Shown: positions 1 to 44,197 of the stretch, one piece after another
Layout of the letters: each line of letters starts with the position of its first letter
How positions within the stretch are numbered: the stretch's first letter is position 1
Assembly (NCBI GenBank): GCA_017470045.1
Contig: JAFUFG010000216.1
Coordinates: 1 to 44,197 of the forward strand
Direction of reading: 5' to 3'
Source of the DNA: Bacilli bacterium
GTDB lineage: Bacteria; Bacillota_I; Bacilli_A; RF39; UBA660
DNA length: 44,197 nt
Made by a program: the position numbers and the translations under genes
The notes under the pieces: model-generated
What the model was told of the DNA's origin: nothing
Seen by the model: only the letters and a program-made list of their open reading frames with translations
Database searches by the model: none

Positions 1-705
1 GAAGCTCAAGATAGATATACTTATGGTACTATGAAACCTGGATTATTTGATAATTCTACTACAGATCTTTCTAATTCTGATGGATATATTAGAATTGGTA
101 TTGGTACTGAAGTATCTAAACAAGTTCAGTTAATATTATTATACAACCAAAATAAAATTCAAGGTGAAAGTGTTCAGTTAGGCACTACTAAAAACAAATT
201 ACTTTATGCCCCATTAGGATCTAAATCTGATGATAAAGCTACCAGAATGATATATAAGACCAATACTCAGCATAAGTATGTACTTAGAGCTGTTCCTGGG
301 TATTATGGATATGATTATATTATTGGGTACCTTCCTGCTATCAGCGGATCTACAATGAATCCATTAATGTTTACTTCTAAATATACAGGTATCACTGTTA
401 GAGGATTTGGTTTTGCTGCAGATAAGGCCCCAGTTAATGATTCTAGTACCTGTCATTATTTTGTAGTAATAGATCCTCCTCCTAATGATAATTGGTCTTA
501 TTTCAAATTAATGATATTTGATAATACTAAACGTGTATTTAGTATGATAGCTCCAAAAAGAGATTTTAAAGAGATCACTAGTGGACAGTTTATTGGACAA
601 TATATATTCTCTCATGATTCTAAATATGGAGTTAGTGATGAAGCTGCATTATACTTAAAGAATAATATTGGTAAAAGTATTACAATAGCAGGATTCGTTC
701 TGTAG
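1..705 (+). CDS. C-terminal part of a virion/appendage protein (5' end outside window)
   Basis: The reading frame is open from base 1 through the first in-frame ATG at 31, with no ribosome binding site before that ATG, so the gene very probably starts upstream of the window. The visible 235 residues are rich in Tyr, Gly, Ser and Thr, with alternating hydrophobic strands and no membrane segment, which is typical of a beta-rich extracellular or virion protein. It ends in TAG, and the next gene's Shine-Dalgarno follows within a few bases, so it heads a four-gene plus-strand operon of appendage proteins. No family is recognised. A role as tail, baseplate or fibre protein is inferred only from composition and neighbours. 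Confidence 0.6.
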   Translation, partial: EAQDRYTYGTMKPGLFDNSTTDLSNSDGYIRIGIGTEVSKQVQLILLYNQNKIQGESVQLGTTKNKLLYAPLGSKSDDKATRMIYKTNTQHKYVLRAVPGYYGYDYIIGYLPAISGSTMNPLMFTSKYTGITVRGFGFAADKAPVNDSSTCHYFVVIDPPPNDNWSYFKLMIFDNTKRVFSMIAPKRDFKEITSGQFIGQYIFSHDSKYGVSDEAALYLKNNIGKSITIAGFVL

Positions 706-724
706 AAAGGAGGGAGATTTTTAT

Positions 725-2065
725 ATGGCTTCAATTATGTTTTTAGATTTAGACGATAGTACTGTAGTAAGTGTAGCTAATCTTGATTCTCCCTCTATTA
801 CAGGGAAGCCTACTACACCTAATCCTAATGAGAGTAATAATAAACAGTTAGTAAATTATAGGTATTTAAGAAATAGAGTGCAACAAGCAATAAATAATAT
901 CGAATCTGATTATATAGAAAGTACTGGTAATAAATTAGTAGGACTTGTTCCTGGAGCTGACTATATAGTTAACTTATATGGTATTAATACTATAAACTAT
1001 GACCCAGATTTTCCTTATGAAAATATGTGGGCTAAGAAGTATCCTAATGACTATATCTTTGTGGCTATATCTAATAAAGAAAAGAAAGTATTCTTAGAAG
1101 AACCAGATAATCCTATTCCTAAAGGATATGTAAAGATAGGATATTTGGTTGTAAGAAATAAAGCTGGTAATGTATTAGGCCAAGCTTCTGTAGTAGATCT
1201 TATTGATTGGCCTAATTACGATAGTAGTTTCCCGAACTCTGCTACTATTCGTATAACAGCTCCTGTAGATGGATGTATATATGGATATCTGAATTATGGT
1301 ATTAGATTTGGATTCCCTATTCCTGTAAGATACATGAATGCTATTAGAGTAAATGATACTCAAATTGTAACTTATAAAGTTAGTATGGTTCAACAAACTA
1401 ATCAGACCATACTGGTTAAAGTAAATGGTGTGGAATATAGTGAACCTTTTACAGCTGTACCTGGAACAAGATTTACAGCAAGATCTGTAGGTTCTCCTGG
1501 GTATAAAGGCGGAACAGTTACCCCTGCTAGTGGTACTATTAATAGTAATACTATTATTACAGTAACTGCTGCTACCATAACTACATATACTATATCCGTA
1601 GAACAAACAGCTCATCAAACTATTACTCTTAACTACAATGGTATAGATTATACTACTAATATAACCAATGTACCTTTAAATGCTGTTATTACAGCACGTA
1701 TTTCTAATGTGGAATATGGTTATAGTGCAGGCACTCTAAATTATACAAATTATATAGTAAAAGAAGATAAAACGATTACAGCTTCTCCTGCTAATCCTAA
1801 TCCTTATACTGTAAGAATTATACAGTTAGAGAATCAGACTATTACTGTTAAATACGATAATTACTACTACAATACTTCTACAAGCTTTACAGCATACTTT
1901 GATACTGAAATGGAAATTACTATTAAAGCTAAATCTGGATATAATCCTGGTGTACTCCAACTCTCTGGTAGCTACATTATAGATCCAGATAAAGCTAATA
2001 CTTATAAAGTAGCTGGGGATATTCAGGTAACTGCTTCTCCTGCTACAGAAGAGATTGGAGGTTGA
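725..2065 (+). CDS. Appendage protein with DSPxxTGxP N-terminal module and three beta-repeats
   Basis: This is a 446-residue protein starting at ATG 725 behind a strong AAAGGAGGGAG site. The first about 35 residues (LDLDD...VANLDSPSITGKPTTPNPN) match the N-termini of the next two genes, so they form a shared virion-attachment module. Residues about 40-215 form a unique domain containing ADYIVNLYGI and DGCIYGYLNYGI, which also recur in the two downstream proteins. From about residue 218 there are three tandem beta-repeats of 70-75 residues, each opening with a strand of the type YxVxxxQxxNQTIxVxxNG and closing with GYxxGTLxxSG. The same repeat occurs at 2600-3775, 27039-30656 and at the right edge. 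This is probably a tail fibre or capsid decoration protein. The exact role is unknown. Confidence 0.7.
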   Translation: MASIMFLDLDDSTVVSVANLDSPSITGKPTTPNPNESNNKQLVNYRYLRNRVQQAINNIESDYIESTGNKLVGLVPGADYIVNLYGINTINYDPDFPYENMWAKKYPNDYIFVAISNKEKKVFLEEPDNPIPKGYVKIGYLVVRNKAGNVLGQASVVDLIDWPNYDSSFPNSATIRITAPVDGCIYGYLNYGIRFGFPIPVRYMNAIRVNDTQIVTYKVSMVQQTNQTILVKVNGVEYSEPFTAVPGTRFTARSVGSPGYKGGTVTPASGTINSNTIITVTAATITTYTISVEQTAHQTITLNYNGIDYTTNITNVPLNAVITARISNVEYGYSAGTLNYTNYIVKEDKTITASPANPNPYTVRIIQLENQTITVKYDNYYYNTSTSFTAYFDTEMEITIKAKSGYNPGVLQLSGSYIIDPDKANTYKVAGDIQVTASPATEEIGG

Positions 2066-2071
2066 TAGGTA

Positions 2072-2587
2072 ATGTCTAGTTTATTTTATATGGATAGCGA
2101 ATCTAATTCTATTAAAGAATTAGCAAACACCGATTCTCCTCCATTTATAAATCAACCATTAGTAGCAAAAAAGAATACACTTGTAAATAAGAGTGTTCTT
2201 AATGTAAGAGAAGTAGTAGAGTATGTAGATAGTATAGTAGCAGAATATGATGCAACAAGATTCTTTTCTTCAAATAATAACACCCTACAAGGTCTTACTG
2301 TTGGTGCCACTTATATGATATCAGTATACGGTACTTTTAATAGTGGTACTTCTAATACATATAATATTGGTACTATTGCTCTTAAAGATAGCAGTGGAAA
2401 TGTACTTAAGACTAGCGGTAATCTAGTTAAGAATCAAAAGAATCCAAAGATGATAGTACCTCAGTCTGCTGTACTAATAGTAAGCAATGTTCCAGAAGAT
2501 GGTAAAATACTGGGATATGTAAATTATAATAGTGAAACCAATACATCTACAAATGCCAGCTACATGCTGGCAGTAAGACTATCATAA
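2072..2587 (+). CDS. Short paralogue of the flanking appendage proteins, lacking beta-repeats
   Basis: This is a 171-residue protein with ATG 2072 placed behind GGAGGTTGATAGGTA, almost touching the previous stop. It has the same N-terminal module as its neighbours (LFYMDSESNSIKELANTDSPPF) followed by the same middle domain (GATYMISVYGT ... DGKILGYVNY). It stops where the neighbours begin their beta-repeats, so it looks like the minimal version of the family. The tandem arrangement of three paralogues suggests duplication followed by gain or loss of C-terminal repeats. It is likely a virion surface protein; function is inferred from the module only. Confidence 0.65.
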   Translation: MSSLFYMDSESNSIKELANTDSPPFINQPLVAKKNTLVNKSVLNVREVVEYVDSIVAEYDATRFFSSNNNTLQGLTVGATYMISVYGTFNSGTSNTYNIGTIALKDSSGNVLKTSGNLVKNQKNPKMIVPQSAVLIVSNVPEDGKILGYVNYNSETNTSTNASYMLAVRLS

Positions 2588-2599
2588 GGGGGTGATGGT

Positions 2600-3775
2600 G
2601 TGAGTAATAATTCATTATATTTTGATCCTGGTAATGGAGAGTTTACTAAACTAGCAAATGTAGATTCACCAGAATTTACTGGTACACCAACAGCCCCAAC
2701 TCCAAGCTTGGCTGAATTTAATAGAATGGCTACAGTAGAATTTGTTAATAAATATATAGATGATAGATTAAAAAGATTTGGGTTTAAAACTTTTTCTACT
2801 AATGGATATGAAATAGAAGTGAATCCAAATAAAGAATATTATGTCAATATATATGGAATAGCAAATATTAATGGTGTGGATGTAGTTGGTACTGCTAAAC
2901 TGGGGAGAGTAGTAATATTAAATACTAGTGGAAGCGTAATAGCATCTAGTGGCGGAAATACTAGCACAACATTTACTAATGTTGGAGGTATTGCTCAGTC
3001 TGCTACATTATACTTGAGGTCTCCTATGAATGGTATATTGAGATGCTACGTTAATTATGGTGGAACTAATGGTAGTAATGAAGCTAGTTATGTATTTGCT
3101 GTTGAAATAGATAGAGACGAATATAAAGCTATCACTATTAATCAAGTTCCATATCAGACTATTAATGTTATTGCTAATGGAGATACGTTTACAGAGAATT
3201 GTATGATTACAAAGAATTCTGTGTATAAAGTTGAAGTTATACCAGATATCGGATATCTTCCTGGAACCATTACTCCTAATAAGAGTGGTGTTATTCAGAA
3301 TGATATGACATTTAATAGTACTATACCAGTATATTCTCCATGTGTAATAAATATAACTCAGACACCTAATCAGACTATTCAAGTTGAAAATGAAGGTGTA
3401 GTTCATACTGCTACATTTGTTGCTAGATATGGTTCAACTTGGACTGCTACTATAACATCAAATGATCATTATGTTGCTGGTATGTTGAGTGGTACTAGTG
3501 GCACAGTTAGTAAGACTATTACAGTTAAAGCTAGTGCTGCTAAACCAATAAACAGAACAGTTAGAGTAGTGCAGAGTGCTAGACAGACCATAACTCTTAC
3601 TAGAATGGATACTGGTGCTAAGACTACTAAATCTTTCAGTGTATTAGAAGGTACTAGAATACTGGCAGAAATAAAAGCAGATAATGGTTATATTCCTGGA
3701 ACTTTAAATGTAGATAAATACTTTAATGCTAATACAGACACAGTTGTAAGTGCAACAAGTGCTACTCCTAGATAA
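2600..3775 (+). CDS. Appendage protein with shared N-terminal module and three beta-repeats
   Basis: This is a 391-residue protein starting at GTG 2600, supported by AAGGGGGTGATG just upstream. The N-terminus contains LANVDSPEFTGTPTAPTP, a proline/threonine linker of the kind phage fibres use for attachment. The middle domain contains KEYYVNIYGIANI and MNGILRCYVNYGG, as in the two upstream paralogues. Residues about 175-391 are three beta-repeats opening with ITINQVPYQTINVIANG, INITQTPNQTIQVENEG and VRVVQSARQTITLTRMD. It is last in the plus-strand operon and is followed by a perfect palindromic terminator at 3781-3806, after which the first cassette array begins. It is probably an adhesin or fibre. 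Confidence 0.7.
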   Translation: MSNNSLYFDPGNGEFTKLANVDSPEFTGTPTAPTPSLAEFNRMATVEFVNKYIDDRLKRFGFKTFSTNGYEIEVNPNKEYYVNIYGIANINGVDVVGTAKLGRVVILNTSGSVIASSGGNTSTTFTNVGGIAQSATLYLRSPMNGILRCYVNYGGTNGSNEASYVFAVEIDRDEYKAITINQVPYQTINVIANGDTFTENCMITKNSVYKVEVIPDIGYLPGTITPNKSGVIQNDMTFNSTIPVYSPCVINITQTPNQTIQVENEGVVHTATFVARYGSTWTATITSNDHYVAGMLSGTSGTVSKTITVKASAAKPINRTVRVVQSARQTITLTRMDTGAKTTKSFSVLEGTRILAEIKADNGYIPGTLNVDKYFNANTDTVVSATSATPR

Positions 3776-3780
3776 AGAAT

Positions 3781-3806
3781 GAGAGTACTCCATATGGAGT
3801 ACTCTC
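3781..3806. terminator. Palindromic terminator, CCATATGG core
   Basis: A 26-bp perfect palindrome (GAGAGTACTCCATATGG and its complement) lies 6 bases after the stop of the gene ending at 3775. The same sequence, with at most one change, recurs at 17679-17706 and 21374-21401, so it is a reused terminator type. It marks the left edge of cassette array 1. Confidence 0.75.
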
Positions 3807-4921
3807 TATTTATCTGAATCATAATGCTACGGGTATAAGAAATTATATATATTATGGTGAATTTGATCATACAATTATTGGTGGGTTACATACATTAGGT
3901 ATAGGAGGTATTACTACTAAAGCTTTTGTATATGCCACCAAAATGCTATTGATATGTGGACTGATATGGTAGCACTATATTATTGTTATGCATATGGTAA
4001 TCTGAGATATGGCGATAGTTGGTGTGGAATAAATGCATTAAATACTAGATTGGCATATTTAGAATATGATCGTGCCACCTTATGCTATTTATATGAATAG
4101 TAATCAAACTTCTACTAGAGTATGGCTTCATTATGGTTACCTGAGGACTGACATTTATCATGGTGGTTTGTCTGGTTTGAACGGCAGCCGTGGGTTGAGT
4201 ACTATAGATTATGAATTTGCCACCGGTGGCAATAGAATCATTTGATCTGAATAATCCTATATGGGCTCCAATAATACTTATCCCTCCAGTACTATTTGAA
4301 AAGTAAACTCCTATTAACGCAGCATTTATATCTATAGTATTATTCATCAGATAAATATATGCTATTGATATGAAAAATGATCAAGTATTGAGATCATATG
4401 GTAGATATGGAAGGCTTAGTTGGTATATTGGAGTTTGTGGTATAAATACTATAGATATTCCTATATTAACTAGTATGAATTGGGATATTGCCACCACTGC
4501 TATTTATATGTATAGTAAAACAGTTACAAATAGAGCTATATGGAAATATGGGGTTTTATGGCATTCAGCAATATCTGGAATAAATACACAGGGCGATGTA
4601 AATCTAAATAATATTATTGAATCTCATGCCACCAATGCTATTTATATGCAAAGCCAAACTACTGCTATTAGGCAGGTACAATGATATTATCAAATAGGTA
4701 CTACTAGCAATGAAGGTCTATATCACATATATAGTGGTCATAATGTTGGAGCTAAAGGATGGAATATTGCCACCACTATTTATATGGAACCAACTAATAC
4801 AACTTATATTCATGAATATACGATATATGGTGCATTTTCTATCCCAAGTACAACTGGAATGTATTGCATATGGACAACATATCCAATTAATGAATCTACT
4901 CGTTCTAGAATAATTGCCACC
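3806..4921. repeat. VR-cassette array 1 (8 cassettes: 7 plus, 1 minus)
   Basis: This gene-free gap is filled by eight units of 130-146 bp. Each reads as the C-terminal lectin segment of the DGR target, from (A)IYM or AIDM to xAT. Approximate borders: 3806-3939 (+), 3944-4079 (+), 4081-4224 (+), 4225-4356 (-), 4358-4495 (+), 4498-4633 (+), 4636-4774 (+), 4776-4921 (+). Every unit ends exactly in GCCACC, and the 5' edge is CTATTTATATG or a one-base variant. Units 3 and 4 meet tail to tail as GCCACCGGTGGC. Unit 3 resembles the TR/VR directly (YGYLRTD..HGGLSGLNGS). Unit 7 carries an in-frame TGA where its relative at 17405-17540 has TGG. No unit has an SD or an upstream protein portion, so they look silent. 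That they are donors or archived copies is inference. Confidence 0.85.
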
Positions 4922-4927
4922 AAATTT

Positions 4928-4953
4928 AGAAGGGAACCATATGGTTCCCTTCT
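4928..4953. terminator. Bidirectional palindromic terminator
   Basis: A 26-bp perfect palindrome (AGAAGGGAACCATATGG and its complement) followed by TAATTATTC. It separates cassette array 1 from the minus-strand operon that ends at 4956. It probably terminates that operon. Confidence 0.75.
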
Positions 4954-4955
4954 AA

Positions 4956-5393
4956 TTATTCTTCATGATAGTCTTCCATTGTAACTGTACTGTTGTTAAT
5001 ATTATATCCCCATTCAAATTTTAAAGTGCCATGTTCGGCATCAATTAATGTCATATCGTCAACTTTTAATCTATAAAGCGAATTTTGAGTAACAGCAATA
5101 TAGGGATAGACCGGTGGTTGATTTAAATCGTTTTCGAGCAAAACCCTATTCGTATCTATATCCATTATGGTGCATTTAGACACCTGCACTCCTCGATACG
5201 TACCAAGGGTTATCTTTATAACACTAACTCCTTTAGGAACTTGTAGCTCAAAGTATTCTTGTAGATAATGGTTTCCTTCATATTCATATGTAGGCCACTG
5301 AATCCACCCATCTTCTAATACTTTACTGGTAACAGTTAACGTCATACTATCTTTTTCCATAGTAAATGTATAAGGCGATCTTGCTATCTCCAT
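4956..5393 (-). CDS. Hypothetical beta-rich protein, last gene of the lysis-region operon
   Basis: This 145-residue protein starts at ATG 5393 behind AGGAGGTGAATTAAT. It begins MEIARSPYTFTM, has no signal peptide or membrane segment, and consists of alternating beta-type stretches (YFELQVPKGVSVIKITLGTY, then LYRLKVDDMTLID), which suggests a beta-sandwich fold. It lies directly downstream of the spanin-like pair and upstream of a terminator. No family is recognised. A virion or lysis-accessory role is possible from context only. Confidence 0.6.
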   Translation of the reverse strand: MEIARSPYTFTMEKDSMTLTVTSKVLEDGWIQWPTYEYEGNHYLQEYFELQVPKGVSVIKITLGTYRGVQVSKCTIMDIDTNRVLLENDLNQPPVYPYIAVTQNSLYRLKVDDMTLIDAEHGTLKFEWGYNINNSTVTMEDYHEE

Positions 5394-5406
5394 ATTAATT
5401 CACCTC

Positions 5407-6093
5407 CTACACACTATGACCAATTAAAATACCAGCAGCAATTCCACCAAGAGTCCACCAGATCTTTTGAGTTTTATGTTTCTTAATCTGTTTTGCAACT
5501 TCTTGTTTATAAGAATCAAATTCATATTGAATTCTATCTACACTTAGCTCCAGATTCTTTACTCTTAACTCAGCAATTTCTAATTGAGTCTTCAAATCTT
5601 TTATATGTTGTTCTTGTTCTTTAATCAATTCACTTTGTTTCACTGATAATTCTATCGAGTTCTGATTGCTGCTTTTTGAGTTCTCCAAGTAAAGTTTGCA
5701 TCTCTCTAACTCTTTGTTCAGACTGTTTATTTCTTGTGTTAATAGACTCTGCTCTTGTACTTGCTGATTGCAGAGCTTCTCCAGCTCTAACAAGGTTTTC
5801 TTCTGTTTGTCGTTGACTTTGTTGTATTGATTGATTGTATCCTTGTACTGCTGTATTTGTTTCTGAGATTCTATCAGCTGTAACTGTGATTGTTCGTAAT
5901 TCTTGCTTAACGTCAGATATCTGTTGTTTAGTGTCTCGTATTGCGTCAGAGACTCCGTCTGAATTTGGTTTGTTTCCTGTGTTAACTGTATATATGAGCC
6001 AGCATAAACACAAGAAGACAATGATAGTACCAATAGCAATAGAATGGTCGTACACAAAGTTCTGAAATCCACTAATTTTGGTGTCAACTTCAT
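5407..6093 (-). CDS. Outer-membrane or unimolecular spanin-like lipoprotein with C-terminal TM
   Basis: This is a 228-residue protein. The N-terminus has a basic start, a hydrophobic run LLLLVLSLSS and a lipobox-like L-S-S-C at about residues 25-28, which fits export and lipidation (signal peptidase II). Residues about 35-200 are Gln/Glu/Lys-rich with heptad character and should form a long coiled coil. The last about 18 residues (WWTLGGIAAGILIGH) are a membrane segment. Lipobox plus C-terminal TM is the layout of unimolecular spanins such as T1 gp11. The first 464 bases overlap the other spanin-like gene in a different frame on the same strand, as in Rz/Rz1. The start has only a weak SD, so translational coupling is likely. 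It would fuse inner and outer membranes at lysis, which implies a diderm host. Confidence 0.65.
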   Translation of the reverse strand: MKLTPKLVDFRTLCTTILLLLVLSLSSCVYAGSYIQLTQETNQIQTESLTQYETLNNRYLTLSKNYEQSQLQLIESQKQIQQYKDTINQYNKVNDKQKKTLLELEKLCNQQVQEQSLLTQEINSLNKELERCKLYLENSKSSNQNSIELSVKQSELIKEQEQHIKDLKTQLEIAELRVKNLELSVDRIQYEFDSYKQEVAKQIKKHKTQKIWWTLGGIAAGILIGHSV

Positions 6094-6154
6094 TTTTAAT
6101 CACATCTTTCTTTTCATTATATTTATCTTTTAGATTGTTCAGTTTTTCATTCAT
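5630..6154 (-). CDS. Inner-membrane spanin-like protein (i-spanin, Rz-type)
   Basis: This protein has about 174 residues. I place the start at ATG 6154 because AAGGG lies about 10 bases upstream; an in-frame GTG at 6163 is an alternative. A cytoplasmic basic N-terminus of about 35 residues is followed by one membrane segment (IAIGTIIVFLCLCWLIYTV) and then a 120-residue Gln/Glu/Arg-rich coiled coil (DTKQQISDVKQEL ... GELKKQQSELDRI). This N-in/C-out topology with a periplasmic coiled coil is that of i-spanins. Most of the gene overlaps the lipoprotein gene in another frame. Both frames give sensible, differently organised coiled-coil proteins, so I think both are real. The alternative is that only one frame is translated. 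Confidence 0.6.
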   Translation of the reverse strand: MNEKLNNLKDKYNEKKDVIKNEVDTKISGFQNFVYDHSIAIGTIIVFLCLCWLIYTVNTGNKPNSDGVSDAIRDTKQQISDVKQELRTITVTADRISETNTAVQGYNQSIQQSQRQTEENLVRAGEALQSASTRAESINTRNKQSEQRVREMQTLLGELKKQQSELDRIISETK

Positions 6155-6169
6155 GTAAATCACAACCCT

Positions 6170-6829
6170 TTATTTAAATGGCCATAAGAAAAATGCTAAC
6201 ATACACTTTCTATTCTCATTAAGTTTAATATCTTGAAACTTCCATCCAAAAAATATCTTACAAGTAAATGGTATATTTACATTAGTCCACTTTAACCAAC
6301 TAATATCTTTAGGATTCCATCTTATCATAGCATAATAACAAAATGGCTCTGTAGTTAACCATTTATCATAATGACCCCAGTATACACGATGACCCTTAGT
6401 ATGATCATTTACTTCTTCTATTACTTTAGATCCGTCTATATCTTTACCAGTAATTTCATAAGAGAACCCATATCCACAGTTTCTGTACATCCAACACAGT
6501 CTGCATACATATCTCTGAAATTTCTCTTTTAAGGTAAAATTAGGATCAAGTAATTCTACATAGCCTTTATGTTTACCAGTAATCTCTTCAGCTTTCCACT
6601 CATCTATATAATGATAATGTTTATTGAAGTCATACTCAGCAAACTTAGGAACATGATATTCACTAATCATCCATTCTATATCTAAAGTATTATCATAAGT
6701 TTGCCAATATCTAAGACACTTTGGAAGTTCACCATATTCATCAGCAAACAAACATACAATTGGATTAGTAACCCAACAAATAATATTAAATAGTATATCT
6801 AAAACTAAATTTAAAGCCCAAATAATCAT
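6170..6829 (-). CDS. Conserved phage protein with two N-terminal membrane segments
   Basis: This protein has about 219 residues. The start is set at ATG 6829, with AAGGAA upstream overlapping the previous gene's end. Two hydrophobic stretches (IIWALNLVLDILFNIICWV, then NPIVCLFA) are followed by a soluble, aromatic-rich region with CRLCWMYRNCGYGFSY and IPFTCKIFFGWKFQ. I recall similar proteins ('NPIV.LFAD..G.LP.....WQT.DN') as conserved hypothetical proteins of tailed phages, often near lysis genes. I cannot assign a biochemical role. Its place between membrane/coiled-coil genes and the spanins makes membrane-associated action during lysis plausible, but this is inference. Confidence 0.65.
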   Translation of the reverse strand: MIIWALNLVLDILFNIICWVTNPIVCLFADEYGELPKCLRYWQTYDNTLDIEWMISEYHVPKFAEYDFNKHYHYIDEWKAEEITGKHKGYVELLDPNFTLKEKFQRYVCRLCWMYRNCGYGFSYEITGKDIDGSKVIEEVNDHTKGHRVYWGHYDKWLTTEPFCYYAMIRWNPKDISWLKWTNVNIPFTCKIFFGWKFQDIKLNENRKCMLAFFLWPFK

Positions 6830-6834
6830 GGTAA

Positions 6835-7323
6835 TCAATTTTCCTTATTTTCAAAGTTTCTTTTTCGTTTTATTATAGGATTACCATTCTTAAATTCTAC
6901 TTTATCTCCACTCCCAGGTTTAGGTATATCTTTATCATTAATCAATTTAATTTCTTTATTACTAGAAGACTTGTATCGTCTATGTTTATTATTTCTATTC
7001 TTCTTAGGTTTATTAGATCTAATAGGCTCCTGTTTAGGTAAATCATAAGTTGTAATAGTAGTAAATATACCACCACTAGTTTCCATTTGATCTAGCTTCT
7101 TATTTAGATCGTCAATCTTATTCTGCAATTCGGCAATAGTTTCTTTCAACTTTTTATTTTCATCATTTAGAATTTTATTACATTCATTCAATCTATTAAA
7201 TCTCTGATATCGTTCAGTAATCTCTTTCTTATGTACTAGAGTATAATCATCCATGTTATTATTGGTAGTGCAAGCTTTCTTAATATCATCAATAAATGAT
7301 TTAAACTTTTCAATTAGCCCCAT
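6835..7323 (-). CDS. Coiled-coil protein with basic C-terminal tail
   Basis: This 162-residue protein starts at ATG 7323 with AAAAGGAGATAAT upstream. Residues about 30-90 are a predicted coiled coil (KILNDENKKLKETIAELQNKID...). Residues about 110-162 are strongly basic (KPKKNRNNKHRRYKSSSNK, PIIKRKRNFENKEN) and could bind nucleic acid or acidic membranes. There is no membrane segment. It overlaps the next gene by a few bases, so the two are co-translated. Function unknown. Confidence 0.6.
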   Translation of the reverse strand: MGLIEKFKSFIDDIKKACTTNNNMDDYTLVHKKEITERYQRFNRLNECNKILNDENKKLKETIAELQNKIDDLNKKLDQMETSGGIFTTITTYDLPKQEPIRSNKPKKNRNNKHRRYKSSSNKEIKLINDKDIPKPGSGDKVEFKNGNPIIKRKRNFENKEN

Positions 7324-7339
7324 CTCATATTATCTCCTT

Positions 7340-7582
7340 TTATAATTTAGATAATAATATAGCAATTCCATATCCAATAGCAGAACCAAACCATGTAGTC
7401 AGCATATCGAATATATCAAATTTCCCATAGTCTATCCAATCATATATTTCTTTACATATACCAGCCAGTATTCCGGCAGCAAAACCGTATAATGGATTTA
7501 AAAATATTAACGCACAAATAATAGTAATTACAAATCCAGCAATAAAGTGTAACTTCTTATCATACGGTATCTTTTGTAACAT
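7340..7582 (-). CDS. Small membrane protein, holin candidate
   Basis: This 80-residue protein with ATG 7582 sits behind AAAGGTGGTGAG. After MLQKIPYDKKLHF it has two or three hydrophobic segments: AGFVITIICALIFLNPLYGFAAGILAGI and, after a short charged loop (CKEIYDWIDYGKFDIFD), MLTTWFGSAIGYGIAILL. The size, topology and position at the head of a cluster with spanin-like genes fit a holin, but the pattern 'YDKKLHF..GF.I' also occurs in small phage membrane proteins of unknown role. A terminator precedes the gene, so this is probably the first gene of the lysis operon. Confidence 0.55.
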   Translation of the reverse strand: MLQKIPYDKKLHFIAGFVITIICALIFLNPLYGFAAGILAGICKEIYDWIDYGKFDIFDMLTTWFGSAIGYGIAILLSKL

Positions 7583-7605
7583 TCTTTACTCACCACCTTT
7601 ATTCT

Positions 7606-7646
7606 ATAAATAACCCAGATACCATCACGGTATCTGGGTTATTTAT
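7606..7646. terminator. Strong intrinsic terminator
   Basis: An inverted repeat with an about 18-bp stem (ATAAATAACCCAGATACC with its complement) and a CATCAC-like loop region. It lies between the end of the leucine-rich-repeat operon (7649) and the holin-candidate gene, all on the minus strand, so it ends the upstream operon. Confidence 0.8.
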
Positions 7647-7648
7647 TA

Positions 7649-8254
7649 TTATATAGCAACAATCTTTGAAGCATAAGTGCTCCAACCACTAGCATTCTTA
7701 TAAGAGTTAACCAGATTAGAAGGAACTTTAATTTTACCATTACCTTCAGCAATCAATGTACCAACCAATGCATCAGCATTAGTTAACGTACACACTGTAG
7801 TATTAGATAACACCAATTCTTCTAATCTAACACAGTTATTCATAGCATAATGCCCAATACTAGTAACTTTTGGTAGTGTTAAAGTAACAATACGTTCACA
7901 CCCAGACAACGCTGATTCCCCAATAGTAACAACTTTAGGTAAAGAAATTGTTTTAATGTTTCTGCATCCATAGAATGCATGATCTTCTAGCGTAGTACAC
8001 GATCCTAAAGATACAGTATGAATCATTAAACAATATGCAAATCCATATGTCTTTACTTTAGTAATTTTAGAATCTTCTATAAATGAAGTAAGCGATCTAT
8101 TTAATAATGAAGGTAGATCGTTCTTAATTACATCTAAAGATTGGAGAACAACAGCCATCTGACTAGGTTTAAACAATTCATCAGTTTTAAGTTTAGTTCT
8201 CAATGCAACGGCGATGTTCGTCATATCATCGTCATTAACGTATACCATACCCAT
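7649..8254 (-). CDS. BspA-type leucine-rich-repeat appendage protein
   Basis: This 201-residue protein has ATG 8254 behind AAGGAGGT. The N-terminal about 45 residues (VNDDDMTNIAVALRTKLKTDELFKPSQM) match the module that opens the next gene upstream. Residues about 75-160 carry BspA-type (LRR_5) repeats: LEDHAFYGCRNIKTISLPKVVTI, ALSGCERIVTLTLPKVTSI, and AMNNCVRLEELVLSN. The C-terminus (KIKVPSNLVNSYKNASGWSTYASKI) is the usual cap of such repeats. BspA repeats commonly mediate adhesion in gut and oral bacteria and their phages, so this is likely a receptor-contacting or decoration protein. It forms a tandem pair with the 8257-9066 gene. Confidence 0.8.
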   Translation of the reverse strand: MGMVYVNDDDMTNIAVALRTKLKTDELFKPSQMAVVLQSLDVIKNDLPSLLNRSLTSFIEDSKITKVKTYGFAYCLMIHTVSLGSCTTLEDHAFYGCRNIKTISLPKVVTIGESALSGCERIVTLTLPKVTSIGHYAMNNCVRLEELVLSNTTVCTLTNADALVGTLIAEGNGKIKVPSNLVNSYKNASGWSTYASKIVAI

Positions 8255-8256
8255 AA

Positions 8257-9066
8257 TTACATACCTCCTTCCGGATCATCAGGAACTTCAGGAGGTGGAA
8301 TTACAGCTAATCTTGATGCTACATCAGACCAACCAAGTGCCACTCTATACTGACCGATCAGTTCTTCCGGAACATAAATATGCCCAGTTGTAAGTATCTT
8401 TGTATCAGCTAACTGAGTAAGTATACTAGAGTAATTATACCATTGACAAGTATAGTTCTGGAATCTTAAAGTAATACTTTCAAGATTAGTACAACCTCTA
8501 AAACAATCATAGAAGTTACAATACCCACCAAAATCTACAGATGTAAGAGCAGTACAATTTGTAAATGCCCCTTGATAAATAGTACCTCCGCCAGTAGTCT
8601 TAAACTCAGCTAGTCTAGAACAACCTCTAAATCCATAACTATTAATAGAGTTAATTCTAACGCCATCACCAAGACTTACAATCTTATTACATCCATCAAA
8701 CCCATAATCTGAAACAGATGTAACTCGAGGGATATTGATAGTTGTTAAATTAGTGCATTCTGCTAAAGCATACGCACCTATACTAGTACATACTGGAAGA
8801 TCAATTTTTGTTAATCTAGTACATTTGTACAAAGCATAACTCCCCAGAGTTTTAATTGCTTGATTTTCACTATCATCAAGAGTGGTAATGGTATTATTCA
8901 TTATCTGAATGGCAACAGGATCTATCTCCACATCACCATCAGTATTCAAGTCTAGTATTGCTTGTGGCATATCTTGAGGTCTGTAAGTAGTTCTTAAACC
9001 ATTCTTTCCTCTGATAGCGCCAGCAAGCTTTACTATACTATCTTCATTGATTAATGACCCGCTCAT
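8257..9066 (-). CDS. BspA-type leucine-rich-repeat appendage protein
   Basis: This 269-residue protein starts at ATG 9066. The N-terminal module (EDSIVKLAGAIRGKNGL, then TTYRPQDMPQAILDL) is a known kind of phage tail module in which 'AIR.K.G....Y.P..M...I' recurs. Residues about 70-230 hold five or six BspA repeats: YALYKCTRLTKIDLPVCTSI, YALAECTNLTTINIPRVTSV, YGFDGCNKIVSL, YGFRGCSRLAEF, AFTNCTALTSVDF. The cap is HIYVPEELIGQYRVALGWSDVASRL. It is the longer paralogue of the gene at 7649 and is separated from it by only two bases beyond the stop. A host-surface-binding role is likely. Confidence 0.8.
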   Translation of the reverse strand: MSGSLINEDSIVKLAGAIRGKNGLRTTYRPQDMPQAILDLNTDGDVEIDPVAIQIMNNTITTLDDSENQAIKTLGSYALYKCTRLTKIDLPVCTSIGAYALAECTNLTTINIPRVTSVSDYGFDGCNKIVSLGDGVRINSINSYGFRGCSRLAEFKTTGGGTIYQGAFTNCTALTSVDFGGYCNFYDCFRGCTNLESITLRFQNYTCQWYNYSSILTQLADTKILTTGHIYVPEELIGQYRVALGWSDVASRLAVIPPPEVPDDPEGGM

Positions 9067-9090
9067 CTTGAGTAGCTCACCTCACAATCA

Positions 9091-9210
9091 TTAACCATTT
9101 TCTTCGAGATATTTAATAACGTCTGCTCTGTATTCTTCAGGGACGTCCTCAATCCTCATCTTACCCATGCGTACTTGCATAGCGTAATATTTTACTTTAT
9201 AAGAAGCCAT
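9091..9210 (-). CDS. Small CD1375/XkdX-like tail-region protein (39 aa)
   Basis: The sequence reads MASYKVKYYAMQVRMGKM followed by RIEDVPEEYRADVIKYLEENG. The start is ATG 9210 with GGAGGGGTAATAA upstream, and the next gene's stop is three bases away. The length (39 residues) and the pattern 'YA..V..G...IEDVPE..R..V' resemble the small CD1375-type proteins found beside tail genes of Firmicutes phages. The family assignment is from memory of the pattern. The very short length keeps confidence moderate. Confidence 0.6.
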   Translation of the reverse strand: MASYKVKYYAMQVRMGKMRIEDVPEEYRADVIKYLEENG

Positions 9211-9213
9211 TTA

Positions 9214-9534
9214 TTACCCCTCCATCATTTCTCCAATAACACCTTCCAGCACATCCAGTCGTTCTTCAACTGTAGGCTGAGGGCCAGATTCATAATAGAT
9301 ATTATCAAAATCAGCTTCAATTTCCTGTTCAGTTTTATCAGTCAACAGATAAACTTCATCTGCTTCCCAATATTTTTTCTTTACAATAATAGTCTCACCT
9401 TTATCATCGGTATCTTCTTCTTCTACTTCAACTTCTTCAATATTCTTTCTCAACCATACATCATGAAGTAAGCTGTCCGGACGAGTCATAAATTTAATCG
9501 GATCCGGTTTAGTTGTTCCGAAAGAAACTCTCAT
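9214..9534 (-). CDS. Acidic tail-region protein (XkdW-like position)
   Basis: This 106-residue, strongly acidic protein has ATG 9534 behind AAAGGAGAAAG. It begins with VSFGTTKPDPIKFMTRPD, has a very acidic stretch (EEVEVEEEDTDDKGET) and ends with a helical segment (VEERLDVLEGVIGEMMEG). Its start overlaps the 3' end of the reverse transcriptase gene by 26 bases. The pairing of a protein of about 100 residues ending in such a helix with the 39-residue gene immediately downstream resembles XkdW/XkdX-type gene pairs downstream of fibre genes. Function in the particle is not known. Confidence 0.6.
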   Translation of the reverse strand: MRVSFGTTKPDPIKFMTRPDSLLHDVWLRKNIEEVEVEEEDTDDKGETIIVKKKYWEADEVYLLTDKTEQEIEADFDNIYYESGPQPTVEERLDVLEGVIGEMMEG

Positions 9535-10795
9535 ATCGATCTTTCTCCTTTGCTTCTATACTCATAGCTGTAGCAGCTATTCTGAAACCTTTAAAAAATT
9601 CTCCAATATTTTTAATCTTATAGCAATTACTATGATCAAAATATCCTTTGTAAGAAATCAATCGTTTGTATTGTTTAAATGTACCACCATTTTTAGTACG
9701 TAGAACCATTCTTCTTGCTCTAAGAAATATCTTAGATCTAATACTAATCTTGCCACTTCTATGTACAACATAACCCATCATATCTATAGAAGAGTTACCT
9801 TCACCAAGTTTCATAATATGCCAATCAGACTTAACGTCTAAATGTAGCACATTTTTTGCATAATCGATAATCATCTTCACTGCAGTATACAAATAATTTC
9901 TATCTGATCCTACTAATAAGATATCATCCATAAAGAATACCATATGTTCTACCAACTTCTCTCCTGATACTGTATGTAGATTTTTAGCATATCTATAGAT
10001 ATAAGATAACACTAATTGCATTAACCATTGAGCAGGTAATCCACCTATCAATAGTCCTGTATACTTCTCATTATGTCTTCCAGCAATTATAGCATCTCCA
10101 TAAGATTGCAGTATAACACTCCATACATACAGAAGGTCGTCATTACAGATATTATCATTCAGTATTTTCCACACAATATTCTTATCAGTAGAAGGATAAC
10201 ATTTTCTGATATCAATCTTTACAAAATACAAAGTTTTCCTTTTATATGGAATATGATGATACTTACAATACCAAGCATTTTTGTTGTCTTGTATTATATA
10301 CTTCTGTATCATCTTTACTCCAAATATAGGACCTCTTCCTTTAATACTTGAAACTTGCTGTAATAGTATTCTCTTTTTCCAAAGTTCTTTACTAACTTCT
10401 ACAGCTATATAGTCTATACACTCTTGAACAGCTGTTTCATCTCCTATATAACGTATCTTATTTGTACTAGTATCCAATTTAATCCTAATTACAGGAGGAA
10501 TAAAGCTTAACTTACGTTGACGAATGGTGTTGGCTATATCAATAACAAAGTTATGTATAAATTGATCCAAGAAGAATCCTGGTACTTTAGAATTGACTGC
10601 TACATCATATATCAACTCACTAACTCCAAGAACTTTAACTAATAGAAATTTAAACTTTGGCTCTTTACAATGTTTATATATACATTTAGCAACAAATGGT
10701 TTTATTACATCAATATCACAAATATCAATGTTCTTACAAACTTTTTTCATAGAATAAGGGGTTCTTTCTGATCTACGCACACTGTTCATTCTCAT
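9509..10795 (-). CDS. Reverse transcriptase of a diversity-generating retroelement
   Basis: This is a 428-residue RNA-templated DNA polymerase. Visible motifs: palm motif A FVKIDIRKCYPSTD at about residues 195-208, motif B GGLPAQWLMQLVLSYIY at about 250, catalytic FMDD (MVFFMDDILLVGSD) at about 290, and the motif D/E region with MMGYVVHRSGKISIR at about 340. There is no maturase or endonuclease domain, which fits DGR enzymes rather than group II introns. It lies downstream of a template repeat and a lectin-fold target on the same strand, the usual DGR order. TR-to-VR changes are confined to adenines, the hallmark of this enzyme class. The ATG at 10795 lacks a clear SD; ATG 10789 or ATG 10750 are alternatives. 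No accessory Avd gene was found nearby. Confidence 0.93.
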   Translation of the reverse strand: MRMNSVRRSERTPYSMKKVCKNIDICDIDVIKPFVAKCIYKHCKEPKFKFLLVKVLGVSELIYDVAVNSKVPGFFLDQFIHNFVIDIANTIRQRKLSFIPPVIRIKLDTSTNKIRYIGDETAVQECIDYIAVEVSKELWKKRILLQQVSSIKGRGPIFGVKMIQKYIIQDNKNAWYCKYHHIPYKRKTLYFVKIDIRKCYPSTDKNIVWKILNDNICNDDLLYVWSVILQSYGDAIIAGRHNEKYTGLLIGGLPAQWLMQLVLSYIYRYAKNLHTVSGEKLVEHMVFFMDDILLVGSDRNYLYTAVKMIIDYAKNVLHLDVKSDWHIMKLGEGNSSIDMMGYVVHRSGKISIRSKIFLRARRMVLRTKNGGTFKQYKRLISYKGYFDHSNCYKIKNIGEFFKGFRIAATAMSIEAKEKDRYESFFRNN

Positions 10796-10908
10796 TACTA
10801 AGTGTGGAGGATATATTTGATTTCGCCCGCAGGCCAGGCTTGCATAACGTGAGGTTATTCAACGGTTATAACCACTTTAATCTCCAGGGGTACCGGAGGG
10901 ATCAGATT

Positions 10909-11015
10909 GACGGGTGGCAATGTTCCAGTTCAGATTACCCAACCTGTTGTTGCCGTTCAAATTAGACAAACCACCATTAGCAACGCCATTCCTCAAGTTA
11001 CCATAAGAGAGCCAT
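10909..11015 (-). other. DGR template repeat (TR)
   Basis: This non-coding 107-bp segment aligns without gaps to the 3' end of the target gene (11310-11416). On the minus strand it reads from ATGGCTCTCTTATGG to GCCACCCGTC. It is rich in AAC and AAT codons, as expected for a template to be adenine-mutagenised. Sixteen positions differ from VR, and all sixteen are A in the TR. Identity ends abruptly on both sides: beyond CCCGTC the TR continues AATCTG and the VR TTTCC. It would be transcribed as the template RNA for the reverse transcriptase encoded just downstream. Confidence 0.93.
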
Positions 11016-11237
11016 GCTAACGGAGAGAACACAATAACACCACCATCGTTATACAACCCTGGGCTAAGATCTACATGTTAGTCTCAGCTCTTTTTATAAC
11101 TTAGTAATCAAAATTACTTACTATAACTATGAGTAATCACAATTTAATATCCGTTGAAATCGAAGGTTATATCGGGTAAAATAAAGTTATCGAGTTATTA
11201 AATTGCTAAAAAGATAATTTTTTAAAAACTTAATACT
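11016..11237. other. Intergenic DGR leader between target and TR; no gene seen
   Basis: This is an AT-rich stretch between the target-gene terminator and the TR. I see no open frame with an SD and no room for an Avd protein of about 120 residues. It contains short inverted segments (TAGTAATCAAAATTACTTA around 11102-11120) and probably holds the promoter and 5' structure of the TR RNA, but no promoter can be named with confidence. The 10796-10908 stretch on the other side of the TR likewise shows no gene. Confidence 0.4.
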
Positions 11238-11254
11238 AGGGGGTGTAACCCCCT
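11238..11254 (-). terminator. Terminator of the DGR target gene
   Basis: On the minus strand AGGGGGT-TAC-ACCCCCT forms a 7-bp GC-rich stem, followed after 9 bases by the T-rich stretch TTTTTAAAAAATT. It follows the target stop codon by about 15 bases. Confidence 0.6.
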
Positions 11255-11261
11255 CATACAA

Positions 11262-11279
11262 GTGCATCTTACGATGCAC
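11262..11279 (-). other. DGR hairpin/cruciform downstream of VR, containing the stop codon
   Basis: The minus strand reads GTGCATC-GTAA-GATGCAC: a 7-bp perfect stem with a four-base GTAA loop, 30 bases past the VR end. Known DGRs need a short hairpin with a GNRA-like tetraloop just downstream of VR for efficient retrohoming, and this fits in size, position and loop. The TAA of the target gene lies inside the loop. Confidence 0.75.
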
Positions 11280-12996
11280 TGTATACACCCCTGTTGCCAT
11301 TGCAGGAAAGACGGGTGGCAATGCGCCAGTACAGATAACCCAACCAGTCGCCGCCGGTCAAAGCAGACAAACCACCATAAGCAACGCCATACCCCAAGCG
11401 ACCATAAGAGAGCCATTCTCTAGTAGCAGTAGTTTCAGTATCCATATAAATAGCATCACGGGTGTAAGTCGTAGAGGAGCCTCCTACTCGGGTGGCGAAA
11501 TACAAGCCATTCTTGTAACCCATGTACACTATATAGTACCAGGCTGCTGATGCTCCCTGAGCAATACGTAAACCAGAGGCTACATACTTAGCGGTTATTG
11601 AAGTTGCCTGATTAGCAACAGAACGTACAATATAGGGTTGATAATAGTATGTATCGCGCTCTTTATAGAGGTTGAGAATAACATCCGCGAAAACTTCGTA
11701 TGCACCCATCATGTATTCAATACCCTGTAATTTAGCAGGTTCTTTACCGGATTTAGGATCGGTGGGAGAACCATCATTACCAAGGATATTATCGCAAGAA
11801 CCAGTCCTCCAAATAAAGGAGCTAATGTATGTAGTACCATTAGTAGTTGCACCATTAGCTACTGTATTAAAGGAAGAAGTTGCATCATCAAAGTAAATAA
11901 CGCCATATGTAGTACCATCAATAACTTCTGTAGTCTTGGAGGTTACTACATAACCTCCCTGCCCACTAATTGCATAAGCATTTTCATTAGCACGGTCAAT
12001 AGCAGTAGTATATGTACCAATTAACAAGTTAGAACCAACAAGAATATTGTTTGCCTGTGCAGTTGTTACTAATACGCGTTTAACACCATTTTCACCTTTA
12101 GCTACAGGATACTGGAAAGAATAGTTTACACAACCCTGAATAATACCATCCATAGTCAGAGAAGCATATTTGATACGAGCCATCAGAATAAGGAAAGCAT
12201 TATCAGTAATAGTAGCACCAGAGAAAGTCTTAGTCTGACCATTCTTTACAGAAGTATTTTCTGCATAGGTGTGAGAAGTGTTGTGGGAGAATACATAGGT
12301 TCTAGTAGGACCACCAGAATAAGAGGTCATACAATTATCAGCAGTTAAGTCAGACATGTATTTAGAATGCAGTACCCATTCTCTAATAGTACCATTAGGA
12401 AGAACAGCTTCAGGTAAAGGTTCGATATGAGCGTAGCTGGTTTTCAGTTTAGAACAATATCCTTCATAATAATAATCACTATCATCGGAGAGTTCTGTCC
12501 ACCAGTGATAACCAGTCTGCTGCAGTACACCTACATATTTAGTCGGATCAGTACGAGTAAAAGCAGTTCTACAAGTAATACCTTCAATAGCGGTGATTAA
12601 AGGTTGACCTGTACTAGACATAGTCCAGTTACAATCAGTAGGAGTAAATAAAGGGTTACCTGCGTAGTCATCCTGACCAGCATCTGTATTGGTGGAAGGA
12701 ATACAAGCCATACCTACATTGTCACCACCTCTAGTACCTTCAGAGATACCAGAAGCATCAGGATGATAGAATCGTACATAGCCATCCCAATCTCCACGAG
12801 TAGCAGCATACCATTCATCACATAATGCTGTAAGCTGTGCAGGTGTAGCAGTAGCAGAACCATTCTGTTCAAAGAACTCACGCATTGTGTCTCTATAACG
12901 CTGTTCAGCGGTCATATCAGCTCTATTATCCACGTATGATTTAATAGCTGTGACCAGAACTCTTAATCCATCATAGTCTAATTTTTTCTTACTCAT
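11269..12996 (-). CDS. DGR target: C-type-lectin-fold receptor-binding protein
   Basis: This 575-residue protein has ATG 12996 behind AAGGAGTGAG. The N-terminal about 45 residues (KKLDYDGLRVLVTAIKSYVD) resemble the start of many phage fibre proteins. The middle is a beta-rich body with no membrane segment. The C-terminal about 150 residues form a C-type-lectin-like domain: LQGIEYMMGAYEVFADVILNL, AAWYYIVYMGYKN, then the variable part AIYMDTETTATREWLSYG ... YWRIATRLSCNGNRGVYSAS. The VR covers about residues 527-562, and its mutable codons line up with the TR's AAC/AAT/AGG codons. DGR targets of this fold bind host surface receptors. The part from AIYM to IAT is the unit repeated about 48 times in intergenic arrays. 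It probably heads an operon with the fibre genes upstream. Confidence 0.92.
   Translation of the reverse strand: MSKKKLDYDGLRVLVTAIKSYVDNRADMTAEQRYRDTMREFFEQNGSATATPAQLTALCDEWYAATRGDWDGYVRFYHPDASGISEGTRGGDNVGMACIPSTNTDAGQDDYAGNPLFTPTDCNWTMSSTGQPLITAIEGITCRTAFTRTDPTKYVGVLQQTGYHWWTELSDDSDYYYEGYCSKLKTSYAHIEPLPEAVLPNGTIREWVLHSKYMSDLTADNCMTSYSGGPTRTYVFSHNTSHTYAENTSVKNGQTKTFSGATITDNAFLILMARIKYASLTMDGIIQGCVNYSFQYPVAKGENGVKRVLVTTAQANNILVGSNLLIGTYTTAIDRANENAYAISGQGGYVVTSKTTEVIDGTTYGVIYFDDATSSFNTVANGATTNGTTYISSFIWRTGSCDNILGNDGSPTDPKSGKEPAKLQGIEYMMGAYEVFADVILNLYKERDTYYYQPYIVRSVANQATSITAKYVASGLRIAQGASAAWYYIVYMGYKNGLYFATRVGGSSTTYTRDAIYMDTETTATREWLSYGRLGYGVAYGGLSALTGGDWLGYLYWRIATRLSCNGNRGVYSAS
11310..11416 (-). 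other. DGR variable region (VR)
   Basis: This 107-bp 3' part of the target gene is gap-free against TR 10909-11015. Codon changes from TR to VR include AAC to CGC, AAT to TAT, AAT to GCT, AAC to GGC, AAC to GAC and AGG to TGG; all 16 changed bases are A in the TR. GCCACCCGTC at its 3' end, shared with the TR, is the likely initiation-of-homing side. The cassette that includes the VR is bracketed in the gene by CACCCGT direct repeats (ACACCCGT before GATGCTATTT, and GCCACCCGT after the VR). Confidence 0.93.
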
Positions 12997-13021
12997 AATA
13001 GATTATCTCACTCCTTAAAAA

Positions 13022-13282
13022 TTAATAATATTTTTCACTGGAATCAGTGATATCCCACAAGGTAAGAATTTCTTCTTCGGTGATAGTGTCATTATTAACT
13101 TCGACTTCATAAGTACTACCATCACCCTTAGTACAAGTAATGGTATGGTCATCACAAGAAATAGATTTTACATATTTATCAAGACCAGCTACTTGATCGT
13201 CTGAAGTCTTAGGATATACAATAATGACATTACCCTCTGTATCATGTGTACGTAATTCGTCTTTTACAATAGGAGTAGCCAT
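13022..13282 (-). CDS. Small virion-associated protein with C-terminal EEILxLW motif
   Basis: This 86-residue protein starts at ATG 13282 behind GGAGGTGAG. Its N-terminus (ATPIVKDELRTHDTEGNVIIVYPKTS) and the strands ISCDDHTITCTKGDGSTYEVEV suggest a small beta domain. Near its C-terminus it has ITEEEILTLWD, matching the ends of four other proteins in the window (see the finding at 13022-26122). It lies between the DGR target and a fibre-like gene, so it may be a connector or chaperone of the appendage. This is inference only. Confidence 0.65.
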   Translation of the reverse strand: MATPIVKDELRTHDTEGNVIIVYPKTSDDQVAGLDKYVKSISCDDHTITCTKGDGSTYEVEVNNDTITEEEILTLWDITDSSEKYY

Positions 13283-13307
13283 AATATATAAATCTCACCT
13301 CCATAAG

Positions 13308-13973
13308 TTACTGAGTTCTAAACAATGCCAGAATTTCTTCGCTAGTGATATTATTAGTATCATCGTAGTCGTTTAAGAAAGCAGTTGTTACAATCTTAGT
13401 ACTATTATCAGTCAGACTAGCAGGAGTAGGGGCTACAGCATAAGAAGTTCCATCAGGAGTAATATATACAGCTAAAGAAGCAGCAGAAGTAGAATCGGCT
13501 TCATCTTTATACGCTTTAATTTCAGTATGAACTACACCAGCAGTAGTAATAGCCGTTTCTACTTGTCCATACTTATGTAAATTATTAGTAGAACCGGTAT
13601 TATCTACTGCCATAACTAAAGCATGCCACTCAGCTTCTGTTTCAGGATGAGTGCCTTTTGCATTCTGACCTTTGCATACAATAAGAACTCGCCCACCTTC
13701 AGGATTAGTGATAGTAGAGTCATAGTAAGGAGAAGTATATACATCTCCTTCAAGAGTACCCCCAGCAATAGGAAGTTTAGAATATAATGCATCAGTAACT
13801 ACTTTCTGATTAACAGCACCATCAGTATTCTGACCAGTATAATTGTATAACTTCGTAACACCTGTAGTTGTATTAGATGCTACGTCAGTTTTTTGCACAA
13901 ATATAGTTTTCAGTTTTTCCAAGAATCTAGCTAAGGCTGATAAGCCAGCAAATCCTTTATTTGGAACAGTCAT
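13308..13973 (-). CDS. Fibre-like virion protein
   Basis: This protein has about 221 residues. I choose ATG 13973, which has AAAGGTAGGTG upstream; an in-frame GTG at 13985 is less likely. The N-terminus (GLSALARFLEKLKTIFVQKTDV) resembles fibre-attachment helices, followed by TGVTKLYNYTGQNTDGAVNQKVV and SKLPIAGGTLEGDVYTSPY, phrases typical of tail-fibre shafts of Firmicutes phages. The C-terminus ends with ITSEEILALFRTQ, the shared terminal motif. It is likely part of the fibre or head-fibre complex with the adjacent 14106-15524 gene. Confidence 0.7.
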   Translation of the reverse strand: MTVPNKGFAGLSALARFLEKLKTIFVQKTDVASNTTTGVTKLYNYTGQNTDGAVNQKVVTDALYSKLPIAGGTLEGDVYTSPYYDSTITNPEGGRVLIVCKGQNAKGTHPETEAEWHALVMAVDNTGSTNNLHKYGQVETAITTAGVVHTEIKAYKDEADSTSAASLAVYITPDGTSYAVAPTPASLTDNSTKIVTTAFLNDYDDTNNITSEEILALFRTQ

Positions 13974-14010
13974 TGACGTTTTCACCTACCTTTATAAAAA
14001 CTAATATTTA

Positions 14011-14038
14011 GGATTCTCCAGATTAATCTGGAGAATCC
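14011..14038. terminator. Palindromic terminator
   Basis: A 28-bp perfect palindrome (GGATTCTCCAGATT and its complement) in the 130-bp gap between the fibre genes at 13308 and 14106. It terminates the repeat-fibre gene upstream on the minus strand. The rest of this gap is AT-rich and shows no gene. Confidence 0.75.
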
Positions 14039-14105
14039 ATTAATTTGTTTTATAAATATGTGATATTCAGTATAAAATTATATTTTACCAATTAATCAAT
14101 ATTCA

Positions 14106-15524
14106 TTATGCAAACAGGGTATCGATATCAGAATTGGTCAGTTCAGTCATGCTGTAACCCAGAGCATTTTCTACGTTAGTAGAAGTGATGGAAATAGTAC
14201 CAGCAGCATCACCAGTGCCAACAGTAATGTTGTCACCAACTTTTACTACACCCTTATCAGTAGCAGAACCGGTCTTAACGGAGAATACGCCTGCTGCAAC
14301 GTCAATGTTAGTGCCTGCCTGTGCAACACCAAGAGCTGCGTTGGTAGCAGTAGCAACGCTTACTACACCGTTAGCAACTGCCAGGTTCGTACCAACCTGC
14401 AGCACACCCTTCTGAGCATCAGTACCAGTATTAACACTAATTACGCCAGAGGCTACATTAATGTTTTCACCTACCTGTACAACACCCTTAGTGGTGGTAT
14501 CAGCAGTAGCAACGGAGATAGTACCAGCAGCATCACCAGTACCTACAGTGATGTTTTCGCCAACTTTAACAACACCCTTAGTGGATGCAGAAGCTTCAGG
14601 AACACTAATTACACCAGCATTGCCTTCAGTACCAACAACGATGTTAGAACCAACTTTTACTACACCGAATACGGCATCAGAAGCTTTAGCTAAAGAGATA
14701 ACGCTATCGGTAACAGTAATGTTATCGCCAACTTTTAACAGACCAAAGTCAGTGGTAGAACCTTTCTTAACAGATACTACACCGTCAGCAACGTCCAGAT
14801 TAGCACCAACCTGAAGAACACCCTTATCGGATGCAGAACCGGTCTTTACAGAGAATACACCAGCAGCTACATCGATATTAGTACCAGCCTGAGCTACACC
14901 CAGAGCTGCATTGGTAGCAGTTGCTACAGAAATAGTACCAGAAGTTACGTCAATGTTAGTACCAACAACTACAGCACCAGCAGTAGAAGCAGTAGCCAGA
15001 GGCAGCTGAGCTACAGGTACCAAAGTGTTAACATCCAGAGTAGCTACGCCATTAGCAGCAGCCTTTTCAGCTACAGCAATACGAGGAGTAGCATCTTCTG
15101 CATTAATGGTGATATCAGCAGTACCGTCAAAGTCAACACCATTAATCTTGCGAGCAGTCTGCAGTTTAATAGCTTCATCAGCAACAGATACAGAACCGGA
15201 TACGTTTACATATTCGCCCTTGTGTTCAGGAGTAGGTTCAGAAGCCGGAACCCAACGATACAGTTTTTCAGTGGATTCATCCAGATACAGTTTACCAGTT
15301 TCACCTTCAGCAGGGAACTGAGCAAGAGTAGGATAGCTTTCAACGTCATCTACATAAGAAGGCAGATAAGTGGAAGCAACTTTGGCGCTAGCATCCAACG
15401 GAGCAACACCGTTAGCCTGACCCTTAGAAGCCAGAGGAACGTACAGAGTAGCATTGTAAGCGTCCTGTTTAGTTTTGAAATAAGACAGACCAGTTAAATC
15501 AAGAAATTTTTTAGCAGTAGCCAT
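14106..15524 (-). CDS. Head- or tail-fibre protein with about 20-residue beta repeats
   Basis: This 472-residue protein has ATG 15524 behind AAAGGAGAGAC. Residues 1-130 form an anchor: FLDLTGLSYFKTKQDAYN is a common fibre N-terminus, followed by GKLYLDESTEKLYRWV. From about residue 150 there are roughly a dozen imperfect repeats of the type KGVVKVGxNIxVxxGVISV, separated by TATNAALGVAQ or TGSATDKG. This repeat is typical of phage fibre shafts, for example phi29-type head fibres. The gene is noticeably richer in GC than its neighbours and shows long internal near-identical DNA stretches, so it may expand and contract by recombination. It ends LTNSDIDTLFA, the shared terminal motif. Confidence 0.8.
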   Translation of the reverse strand: MATAKKFLDLTGLSYFKTKQDAYNATLYVPLASKGQANGVAPLDASAKVASTYLPSYVDDVESYPTLAQFPAEGETGKLYLDESTEKLYRWVPASEPTPEHKGEYVNVSGSVSVADEAIKLQTARKINGVDFDGTADITINAEDATPRIAVAEKAAANGVATLDVNTLVPVAQLPLATASTAGAVVVGTNIDVTSGTISVATATNAALGVAQAGTNIDVAAGVFSVKTGSASDKGVLQVGANLDVADGVVSVKKGSTTDFGLLKVGDNITVTDSVISLAKASDAVFGVVKVGSNIVVGTEGNAGVISVPEASASTKGVVKVGENITVGTGDAAGTISVATADTTTKGVVQVGENINVASGVISVNTGTDAQKGVLQVGTNLAVANGVVSVATATNAALGVAQAGTNIDVAAGVFSVKTGSATDKGVVKVGDNITVGTGDAAGTISITSTNVENALGYSMTELTNSDIDTLFA

Positions 15525-15576
15525 TATTAAGTCTCTCCTTTATAATAATATTTTTTTGATGAAATAATGTGGAAGG

Positions 15577-16011
15577 TTATCCTTCTACATTCTCTTCATC
15601 ACTCGACTCTACAAATAAGCTATCAATATCAGTTTCATCTAGTGCTTCATCAAGATCTGCAATGTCTTCATTGCCATCTCCTTTAGCGCCAACTATGCTT
15701 TGATCTCGACGACTTATTGTTTTTACGTAACTAGTATCTGCAAGAGGTAAAGTTACGTAAACTTTATTAATATCGTCCCACACTTTAATAGAGAAAAGTC
15801 CATTACTTTTATCAATGTACAAATAACCTTCTCTACCGACGACGGGAAGAGGATGCGTATCATCCACCATAATAGTAGCAGAACCATACTTAACCTCACC
15901 CACAAATAGCTCTTTAGTATCGGTGGTGAAGTATATGTTGTTAGCGCTATGTGTGGGAGCTTTATAGTAGTTTTCAATAGTAGTCTTTACAAAATTGACT
16001 TCTTCTTGCAT
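15577..16011 (-). CDS. Virion protein with YFTTDTKELFVGE module and acidic tail
   Basis: This 144-residue protein has ATG 16011 behind GAGGTGGTGAC. NIYFTTDTKELFVGEVKYGS and GREGYLYIDKSNGLFSIKVWDD are short modules found at the start of many phage fibre and decoration proteins. The C-terminus is acidic (DEALDETDIDSLFVESSDEENVEG) and includes the shared DIDSLF motif about 12 residues from the end. It lies between a related small protein and the repeat fibre, so an adaptor role in the appendage is plausible. Confidence 0.65.
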   Translation of the reverse strand: MQEEVNFVKTTIENYYKAPTHSANNIYFTTDTKELFVGEVKYGSATIMVDDTHPLPVVGREGYLYIDKSNGLFSIKVWDDINKVYVTLPLADTSYVKTISRRDQSIVGAKGDGNEDIADLDEALDETDIDSLFVESSDEENVEG

Positions 16012-16035
16012 TATGTCACCACCTCGTTAAACAAA

Positions 16036-16464
16036 TTAGCTTAATAGTTTTTCTAATTCTTCAATTCTAGATTCTAATGAAGATATCTTATCATTAAGAG
16101 TAGAAATGGTATCTTGAGATATAATAGGAATCTCCTGAATGATACCATCAGGACAGGTAATGGTGAGAATTTCATTAATCAGATTAAAAGAATAAGAACT
16201 ATTTTCTTTACTAGTAGAATCTACTATTGCATTGTTATTGGTGGTAACCTCAGTATGTTCGAATTTCCCTTTCCCTCCAAATACTACATAAGTCTTATAA
16301 GCATTAGACCAAATAGATAATGTATTTCGTTCTTTATCTACATAAAGAACACCTTCAATACCAATAGATGGTCTAGGAGAACTAATAGAACACCACTTAA
16401 TAAAACTAAATGTAGGCTCAGCAGGTAGTTTAGGAGACCCTAATACTCTTGGTTTATTAATCAT
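16036..16464 (-). CDS. Virion protein with related module and C-terminal coiled coil
   Basis: This 142-residue protein has ATG 16464 behind GGAGGTCATTAA. Residues about 40-70 (IEGVLYVDKERNTLSIWSNAYKTYVVFG) parallel the module of the next gene (REGYLYIDKSNGLFSIKVWDDINKVYV), so the two are paralogues. Residues about 115-142 (TISTLNDKISSLESRIEELEKLLS) form a trimeric-type coiled coil. It is the first gene of this fibre operon; cassette array 2 begins about 95 bases upstream. It probably oligomerises in the appendage. Confidence 0.65.
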   Translation of the reverse strand: MINKPRVLGSPKLPAEPTFSFIKWCSISSPRPSIGIEGVLYVDKERNTLSIWSNAYKTYVVFGGKGKFEHTEVTTNNNAIVDSTSKENSSYSFNLINEILTITCPDGIIQEIPIISQDTISTLNDKISSLESRIEELEKLLS

Positions 16465-16557
16465 TTAATGACCTCCAATAATACATAGTAAACTATAAAT
16501 AGTCATTATAAAATTGTTAATTAGTAAGAAATATACTTTGAAAGTGATTTGATGAAA

Positions 16558-17680
16558 TATATTTATATGAATACTGAAACTATTTCTATTAGAGTATGGC
16601 TCTATTATGGTAGCTTGGGGCGTGGAGTTACTCGTGGCGGTTTATATACTTTGGACGACTACGGATTGGGTAATATGCACTGGCACATTGCCACCGGTGG
16701 CATGAGCATAATTTACATTACCAACTCCTGCATCAGATCCTGAGCATAAATTTATTCCAGCATAAGTATTATATGTAAGTCTACCATAAGCTTCTAATTT
16801 AATATTACTAATATATTCACTATACATAAAAATAGCTGGTGGCAGTATACCAGTGCACAGCAGTATTACTTCCAGCTCCATGTAAACAATTTATTCCACT
16901 AGTAATAGGATATGCTAAATATCCTCGTGATAATAATATTATAATTCCAATAAAATTACTTACCATATAAATAGCGTCTATTTATATGAGTTATCATAAT
17001 ATTATATCTATGCATGGTTCTATTATATCATACGGAGATTTAAGAAGTAATACTCCAGAAGGAATAAATTGTGTGCATGATAATGATAATGATAGCTATC
17101 ATTGGATACGTGCCACCAGATATTTATATGACTAATATTATTGGGTATAAAGCATGGTTCTCTTACCCTCATTTAAATTATAATGTAAGATCTGGAATAA
17201 ATGCTAGTTGCCCTGGATATTCATTATCAAATGATACTATACATGAATATATTGCCACCAATATGTATTTATATGGGACATAATATTATTAGTACTGCAT
17301 CTAATCAAACGTATGGAGTAGCATGGACTGGTAAATCCTCTGGTGGTTTAAATCTTATTACAAGCGGAAATTCACTATTTGGTACAGCAGGATGGATTGC
17401 CACCGGTGGCAATGCTCCACTCTTTAGCTCCAACATTATGCCCTCCATATATATGATATAACCCTTCTTTACTAGTAGTACCAGTATTATAATACCATTG
17501 TAATTGTCTTATACTAGTAGTTTGACTTTGCATATAAATAGGTGGCAATGGTCCAGTCCAGATAACCCAACCAGGCGTGGCCGTGCAAAGAAGGCAAACC
17601 ACCAACAGCAACGCCATGCCCCAAGGTACCATAAGATAACCATTCTCTAGTAGAAATGGTTTCATTATCCATATAAATAG
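16558..17680. repeat. VR-cassette array 2 (8 cassettes, mixed orientation)
   Basis: The gap between the fibre operon and the PhoH gene holds eight lectin-segment cassettes: 16558-16695 (+), 16696-16837 (-), 16838-16976 (-), 16977-17117 (+), 17118-17259 (+), 17260-17404 (+), 17405-17540 (-), 17541-17680 (-). Tail-to-tail pairs meet exactly as GCCACCGGTGGC at 16690-16701 and 17399-17410. The head-to-head pair at 16970 reads CATATAAATAGCG then TCTATTTATATG. The first and last units are TR-like (YGSLGRGVTRGGLYTL; YGTLGHGVAVGGLPSL). Others belong to a divergent class with SGIN in place of GGLS. The 17405-17540 unit is a close relative of array 1 unit 7. All are open end to end in the cassette frame, but none has its own start. 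Function inferred, not shown. Confidence 0.85.
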
Positions 17681-17706
17681 AGAGTACTCCGTATGGAGTA
17701 CTCTCT
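17679..17706. terminator. Palindromic terminator
   Basis: AGAGAGTACTCCGTATGG with its near-perfect complement, the same element as at 3781 and 21374 with one changed base. It lies 5 bases beyond the stop of the PhoH-like gene and bounds array 2. Confidence 0.75.
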
Positions 17707-17710
17707 TATG

Positions 17711-18403
17711 TTATTTTAAATTAAAACTATCTGCAAATGTAGCCATTTCTCCTCTATAATTCTTCTTCAATTCACATCTCTTAGCCCAATTCTTTTGAGA
17801 CATGTATTCTATATATTTATCAAAATGATTACTATTTTTCATATTATCACACTGCAAACAATGACCTATTAACATGGCTTTACAATCATCATGAAGTCTA
17901 GTAAGTATCAATTTTATAGTATCAGCATCCATATTCTGAGCTTCATCTATTATAACAGCAGATTTTTTTATATTGGTTCCTCTAAGACAGATATCTGTAG
18001 TAAGTACTACAGTATCATTTTCTCTTGCTATATCTATTTCTTCTGGTCTAATACCAAGATCTATAGCAATATCATAAAATGGTTTAAAGTATATCTCACT
18101 TTTCTCCATCTCAGTTCCAGGTAAGAATCCGAGATGCAAAGATCTTTCATCTGGTACTCTTATATAATATATATGGTTTACTTTCCCTTCTCTAAGCAAT
18201 TCAAGAGAACCCATAATGCCAATAAATGTCTTACCTGTGCCAGCAGGAGAATTTAGACCAATAAATCTAATAGAGTCGTCTAATATAGATTCATAATATT
18301 CTTTCTGATATTCATCTAACTTATAATAGAATTTGTTCAGAATCTTATCATTAATAACAAAAGAGTCTGCTACATTGAAATCTTTAGAGCAAGATTTACG
18401 CAT
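17711..18403 (-). CDS. phoH: PhoH-like P-loop ATPase
   Basis: This 230-residue protein starts at ATG 18403. It has Walker A at about residues 50-58 (SPAGTGKT), Walker B with VIIDEAQNMDADTIKLILTR at about 150, and a sensor-like MLIGHCLQCDN at about 180, with the order and spacing of PhoH proteins (a helicase-like ATPase core). PhoH homologues are common in large phages; their role is uncertain (RNA metabolism or stress response). It is a lone minus-strand gene between cassette arrays 2 and 3, with no operon partner. Confidence 0.88.
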   Translation of the reverse strand: MRKSCSKDFNVADSFVINDKILNKFYYKLDEYQKEYYESILDDSIRFIGLNSPAGTGKTFIGIMGSLELLREGKVNHIYYIRVPDERSLHLGFLPGTEMEKSEIYFKPFYDIAIDLGIRPEEIDIARENDTVVLTTDICLRGTNIKKSAVIIDEAQNMDADTIKLILTRLHDDCKAMLIGHCLQCDNMKNSNHFDKYIEYMSQKNWAKRCELKKNYRGEMATFADSFNLK

Positions 18404-18477
18404 TACTTATCACTCTTTCTATAATTTATTAAGAAGTAAGATATCTTCTTATATGAATGTTAGAGATGGTGATAAAG

Positions 18478-20336
18478 ATGCTATTTATATAGCAAACGAA
18501 ACTATTTCTATTCGAGAATGGCTCCCTTATGGTGGCATGGAGTATGGTGTTGCTCGTGGAGGGTTATCTCATTTGCGCGACTACACAGGGTTGTCTGGTA
18601 TAGGCTGGCGTACTGCCACCTATTGATATGAATAGTAATACTATTGCTACTAGAGAATGTCTCTATTATGGTTACCTGTGGGCTGGCGTTGCTAATGGCG
18701 GTTTGTCTGGTTTGTACGTCCACTATGTGAGTCATAATAGCTATCGTATTGCCACCTATTTATATAGATATTAATATATGGGTGCTATATTCATTTATAA
18801 ATGGTGGAGTTGGAGCTGCATTTGGCGATACTACTAATGGTATAAATAGTATCAGAATTCATGGTGATTTAACTGATCATTATTGGGTTATTGCCACCAC
18901 TAACTACTCTATTTATTTGACAGTTAACGGAACTACTGGATTAATGATAGTATCATTATATGGAGCATATTGGCATAATAACAATCGGGGTGGTATTAGT
19001 TGTACGAATACATCTCATAATGGATTAAGTGTATATACTGCCACCTTATGCTATTCATATGAATAATGAAACCATTTCTACTAGAGCGTGGCTCTCTTAT
19101 GGTGGCCTGGGGAGTGGCGATGCTACTGGTGGTTTGTCTCTTTTGAGCGGCTACAACAACAGGTTGAGTTATCTGAACTGGGGCCTTGCCACCTATTTAT
19201 ATGAATTTAGACACAATGCATACATTACAAGTATTTAGATTATACGGAGCATTTGATTTTGGTACTACTATTGGTGGGTTGTATTTTTCTAGACCTGGTG
19301 ATGCATTAAGTAGTGTATTTCCTAGATATGCCACCTATTTATATAATAAAATTAGCATCTGAATTAGTGCAAGAATCATTTAAAACTTATGGCCATATAC
19401 TGAGAGGAATAGTTAATGGAGGAATAAATTGTGAGGTAACTCAGGGTAATTTGGATCATTTAGAATATACTTTTGCCACCGGTGGCAAGTTGAAATCTAT
19501 AAAATGATAAATGATTACTATATATAGCAATAATACCATAAGTGCTACCATACGAATGCCTCATATCACCATAAGATTCATATTGACTAATTCGAATAGT
19601 TTCACTACTCAAATAAATAGTGGTGGCAGTATACCAGTACAGAGAACTCAATCCGTTGAGGCCGTACAAATAAGACAAACCACCAATAGTAATGCCAGAC
19701 CCCCGATTACCAAAAGAGAGCCATTCTCTATTACCAGTAGTTTCATTATCCATATAAATATATGCTATTAATATGATGACTCAAAATACTAATATTAAAG
19801 AATGGCTTCATTATGCTAGAATTGCGAGCGGATCAGTAGCAGGTTTGTATGGTTCAAATTATACATCTAGTCCAGCCAATAGGATCTGGGATATTGCCAC
19901 CACTGCTATTTATATTAGAAATGATATTATTGCAAATTACTCGTTTTTTGCATATGGAACTCCTTTGACTGGTGAATCCAGATCTGCCATGGGTATAAAT
20001 TGTGAACATGATAGAAATAGAATGAATGAATATGAACACTCTGCCACCTATTGATATGGAAACGATACAAAGCATTACAATTCAAGATTTATTATGCTAC
20101 GGCTATATCAGTGTAGATAATAAAAGAGGAGGATTAAATTGTGAACATCCAAGATGGCATGGTGGTAGATATCATAATATTGCCACCTAGTATACGCTAT
20201 TTATATGCGTAGTAATGAGAAAAATAGTCGTCCGTGGTTCGCTTCTGTTCATTTTGCCCGTGGAAAATATTTTGGTGGTTTATATACTTTAAATGGTGAA
20301 GGTAGTTTAGACCAAAAAATGTCAGAACTTGCCACC
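18478..20336. repeat. VR-cassette array 3 (13 cassettes: 11 plus, 2 minus)
   Basis: This is the longest array. Units: 18478-18620, 18621-18756, 18757-18898, 18899-19045, 19046-19193, 19194-19335, 19336-19480 (all +); 19481-19621, 19622-19760 (both -); 19761-19901, 19904-20048, 20049-20187, 20194-20336 (all +). The only tail-to-tail joint (19475-19486) is exactly GCCACCGGTGGC. Between same-direction neighbours 0-10 bases separate GCCACC from (C)TATTTATATG. TR-like members are units 1, 2, 5 and 9 (such as REWLPYGGMEYGVARGGLSH). The rest are divergent but keep the Tyr-Gly, Gly-Gly-(Leu/Ile) and final Ala-Thr landmarks. Unit 5 has one extra codon in the mutable stretch. No SD or promoter was found for the units. 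Confidence 0.85.
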
Positions 20337-20412
20337 ATATCCATCTCAATTTAGAGACAATCATTTTTGACATCTATTTAATATATTCTTTATAAAAGGA
20401 GTGATTGTTTTT

Positions 20413-20721
20413 ATGGCTAATTTAAAAGGCGTTAATATACCTTCTACTATAGTACCATTTACTACTGATGATACATATGCTACGCATGATTCTCAATATG
20501 GAAAAGGTGGATTTCGTAGTTGTCGTACTATTACAGAAAGAAATAGTATTCCGCAAGCAAGAAGATCAGTGGGCATGTTAGTATATGTAATAGAAGAAGA
20601 TATTACTTATAAATTGAACGACCATAACCAATGGGAAGTATACATTGGTAAAGGTGGTGGAGGAAGAATTAATTGGAAGACAATTAATGATCAAGGTGAA
20701 ATAGTAGATTTAGACGATTAA
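20413..20721 (+). CDS. Small virion/tail-associated protein upstream of amidase
   Basis: This protein has about 102 residues. I choose ATG 20413 because AAAGGAG sits about 10 bases upstream; an in-frame GTG at 20401 overlaps the SD. The N-terminus (ANLKGVNIPSTIVPFTTDDTYATHDSQYGKGGFRSC) and the phrase RRSVGMLVYVIEEDITYKLNDHNQWEVY resemble the N-terminal part of phage fibre proteins. TTGACA at 20367-20372, with a TATAA-like box about 17 bases on, may be a promoter, but its transcript would start almost in the SD, so I do not annotate it. It forms an operon with the amidase gene 23 bases downstream. Confidence 0.65.
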   Translation: MANLKGVNIPSTIVPFTTDDTYATHDSQYGKGGFRSCRTITERNSIPQARRSVGMLVYVIEEDITYKLNDHNQWEVYIGKGGGGRINWKTINDQGEIVDLDD

Positions 20722-20744
20722 TATATAAGGAGGAAATATTAACT

Positions 20745-21365
20745 ATGAGTAAGATAGTTACACTTAAAGAAATATATGATGAAGCTGTAGCATGTAAAAG
20801 TGCTATAGAAAATTTAGCTGGTAGTAGAGATCACGATGTATGGGTTACTTACCACTTTTCAGTATCAAGATACGACCAATTATGGGACGATTATCATATC
20901 GATTTAGATGGAAATGGTAAAATTCATCAGATGAATGATTTAGATGATGTTGTTAGTCATACTTATAGAAGAAATCAAGGTAATATTGGTATTGCCTTGA
21001 GCTGTTGTTTAGATTGCTCCTTAAATGGTTCTCCTTCTAATCCTATTTTAAACTTAGGAACGTATCCTCCTACTAATGAGCAAATAGAAAAGGCCGCTCA
21101 GGTTGGAGCTGTACTTGCTATGGCTTTAGATCTGTATGGTTCTTATGGAGAAAAAATTAAAGATCATTTCTTTACACATTATGAATTTGCTATGAAAGAT
21201 GGATATGGTCCTTGGCAGGGAGATCCTGACGTTAGATATGATGGTTGTAATTGGACCGAAGATGAAGAATTCGGTGATGGTGGTAATATCATGAGAGGAA
21301 AAATTATTTATTATGTAAATTTATATAAAGAAAATGGTATACCACAAACATATTTAGGAGACTAA
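20745..21365 (+). CDS. N-acetylmuramoyl-L-alanine amidase-like endolysin
   Basis: This 206-residue protein has ATG 20745 behind AAGGAGGAAATATT. The pattern fits zinc amidases of the T7-lysozyme/PGRP type: YHFSVSRYDQLW at about residue 36 with a candidate first zinc ligand His, GNIGIALSCCLDCS at about 80, PPTNEQIEKAAQVGAVLA at about 105, and THYEFAMKDGYGPWQGDPDVRYD at about 145, supplying the second His and an Asp. It would cut the bond between muramic acid and L-alanine in host peptidoglycan at lysis. There is no separate cell-wall binding domain or signal peptide, so it needs a holin. It lies far from the spanin and holin genes, on the opposite strand. Confidence 0.75.
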   Translation: MSKIVTLKEIYDEAVACKSAIENLAGSRDHDVWVTYHFSVSRYDQLWDDYHIDLDGNGKIHQMNDLDDVVSHTYRRNQGNIGIALSCCLDCSLNGSPSNPILNLGTYPPTNEQIEKAAQVGAVLAMALDLYGSYGEKIKDHFFTHYEFAMKDGYGPWQGDPDVRYDGCNWTEDEEFGDGGNIMRGKIIYYVNLYKENGIPQTYLGD

Positions 21366-21373
21366 TAAAATAT

Positions 21374-21401
21374 AGAGAGTACTCCATATGGAGTACTCTC
21401 T
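21374..21401. terminator. Palindromic terminator
   Basis: A 28-bp perfect palindrome (AGAGAGTACTCCATATGG and complement), 9 bases after the amidase stop. Array 4 begins 4 bases later. Confidence 0.75.
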
Positions 21402-21404
21402 AAT

Positions 21405-23022
21405 GGTGACAAAATACCAGAACAGAGTGCTCAACTTGTTGTCACCGCTCAAACCAGACAAACCTCCATGAGCAATGCCAGAACTCTGGCTACCACAAGA
21501 AAGCCACATCCTGGTAGTAATAGATTCAATAGCCATATAAATAGCAGGTGGCAGAAGTCCAACCCAAACCAGTCAACACGTTGTCACCAGCCAAAGTAGA
21601 CAAACCACCATGATAAATGTCAGTCCACTGGCGACCATAAGCGAACCATTCTTTAGTAGCAGTAATATTACTTTGCATAAAAATAGCAGGTGGCAAGGGG
21701 CCAGCTCAAAGTACTCAACCCGCTGTATCCGAACAAAAAATACAAACCACCATGATCAACGCCACGCTCCAGGTGACCAACAGAGTTCCATGCTCTAATA
21801 CCAGTAACATTACTTTGCATATAAATAGCAAGGTGGCAGTATACCATGTATGATTACTATAATACACACCTCTACCAGTATTAATACCTCCATAATATTT
21901 ATATGCATAGTAATTATACAGGAAATTTAAAATATGAATCTTATGGGCCACTGATGACTAGCGTTTCTTCTGGTGGGATAAATAGTCTTCGAGCATGGAG
22001 TGTGTTATCAGACCGCGGATGGATAATTGCCACCGGTGGCACCATACCAATACATTCTTGGATTTTCTAAATCACGAACTGCATTAAACCCGCCATAGCT
22101 CTGGTGAGTTATATCACCATTCATATAACAACTTTTCCAAGTTCCTCCATATGTACTTTCACTTCTCAGATAAATAGCATAATTTATCTGAATAGTAATA
22201 CTATAAGACAAGATTATGGATTAGAAGCTTATTTAACGTTTAATAATAGTAACAATCGTGGTGGTATCAATAGTAATAGAGGTGTGTATTATGGTAATAA
22301 TAATTATGAAAATGCCACCTGCTATTTATCTAACGGTCAATATTATTGGTATTAAGTATTTTGCCATAATTGGTTCAATATTAAATGGAAATACGGCAGG
22401 TATAAATTGTATCAATGGAGGTATAGGAAGTGATCCATATTGGTACCGTGCCACCGGTGGCAGTAGCTAATCTGGTTCCCGAATTTATCGGATAATCACC
22501 TTCAACACAATTTATTCCGGCTGAAATATAAGTATTATAGTATCCGTATCCTTGCCAAGCCTTAGCAATATTATTATTACTAACCATATAAATATGGTGG
22601 CAAGGTACCAGTACGGATAACCCAACCCGAAGTGGCCACGTAAATTAAATAAACCACTACGATCACTACTAGCCATCAGATTACTATAAGACACCCATTC
22701 TCTACTACCAGTAGTTTCAGTATCCATATAAATAGCAGGTGGCAAACATATAGCTCATATTACCCATTCCGTTAATGATGTTCAAATTAGACACCCCACT
22801 AATAGTATCACCAGACCTCAGAGCACCATAAGAGATCCATGCTCTATTACCAATAGTTTCAGTATGCATATCAATAGCAGGTGGCAACACGTACAATTAC
22901 ATCGTCATATACAGGAGTTCCTATTATAGAATTAATACCACAATGAGATATACCAAAATTAATAAATCCATACACATAAAACGAGTAAATTGTAATCATA
23001 TTATGGACCATATAAATAGTAA
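21405..23022. repeat. VR-cassette array 4 (12 cassettes, one truncated)
   Basis: Units: 21405-21546, 21547-21688, 21689-21831 (-); 21832-about 21890 (-, truncated to its 3' part); 21891-22034 (+); 22035-22179 (-); 22180-22319 and 22320-22455 (+); 22456-22595, 22596-22737, 22738-22879, 22880-23022 (-). Tail-to-tail joints at 22029-22040 and 22450-22461 are GCCACCGGTGGC. Unit 1 is the only one ending GTCACC, one base off. Unit 4 keeps only GGINTGRGVYYSNHTWYTAT and is fused to the start of unit 5. Unit 6 is a relative of array 6 unit 3, and unit 4 resembles unit 7. TR-like members include units 1-3, 10 and 11. The array fills the gap between the amidase and the large fibre gene and contains no other gene. 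Confidence 0.85.
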
Positions 23023-23048
23023 GGTGGCAGTGCATATGCACTGCCACC
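23023..23048. terminator. Palindromic terminator built on the cassette end GCCACC
   Basis: A 26-bp perfect palindrome GGTGGCAGTGCATATGC and its complement, 14 bases past the stop of the 23063-25486 gene. Its two arms begin and end with the cassette 3' edge (GGTGGC/GCCACC), so terminator and array border coincide. Confidence 0.7.
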
Positions 23049-23062
23049 ATATTCTTTAGATG

Positions 23063-25486
23063 TTAATAAGCTGTAATCTTCGGGAATTTAGTAGCATCAT
23101 AAGCTACGATTCCACCTTTATCACGATACATATACACAACCTGGTTATCTCCACCAACCAAATTTTCTGCTGTACCTTCAATCTTCATACCACCAGGACC
23201 ATAGCAGTTTTCAAATACAATTTCCAAATTAGCAAATCTATTTGCTGCTTCAGCTTCTTCTGCAGTCTTACTAGTATAATCCTGTAACAGTAAGAATCCA
23301 GCATACTGTTTACTGCCTTCTTCCCATTTATCGCATACACAATTAATGAACTTAATCTTTGCAGGTAAGTTTTCTCTATTGCTGATACGAACAGGATTAC
23401 TGCAGTCTACAAAATGACAATTAGAAATTACAATCTCTGCGTTCTTCTGATGAGCAAATATAGTAATAGCATTATTAGACAGCTTGCTATTGAATGCAAT
23501 ATTATCAATAACTACATTCTTCGGAATACTTGTACCAGCCAAACCAATTTCAATAGAGTTATAACCAATCTGATTCAACTCACAATCTTTAATAGTTACA
23601 TCTCCATTATTATTAATAGAAAAAGCAGCATTAGATACTGTTTTTGCAAGACTACCAGTATTGGTAACACCAGTCATGGATACATCATTGGTAGCACTCA
23701 TAGCCAATCTGCCAGAAGTAATAGCTGTATCTACCATGTCAATAGATTTAGCATTAACAGTACGTACCACTCCATCTACACTACCACCGCTTACAATAAT
23801 ATCTTTAGTATTATCGGTTACGTCAGCATCAATAACAACTTCCTCTGCATCCGGAGTCTTAATAGCTTTTAATGCTTTAGTAAGAATATCAATCTGAGCT
23901 TTAAGAGCATTTACTTCTGCACTAGCATCAGCAGCTACCTGAGTATCACTTTCAATCATTTCTTCAGTGGTTACAAATTCAGATACATCAGGAATATCTT
24001 TCTTGGTAACTAACTTATCGTCTTCTGTAAACGTCCATGTATCTCTTCCTTCAGTATAATACATAGCTTCAGGAGTAACATTCAGACGAGTACCAACGTT
24101 CTTAACCTGATCACCTTTGTTTACATTATAAACAGCGTATAACTGAGCAAAGATATTGTTACCAGCACCATCATTAACACCAACAAAGGATCTTACATTA
24201 TCTTCGGTATTGGTGAACATAACACCACCACCGTAAGCTTCATTCCAGATCTTTGCTACACCTTTATTAGAAGGATTCTCTGTAATAAACTGATTGCCAT
24301 TAAAAATCAGATCTTTACTTACTTTATCATTTAAAGCAGTTTCTACGTCTGCAGTCTTAGCATAAGGAGTTAAATCAGGAAGATCACTCTTATCTGCTTT
24401 CTCTGCTAATGCAGTATCTACATCAGTCTTAACAGCAAACCCACTTACATCAGGAATAGCACTTACATCAGCTTTAGACTGCAGAGCAGTTTCCATTGCT
24501 ACAGTAGTAGCAAAACCAGTTACATCAGGAATCTCAGATTTATCTGCTTTCTTATCGATATCCTCAGTAAGAGTATTAACAGCACTCTGCATGGCTGCTG
24601 TAGTTACTAAATCAGAAATATCAGGAATCTCAGACTTATCAGCTTTTTCAGCAAGAGCAGTATCTACATCAGTTTTATTAGCCTTTTCAGCTAACGCATC
24701 TGCAGTTTCCTGTTTATCGGCACAAGTAGCAAGTGCTTCTTCCATTGCGTCTGCATCAGCAAATTTAGCTAAAGAAATTACCTGAGGAAGACTGTTATCG
24801 TTAGGAATTAAACTCAATTCATCAGTAGAATCATTAAATTCTAATGTGTAAGTAGTATTAATATCCGGATCTAATTCGATAACAATAGCTTCACTACCAT
24901 CACTAGGTACCAATCTAATTTCATTACCTACTTTTTCAAGAGAGTATTTGGTGTCAGAATCTGCAGCCAACTGCACTTTATCTACTTCTTTATCTCCAGC
25001 TTTCAGGATAATCTGATTAGCAGCATTATCTTTTACCAAATGATACTGAATTACTACTTCAGATTCAGCAGCATCTTTAATAGTAATACCATATTCTCTA
25101 TTTACAGCATCCCAAGACTGAGACAAAATAACTTCAGGAAGTTCAACATCCTGAGTGTTGCCTTCATTATCAGTTAAAGTCAACACATGTGTTTCATCAT
25201 TAAGAGACATTGTGTAAGTAGTATTAGTATCTGCTACTTCTACAGTATTCTCACTACCATCGGAACCAGTAAGTTTAATGATATTACCTTCTTTAGTGAG
25301 AGTATAAGTAGTATTAGTATCCTCTCCAGGTTCAGGAGATACAGAGCTAGCTAATTCATGGACGGCTGCAATAAGTTCATCCATTTTAGAAGCAGGTCCA
25401 CTTGCAGGCACAGAACCTTGAGCTACAAGAGCTTCATATTCTTCTTTTGTTACTTTGGTAATTTTACCATTAATATTAATATACAT
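23063..25486 (-). CDS. Large fibre protein: beta repeats, coiled-coil repeats, beta-helix
   Basis: This 807-residue protein has ATG 25486 behind AGGAGG. Residues 1-45 (MYININGKITKVTKEEYEAL ... MDELIAAVHELA) match the next gene upstream. Residues about 55-240 are repeats such as NTTYTLTKEGNIIKLTGSDGS. Residues about 255-400 are Ala/Lys/Asp coiled-coil repeats (ALAEKADKSEIPDVSGF), as in trimeric fibres. About 400-510 is a globular part, then after a second coiled coil residues about 560-780 form a right-handed beta-helix-like region (VVIDNIAFNS, IVISNCHFVDCS, KIKFINCVCDKW, LEIVFENCYGPG). It is likely a trimeric tail or head fibre with a polysaccharide-contacting beta-helix. A depolymerase activity is possible, but no catalytic site is identified. 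Confidence 0.78.
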   Translation of the reverse strand: MYININGKITKVTKEEYEALVAQGSVPASGPASKMDELIAAVHELASSVSPEPGEDTNTTYTLTKEGNIIKLTGSDGSENTVEVADTNTTYTMSLNDETHVLTLTDNEGNTQDVELPEVILSQSWDAVNREYGITIKDAAESEVVIQYHLVKDNAANQIILKAGDKEVDKVQLAADSDTKYSLEKVGNEIRLVPSDGSEAIVIELDPDINTTYTLEFNDSTDELSLIPNDNSLPQVISLAKFADADAMEEALATCADKQETADALAEKANKTDVDTALAEKADKSEIPDISDLVTTAAMQSAVNTLTEDIDKKADKSEIPDVTGFATTVAMETALQSKADVSAIPDVSGFAVKTDVDTALAEKADKSDLPDLTPYAKTADVETALNDKVSKDLIFNGNQFITENPSNKGVAKIWNEAYGGGVMFTNTEDNVRSFVGVNDGAGNNIFAQLYAVYNVNKGDQVKNVGTRLNVTPEAMYYTEGRDTWTFTEDDKLVTKKDIPDVSEFVTTEEMIESDTQVAADASAEVNALKAQIDILTKALKAIKTPDAEEVVIDADVTDNTKDIIVSGGSVDGVVRTVNAKSIDMVDTAITSGRLAMSATNDVSMTGVTNTGSLAKTVSNAAFSINNNGDVTIKDCELNQIGYNSIEIGLAGTSIPKNVVIDNIAFNSKLSNNAITIFAHQKNAEIVISNCHFVDCSNPVRISNRENLPAKIKFINCVCDKWEEGSKQYAGFLLLQDYTSKTAEEAEAANRFANLEIVFENCYGPGGMKIEGTAENLVGGDNQVVYMYRDKGGIVAYDATKFPKITAY

Positions 25487-25519
25487 ATGTAATCCTCCTA
25501 TTAATATTCTTTATATAAA

Positions 25520-26122
25520 TTAATTCCCACCATCAGGGAAAATGGTATCAAGATCATCTTTTTCAAGACTTTCTTTAGGCATATCTTCTATATCTGTATC
25601 ATTAGCAAATTTAGATAGATCTACTGTAATAGATTCAGTACCGTCTTCAGGTGTAAGAGTAAGATTATCATTATCAGGATTAAACGAAATACTATACTTA
25701 GTATTAGTATCCTCAGGTAATGTGATTGTCTGTACTGAATTATCAGAACCTTTAAGAGTAATAGATGTACCATCATTAGAAATGAAGTAAGTAGTATTAT
25801 CATCTTTATCCTGTACAGAGGATACAGTGCCATCTGTACCAACAAGATTGATAGACTCTCCTTCTTTCTCAAGATGATATGTAACTTTATACTTCTTAGA
25901 AATAGCATCAGCTATTTCATGCACGGCTTCTATTAACTCATCCATCTTATTAACAGGTGGAGGGGGTACAGGACAATCTGGGCTAGGGCAATTTTCACAA
26001 TTGCAACTACTACATTTATTGGTAGTATCTAATGAGCTATTCGCATTTATAACAGTGCCAAAAAGAGCTTGATACTCTTCGGTACTAACATTAATAGGTT
26101 TACCATTAACTGTAATAATCAT
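25520..26122 (-). CDS. Shorter paralogue of the large fibre's N-terminal half
   Basis: This 200-residue protein has ATG 26122 behind AGGAGG. It starts MIITVNGKPINVSTEEYQAL and has MDELIEAVHEIADAI, directly parallel to the downstream fibre. Between them is a Cys/Pro insert (CSSCNCENCPSPDCPVPPPP) that could bind metal or form disulfides. Residues about 80-170 are the same beta repeats (YHLEKEGESINLVGTDGT). It ends LEKDDLDTIFPDGGN, the terminal motif shared with the 13-16 kb fibre proteins. It is probably an accessory subunit or adaptor of the fibre. Confidence 0.7.
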   Translation of the reverse strand: MIITVNGKPINVSTEEYQALFGTVINANSSLDTTNKCSSCNCENCPSPDCPVPPPPVNKMDELIEAVHEIADAISKKYKVTYHLEKEGESINLVGTDGTVSSVQDKDDNTTYFISNDGTSITLKGSDNSVQTITLPEDTNTKYSISFNPDNDNLTLTPEDGTESITVDLSKFANDTDIEDMPKESLEKDDLDTIFPDGGN

Positions 26123-26216
26123 TTAAGAACCTCCTATTTAATTTAATTTATTTAAATGTTGAGTTGGTTGGTTGCTGATGATATATGATAAATGATAATA
26201 GAAGGTACATTATATT

Positions 26217-26415
26217 AGGAGATGATAGAAAAAATAAACGGTTATCTCGATTTCCGTTTATTAATGTATGAATTATAAGTATACTTTCTTATAATATTCA
26301 CACTTTCCGGTTTCGTAATTTAATCGTTGGCCGACTAAATATTCACCGGTTTTAAGATACTGATCAAAATCAGCTTTTGAAATTCTGACTTCGATAATCA
26401 TATCTATCATCTCCT
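26217..26415 (-). promoter_or_regulatory. SD / anti-SD inverted repeat around small gene (12 nt)
   Basis: On the minus strand the SD region AGGAGATGATAG (26404-26415) is perfectly complementary to CTATCATCTCCT (26217-26228), which lies past the gene's stop and past a terminator-like hairpin (26233-26262, AATAAACGG stem, then T-run). Two other small genes have the same layout with different but matching sequences. Confidence 0.65.
26273..26401 (-). CDS. Small protein (42 aa), family with 33842 and 34171 genes
   Basis: Reads MIIEVRISKADFDQYLKTGE, then YLVGQRLNYETGKCEYYKKVYL. ATG 26401 is preferred because AAAGGAG lies about 9 bases upstream; an earlier ATG at 26410 touches the SD. The pattern RISK..F......Y......LNY.T..CEYY is shared with the 34171 gene. 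No known family. It is a minus-strand gene upstream of the 25520 fibre paralogue but separated from it by its own terminator, so it is a single-gene unit. Its SD has a downstream perfect complement, suggesting regulated translation. Confidence 0.65.
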   Translation of the reverse strand: MIIEVRISKADFDQYLKTGEYLVGQRLNYETGKCEYYKKVYL

Positions 26416-26438
26416 TTCCAATAAGAAAAGAATTTAAG

Positions 26439-26464
26439 CACCCATCTCCATATGGAGATGGGTG
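26439..26464. terminator. Palindromic terminator
   Basis: A 26-bp perfect palindrome CACCCATCTCCATATGG and complement. It lies upstream of the small gene at 26273 and downstream of array 5 as read on the minus strand. Confidence 0.7.
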
Positions 26465-26512
26465 TATTGTTTTACTAATATCGAGAATATATAACTAAAA
26501 ATATTTTTTATC

Positions 26513-26999
26513 TGCTATTTATATAAATAATAATAATACTGGTACTAGAGAATGGGTATGTTATGGTGATTTTAAAGCTAATATTAATAGAGGTGGGTTA
26601 TATCGTTGGAATGGTAATAATCATTTGAGTACTGTAGACTATATTTTTGCCACCAGCTATTTATCTGAATCATACTACTGTTGGGAATAAAATATGTCTT
26701 CATTATGGAATTATAAGTACTACTAACACTTATGCAGGTATAAATACATTAACTAGCGGTGTTAATAGTGTCGATTGGTATCTTGCCACCATACTCGATC
26801 CTCTACGACTTACACCCGTGATGCTATTTATATGGATACTGAAACTATTGCTACTAGAGAATGGCTTTCTTGTGGTGCCTCGGGGACTGGCGTTGCTCAT
26901 GGTGGTTTGTCTAATTTGAACGGCACCACCTGGTTGGGTAATATGCACTGGGGCATTGCCACCCGTCTTTCCTGCAATGGCAACAGGGGTGTATACAGT
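26513..26999 (+). repeat. VR-cassette array 5 (3 cassettes; last carries target-gene flanks)
   Basis: Units: 26513-26654, 26655-26790, and 26791-26999. The third differs from all others: from about 26799 it matches the DGR target on both sides of the cassette, with TCCTCTACGACTTACACCCG upstream and, after GCCACC, the target's 3' coding sequence as far as GTATACAGT at 26999. The frame reads SSTTYTRDAIYMDTET ... IATRLSCNGNRGVYSRK and stops at 27008. Against the TR about 12 of 15 differences fall on TR adenines, so this copy was diversified by the DGR. No SD or upstream target domain is present, so it is a fragment, not a second target gene. Confidence 0.85.
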
Positions 27000-27007
27000 A
27001 GAAAATA

Positions 27008-27031
27008 GATGGGAGTCATATGACTCCCATC
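27008..27031. terminator. Palindromic terminator
   Basis: A 24-bp perfect palindrome GATGGGAGTCATATGACTCC and end, 7 bases past the stop of the 27039-30656 gene and directly at the end of array 5. Confidence 0.75.
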
Positions 27032-27038
27032 ATATTAT

Positions 27039-30000
27039 TTATTCTAAAGTAAATTTGTCTGTATAGTATCCCTGATTAGGATTAGCTATAATAGTAACCT
27101 GATTGCCTCTTCTGATAGTATATACATTGCCATTTTGTTTATCAGCTCCTACTATACGAACTAATCCATTATAATCTTCCGCATTTACAGTCAATGTACA
27201 CATATCATCGGTAATTTCTGGTAATATTACAGTAGTATCTCCTGTAATAATTTGACTTGTAGTAAATCCTTCTACAACTTTATATCCAGTTTCTACACTA
27301 TCTTCAAGATAATCAATAAATAATGTAGTCTGATATGGCACTTGAATGATAGTGCTTATATCAGTTCTATATGTAATATTGTTATATCTTACGGTAGCGA
27401 TAAAGTGTTCTGTTGCAGGAATCGTTACATTATATCTTATCTTTTCAGCAAGATCAGCGTATATCGTAGTATCTTTTTCTACACGATAGGATTGATCAGT
27501 TCTAATATTAGTTTCACCAGCATTATAACCTGTATCTGCACTTATAGATATTAACAAATCAGAGCTATTCTTTGTTGTTATAAATCTTACAGTAGAATCT
27601 GTCTTACTATAATAAGTCTTAGTCTTATCAATATCTCCATTATCTTTATAAGACAATATATGAATAACTTCGATAGTCTGATTAGTTGTAGGCAGAATAG
27701 ATACAGTATACTCTTTCAATGTAGCAGGAGCTACTGTTATATCTATATCTTCTACCAGTGTAATCTTACTAACACTAGCAGCTCCAGCTACATACCCATT
27801 ATCAGGAACTACTTTAATGGTAATAACAGATCCTTTAGGAGCTTGGAAGGTAGTTGTGTACTTAGTCTTACCATTAAGATAAGCTTCTACATGCTGATTT
27901 TCTAATGTAGGGATATTAATAGTATAATGAACTACACCTTCAAAAGAGATAGTAGTAGCATTCATCTTTTCGTCAGGAATGTACCCATTATTTTCTCTTG
28001 CAATCAATGTATTAAAATCAGTTAAATCTATTCCTTCTATAGAATAATAGTGTTCTTCAGTATCAGATACATTGTTAAATGTAAGCATTAATTTATTCAG
28101 ACCGTTGTTCTTATAAGCTGCATTTGCTCCAGTATTTACTATCTTAACCTGAGAAACCAGTGAAGCATAAATATTTCTATCATTTACAATGGTTACTTTA
28201 GATACTATATCTGATGAAGCATACACTTTAGATGATACTGTGTAATAATCCCAAAGAGATCTATATCCATCGGGCATTGTAGCAGCAAATGGTTCTTGTC
28301 CAAAATTAAATGAACCAGAAATATTATCACTAAATGCGCCTTCATCATGTATAAAGAAATATGTAAATTCATAAGGTTTAGAATAATCTATTCTACTCTT
28401 ATCTTCCCAATCATAAGATAAATTGATCTTCTTAGTACTATGAACTTTAATCAATTTATACCCGTCATCCGTTATATACATCTCAAAATTAGTACCATCT
28501 ATATTTCTAGTCATTACATCAGATTTAAACTGAGTATATACTATACTTCCATCTTCAGAAGTAAGAATCATGTATCCGGTAGTATCTGATTTAGAGATAT
28601 TATATCGTTCTCCATCAATAGTATAATAAGATTCTCCTCCAAATATTGGGTGATAAATGAGTTCTATAGTTCCCCCAACTTCATATAATTCCAATCTACC
28701 AGAATGAGAATTATATACTATATCATAATTTATTCTAGAATTAGATCTCATTCTAGTAGAACTGATTTGTGTATAAGTAGTACCATTCTTACCGGTAAGA
28801 GTCATATACTTATTAGACTCATTTATACCAATAGTAAACAACTCTTCAGACTCTTTATCTTGAGCACAATTCATTCTCATAGTATAGAATTTAGTATTAT
28901 CTACATAAAGAGTCATCTTATTCTTAGCAAGATTAAGTGCTACGCCTATAACGTCTCCCTGCATAGGAGGAACAGTTAAGAATACATCATTAATCTCATG
29001 GAGATGCTGCACCCAACTACTATAACTAGGAGTCTTATTGGACATTTCTTTCCAATAATAATGATACCATTGTTCATGGAAGAGATCTGTTCTAGATGAG
29101 AGTACTGTAATATTACCAAAACTATTAGTAACACCAGCCGATAATGGTATTCCTATCTTTGTATCTTTAAGACTAGCCTTAGTAGCATAGAATTCAAAGT
29201 ATATCTTATTCTCTACAGGAATAGGTTTATTAATGAATATAGTATAACCACTCTTAAAATACTCTTCATCTTCATCTATAGTAGCGTCCATAGAGTACTT
29301 ATATTTATCAGTAATTACTACACCTCTATCAGAATCAGACTTCTTTTCATCTTCTTCTATACAATACAATCCAAGAGTATTTACATTTACATCGATAAGA
29401 TTATTTACGTCTACTACACTGTCTATATCTGCAGTTACATTGTTATATCCATCATATAAGCTAGGATCAAAAGGATGAGAATCCCATCCATCGTCGTCTT
29501 CTTCATCAGGAGGATTTACGTATGAAGCATATATTTCATACATATACTTGTATCCATCAGGTTTATACCCATAATCAGTAGTACCAAAATTAATTATACC
29601 TTTAATTCTCTTTTCATGCTCAATTTCAGTATCTTCAGAGTTCTGATTGAAGTCTACAAGTACTTTCTTGTAGTAAACATTCGACCATATACAAAAATAA
29701 TACTTTCCATCACTTATATCAAATGAAGTTAATGTATTACCATCTTCATCATAAGTTTTATTTTGTATTGAATAGAACAGTTTACCATTTACAAATATAT
29801 TTACAGAGTTACTAGACATATCTACGCCTACACCAATTACATCATGCGAACCAGGAAGTCTGGTGTGTATAGCAGGAGATTCTGTAAATAAATATCCTTC
29901 TGTAGAAGTAGTAGATAACTTAAAGTATCTTTTATCATTCTTTCTATATACAGAATCATTAGTAGACTGAATGTATACTATTCCATTAGTACCAGTAAGA

Positions 30001-30656
30001 GTAAAGTATCCAGTATTAATATTTACTGTCTTAGTATAAGAAATACCAGCATATGTATATCTAACATCTTCTAATGTATAATTAGAATTCTCATCTACTT
30101 TAAAGAAGAAAGTAATGTTATCAGTATTGCGTCTAAAAACGTAATCGTTAATTTGAGTATATATTATAGCATCATCTAAATTAACAAACTTAATACGATT
30201 ACGATCATCTATAGAATAATAAAAAGTATCTCCATCTTCTGATTGATATGAGCCATCAGGTTGTTGTGTTAATACAATATCTTCTATAATAGTTTTATTA
30301 AAATTAAGAAGATCAATTGGATTGGTATGATAGTTTAAGAACTGCTTAGAGTACTTAGACATTATATCATAATTCTCATTATCTTTATAATAAAGAGATC
30401 CAATTAAGAAATCTGAGTTTAATACACCAAAAGATACTTCTTTAGATATACCAGCATATAAAGGAATATTGTGAAATGAAGAAATAGGATAATAATCATC
30501 TACAATAAACTCAAAGTATGCTTTATCTTGTATAGGAAAATTGCAAATTAAGAAAAAAGGTTTATCATAATCAAAAGCAACACCATTTGGAGTAAGTATA
30601 TCTTCAGATGGTTTACTCTTTTCATCGTATGCTGACATAAATAATTTTCTAGCCAA
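27039..30656 (-). CDS. Giant appendage protein: SPRY-like domains plus C-terminal beta-repeats
   Basis: This 1205-residue protein has a TTG start at 30656, supported by AAGGAGG 9 bases upstream and no better ATG. Two related SPRY/lectin-like regions are visible: about residues 1-360 (KAYFEFIVDDYYP, HDVIGVGVDMSSNSVNIFVNGKLFY) and about 450-790 (KIYFEFYATKASL, GDVIGVALNLAKNKMTLYVDNTKFY). Short beta modules (YFTLTGTNGIVYIQ, YMTLTGKNGTTYTQ, YMILTSEDGSIVYTQ) are interspersed. From about residue 915 there are four beta-repeats of the type seen at 725-3775 (TINIPTLENQHVEAYLNG, TVSILPTTNQTIEV, NVTIPATEHFIATVRYNN, CTLTVNAEDYNGLVRI). SPRY folds bind proteins or glycans, so this is likely a host- or mucus-binding fibre. 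Confidence 0.75.
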   Translation of the reverse strand: MARKLFMSAYDEKSKPSEDILTPNGVAFDYDKPFFLICNFPIQDKAYFEFIVDDYYPISSFHNIPLYAGISKEVSFGVLNSDFLIGSLYYKDNENYDIMSKYSKQFLNYHTNPIDLLNFNKTIIEDIVLTQQPDGSYQSEDGDTFYYSIDDRNRIKFVNLDDAIIYTQINDYVFRRNTDNITFFFKVDENSNYTLEDVRYTYAGISYTKTVNINTGYFTLTGTNGIVYIQSTNDSVYRKNDKRYFKLSTTSTEGYLFTESPAIHTRLPGSHDVIGVGVDMSSNSVNIFVNGKLFYSIQNKTYDEDGNTLTSFDISDGKYYFCIWSNVYYKKVLVDFNQNSEDTEIEHEKRIKGIINFGTTDYGYKPDGYKYMYEIYASYVNPPDEEDDDGWDSHPFDPSLYDGYNNVTADIDSVVDVNNLIDVNVNTLGLYCIEEDEKKSDSDRGVVITDKYKYSMDATIDEDEEYFKSGYTIFINKPIPVENKIYFEFYATKASLKDTKIGIPLSAGVTNSFGNITVLSSRTDLFHEQWYHYYWKEMSNKTPSYSSWVQHLHEINDVFLTVPPMQGDVIGVALNLAKNKMTLYVDNTKFYTMRMNCAQDKESEELFTIGINESNKYMTLTGKNGTTYTQISSTRMRSNSRINYDIVYNSHSGRLELYEVGGTIELIYHPIFGGESYYTIDGERYNISKSDTTGYMILTSEDGSIVYTQFKSDVMTRNIDGTNFEMYITDDGYKLIKVHSTKKINLSYDWEDKSRIDYSKPYEFTYFFIHDEGAFSDNISGSFNFGQEPFAATMPDGYRSLWDYYTVSSKVYASSDIVSKVTIVNDRNIYASLVSQVKIVNTGANAAYKNNGLNKLMLTFNNVSDTEEHYYSIEGIDLTDFNTLIARENNGYIPDEKMNATTISFEGVVHYTINIPTLENQHVEAYLNGKTKYTTTFQAPKGSVITIKVVPDNGYVAGAASVSKITLVEDIDITVAPATLKEYTVSILPTTNQTIEVIHILSYKDNGDIDKTKTYYSKTDSTVRFITTKNSSDLLISISADTGYNAGETNIRTDQSYRVEKDTTIYADLAEKIRYNVTIPATEHFIATVRYNNITYRTDISTIIQVPYQTTLFIDYLEDSVETGYKVVEGFTTSQIITGDTTVILPEITDDMCTLTVNAEDYNGLVRIVGADKQNGNVYTIRRGNQVTIIANPNQGYYTDKFTLE

Positions 30657-30731
30657 AATAATTTACCTCCTTAAAAAGAAAGTTTATGTTATTAATAGTA
30701 TGTGAAAAAGTATTGAAAGCTAGAAATATAA

Positions 30732-31313
30732 GATGCTATTTATTTGCATAGTAATACTATTGCTACTAGAGAATGGTTATCTTATGGTTCCCTGTGGACT
30801 GGTGGTACTACTAGCGGTTTGCCTACTTTGCTTAGTAACAACGGATTGGGTGATAAGTTTTGGCAATTTGCCACCTTGCTATTTATATGAATACTGAAAC
30901 TACTGCTACTAGACAATGGCTATCTTATGGTTACCTGGGAAATGGTGTTGCTAATGGTGGTTTGTCTTGTTTGCGCGGCGACAACTGGTTGGGTATTCTG
31001 CACTGGTACGTTGCCACCTTATGCTATTTATCTGAGACATGAAGATGATTATGGAGGTACTCGGAAAAGTTGTCATATGTATGGCGATATAACTCATGGT
31101 ATTTATGGTGGGTTCAATACAACTCGTGATTTAGAAAATCATAGATTTTATTGGTTTAATGCCACCCGTGATGCTATTTATATGAATAGTGAAACCATTT
31201 CTATTAGAGAATGGCTCTCTTATGGTCACCTGAGTGGTGGCGTTACTTCCGGTGGTTTATATACTTTGAACGGCAACCGCGGGTCGGGTACTCTGACCTG
31301 GGGTATTGCCACC
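30732..31313 (+). repeat. VR-cassette array 6 (4 cassettes, all plus)
   Basis: Units: 30732-30875, 30876-31018, 31019-31166, 31167-31313. Units 1, 2 and 4 are clearly TR-like (REWLSYGSLWTGGTTSGL; RQWLSYGYLGNGVANGGL; REWLSYGHLSGGVTSGGL). Unit 3 (YGGTRKSCHMYGDITHGIYG) belongs to another class shared with 22035-22179. Unit 4 is preceded by CGTGATG, the exact sequence preceding the cassette in the target gene (CACCCGTGATGCTATTT), so the joint sits in the sequence ACCCGT common to the target flank and cassette end. The array lies in the about 690-bp gap upstream of the giant appendage gene. Confidence 0.85.
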
Positions 31314-31328
31314 AAATAAAAAACAATA

Positions 31329-31354
31329 GAGAGGTGAGCATATGCTCACCTCTC
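31329..31354. terminator. Palindromic terminator overlapping the end of a radical SAM gene
   Basis: A 26-bp perfect palindrome GAGAGGTGAGCATATGC and complement. It overlaps the last codons of the minus-strand gene at 31346 and bounds array 6. Confidence 0.7.
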
Positions 31355-32302
31355 ATATATTTCTAACTCTATTTGCTTTAATCTTCTAATTGATTGAATA
31401 CATTCTTTAGAGCATGCATGACAGAAATGATCTAATGGTAGTACATTAGATTTAGGATTGATTAATTTATGAGGTAAGAATCCATCAAATATAGTACCCA
31501 ATTTATACTGTCTTATATTGTCTATTGCATGGACATTGGAGTCTTCACTATAAAATCCGCAAGGCCATATTCCACCATCTGTATCTATATATAGCAATTT
31601 CCCCATCTTCATGCAATATGGTTCTTTAACAGTACTCTTTATTCTTTTATAATTATTTAATATTTCTAGTATACTATCATCACTCATTATTAATTCTAAT
31701 TGGTTTCTAAATTCTTTTATAAACTCTTCTTTATCATATTCATTACTTCCATTAACGAAATAATATTCTACATTAGTAAATCCTAATGACCGTAAATGTA
31801 ATAAATTATTATATAAATCTTTTATTCCATTTTCTGTTATAGCTATTCTAATAAAGAAATCATAATGTTGACTGTTATATTCATTGTATATCAATTCTGA
31901 TAATACTGTAGCATTACTATCCCCATCCCAACTAATACTAACATTATTTTTATCGAGATATCCTTTATCCACTATCTCTAATAATTTTTTAGGATCACAT
32001 AGATTAGTAACTATACCAAATCTAATACTTGTTTCTTTGTATCTTGTAAGCTTAGATAAGATATGATGTCCATTTATTACATTATCAATATTAGTAAACG
32101 GTTCTCCGCCAGTAAAAATTATATCTAGATTATCTGATATCTCTATATCTTTATTAGTATTTAAAAACGTTAATAATTCATTCCAGTAATCAAAGTTTAA
32201 AGGTTTATTTGAGAAATCAATTCCATTTCTAAAACAATATTGACAATTCATATTACACTTATTGGTAGTACAAATAGCAATATGCTTTACTATCATACTC
32301 AT
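31346..32302 (-). CDS. Radical SAM protein with SPASM-like C-terminus
   Basis: This 318-residue protein has an ATG 32302 that overlaps the previous stop (ATGA). The [4Fe-4S] motif CTTNKCNMNCQYCF has the spaced cysteines CxxxCxxC (CNMNCQYC), followed by a SAM-binding GGEP (IIFTGGEPFTNID) at about residue 65. SWDG at about 125 is typical of peptide-modifying radical SAM enzymes. The C-terminal YCMKMGKLLYIDTDGGIWPCGF and HFCHACSKEC resemble a SPASM auxiliary-cluster domain. It would generate a 5'-deoxyadenosyl radical, probably acting on a peptide or protein. It is translationally coupled to the 32299 small gene and the next radical SAM gene. Confidence 0.85.
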   Translation of the reverse strand: MSMIVKHIAICTTNKCNMNCQYCFRNGIDFSNKPLNFDYWNELLTFLNTNKDIEISDNLDIIFTGGEPFTNIDNVINGHHILSKLTRYKETSIRFGIVTNLCDPKKLLEIVDKGYLDKNNVSISWDGDSNATVLSELIYNEYNSQHYDFFIRIAITENGIKDLYNNLLHLRSLGFTNVEYYFVNGSNEYDKEEFIKEFRNQLELIMSDDSILEILNNYKRIKSTVKEPYCMKMGKLLYIDTDGGIWPCGFYSEDSNVHAIDNIRQYKLGTIFDGFLPHKLINPKSNVLPLDHFCHACSKECIQSIRRLKQIELEIYER

Positions 32303-32628
32303 TTCGATGTTCCTATAAGACCATATACAGCATCTTTGAGAGATCTATAAGAAGTGAATTCCATATTATACGATGCTTCATGATCATGTGTAGTTATTTC
32401 TTTAAGTTTACTGAGTTCTGAATTATTAACGTAAGTAATAGGATTTACTTTCTCAAATAAAATATTAGGATATTCAAAAAATACATTCATCGGTCTATTA
32501 TTAATTAGCATCTGATTGATAGACATGACTACATTCTCTAAACTAAGTTCGTTACTATAATTCATAATGATCTTTATCCATATACAATCATTATCATTAT
32601 TCTCGATCTTAACATAAATATTTTTCAT
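32299..32628 (-). CDS. Small protein between two radical SAM genes
   Basis: This protein has about 109 residues. I choose ATG 32628, right after the upstream stop (TGATATG) and with GTGAGG about 8 bases before; in-frame upstream starts would overlap the radical SAM gene. Sequence starts MKNIYVKIENNDNDCIWIKI. It has no signal, membrane segment or Cys cluster. It overlaps the downstream radical SAM gene by 4 bases. Its position suggests a partner (recognition element or substrate) of the flanking enzymes, but no RRE-like fold can be claimed from sequence alone. Confidence 0.6.
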   Translation of the reverse strand: MKNIYVKIENNDNDCIWIKIIMNYSNELSLENVVMSINQMLINNRPMNVFFEYPNILFEKVNPITYVNNSELSKLKEITTHDHEASYNMEFTSYRSLKDAVYGLIGTSK

Positions 32629-32629
32629 A

Positions 32630-33664
32630 TCAAACAACCTCACTAAAAACTTCATATTCAACTTGTCTTAATTTCTTTATAGGACAATGATCGCAATGAT
32701 TTTTAAAGTATTGCTTTTCTAAAGGACAAGTGCTGCAGAATTTTTTATAATTACAATCTTTACAATAAGAATTTTCATCAAGATAGACATTATTTTTAAT
32801 GTTTTCAGATATAAATAGATCTAATGTATTATCATTAAGAGATCCTATTTTTGTGTTAGATAAAGAAAAAGTATCCATTTCTTTAAGAAGAGCACAACTA
32901 TAAATATCACCATTACTATGAATATATAATTGTCTACATAAAGAATCGCATCTACTATAATCATATGTACCTTTAAACAATTCATAGTTATGTAGCTGGC
33001 ATATCCATTGCTTATAATCCATAAATATATTTTTTAGTTCTTGTTTAAAAGTAAAAAGAAAATCTTTGTCTTCATATCTATAAAGATTATTAATATCAAA
33101 TATAAGATAGTATTCAAAACTATTATAATATTTTCTTATAAATTTATAAGAATCATATAGAGTATGTATATTCTCTGGTAATATAGCCATACTTATTAAC
33201 ACATCTTCTCCACACCATTGACTAAGAAGAAGAATATTATTTCTCATATACTCATCAAAATCAGAAGATCGTTTATCTATTTTTCTAGTAATAGATGAAT
33301 GAATACCATCCCAACTAATCTTACTATTTCTCATAGTAAATATATTACGATTAAATAATTTGATTATTTTATCTGTAACAATACTACCATTAGTAATAAA
33401 TCCAAATTCAAACTGAGTTTCTTTATATCTTTCTATCTTTTTAATTTCTTTATAAATAGATTCTACTCTATCAGGATATAAAAACATTTCTCCGCCAAAG
33501 AATCTGAATCTTACTTTATCTTCAAACTCAAGAGTCTTTAATAGAGATAATAATTCTTTTTCTTGAGTGAATATATTCTTACCTTTATTTCCTTCAAAAC
33601 AATAACTACAATTAAAGTTGCATGCATCGCATACTTTAACTATTACACTCTCTATTTTATTCAT
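32630..33664 (-). CDS. Radical SAM/SPASM protein
   Basis: This 344-residue protein starts at ATG 33664. The radical SAM motif is CDACNFNCSYCF at residues 12-23, followed by FRFFGGEMF at about 55 (the GGE loop) and KISWDGIHSS at about 115. The C-terminal about 110 residues carry a Cys-rich SPASM domain: LYIHSNGDIYSCALL, then YCKDCNYKKFCSTC and HCDHCPIKK, enough for two auxiliary clusters. It is the first gene of a coupled three-gene unit with 32299 and 31346. Family members modify ribosomal peptides or proteins; the substrate is not evident. Confidence 0.87.
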   Translation of the reverse strand: MNKIESVIVKVCDACNFNCSYCFEGNKGKNIFTQEKELLSLLKTLEFEDKVRFRFFGGEMFLYPDRVESIYKEIKKIERYKETQFEFGFITNGSIVTDKIIKLFNRNIFTMRNSKISWDGIHSSITRKIDKRSSDFDEYMRNNILLLSQWCGEDVLISMAILPENIHTLYDSYKFIRKYYNSFEYYLIFDINNLYRYEDKDFLFTFKQELKNIFMDYKQWICQLHNYELFKGTYDYSRCDSLCRQLYIHSNGDIYSCALLKEMDTFSLSNTKIGSLNDNTLDLFISENIKNNVYLDENSYCKDCNYKKFCSTCPLEKQYFKNHCDHCPIKKLRQVEYEVFSEVV

Positions 33665-33776
33665 AATATATCTCCTGTAAATATAAACAATTTCAATTAG
33701 ATATTATAATAGTGATAAAGAGATTTATCTATAAGAGAAGTAAATTTATTTTTAATACTCGAGAATTAAAATAAAA

Positions 33777-33802
33777 CACTAGACTCCATATGGAGTCTAG
33801 TG
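33777..33802. terminator. Palindromic terminator
   Basis: A 26-bp perfect palindrome CACTAGACTCCATATGG and complement, 25 bases upstream of the SD of the small plus-strand gene at 33842. The stretch 33665-33776 is AT-rich with no gene seen; it must hold the promoter of the leftward radical SAM operon. Confidence 0.7.
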
Positions 33803-33827
33803 AATACTTTTCTTTATTTTATTAGAA

Positions 33828-34028
33828 AGGAGAGTGTTGTTATGTGGATAAAAGTCAATTCACATGAACTTGATTGTCTTCTTACATCTAGGAAATGTAA
33901 GAAGTATAAAATTGTATATTATCCTGGCAATAGGATTAGAAAAGAATATACGGAAATCTATGCTTTAATAAATTGATAAATAAATGGTGGTTCTCGAGAC
34001 ACCATTTAATACATTATAACACTCTCCT
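33828..34028 (+). promoter_or_regulatory. SD / anti-SD inverted repeat around small gene (11 nt)
   Basis: The SD region AGGAGAGTGTT (33828-33838) is perfectly complementary to AACACTCTCCT (34018-34028), located after the stop codon and after a hairpin with stem AAATGGTG/CACCATTT (33982-34007). The base after the SD (GTT) differs from the sister gene (ATT), and the complement differs accordingly. Confidence 0.65.
33842..33976 (+). CDS. Small protein (44 aa)
   Basis: Reads MWIKVNSHELDCLLTSRK, then CKKYKIVYYPGNRIRKEYTEIYALIN. ATG 33842 follows AAAGGAGAGTG by 8 bases. It is weakly similar to the 34171 and 26273 proteins in length, in an early basic/hydrophobic segment and in a late YY or EY segment. 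No known family. It is a stand-alone unit with terminator-like hairpins on both sides. Confidence 0.6.
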   Translation: MWIKVNSHELDCLLTSRKCKKYKIVYYPGNRIRKEYTEIYALIN

Positions 34029-34106
34029 ATATAAGTGTTATAATTGTAGTAAAAAATAAAAAGAAAATAATGAATTTTATTCATTCTAGATAAAGTAAAA
34101 CAAATA

Positions 34107-34132
34107 CACCAGACTCTATATAGAGTCTGGTG
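34107..34132. terminator. Palindromic terminator
   Basis: A 26-bp perfect palindrome CACCAGACTCTATATAGAG and end, in the same relative position before the second small gene as 33777-33802 is before the first. Confidence 0.7.
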
Positions 34133-34155
34133 CTTACATATTATTTTCTTTAGAA

Positions 34156-34337
34156 AGGAGAGTGATTGATATGTGGAAACGCATATCGAAAGATTTGTTT
34201 GAAAAACTGATAGACACAGACTATCGGTTATTACAGGTCTTAAATTACAAAACACATTTATGTGAATACTACGTATTCATGTAAATAATAAAAATAAATG
34301 GTATTCTAGAACCCATTTATTTTTTAATCACTCTCCT
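34156..34337 (+). promoter_or_regulatory. SD / anti-SD inverted repeat around small gene (12 nt)
   Basis: SD region AGGAGAGTGATT (34156-34167) is perfectly complementary to AATCACTCTCCT (34326-34337), just beyond an intrinsic terminator (stem AAATAAATGG/CCATTTATTT, 34292-34322, followed by T's). If transcription stops at the hairpin the complement is absent; if it reads through, the SD could be paired. Confidence 0.7.
34171..34284 (+). CDS. Small protein (37 aa), sister of the 26273 protein
   Basis: Reads MWKRISKDLFEKLIDTDY, then RLLQVLNYKTHLCEYYVFM. ATG 34171 follows AAAGGAGAGTG. The alignment with the 26273 protein (RISK, LNY.T..CEYY) supports it being a real gene. It has no signal peptide or membrane segment and its function is unknown. 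Confidence 0.65.
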   Translation: MWKRISKDLFEKLIDTDYRLLQVLNYKTHLCEYYVFM

Positions 34338-34367
34338 ATATTATTGTGTTGGAGATATCATTATTTA

Positions 34368-35558
34368 TTATTTTCTAACTACATGGAGAAGTCTATCGTC
34401 TTCTTCATCGTCATCATAAATGCTTTCTTTACCAGTAATTTTTCTAACCATTGCATCTGCTAAGATATCACAACTAGCAACAAATCTACGTTCTTGAAAA
34501 CGATTAGGAGATGCTACAGAAATCTCTCCAATTTCATCACCCATAATATATTCAATATCTACATCAGATAGACCTTCAATTCTATCTTCGAATTTAATAG
34601 CTCTAGTTATCTTAATATACTTTCTAATGATAGCAGCGTAATTATTATGATTAGTCTTATCATAGAAAGCTAATCCTCTTAATAACTTTTTGATATCTTT
34701 AAGAGAATTATTAATGTATTTAATGATAGTCTTAATCATGTTATTAACGTCTTCTTGTTTACTATTACTAAGGCATGCAAAGGTACAACAAGTATCGAGA
34801 AGCATAAGTGCTCCAGCGCTATAATGTATATACTGAAAATCTGGTATATTAGATATAGCTAAATAGAATGGTAATACCCAATCAGATCCATTATAATTGG
34901 CAGTTTCTCTAATATGTTCTACACATTTAATGCAAGCATTACCAGCTTCTAACCAATAATTATTCAGTATATCACTATCATTAACATATGGAGCAACACT
35001 ATTCTTTATTCTTACACACTCATCATAAAGAATATTATACCAAGTTTCACTTTCAAACTCTCTCCATCTAAGACCCATCATATACATACTAGCAAACATG
35101 TATTTCAAAGGAATGTATTTAGATAATCCAATCTTCTCATCATTATCCAAAGATTCATATAGTTCTACATATTTATCCATATATATAACAAATTCATTAT
35201 GATCTTCAGTCTTATTAATAATATTAGATAAAAGATAGAACTTATTTTCTAAATCAATACCGTTAGTCATACCAGTATTAAACCAAGTCTTCATGTCCTC
35301 TAAAGACACATCTCCATTATTAATAAGGAATTCTTTTTCTAAGTTCGGAAACTGATGGAGAAGATTCTTAATCTTATTATCAGTCTTAAGATACATTTCT
35401 CTATTCTCTGGCTTCCCAACTATTTTGCTGTATCCAGTAATGTAATCTTTAAAGTTATCGTACTCATCAAACTTCTTATCAACATTATCCAGTACAGTTC
35501 TAATATCTTCTTCATCTTTAAGAATAGCATATATCCTTTCAGGAAGATAGTAAATCAT
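34368..35558 (-). CDS. Unknown helical protein (396 aa)
   Basis: I choose ATG 35558, with AAAGGAGTG upstream; longer in-frame starts overlap the next gene. The protein is mostly alpha-helical, with no signal or membrane segment, and ends in a very acidic then basic tail (IYDDDEEDDRLLHVVRK). The middle includes LSNIINKTEDHNEFVIYMDKY and GALMLLDTCCTFACLSN. No motif of a known enzyme is visible. It is the last gene of an operon that begins with a radical SAM gene at 37387. Function unknown. Confidence 0.6.
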   Translation of the reverse strand: MIYYLPERIYAILKDEEDIRTVLDNVDKKFDEYDNFKDYITGYSKIVGKPENREMYLKTDNKIKNLLHQFPNLEKEFLINNGDVSLEDMKTWFNTGMTNGIDLENKFYLLSNIINKTEDHNEFVIYMDKYVELYESLDNDEKIGLSKYIPLKYMFASMYMMGLRWREFESETWYNILYDECVRIKNSVAPYVNDSDILNNYWLEAGNACIKCVEHIRETANYNGSDWVLPFYLAISNIPDFQYIHYSAGALMLLDTCCTFACLSNSKQEDVNNMIKTIIKYINNSLKDIKKLLRGLAFYDKTNHNNYAAIIRKYIKITRAIKFEDRIEGLSDVDIEYIMGDEIGEISVASPNRFQERRFVASCDILADAMVRKITGKESIYDDDEEDDRLLHVVRK

Positions 35559-35566
35559 AATGTGTT

Positions 35567-35752
35567 TCACTCCTTTATTCTTTTTGAATATCTGAGCATA
35601 AACATGTAGATATCTACCCAATCAAGCATATCATATTTTTTAGATTCAAATTGATGAGTAGTACCATCTTCATATTCAACTTCAGATTTAATAGTTTGTT
35701 GATCGTCGTCTAATTTAGTAAGAATTATCTTACGTGGTTCGACAGTTATCAT
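35567..35752 (-). CDS. Small protein with EYEDGT motif
   Basis: This 61-residue protein's ATG 35752 follows the previous stop directly (TAAATG), so it is translationally coupled. The stretch IKSEVEYEDGTTHQFESKKYDMLDWV parallels VVTVDYEDGTQTVLNYHHDDTMYKYF in the 36105 protein, so the two are paralogues. It is probably a small beta-hairpin protein. Function unknown. Confidence 0.6.
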   Translation of the reverse strand: MITVEPRKIILTKLDDDQQTIKSEVEYEDGTTHQFESKKYDMLDWVDIYMFMLRYSKRIKE

Positions 35753-36088
35753 TTATTTTACCTCTTTATATAATGGAGTTTTATCATCAATAAATATTTG
35801 TCTTATAGTAGAATATAAAGGATCATACTTATTAACTACAATTACTTTTCTTTGTTCTATTCCAAAATACTTGCATTCAATTATAAAATCTGGATTTTTA
35901 AGTATTCCTTCAGATATTCTAATATTCATTTCTACAGGTAAATATGTAATACTAGTCATTTCTCGTTCTCCTACTTTAAATTCATTTATTAATTTATTTA
36001 TTTTTATCGGTGAAGCTGGAATATTATAATCAAATTTAGGAAGATCAAATCCATTATTATTAGTTTCAAAATTAATATTGCTTTCCAT
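35753..36088 (-). CDS. Hypothetical protein (111 aa) in radical SAM operon
   Basis: ATG 36088 follows GGAGATATGTAATT. Sequence starts MESNINFETNNNGFDLPKFD and contains EREMTSITYLPVEMNIRISEGI and FGIEQRKVIVVNKYDPLYS. It has no membrane or signal segment. It lies between the two small paralogues and is tightly spaced with both. Family and function are not recognised. Confidence 0.6.
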   Translation of the reverse strand: MESNINFETNNNGFDLPKFDYNIPASPIKINKLINEFKVGEREMTSITYLPVEMNIRISEGILKNPDFIIECKYFGIEQRKVIVVNKYDPLYSTIRQIFIDDKTPLYKEVK

Positions 36089-36104
36089 AATTACATATCT
36101 CCAT

Positions 36105-36332
36105 TTAAAAATTTAGTTTCTCCATTCCTCTAAGGATAGTATAAAAATATTTATACATTGTATCATCATGATGATAATTTAATACAGTTTGAGTTCCATC
36201 TTCATAATCGACTGTAACTACAATTGTAAGATCTTCTAATATTTTAATATCAACACAATTAGCTTTTATGTATTTATAAATTTCATATTTTTCTGAATCG
36301 GCGAATAATACTTCTTTAATCTTTTCTTTCAA
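36105..36332 (-). CDS. Small protein (75 aa), TTG start overlapping radical SAM stop
   Basis: The start is TTG 36332, which overlaps the TGA of the preceding radical SAM gene, with GGAG about 12 bases upstream; this is a coupled start. Sequence includes KIKEVLFADSEKYEIYKY and the DYEDGT element shared with the 35567 protein. Its close coupling to the radical SAM enzyme makes it a candidate partner or substrate, but it has only one cysteine and no obvious core peptide. Confidence 0.6.
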   Translation of the reverse strand: MKEKIKEVLFADSEKYEIYKYIKANCVDIKILEDLTIVVTVDYEDGTQTVLNYHHDDTMYKYFYTILRGMEKLNF

Positions 36333-37387
36333 TTTATTTCAACTCCATATCTCTTATACATTTCCGATTTGTACTCTTTTATTTTTTCTCTTAATTTAAT
36401 CTTACCGTTTTTATCCAAACTATTCAGGAAAGATTTAATACTGTTATCCCAAATCTTCATAATTTTACAAGTACAGTCTAAATGTTTATGAGGCCATTCT
36501 TCTCCGTATTTGAGATATCTCTCATATCTACATCCACCATCACACATATAAGAATACTCACAATCGTTACATTCAGGACTAGTACATCTTTCTTGTGCTA
36601 ATTGTTCATTAATTTGATAATCATATTGAGATAATGCTGTACAACATCCTACTTTACCATCAGGAGTAATTGTTCTATACTTCCCAATATCACAACTACA
36701 TCCTTCAGATCTATCTAGATAAGAGATAATCTTATTCATATGATCTATATATAGATTATCAATATCAAATGTTTTCGGAAGATCTCTTTCTAATACTTCA
36801 TAAAAGTGTTCATCATAGTCTTCTCCATGAGCAATTACAAACTGCCCTGCTATACCGGTATAATTAGGAACCATCCCAGATTTAAAAAACATGTACCAAT
36901 AATGAAGTGAAATAAACTCATCAATATTCTTATTATTAATGACCGTCTTAATATCAAAGTTAGGTTTTTCTTTCCATTCAGAAATCATTTTAAATACAAG
37001 CTTCATAATGTTATTCCATACTTTTTCATCTATAGGAGTACCATCGGCTCCTATACGTGAATCGGTAAATCCATCCCAACTTACTTGTAATTCTGGGATT
37101 CTGTATTCTTTATAGAATTCTACAAATTCATCCCAATTAGCCATAGTACTAGTAACCAATTGGAATATAATACCAGAATCCCAATACTTTTTTACAGTAT
37201 ACTTGAAGAGATCAATACGTACTAATGGTTCTCCACCAAAGAATATAATTCTTTTAGGGTTGTATTCATTAATATATCTATCAATATCATCTTCAGACAT
37301 ACTAAGATGGCCATATTTAATATAACAATACTTACACCTATTAGGGCAAGCATTTGTTAAGAATAAATACATATCTTTATCATACAT
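36329..37387 (-). CDS. Radical SAM/SPASM protein
   Basis: This 352-residue protein has ATG 37387. The first motif is CPNRCKYCYIKYGH at residues 14-27 (CxxxCxxC), then RIIFFGGEPLVRID at about 47, and LQVSWDGFTDSR at about 100. The C-terminal SPASM domain has GCSCDIGKYRTITPDGKVGCC, CTSPECNDCEYSYMCDGGC and CTCKIM. It heads an operon with three small proteins and the 34368 gene. Like the others it probably modifies a peptide or protein; the substrate is unknown. Confidence 0.87.
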   Translation of the reverse strand: MYDKDMYLFLTNACPNRCKYCYIKYGHLSMSEDDIDRYINEYNPKRIIFFGGEPLVRIDLFKYTVKKYWDSGIIFQLVTSTMANWDEFVEFYKEYRIPELQVSWDGFTDSRIGADGTPIDEKVWNNIMKLVFKMISEWKEKPNFDIKTVINNKNIDEFISLHYWYMFFKSGMVPNYTGIAGQFVIAHGEDYDEHFYEVLERDLPKTFDIDNLYIDHMNKIISYLDRSEGCSCDIGKYRTITPDGKVGCCTALSQYDYQINEQLAQERCTSPECNDCEYSYMCDGGCRYERYLKYGEEWPHKHLDCTCKIMKIWDNSIKSFLNSLDKNGKIKLREKIKEYKSEMYKRYGVEIN

Positions 37388-37398
37388 ATAACATCATC

Positions 37399-37824
37399 TC
37401 ACTTATACAAATCTAATTCTTTCAATTTAGATTCTACCATCATTTCTCTCCAATAGTTTATATTTCCATTAAATTCTAAGCGTATTATATCATTTTCATC
37501 CATATCATAATCAAATGTAAAAGTATTATCCATACTATAAAATTCTAACGACCAATCACATTTCTTTCTTAAATTGATATCTTTAGATTTAAGAATTTTT
37601 TTATACCAATTGTAATTAAATTGATCGTGCCAAGGTTGTATATCTCCAAATTCCGAAATATAAATAGAATCATCTTGATATATTAAAGACAATGAACTAA
37701 AACGAAGAATTTTTAGTTTATTAATAAGATCGTATAAGAATTTAAAATTTATAGGACGTTTAAATTTATATGCTCCATAATAAATAATATTGGTAGTATT
37801 ATAAAAACCATGCACGATATCCAT
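37399..37824 (-). CDS. Member of the IDLRKKxxW small-protein family
   Basis: This protein has about 141 residues. ATG 37824 (MDIVHGFYNTT) is preferred because GGGGAG precedes it; an in-frame GTG at 37833 is the alternative. It overlaps the end of the upstream paralogue by 76 bases. The central KKILKSKDINLRKKCDWSLEFYS matches SGLKSRHVDLRKKYNWKIEFEN and TLLKNNKIDLRKKYEWEVKLVD in the next two genes, so all three are paralogues. Function unknown. Confidence 0.6.
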   Translation of the reverse strand: MDIVHGFYNTTNIIYYGAYKFKRPINFKFLYDLINKLKILRFSSLSLIYQDDSIYISEFGDIQPWHDQFNYNWYKKILKSKDINLRKKCDWSLEFYSMDNTFTFDYDMDENDIIRLEFNGNINYWREMMVESKLKELDLYK

Positions 37825-38252
37825 ATCTTCCACTCCCCATTATCCAATTCTGTCAATTTCTCTATCAGATCAGTATAGTCATCTGCAATGCACTTCCCTT
37901 TTATTCGAATAGTATTTGATTTAGTATCATAATACATATAAATATCCATAAATTCACGTTCATTCTCAAATTCAATTTTCCAATTATATTTCTTTCTCAA
38001 ATCCACATGCCTACTCTTCAATCCAGATTTAAATGATTTTTCATTTGTAGTATCATAAGTAATTAAATCCCAATCACATATTCTAATTGTACTATTATTA
38101 TCTATAGGATTAATCAAATATACATTTGATATATCATAACGAGATATAGTAATTATTTTACGTAAAAACTCTAATTCTATTTTAGATTTAAATTTCAAAG
38201 TAGTATCCACTTCAATAGCAACAGCTTTAGTTACTTCACTAATAATCTCCAT
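37749..38252 (-). CDS. Member of the IDLRKKxxW family with run-on C-terminus
   Basis: This protein has about 167 residues. ATG 38252 (MEIISEVTKAVAIEVDTTL) follows AAGGAG; the in-frame GTG at 38261 is too close to the SD. It aligns along its length with the 38331 protein up to LTELDNGEW, where the paralogue stops shortly after (LTDIDNGECDVQ). Here the frame runs on for about 22 more residues, mostly hydrophobic (ISCMVFIILPILFIME), into the start of the next gene. The tail is probably a by-product of a lost stop codon. Function unknown. Confidence 0.6.
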   Translation of the reverse strand: MEIISEVTKAVAIEVDTTLKFKSKIELEFLRKIITISRYDISNVYLINPIDNNSTIRICDWDLITYDTTNEKSFKSGLKSRHVDLRKKYNWKIEFENEREFMDIYMYYDTKSNTIRIKGKCIADDYTDLIEKLTELDNGEWKIWISCMVFIILPILFIMEHINLNVL

Positions 38253-38330
38253 ACTTAGCACTCCTTAGTTCTCTATAAACTTTATAATAGAATATTCTAG
38301 ACTATTATCCTCAAAATATGATCTAAATAT

Positions 38331-38777
38331 TTATTGTACATCGCATTCTCCATTATCGATATCGGTTAATCTTTCAAGTAAATCTCCATAAAAGTCTAAA
38401 CTACAAGTTCCGTATATTGATAATATATTTTTCTTATTCTCATAATTAATAACGATATCAAATTCATCATTTGTATCAACCAATTTAACTTCCCATTCAT
38501 ACTTCTTTCTCAAATCGATTTTATTATTTTTAAGAAGAGTTTTGAATTTTTCTTTTGTTTGTACAGAATATGGATATTCATCGAACAAATCCCAATAATC
38601 TATTAAAATTTCATTATCACTACTTTTCTTTTTATCAATAAAAACTACTTCCGAAAATTCGTATTGAAAATTGAATAAAATTTTACGAAGAAATTCTAAG
38701 TCTATTTTAGAATCAAATTCCAATTTAGTTGTAACTTCAATAGCGATTGTTTTTTGCAATTCATCAATTATTTTCAT
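38331..38777 (-). CDS. Member of the IDLRKKxxW family
   Basis: This 148-residue protein's ATG 38777 overlaps the previous gene by 14 bases. It begins MKIIDELQKTIAIEVTTKLEFDSKIDLEFLRKIL and has the family centre NNKIDLRKKYEWEVKL. It shows predicted alternating alpha and beta elements, with no membrane segment. The three paralogues lie in a row upstream of the 37387 radical SAM gene. The 38262-38330 gap shows nothing notable. Confidence 0.65.
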   Translation of the reverse strand: MKIIDELQKTIAIEVTTKLEFDSKIDLEFLRKILFNFQYEFSEVVFIDKKKSSDNEILIDYWDLFDEYPYSVQTKEKFKTLLKNNKIDLRKKYEWEVKLVDTNDEFDIVINYENKKNILSIYGTCSLDFYGDLLERLTDIDNGECDVQ

Positions 38778-39069
38778 GATTTCCCACCATATCCATTAAA
38801 TGATTTATTTCTATATAAATAGTCCCTCTTATATTATCAATAATATTTTGATTTTTAATAGTAAATATACCATATTCATTAGCAAGCATATCGACAAGTT
38901 CATCAGTAAGTCTATTAGAAGTATTTATTGCAATAAAATATTTATTTGGAATCAACGTAATACACACAGAATTATCAGGATTAACTTTATCTATCTTAAT
39001 ATCATAATTATTTTTAGAAATATTTTCTAATATCTCATGTTTAATATTTTCAGATTTAGTGTTAATCAT
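38764..39069 (-). CDS. Hypothetical protein (101 aa)
   Basis: ATG 39069 follows GGGAGTGAAC, three bases after the HD gene's stop. Sequence includes INTKSENIKHEILENISKNN, CITLIPNKYFIAINTSNRL and ELVDMLANEYGIFTI. No recognised domain. It is coupled by overlap to the 38331 gene. Function unknown. Confidence 0.55.
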   Translation of the reverse strand: MINTKSENIKHEILENISKNNYDIKIDKVNPDNSVCITLIPNKYFIAINTSNRLTDELVDMLANEYGIFTIKNQNIIDNIRGTIYIEINHLMDMVGNHENN

Positions 39070-39072
39070 CGT

Positions 39073-39651
39073 TCACTCCCACTCCTCTCTAGCTTTCTCT
39101 AACTTTTCTAATGCTTTTTCATATCTCTTTCTCAAAGATTCTCTATGCTCGTCTGTAAATCTTGCCATTCTATTTTCATCTAAGTTATCTCTAATATCGT
39201 ATATCTTTACAATAGTAGCATACTTATTCTTACATACTTTATCAATATACTGATTATAAGTATCTTCTTTTCTTCTAGTAAGAATATCTACAGCCTCGGC
39301 TACTTCTTCTCCAAACTCAGATATATAACTTCTTTTAATCTGCTCATATCTTTCTTTAATCATTTGATTAATAGATATTTCAGAATAATCAAAACTTAAT
39401 CCCCATAATCTTAAATCATCTATTTTAGATTCAATTGTATCGTGTAATAATGCTATAATATAGCACTCTTCAAATTCTTTTATATTAGGACACTGATCGC
39501 TCATATCATCAGCATACCAAGCAGCTACTCGATATGGATGAAGTATATACGGTACTCCTATACCATCTTTCTGATCTTTATGGATGTCATTAGCAATTTC
39601 TAATGCTAATACAATCTTATCTGTATAATAGTTATACCAATAAGACAACAT
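39073..39651 (-). CDS. HD-domain hydrolase of RelA/SpoT type
   Basis: This protein has about 192 residues. ATG 39651 is chosen, with AGAGGTGAG just upstream. The metal-binding HD signature is visible in order: VPYILHPYRVAAW with His at about residue 38, CYIIALLHDTIES with the HD pair at about 70, EAVDILTR at about 120, and ATIVKIYDIRDNL with Asp at about 145. This is the arrangement of the hydrolase domain of RelA/SpoT and of small alarmone hydrolases (MESH1-like), which remove the pyrophosphate from (p)ppGpp. There is no synthetase or TGS domain. In a phage it could blunt host stringent signalling; other nucleotide substrates are possible. Confidence 0.75.
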   Translation of the reverse strand: MLSYWYNYYTDKIVLALEIANDIHKDQKDGIGVPYILHPYRVAAWYADDMSDQCPNIKEFEECYIIALLHDTIESKIDDLRLWGLSFDYSEISINQMIKERYEQIKRSYISEFGEEVAEAVDILTRRKEDTYNQYIDKVCKNKYATIVKIYDIRDNLDENRMARFTDEHRESLRKRYEKALEKLEKAREEWE

Positions 39652-39680
39652 AATTCTCACCTCTATAAATTGATAAATAA

Positions 39681-39711
39681 GATAAGCCCACTCACTAAGA
39701 GTGGGCTTATC
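39681..39711. terminator. Intrinsic terminator
   Basis: GATAAGCCCACTC-ACTAA-GAGTGGGCTTATC is a 13-bp perfect stem with a 5-base loop, just upstream of the HD gene on the minus strand. It ends transcription from the 39800 region. Confidence 0.8.
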
Positions 39712-39748
39712 TAGTCAAATGGGTACTGTTGTTGACCAGTAACATCAT
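39707..39748 (-). CDS. Possible micropeptide (13 aa) before terminator
   Basis: Reads MMLLVNNSTHLTR, with GAGGGTGATAA just upstream and its stop inside the following terminator stem. An SD, a start and a terminator with nothing else between suggest a micropeptide or leader. The length gives no statistical support, so it may be chance. Confidence 0.25.
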   Translation of the reverse strand: MMLLVNNSTHLTR

Positions 39749-39799
39749 TTATCACCCTCTTTCTTATTAATAAAATAAAATGTATATTTATTCTTACAT

Positions 39800-40081
39800 T
39801 TATACTTTTTTAGTCTTTCCAAATACAAAATCTAAATAGTCTGGAAGATTTTTATATCTTCTTTCAATATGTCTTTCTATCTGTTTATCTCTAAATCCAT
39901 GATGTGTATCTTTATATTTATTTTTTTGAATTATATAAGATCCAAACTTAGTATATATAAATCTCATAGATGGATTAAACTTACATATTGGTATTATTAT
40001 ATTAGGAGCATTTAATGTATTGTCGGATATAGTGGTTGTATCTTCAAAGGTAGTTTCAACACTAAGTTTTATCATATCCAT
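39800..40081 (-). CDS. Hypothetical basic protein (93 aa)
   Basis: ATG 40081 (MDMIKLSVETTFEDTTTIS) follows GAGGAGGTG; an in-frame GTG at 40090 falls within that SD. The C-terminal half is basic and aromatic (KNKYKDTHHGFRDKQIERHIERRYKNLPDYLDFVFGKTKKV). It has one cysteine and no signal or membrane segment. It lies between terminators at 39681 and 40133, so it is a separate unit downstream of the Cys-repeat protein. Function unknown. Confidence 0.6.
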   Translation of the reverse strand: MDMIKLSVETTFEDTTTISDNTLNAPNIIIPICKFNPSMRFIYTKFGSYIIQKNKYKDTHHGFRDKQIERHIERRYKNLPDYLDFVFGKTKKV

Positions 40082-40132
40082 TTTTATCACCTCCTCAATT
40101 ATATAATATCTAAATTAAAGATAATTTAAATA

Positions 40133-40160
40133 ATGAGTGAGAGCATATGCTCTCACTCAT
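40133..40160. terminator. Palindromic terminator of the Cys-repeat gene
   Basis: A 28-bp perfect palindrome ATGAGTGAGAGCATATGC and end, 31 bases downstream of the Cys-repeat protein's stop. Confidence 0.75.
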
Positions 40161-40191
40161 ATTCTTTCTTTTTGTTTAATAGGAGACTTAT

Positions 40192-41196
40192 TCACCATCC
40201 ACCACAATGCTGATTATGACAAGTTCCACCATGGCAGCTTTGGCATGCGAGTTGGCAGGATGTTTGACATTTAGTCATGCAAGTTGTCATGCACGCTAAC
40301 TCGCATGCCGATTGGCACCCGATTTCGCACGTAGTCTGGCACGAAATTTGACATCCAATTTGGCACTTAAGCTCGCATTTTGTCTGGCAATTAATTTCAC
40401 ATTTTGTCTGGCACCCGATTTCGCACGTAGTCTGGCATGTCAATTGACATAGTGCTTGGCAATTAAGCATGCACGATTTTTGGCATGCCGTTTCGCAAGC
40501 GGTCATGCATGCTAACTCGCACGATGTCTGACAGCTAATTTCACACTTAGTTTGGCATGCTGCTCTACACTGAATTTGTTTTGCTGTCATGCACGCTAAT
40601 TCACACGCTGTCTGACACTGTAATTGGCACTGCGTTTGGCAGCTGGTCATGCACGTTAACTGACACGCCCGCTGGCACTTTAACTGACACTGAAGCTGGC
40701 AGCTTGTTTTACATCGCCCATTATCATCCCATAAAGTATTAGCTTTAGGGTCTAATTTTTCTGATATTGCTTGGCATGCTTGAATAAAGACAGCCACATC
40801 ACTAGCTTTAACTATATTACCTGATGCTACGGTAGGAATATCAGCCATAGTAGCACCAGCTCTATCCACTAATTTATTCATTGCTATTGCTACTGCATTA
40901 ACATCTGAAGCATATAAAGGTGCATTACTGTTTATTAAACTAGATTTTGCAGTAGTAAGATTCTTTTTAGTTGTAGTATCTGTAATACCAGACATCTGCT
41001 TAGTTGGATTTAGGTTGTCATTGGTCTTTCTAGCTTCTTCATTTTCTGCTTGTGTCTCTATAGAATCTAATTCTTCTAAGTTTACAAGCATAATATCTAT
41101 AACAGTACTAAACCAACTTCTTTTAACATGCTCATCTGCTTGAGGAGCATCTGGTATTGTATAAGATACTGATTTTCTATTTACTGTTGTACTCAT
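40192..41196 (-). CDS. Cys-every-fourth-residue protein, probable radical-SAM-modified substrate
   Basis: This protein has about 334 residues. ATG 41196 is chosen, with AAGGAG about 8 bases upstream. Residues 1 to about 155 contain no Cys cluster and look like a virion-type N-terminal part, with two helical modules (YASDVNAVAIAMNKL and VKASDVAVFIQACQAI). From about residue 163 to near the end a four-residue period runs for about 40 units (CQLQ CQLK CQRA CQLT ... CEIG CQTK CEIN), with about 42 cysteines in all. The second residue is nearly always Q, E or M. One unit has Lys instead of Cys (MTAKQIQC). The end is CHGGTCHNQHCGGW. The SPASM radical SAM gene is immediately upstream. Such Cys periodicity next to such an enzyme suggests thioether cross-linking, as in RiPPs; I recall a 'Cys-every-fifth' CefA/CefB naming for a comparable pair. 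Metal binding is an alternative. Confidence 0.7.
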   Translation of the reverse strand: MSTTVNRKSVSYTIPDAPQADEHVKRSWFSTVIDIMLVNLEELDSIETQAENEEARKTNDNLNPTKQMSGITDTTTKKNLTTAKSSLINSNAPLYASDVNAVAIAMNKLVDRAGATMADIPTVASGNIVKASDVAVFIQACQAISEKLDPKANTLWDDNGRCKTSCQLQCQLKCQRACQLTCMTSCQTQCQLQCQTACELACMTAKQIQCRAACQTKCEISCQTSCELACMTACETACQKSCMLNCQALCQLTCQTTCEIGCQTKCEINCQTKCELKCQIGCQISCQTTCEIGCQSACELACMTTCMTKCQTSCQLACQSCHGGTCHNQHCGGW

Positions 41197-41230
41197 ACTA
41201 ATACTCCTTATAAACAAAAAATAAATAGAT

Positions 41231-41250
41231 AGTGAAGTATATACTTCACT
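41231..41250 (-). terminator. Palindromic hairpin between maturase and substrate genes
   Basis: The 20-bp perfect palindrome AGTGAAGTATATACTTCACT is followed on the minus strand by a T-rich stretch (TATTTATTTTTTG) and then the SD of the Cys-repeat gene. It is a terminator or attenuator between the radical SAM gene and its presumed substrate. Confidence 0.55.
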
Positions 41251-41295
41251 AGAATTTATTTTCGTTTTATTTTTATTACTATCTATTTATTATAG

Positions 41296-41399
41296 TGAAG
41301 AGAGGGCTGAAAGAGGATACAATATCTAATGATATAAACTTATGCCTGGAATTCATATCATTCTTGGAGCAGACTTGTATATTAAAGACCCTCTCTTCA
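41296..41399. ncRNA. Candidate structured RNA in the radical SAM / Cys-repeat gap
   Basis: An outer stem TGAAGAGAGGG (41296-41306) pairs perfectly with CCCTCTCTTCA (41389-41399), and an inner stem AATGATAT (41328-41335) with ATATCATT (41355-41362). The enclosed about 105 bases contain no gene. It lies upstream of the palindromic hairpin at 41231 on the minus strand, so it may be a small RNA with that hairpin as terminator, or a leader controlling the Cys-repeat gene. It matches no riboswitch I know. Confidence 0.45.
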
Positions 41400-41421
41400 G
41401 TACTATAATATCTAATTGAAA

Positions 41422-42804
41422 TTAATTATTCTCGCTATACTCTATTTCTTTCTTTCTAAACTTAAGTTCTGTAGTAATGATAGATGCTATTAGTGTAAGA
41501 CGTTGTTCAAAGTAATCTTTGAATGTAGGCAATAACTTTTCTTCACCAAGATTATTAATCATTTCTTTAACCTTCATTATACGTGCAGAAGCTGTAAGAG
41601 TATCTCTAAGATCTGTTTCGTTATAGACTAAATCTATATACTTTTTAATCTTAAGATTCTCTTTCAGTATGTTCAACTTTCTATCACGGATATTAGTTGC
41701 ATTCATGATTTGATCTTGTTTTTCTTTTACTACTTCAACCATTAAACGTCTAGTATCACAATAAGCTTTAGATGGTTCATCTTCTCTATGATTCATACGT
41801 AAATTTTCTTGTGGGCATCCACCTTTACATAAGAGACGTGCATTACACGTATCGCATTCTTCTTTATAATACTTTACTTTAGTCTGTGTATTACGTATCA
41901 TATCAGTATCCACACCAGTATAGATATTACCAATGTAATTTTTTTTCTTATACTCAGGTGTGGAAGTTGGTAACTGATGACATGGGTATACATCTCCATT
42001 GGTATCAAATGCACACCATCTATTAGAGAATATAGGACACAACATGCCATCATTTACTTCAGGAGAAAAGACGTTTACAATAATATCGTTAATATTTTTC
42101 ATTGCAATATTACGTTTATTATCGTTATCATTAATAGAATCTAAAAAGAAATCAAATAACTTAGAGTACTGCTCTCTATAAATATCTAGTGCTTCTTGAG
42201 GCCATTCTACATCTGTTACTACCATAGGACAGATATTATTAATTCCAAGATTATAAACGGTCATTACAGAATCGAATAGATGAGAAACATCTTCTGGCAT
42301 AATAGTCATACGACCTTCAACGTAAGTGATAAGTCCTTTATCTTTAAGAAGTTGAATGTTGGATGCTACTTTGTCAAACGAATTACATCTATTTCTATCA
42401 TGTATTTCTTTAATACCATCTATTGATACTAATAAGAAAATATTATGATCGTCTATGTACTGCAGAATTTCATCTGTTAATATAGTAAGATTAGTGGTTA
42501 CTCCATAAGTAACATCATACTCTTTTTCTGTACAATGATCAATTACTGCTTTCATTGCTTCCCAATTAAGAAATGGTTCACCACCAAAGAAATTGATGGT
42601 GAACTTATTAGAGAATCTAGATTGATCTATCGGGTGAGTGGAATATGCTTTATCTACTATATCTATAGCGGTCTGTACAGACATATGGTCTCTATGAACA
42701 GATTTATTATGTTCGAAACAATAGACACATCTTAGATTACAGTTGTTAGTTATGTTTATAGTAATAGAATCACACTTATAAACTTCTTCAAATGGTTTAA
42801 TCAT
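41422..42804 (-). CDS. Radical SAM/SPASM maturase adjacent to Cys-repeat protein
   Basis: This 460-residue protein has ATG 42804 with AAAGGA upstream. The radical SAM cluster motif is CNLRCVYCFEHNK at residues 22-34, followed by INFFGGEPFLNW at about 72, TTNLTIL at about 110 and LVSIDGIKEIHDRNR at about 132. SPASM domain: CPIFSNRWCAFDTNGDVYPCHQLP at about 258, then CDTCNARLLCKGGCPQENLR and YCDTRR. The C-terminal about 100 residues are helical. This layout is that of enzymes forming thioether or carbon-carbon bonds in ribosomal peptides. The next gene downstream encodes the Cys-periodic protein, the natural substrate candidate. A hairpin at 42821-42851 precedes its SD. Confidence 0.88.
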   Translation of the reverse strand: MIKPFEEVYKCDSITINITNNCNLRCVYCFEHNKSVHRDHMSVQTAIDIVDKAYSTHPIDQSRFSNKFTINFFGGEPFLNWEAMKAVIDHCTEKEYDVTYGVTTNLTILTDEILQYIDDHNIFLLVSIDGIKEIHDRNRCNSFDKVASNIQLLKDKGLITYVEGRMTIMPEDVSHLFDSVMTVYNLGINNICPMVVTDVEWPQEALDIYREQYSKLFDFFLDSINDNDNKRNIAMKNINDIIVNVFSPEVNDGMLCPIFSNRWCAFDTNGDVYPCHQLPTSTPEYKKKNYIGNIYTGVDTDMIRNTQTKVKYYKEECDTCNARLLCKGGCPQENLRMNHREDEPSKAYCDTRRLMVEVVKEKQDQIMNATNIRDRKLNILKENLKIKKYIDLVYNETDLRDTLTASARIMKVKEMINNLGEEKLLPTFKDYFEQRLTLIASIITTELKFRKKEIEYSENN

Positions 42805-42820
42805 AACACATTATTCCTTT

Positions 42821-42851
42821 ACTATATAATTTATACTAGGCATTATATAGT
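42821..42851. terminator. Hairpin before the radical SAM maturase gene
   Basis: ACTATATAAT and ATTATATAGT form a 10-bp perfect stem with an 11-base loop, ending at the SD of the maturase. It is AT-rich, so it is a weak terminator or a translational control element. Confidence 0.45.
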
Positions 42852-42878
42852 AGTCAACGTAGAATTAATTTTCTATTA

Positions 42879-43091
42879 TTACAGTGAGGGAGGCATAATA
42901 TGAAGATATCTTAAAGCGATAGCTGCAGCGCCAGCTTTCTTTTTCTTTTCTTTATCTTCGTCACTCTCTTCATTAGTAGTATCCGTAGTAGATTCTTCTG
43001 TAGGAGCTACTTCATCTCCAGTTTCATATCCAGCAACAGTGGGTTCAGTATCAACAGTTTCTTCTAATAATTCTTCATTATCTTTAGCCAT
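42879..43091 (-). CDS. Small acidic protein with Lys-rich and Ala-rich C-terminus
   Basis: This protein has about 70 residues. ATG 43091 (MAKDNEELLEETV) follows AAGGAG. It is very acidic in the first 50 residues (EPTVAGYETGDEVAPTEEST, NEESDEDKE), then KKKKAGAAAIALRYLHIMPPSL. Small acidic proteins of this type occur among phage structural genes. It lies between the radical SAM region and virion genes at the right edge. Function unknown. Confidence 0.6.
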   Translation of the reverse strand: MAKDNEELLEETVDTEPTVAGYETGDEVAPTEESTTDTTNEESDEDKEKKKKAGAAAIALRYLHIMPPSL

Positions 43092-43117
43092 TTTAAATAA
43101 TCTCCTTTTTAAATAAT

Positions 43118-43399
43118 TTATTTTAAATACATCCAATCACCAGATTCAGAGGCGATTCTGATGTTTGCTTCCGTACCATCGAAATATACAGTTTTTCCTA
43201 TCTTAATTACAGGAGGAAGAACGTTTCCAGCATAGACTGATGTAGACATATCCATTTTATCAGCTAAATTAGCAATTCTACTTCTTAAAGAAGAATATGC
43301 ATCTGTATTATATGATGCTATAGAGTTAATAAGAGTTTGTAATTCATCAGATAAATCTTCGAATCTCACTCTATTAACCTCAGTTTCATCAATAGTCAT
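43118..43399 (-). CDS. Small virion-associated protein (93 aa)
   Basis: ATG 43399 follows GGGAGGTGAATAGTAT. Residues about 10-50 are helical (FEDLSDELQTLINSIASYNTDAYSSLRSRIANLAD), and the end is beta-type (VIKIGKTVYFDGTEANIRIASESGDWMYLK), resembling the end modules of phage fibre proteins (WMYLK). It directly follows the partial beta-repeat protein. It is probably a component of the same appendage. Confidence 0.6.
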   Translation of the reverse strand: MTIDETEVNRVRFEDLSDELQTLINSIASYNTDAYSSLRSRIANLADKMDMSTSVYAGNVLPPVIKIGKTVYFDGTEANIRIASESGDWMYLK

Positions 43400-43417
43400 A
43401 TACTATTCACCTCCCAA

Positions 43418-44197
43418 TTAGTCAAAATGAACATAGAAGTTTACTTTCTTACCTTTGTTATTTTTAAATAGATTATAGAATGTTACACTATTAAATGTAA
43501 TATAATCTATTAAATCTCCAGAATTATTGAATGAAGTTAAAGGCAATTCGTATAGTATAGAATAAGAAGTAGAATTTATTTCTACAGAAAGAGTGATCTT
43601 AGAATAATATTGTGTTGGGGGTTTAGCGGTACCATAAAAACATATTCTAGAAGTATATGTACCATCAGACTTCTTTTGAATATATATACCATCAAACATA
43701 TCTGAATTATTAAAAGAACCAAACTCTTTTGTTTTATCTTTCAGATTAACCTTAATACCATATGTATCAGTAGAAGGATCTTTACCAATAGTAGCATTAA
43801 TATTATAATTCTTTATTAATATAGCTGAAGAAGCTCTTACTTCTGTATTGTCTTCCATAATACCCGAAATATCTGGATATATAACTCCTACCGAATAATA
43901 CTTATTCGTAGATTTAATAGATGCGGTCCATGATGTACCAAATAACAAATTTACAGAAGAGGTATAGTTCTTATTATTCGCTTTTATAGTAATAGTCTGA
44001 TTAGCAGACTGATTTATAGTAAGTTTGTAATATATATCATTCTTAGGAATTCTAACCCATTTATTATTAGTATATACGTATAAAGTATAAGAGTCATTAT
44101 ACTTTACTACAGCTACTTCTTTATTATTTACTGGTGATTTAAGATCACTTACATTATCTAAAAATGAAAATCTAATTCCATTAAGGCATTCTTCATA
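43418..44197 (-). CDS. Beta-repeat appendage protein (N-terminal part outside window)
   Basis: The frame is open from the right edge of the window to the stop at 43418 (259 residues visible). The TTG at 43948 has no SD and lies inside a domain, so the gene begins beyond the edge. Residues from about position 75 read YKLTINQSANQTITIKANNK, the same beta-repeat opening found at 725-3775 and 27039-30656. YTLYVYTNNKWVRIPKND precedes it. The C-terminal domain (YYSKITLSVEINSTSYSIL, VTFYNLFKNNKGKKVNFYVHFD) is unique. It is an appendage or decoration protein. Confidence 0.7.
   Translation of the reverse strand, partial: YEECLNGIRFSFLDNVSDLKSPVNNKEVAVVKYNDSYTLYVYTNNKWVRIPKNDIYYKLTINQSANQTITIKANNKNYTSSVNLLFGTSWTASIKSTNKYYSVGVIYPDISGIMEDNTEVRASSAILIKNYNINATIGKDPSTDTYGIKVNLKDKTKEFGSFNNSDMFDGIYIQKKSDGTYTSRICFYGTAKPPTQYYSKITLSVEINSTSYSILYELPLTSFNNSGDLIDYITFNSVTFYNLFKNNKGKKVNFYVHFD

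Follow-up and report, generated by a model that had tools for sequence, protein, structure and literature searches.

A diversity-generating retroelement with six arrays of partial target copies, and their probable exchange with the expressed gene

Diversity-generating retroelements (DGRs) make variants blindly, and the locus described here raises the question of why such an element should lie among dozens of partial copies of its own target's variable segment and whether these copies take part in its variation. The window, which is the whole stretch of 44,197 nucleotides that was analyzed and belongs to a large phage, contains 48 cassette units in six intergenic arrays (8, 8, 13, 12, 3, and 4 units), together 6,722 bp, and an HMM search confirmed the number and distribution of units given by the original prediction. 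We consider it probable that the DGR is coupled to a repertoire of silent cassettes that exchange with the expressed gene via short identities at their ends.

The locus has the features of a DGR, namely, a reverse transcriptase (RT) near a template repeat (TR) and a variable repeat (VR), A-specific mismatches, and a lectin-type variable target, with the following elements:

9509..10795, minus strand: DGR-type RT, 428 aa (Pfam RVT_1, 7e-07; PHROG reverse transcriptase, 2.6e-47)
10909..11018, minus strand: TR, 110 nt, with mismatches to the VR at TR adenines
11269..12996, minus strand: DGR target and predicted binding protein, 575 aa; no other complete gene found in the window carries the segment
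11310..11419, minus strand: VR inside the target, from the TR/VR repeat-pair match
11416..11454, minus strand: target head AIYMDTETTATRE, part of the cassette unit and outside the TR alignment except for its last few bases
11458..11464, minus strand: CACCCGT, upstream direct repeat flanking the target's cassette segment, read by eye
11311..11317, minus strand: CACCCGT, downstream direct repeat flanking the same segment, read by eye
11261..11280, minus strand: hairpin that spans the stop codon at 29 nt beyond the VR, with a 7- to 8-bp stem and the 4-nt loop GTAA

TR/VR pairs also adjoin the genes of related RTs. Over the whole 110 nt, 16 of the 17 mismatches between TR and VR fall at TR adenines, and in the core, the VR is changed at 16/25 A sites and 0/77 non-A sites. 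The AlphaFold2 model of the target has a mean pLDDT of 94.7, and no Pfam domain was found in the protein; three PDB chains matched it at an E value of <0.001, all of them TaqVP, a DGR variable protein (best E value, 1.7e-05), and the TM-scores of its structure matches are modest, ranging from 0.29 to 0.45. The hairpin resembles that of the BPP-1 DGR target, for which PMC3240598 gives a 7- to 10-bp stem and a GRNA loop past the VR, GTAA not being a strict GRNA loop. No Pfam match to the accessory protein Avd, which can be missed or absent, was present among the 40 window ORFs scanned.

The arrays were delimited from HMM matches as follows:

3808-4921, A4 on the minus strand and the rest on the plus strand: array A, 8 cassettes
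16561-17678, both strands: array B, 8 cassettes
18483-20336, both strands: array C, 13 cassettes, with C1 at 18483-18620
21405-23017, both strands: array D, 12 cassettes, with D4 (21832-21918) truncated to 87 nt
26517-26963, plus strand: array E, 3 cassettes
30738-31313, plus strand: array F, 4 cassettes, with the F3/F4 junction GCCACCCGTGATGCT

Unit limits are the ends of the HMM matches, except for C7, C10, and D9, in which the match was shorter and the limits were set by eye. Models built with one array left out at a time recovered 43 of the 48 units at an E value of <1e-3 (A4, A8, C3, D4, and D7 were missed), and 20 triplet-shuffled windows gave 0 matches at that threshold. An HMM from eight expressed VRs (seven from other contigs and the window VR) matched 28 units at an E value of <1e-3 and 39 at <0.05, with zero matches outside the arrays in the window. 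A segment at 14121-14252 proved to be a chance match through its GTCACC end and was removed from the HMM. The units lie in both orientations, as originally described. They had also been said to have neither an SD sequence nor a start codon; of the 47 units, 34 do carry ATG, TTG, or GTG as their third head codon, but in none of the 34 is it directly preceded by an SD-like word. We infer that the units are silent, lacking an SD sequence, a gene start, and an N-terminal domain. Small corrections are needed to the original description: D4 is truncated, a TGA lies inside A7, D1 has GTCACC at its end, and E3 includes flanks of the target as well.

Each unit corresponds to the target's exchangeable 3' segment, consisting of a head outside the TR and a TR-matched core. 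The units reach about 32 nt further upstream than the TR/VR homology does, and this additional part is variable. Conserved short sequences bound both the array copies and the expressed segment. Nearly all units end in TGCCACC; among 31 divergent units, the two terminal codons are GCC in 30 and ACC in 30, with the exception of D9, whose GCCACC lies two codons further on. Inside the divergent units, GCC makes up 6/54 Ala codons and ACC 1/98 Thr codons, and since these codons are rare internally and near-constant at the tail, the tail is held at the DNA level. The end identities are short, about 7 to 13 nt in most heads and 7 to 10 nt at the tail. These are few nucleotides for RecA-type recombination. 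All six tail-to-tail junctions read GCCACC/GGTGGC with no spacer, and the direct joints have variable spacers of 1 to 12 nt, with 35 nt before E3. E3 (about 26799-26999) keeps the target flanks on both sides, and the region past the VR that is present in the target is missing from all of the other units.

The units range from DGR-fresh, with 3 or 4 of 77 non-A sites and about half of the A sites changed relative to the TR, to saturated. B8 is changed at 15/25 A sites and 3/77 non-A sites, C5 and E3 each at 12/25 and 3/77, and F2 at 12/25 and 4/77. In the eight units lowest in non-A change, which were chosen for this property, 109/200 A sites versus 48/613 non-A sites are changed (P = 5e-42), and the least drifted units look DGR-made. 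All unit lengths are multiples of 3, and the frame is kept throughout. Codons and stops were counted without the truncated D4. Of the 47 complete units, 46 are stop-free, the TGA of A7 being the single stop, whereas simulated neutral change to the divergence observed predicts about 98 stops, or 17.7 if only a tenth of the divergence is neutral. The pair A7 and B7 differs by 9 synonymous and 9 nonsynonymous codon changes, suggesting some constraint at the protein level, though A7 has a stop; the pair D6 and F3, with 5 synonymous and 14 nonsynonymous differences, shows no sign of constraint.

Comparison with a sister phage, P0110, localizes the variation of the target. The two targets differ at 12/514 residues before the segment, 19/47 inside it (head, 7/13; core, 12/34), and 0/14 after it (head, P = 3.6e-8; block, P = 3.3e-15), a pattern that suggests block replacement and fits exchange. 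All seven head differences lie upstream of the TR alignment, and the 13 core changes of P0110 from the window TR are all reachable by A-to-N changes, which suggests different routes of change for head and core. This comparison uses the window TR rather than that of P0110 and leaves out the C5 row, which an inserted codon puts out of alignment. The heads of conventional close relatives also differ: where divergence before the VR does not exceed 2.5% (34 pairs), 0 to 5 of 13 residues are different, and where it does not exceed 10% (252 pairs), the differing fraction reaches 0.46, so the 7/13 of P0110 is extreme rather than unique. The targets of the relatives mostly keep the flanks and change the scaffold, with 4 to 10 of 20 to 22 scaffold residues matching in 8/10 clade members; the mean match is 0.88 in 110 conventional targets, which defined those columns. 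P0200 (73/117 conserved columns) and P0202 (66/119) diverge also before the VR, and the odd scaffolds could reflect different TRs. Among the targets compared at the protein level, none had a segment identical to an array cassette.

The protein search returned two relatives with cassette-spanning ORFs. The ORF of P0230 has the F3-F4 junction, is 99% identical, and may come from the same strain. That of P0231 has an F3-like cassette followed by a C1-like cassette and ends in ATK as F4 does. Its C1-like cassette is identical to window C1 at 11/12 hypervariable residues, and any two of 14 window cassettes and the VR share at most 4/12, B1 and C2 being left out of this comparison as their lengths differ. 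The presence of the C1 cassette beside a different neighbor suggests traffic between array positions.

Searches of viral contigs with the window RT, target, PhoH, and a 1,205-aa protein found no close relative, and profile searches returned distant DGRs only (20 loci with the target profile and, with that of the RT, the best 80 of 188). The target profile gave 47 stretches among genome contigs, with no relative among them, and patterns of the cassette junctions matched 2 viral and 9 genome stretches, in which the cassette profile had no match better than an E value of 3. A named phage collection contained no DNA match to the window, no relative for a cassette ORF, and only distant RT and target relatives, with about 24 to 32% identity among the records listed (20 of 33 for the RT and 7 of 7 for the target). 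Of 103 other loci (101 DGR related and 2 pattern hits, some overlapping on one contig), 85 have an A-specific repeat pair, and the start of the TR/VR match was examined at 9 hand-picked loci of these 85. Within the flanks examined, no arrays were seen at about 100 loci elsewhere, most of which are distant DGRs. A cassette-type profile gave at least one match in 44 of 97 loci and more than two in none (flanks of up to 10 kb); of six further loci, two have two matches each and four have none at an E value of <0.05. A self-similarity test, which is sensitive only to close copies (four in the window), rules out young but not old arrays at the other loci. A survey confined to the open-access literature, without subscription papers and bioRxiv, brought up no DGR with arrays of silent cassettes, in agreement with the original remark that no described DGR with a large archive of partial VR cassettes was known.

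We propose that one expressed lectin-type target would receive new variants in its VR core from the DGR, as the A-specific TR/VR pattern suggests, and that the exchangeable segment as a whole, head and core, would be kept in silent copies in the six arrays. Segments would move from the expressed gene to the arrays and back, as well as between array positions, with the head identity ATTTATATG and the tail identity TGCCACC as likely handles and the CACCCGT direct repeats flanking the target segment. An incoming segment would keep the frame and bring in a different head and scaffold, parts beyond the reach of this TR, after which the DGR could remutate the core. The proteins of relatives point to exchange between arrays and target, in which the arrays would be donors in gene conversion or short-homology exchange, with the switching of receptor specificity as the presumed purpose. 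Among the roles suggested originally, that of donor is the best supported, albeit indirectly, by the P0110 block, the scaffolds of relatives, and the moved cassette, but no donor-recipient pair was seen. The young units, A-biased and TR-derived, and E3 with its target flanks are in keeping with a storage of past VRs, and storage and donation are compatible. Off-target products of the RT alone are disfavored, since the units go about 32 nt upstream beyond the TR/VR homology, with variation in that part, and the old units are still open.

The DGR machinery might itself use cassette transcripts as templates, with cDNA made from the TR end, an RT jump at TGCCACC, and joining at ATTTATATG. The 3' word common to TR, VR, and units marks the priming side of a DGR, the spacerless tail-to-tail junctions favor such a route, and according to PMC3240598, an identity of at least 8 bp is enough for upstream cDNA joining in BPP-1. 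However, retrohoming is normally limited to TR-matched sequence, and the units other than E3 lack the region past the VR; we regard this as a minor possibility. It is quite unlikely that the units are one-way debris, that is, tandem or dispersed copies of past VRs that arose by slippage or retrohoming errors and were never reused. The direct repeats around the segment would yield the F3/F4 junction, E3 has its target flanks, D6 and F3 lack a synonymous excess, and snapshots of a selected target would start stop-free whatever their scaffold, but debris accords poorly with the deficit of stops under either simulation, with tail DNA that is constant even in saturated units, and with the A7/B7 differences, and it leaves the head difference of P0110 unexplained.

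Integron- or shufflon-like cassettes moved at their conserved ends by an unseen site-specific recombinase would account for both orientations and the palindromic tail-to-tail joints. This is very improbable, as only about 6 to 9 bases are conserved per end, the direct joints have variable spacers, and Pfam found no recombinase, integrase, or invertase among the 40 window ORFs scanned. The window may derive from a metagenome, in which an assembler could have stacked population variants of one VR; the longest exact repeat is 45 to 49 nt, none reaching 50 nt, and other public contigs encode cassette-spanning ORFs, so such stacking is unlikely, and with arrays lying between different genes in both orientations, we give it a negligible chance.

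The preferred reading, a DGR coupled to exchanging cassettes, has parallels in Neisseria pilS/pilE and Borrelia vlsE, in which one expressed gene is accompanied by many partial silent copies of a variable segment with conserved ends. Here, the system would belong to a phage and include a retroelement that makes the variants, and conversion is a proposed process. Phage tail fiber shufflons and invertible segments store alternative C-terminal segments in both orientations, whereas in the window no recombinase was found among the ORFs scanned, and there are no long inverted sites and far more segments. Chicken immunoglobulin diversification likewise joins mutation with a repertoire, that of its pseudogene donors. 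The locus shares with BPP-1-type DGRs the RT, the A-specific TR/VR pair, and a lectin-type target with a C-terminal VR, has a candidate hairpin past the VR, and differs from them in its 48 partial silent copies and in a unit that is longer than the TR and variable outside it. More than one VR-like sequence per TR is known: PMC3521204 reports at most four VRs, most within ORFs, and PMC6642488 describes cases in which VR copies number from a dozen to hundreds, its worked example having few A-to-N changes and lying inside one adhesin ORF; the copies in the window are intergenic, silent, and bounded as units.

It is possible, though tentative, that the retroelement invents variants and that successful ones are banked in heritable arrays and recombined back, perhaps by the RT jumping between TR RNA and cassette RNA. 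A store of earlier solutions for a DGR was not found described in the open-access literature, and the entry of cassettes into the target and its frequency can be tested from sister phages and longitudinal metagenomes. If the proposed coupling is true, a DGR with a large archive under constraint at the protein level would bring diversification by mutation and diversification from a repertoire together in the same genome.

The DGR is encoded on the minus strand of the window and consists of a reverse transcriptase, a template repeat (TR), and one target, a lectin-type gene that carries the variable repeat (VR):

9509-10795, minus strand, DGR reverse transcriptase
10909-11018, minus strand, template repeat
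11269-12996, minus strand, target gene, the sole target of the window's DGR
11310-11419, minus strand, variable repeat, inside the target gene

The predicted structure of the target has a mean pLDDT of 94.7. At E<0.001 it matches three PDB chains, all from TaqVP, a variable protein of a DGR. The neighbors of the DGR include genes for PhoH, an endolysin-like amidase, and four radical SAM proteins, and a gene whose product weakly matches a virion structural protein; these surroundings look like those of a large phage. P0110, a target with 95% identity, is encoded on a 167-kb contig. The four radical SAM proteins fall inside 12 kb of one phage region (31346-42804, minus strand). In one pair (40192-41217/41422-42804, minus strand), a protein of 341 aa, with cysteine at every fourth residue of its long repeat tail, adjoins a radical SAM protein. 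In NCBIfam, this radical SAM protein is most similar to a PapB-type ranthipeptide maturase, at E = 1.1e-58 but below the curated cut-off, and it also has a match to the CXXX-repeat maturase family. The cysteine-repeat protein may be a thioether-modified product encoded by the phage.

With a protein HMM built on the silent units, 48 of them are found outside TR and VR, in six intergenic arrays (A to F) of 8, 8, 13, 12, 3, and 4, which reproduces the counts of the original prediction. HMMs trained without the array under test recovered 43 of the 48, and detection is thus independent of the units in question. An HMM built from eight expressed VRs detected 28/48 units at E<1e-3 and 39/48 at E<0.05, with no off-array match in the window, and HMM searches of 20 shuffled windows gave zero matches. 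Stacked reads are an unlikely source of the arrays, because no exact repeat in the window reaches 50 nt. Each unit starts with ATTTATATG or a variant, ends with TGCCACC, and codes for the last lectin segment of the target, as a head of 12-13 residues followed by a core of usually 34 residues. The TR alignment spans the core and stops within the last one or two head codons, and in the nine related DGR loci inspected for this position, the TR/VR match starts at, or a few residues from, the same place. The greater part of the head, together with the non-adenine core scaffold, thus lies beyond what this TR can reach.

The VR differs from TR at 16/25 adenines and 0/77 other bases, and units B8, C5, E3, and F2 (array letter and position) are alike, with 12-15/25 adenines and 3-4/77 other bases changed; in the remaining units, divergence from TR rises to saturation. 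At TR asparagine codons, the third base is a pyrimidine in 155/159 cases in 16 near units and 197/283 in 31 far units, the counts at other core codons being 237/383 and 447/730. We infer that the near units were copied from this TR at different times and that the far units are older or derived from other TRs.

All 47 complete units are in frame (132-144 nt, in steps of 3), and 46 are free of stops, against ~98 stops expected in a neutral simulation, or 17.7 with only a tenth of the divergence neutral; the simulation takes the VR as its starting point, and copies of a target under selection, intact at the outset, lie outside its model. The low stop count argues against decay in place, and pure debris is the less likely account of the units; alone, the count is no argument for re-use, since snapshots of a selected target would begin intact. 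Codon differences between units (A7/B7, 9 synonymous and 9 nonsynonymous; D6/F3, 5 and 14) vary, and the pairwise evidence for protein-level constraint is therefore mixed. The unit tail is constrained as DNA: GCC ACC are the last two codons in 30 of the 31 far units, the exception being D9, where the GCCACC end comes two codons later, and elsewhere in the units the counts are 6/54 for GCC and 1/98 for ACC.

The arrays are best read as a cassette repertoire that is coupled to the DGR and works in both directions, in which exchange between arrays and target would proceed via short end identities. A real alternative is transfer by reverse transcription, in which the template would switch at TGCCACC; for BPP-1, 8 bp of upstream identity is described as enough (PMC3240598). 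Movement of the units by a site-specific recombinase is less likely, with no integrase- or recombinase-like product among the 40 window ORFs scanned. The tail-to-tail joints read GCCACC directly followed by GGTGGC in 6/6 cases, without a spacer, and in the direct joints the spacers are 1-12 nt long, many reading ...TGCT, with 35 nt upstream of E3. Target flanks are retained on both sides of E3, which suggests that copying ran from target to array. CACCCGT lies on both sides of the segment in the target, and the F3/F4 joint, GCCACCCGTGATGCT, is as expected of a fusion across this repeat. Candidate terminator-like hairpins, spotted by eye, adjoin several array ends; a terminator-like hairpin beside array D (23023-23053), GGTGGCAGTGCATATGCACTGCCACC, has the ends GGTGGC/GCCACC.

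P0110, a sister target, differs from the window target at 12/514 residues before the segment, 7/13 in the head, 12/34 in the core, and 0/14 after it. All 13 core changes counted from the window's TR are reachable by A-to-N, so that the core looks DGR-made and the head does not. By way of control, in 34 conventional pairs diverged by <=2.5% before the VR, 0-5/13 head residues differ, and in 252 pairs diverged by <=10%, the head difference reaches 0.46. P0231, an ORF of another contig, contains an F3-like cassette followed by one matching C1 (36/46 residues, with 11/12 hypervariable residues identical), and its C terminus is ATK, as in F4; within the window, any pair among 14 cassettes and the VR has <=4/12 hypervariable residues alike. 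The match to C1 is better in the core (30/34) than in the head (6/12), and heads and cores may thus recombine separately too. P0230, a second such ORF, shares 99% identity with the window over F3-F4 and may represent the same strain.

Among the ten closest clade targets, scaffold matches to the conventional consensus range from 15/22 in P0110 and P0114, a value shared by the window target, down to 4/22 in P0202, and consensus matches before the VR from 101/124 down to 66/119; the 110 conventional targets, which also served to define the scaffold columns, have a mean scaffold match of 0.88 and a minimum of 0.59. The usual C terminus is absent from P0112 and P0113. P0112 ends in FATLDITLFL in place of ATRLSCNGNRGVY, and back-translation of this end would permit a cassette tail joined to a cassette head (GCCACC then GCTATTT), as though the target gene continued directly into an array. 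These clade relatives are predicted to carry arrays. The diverged target paralogues P0115, P0116, and P0202 are probably from one phage, because each is listed with the same longest contig of 296175 bp; P0117 and P0200 share a longest contig of 54568 bp and are likewise probably from one phage.

A nucleotide test, which detects close copies only, found one VR per TR in 85 and none in 18 of 103 other loci (101 DGR-related and 2 pattern hits, several overlapping on the same contigs), and a profile test found matches in 44 of 97 loci, with a maximum of two per locus. DGRs with up to four VRs are described (PMC3521204), as are cases in which the VR copies number from a dozen to hundreds (PMC6642488). 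Searches of an open-access library found nothing comparable to a DGR linked to silent arrays between genes. The DGR and the silent cassettes are each of a known kind, and their combination appears to be new.
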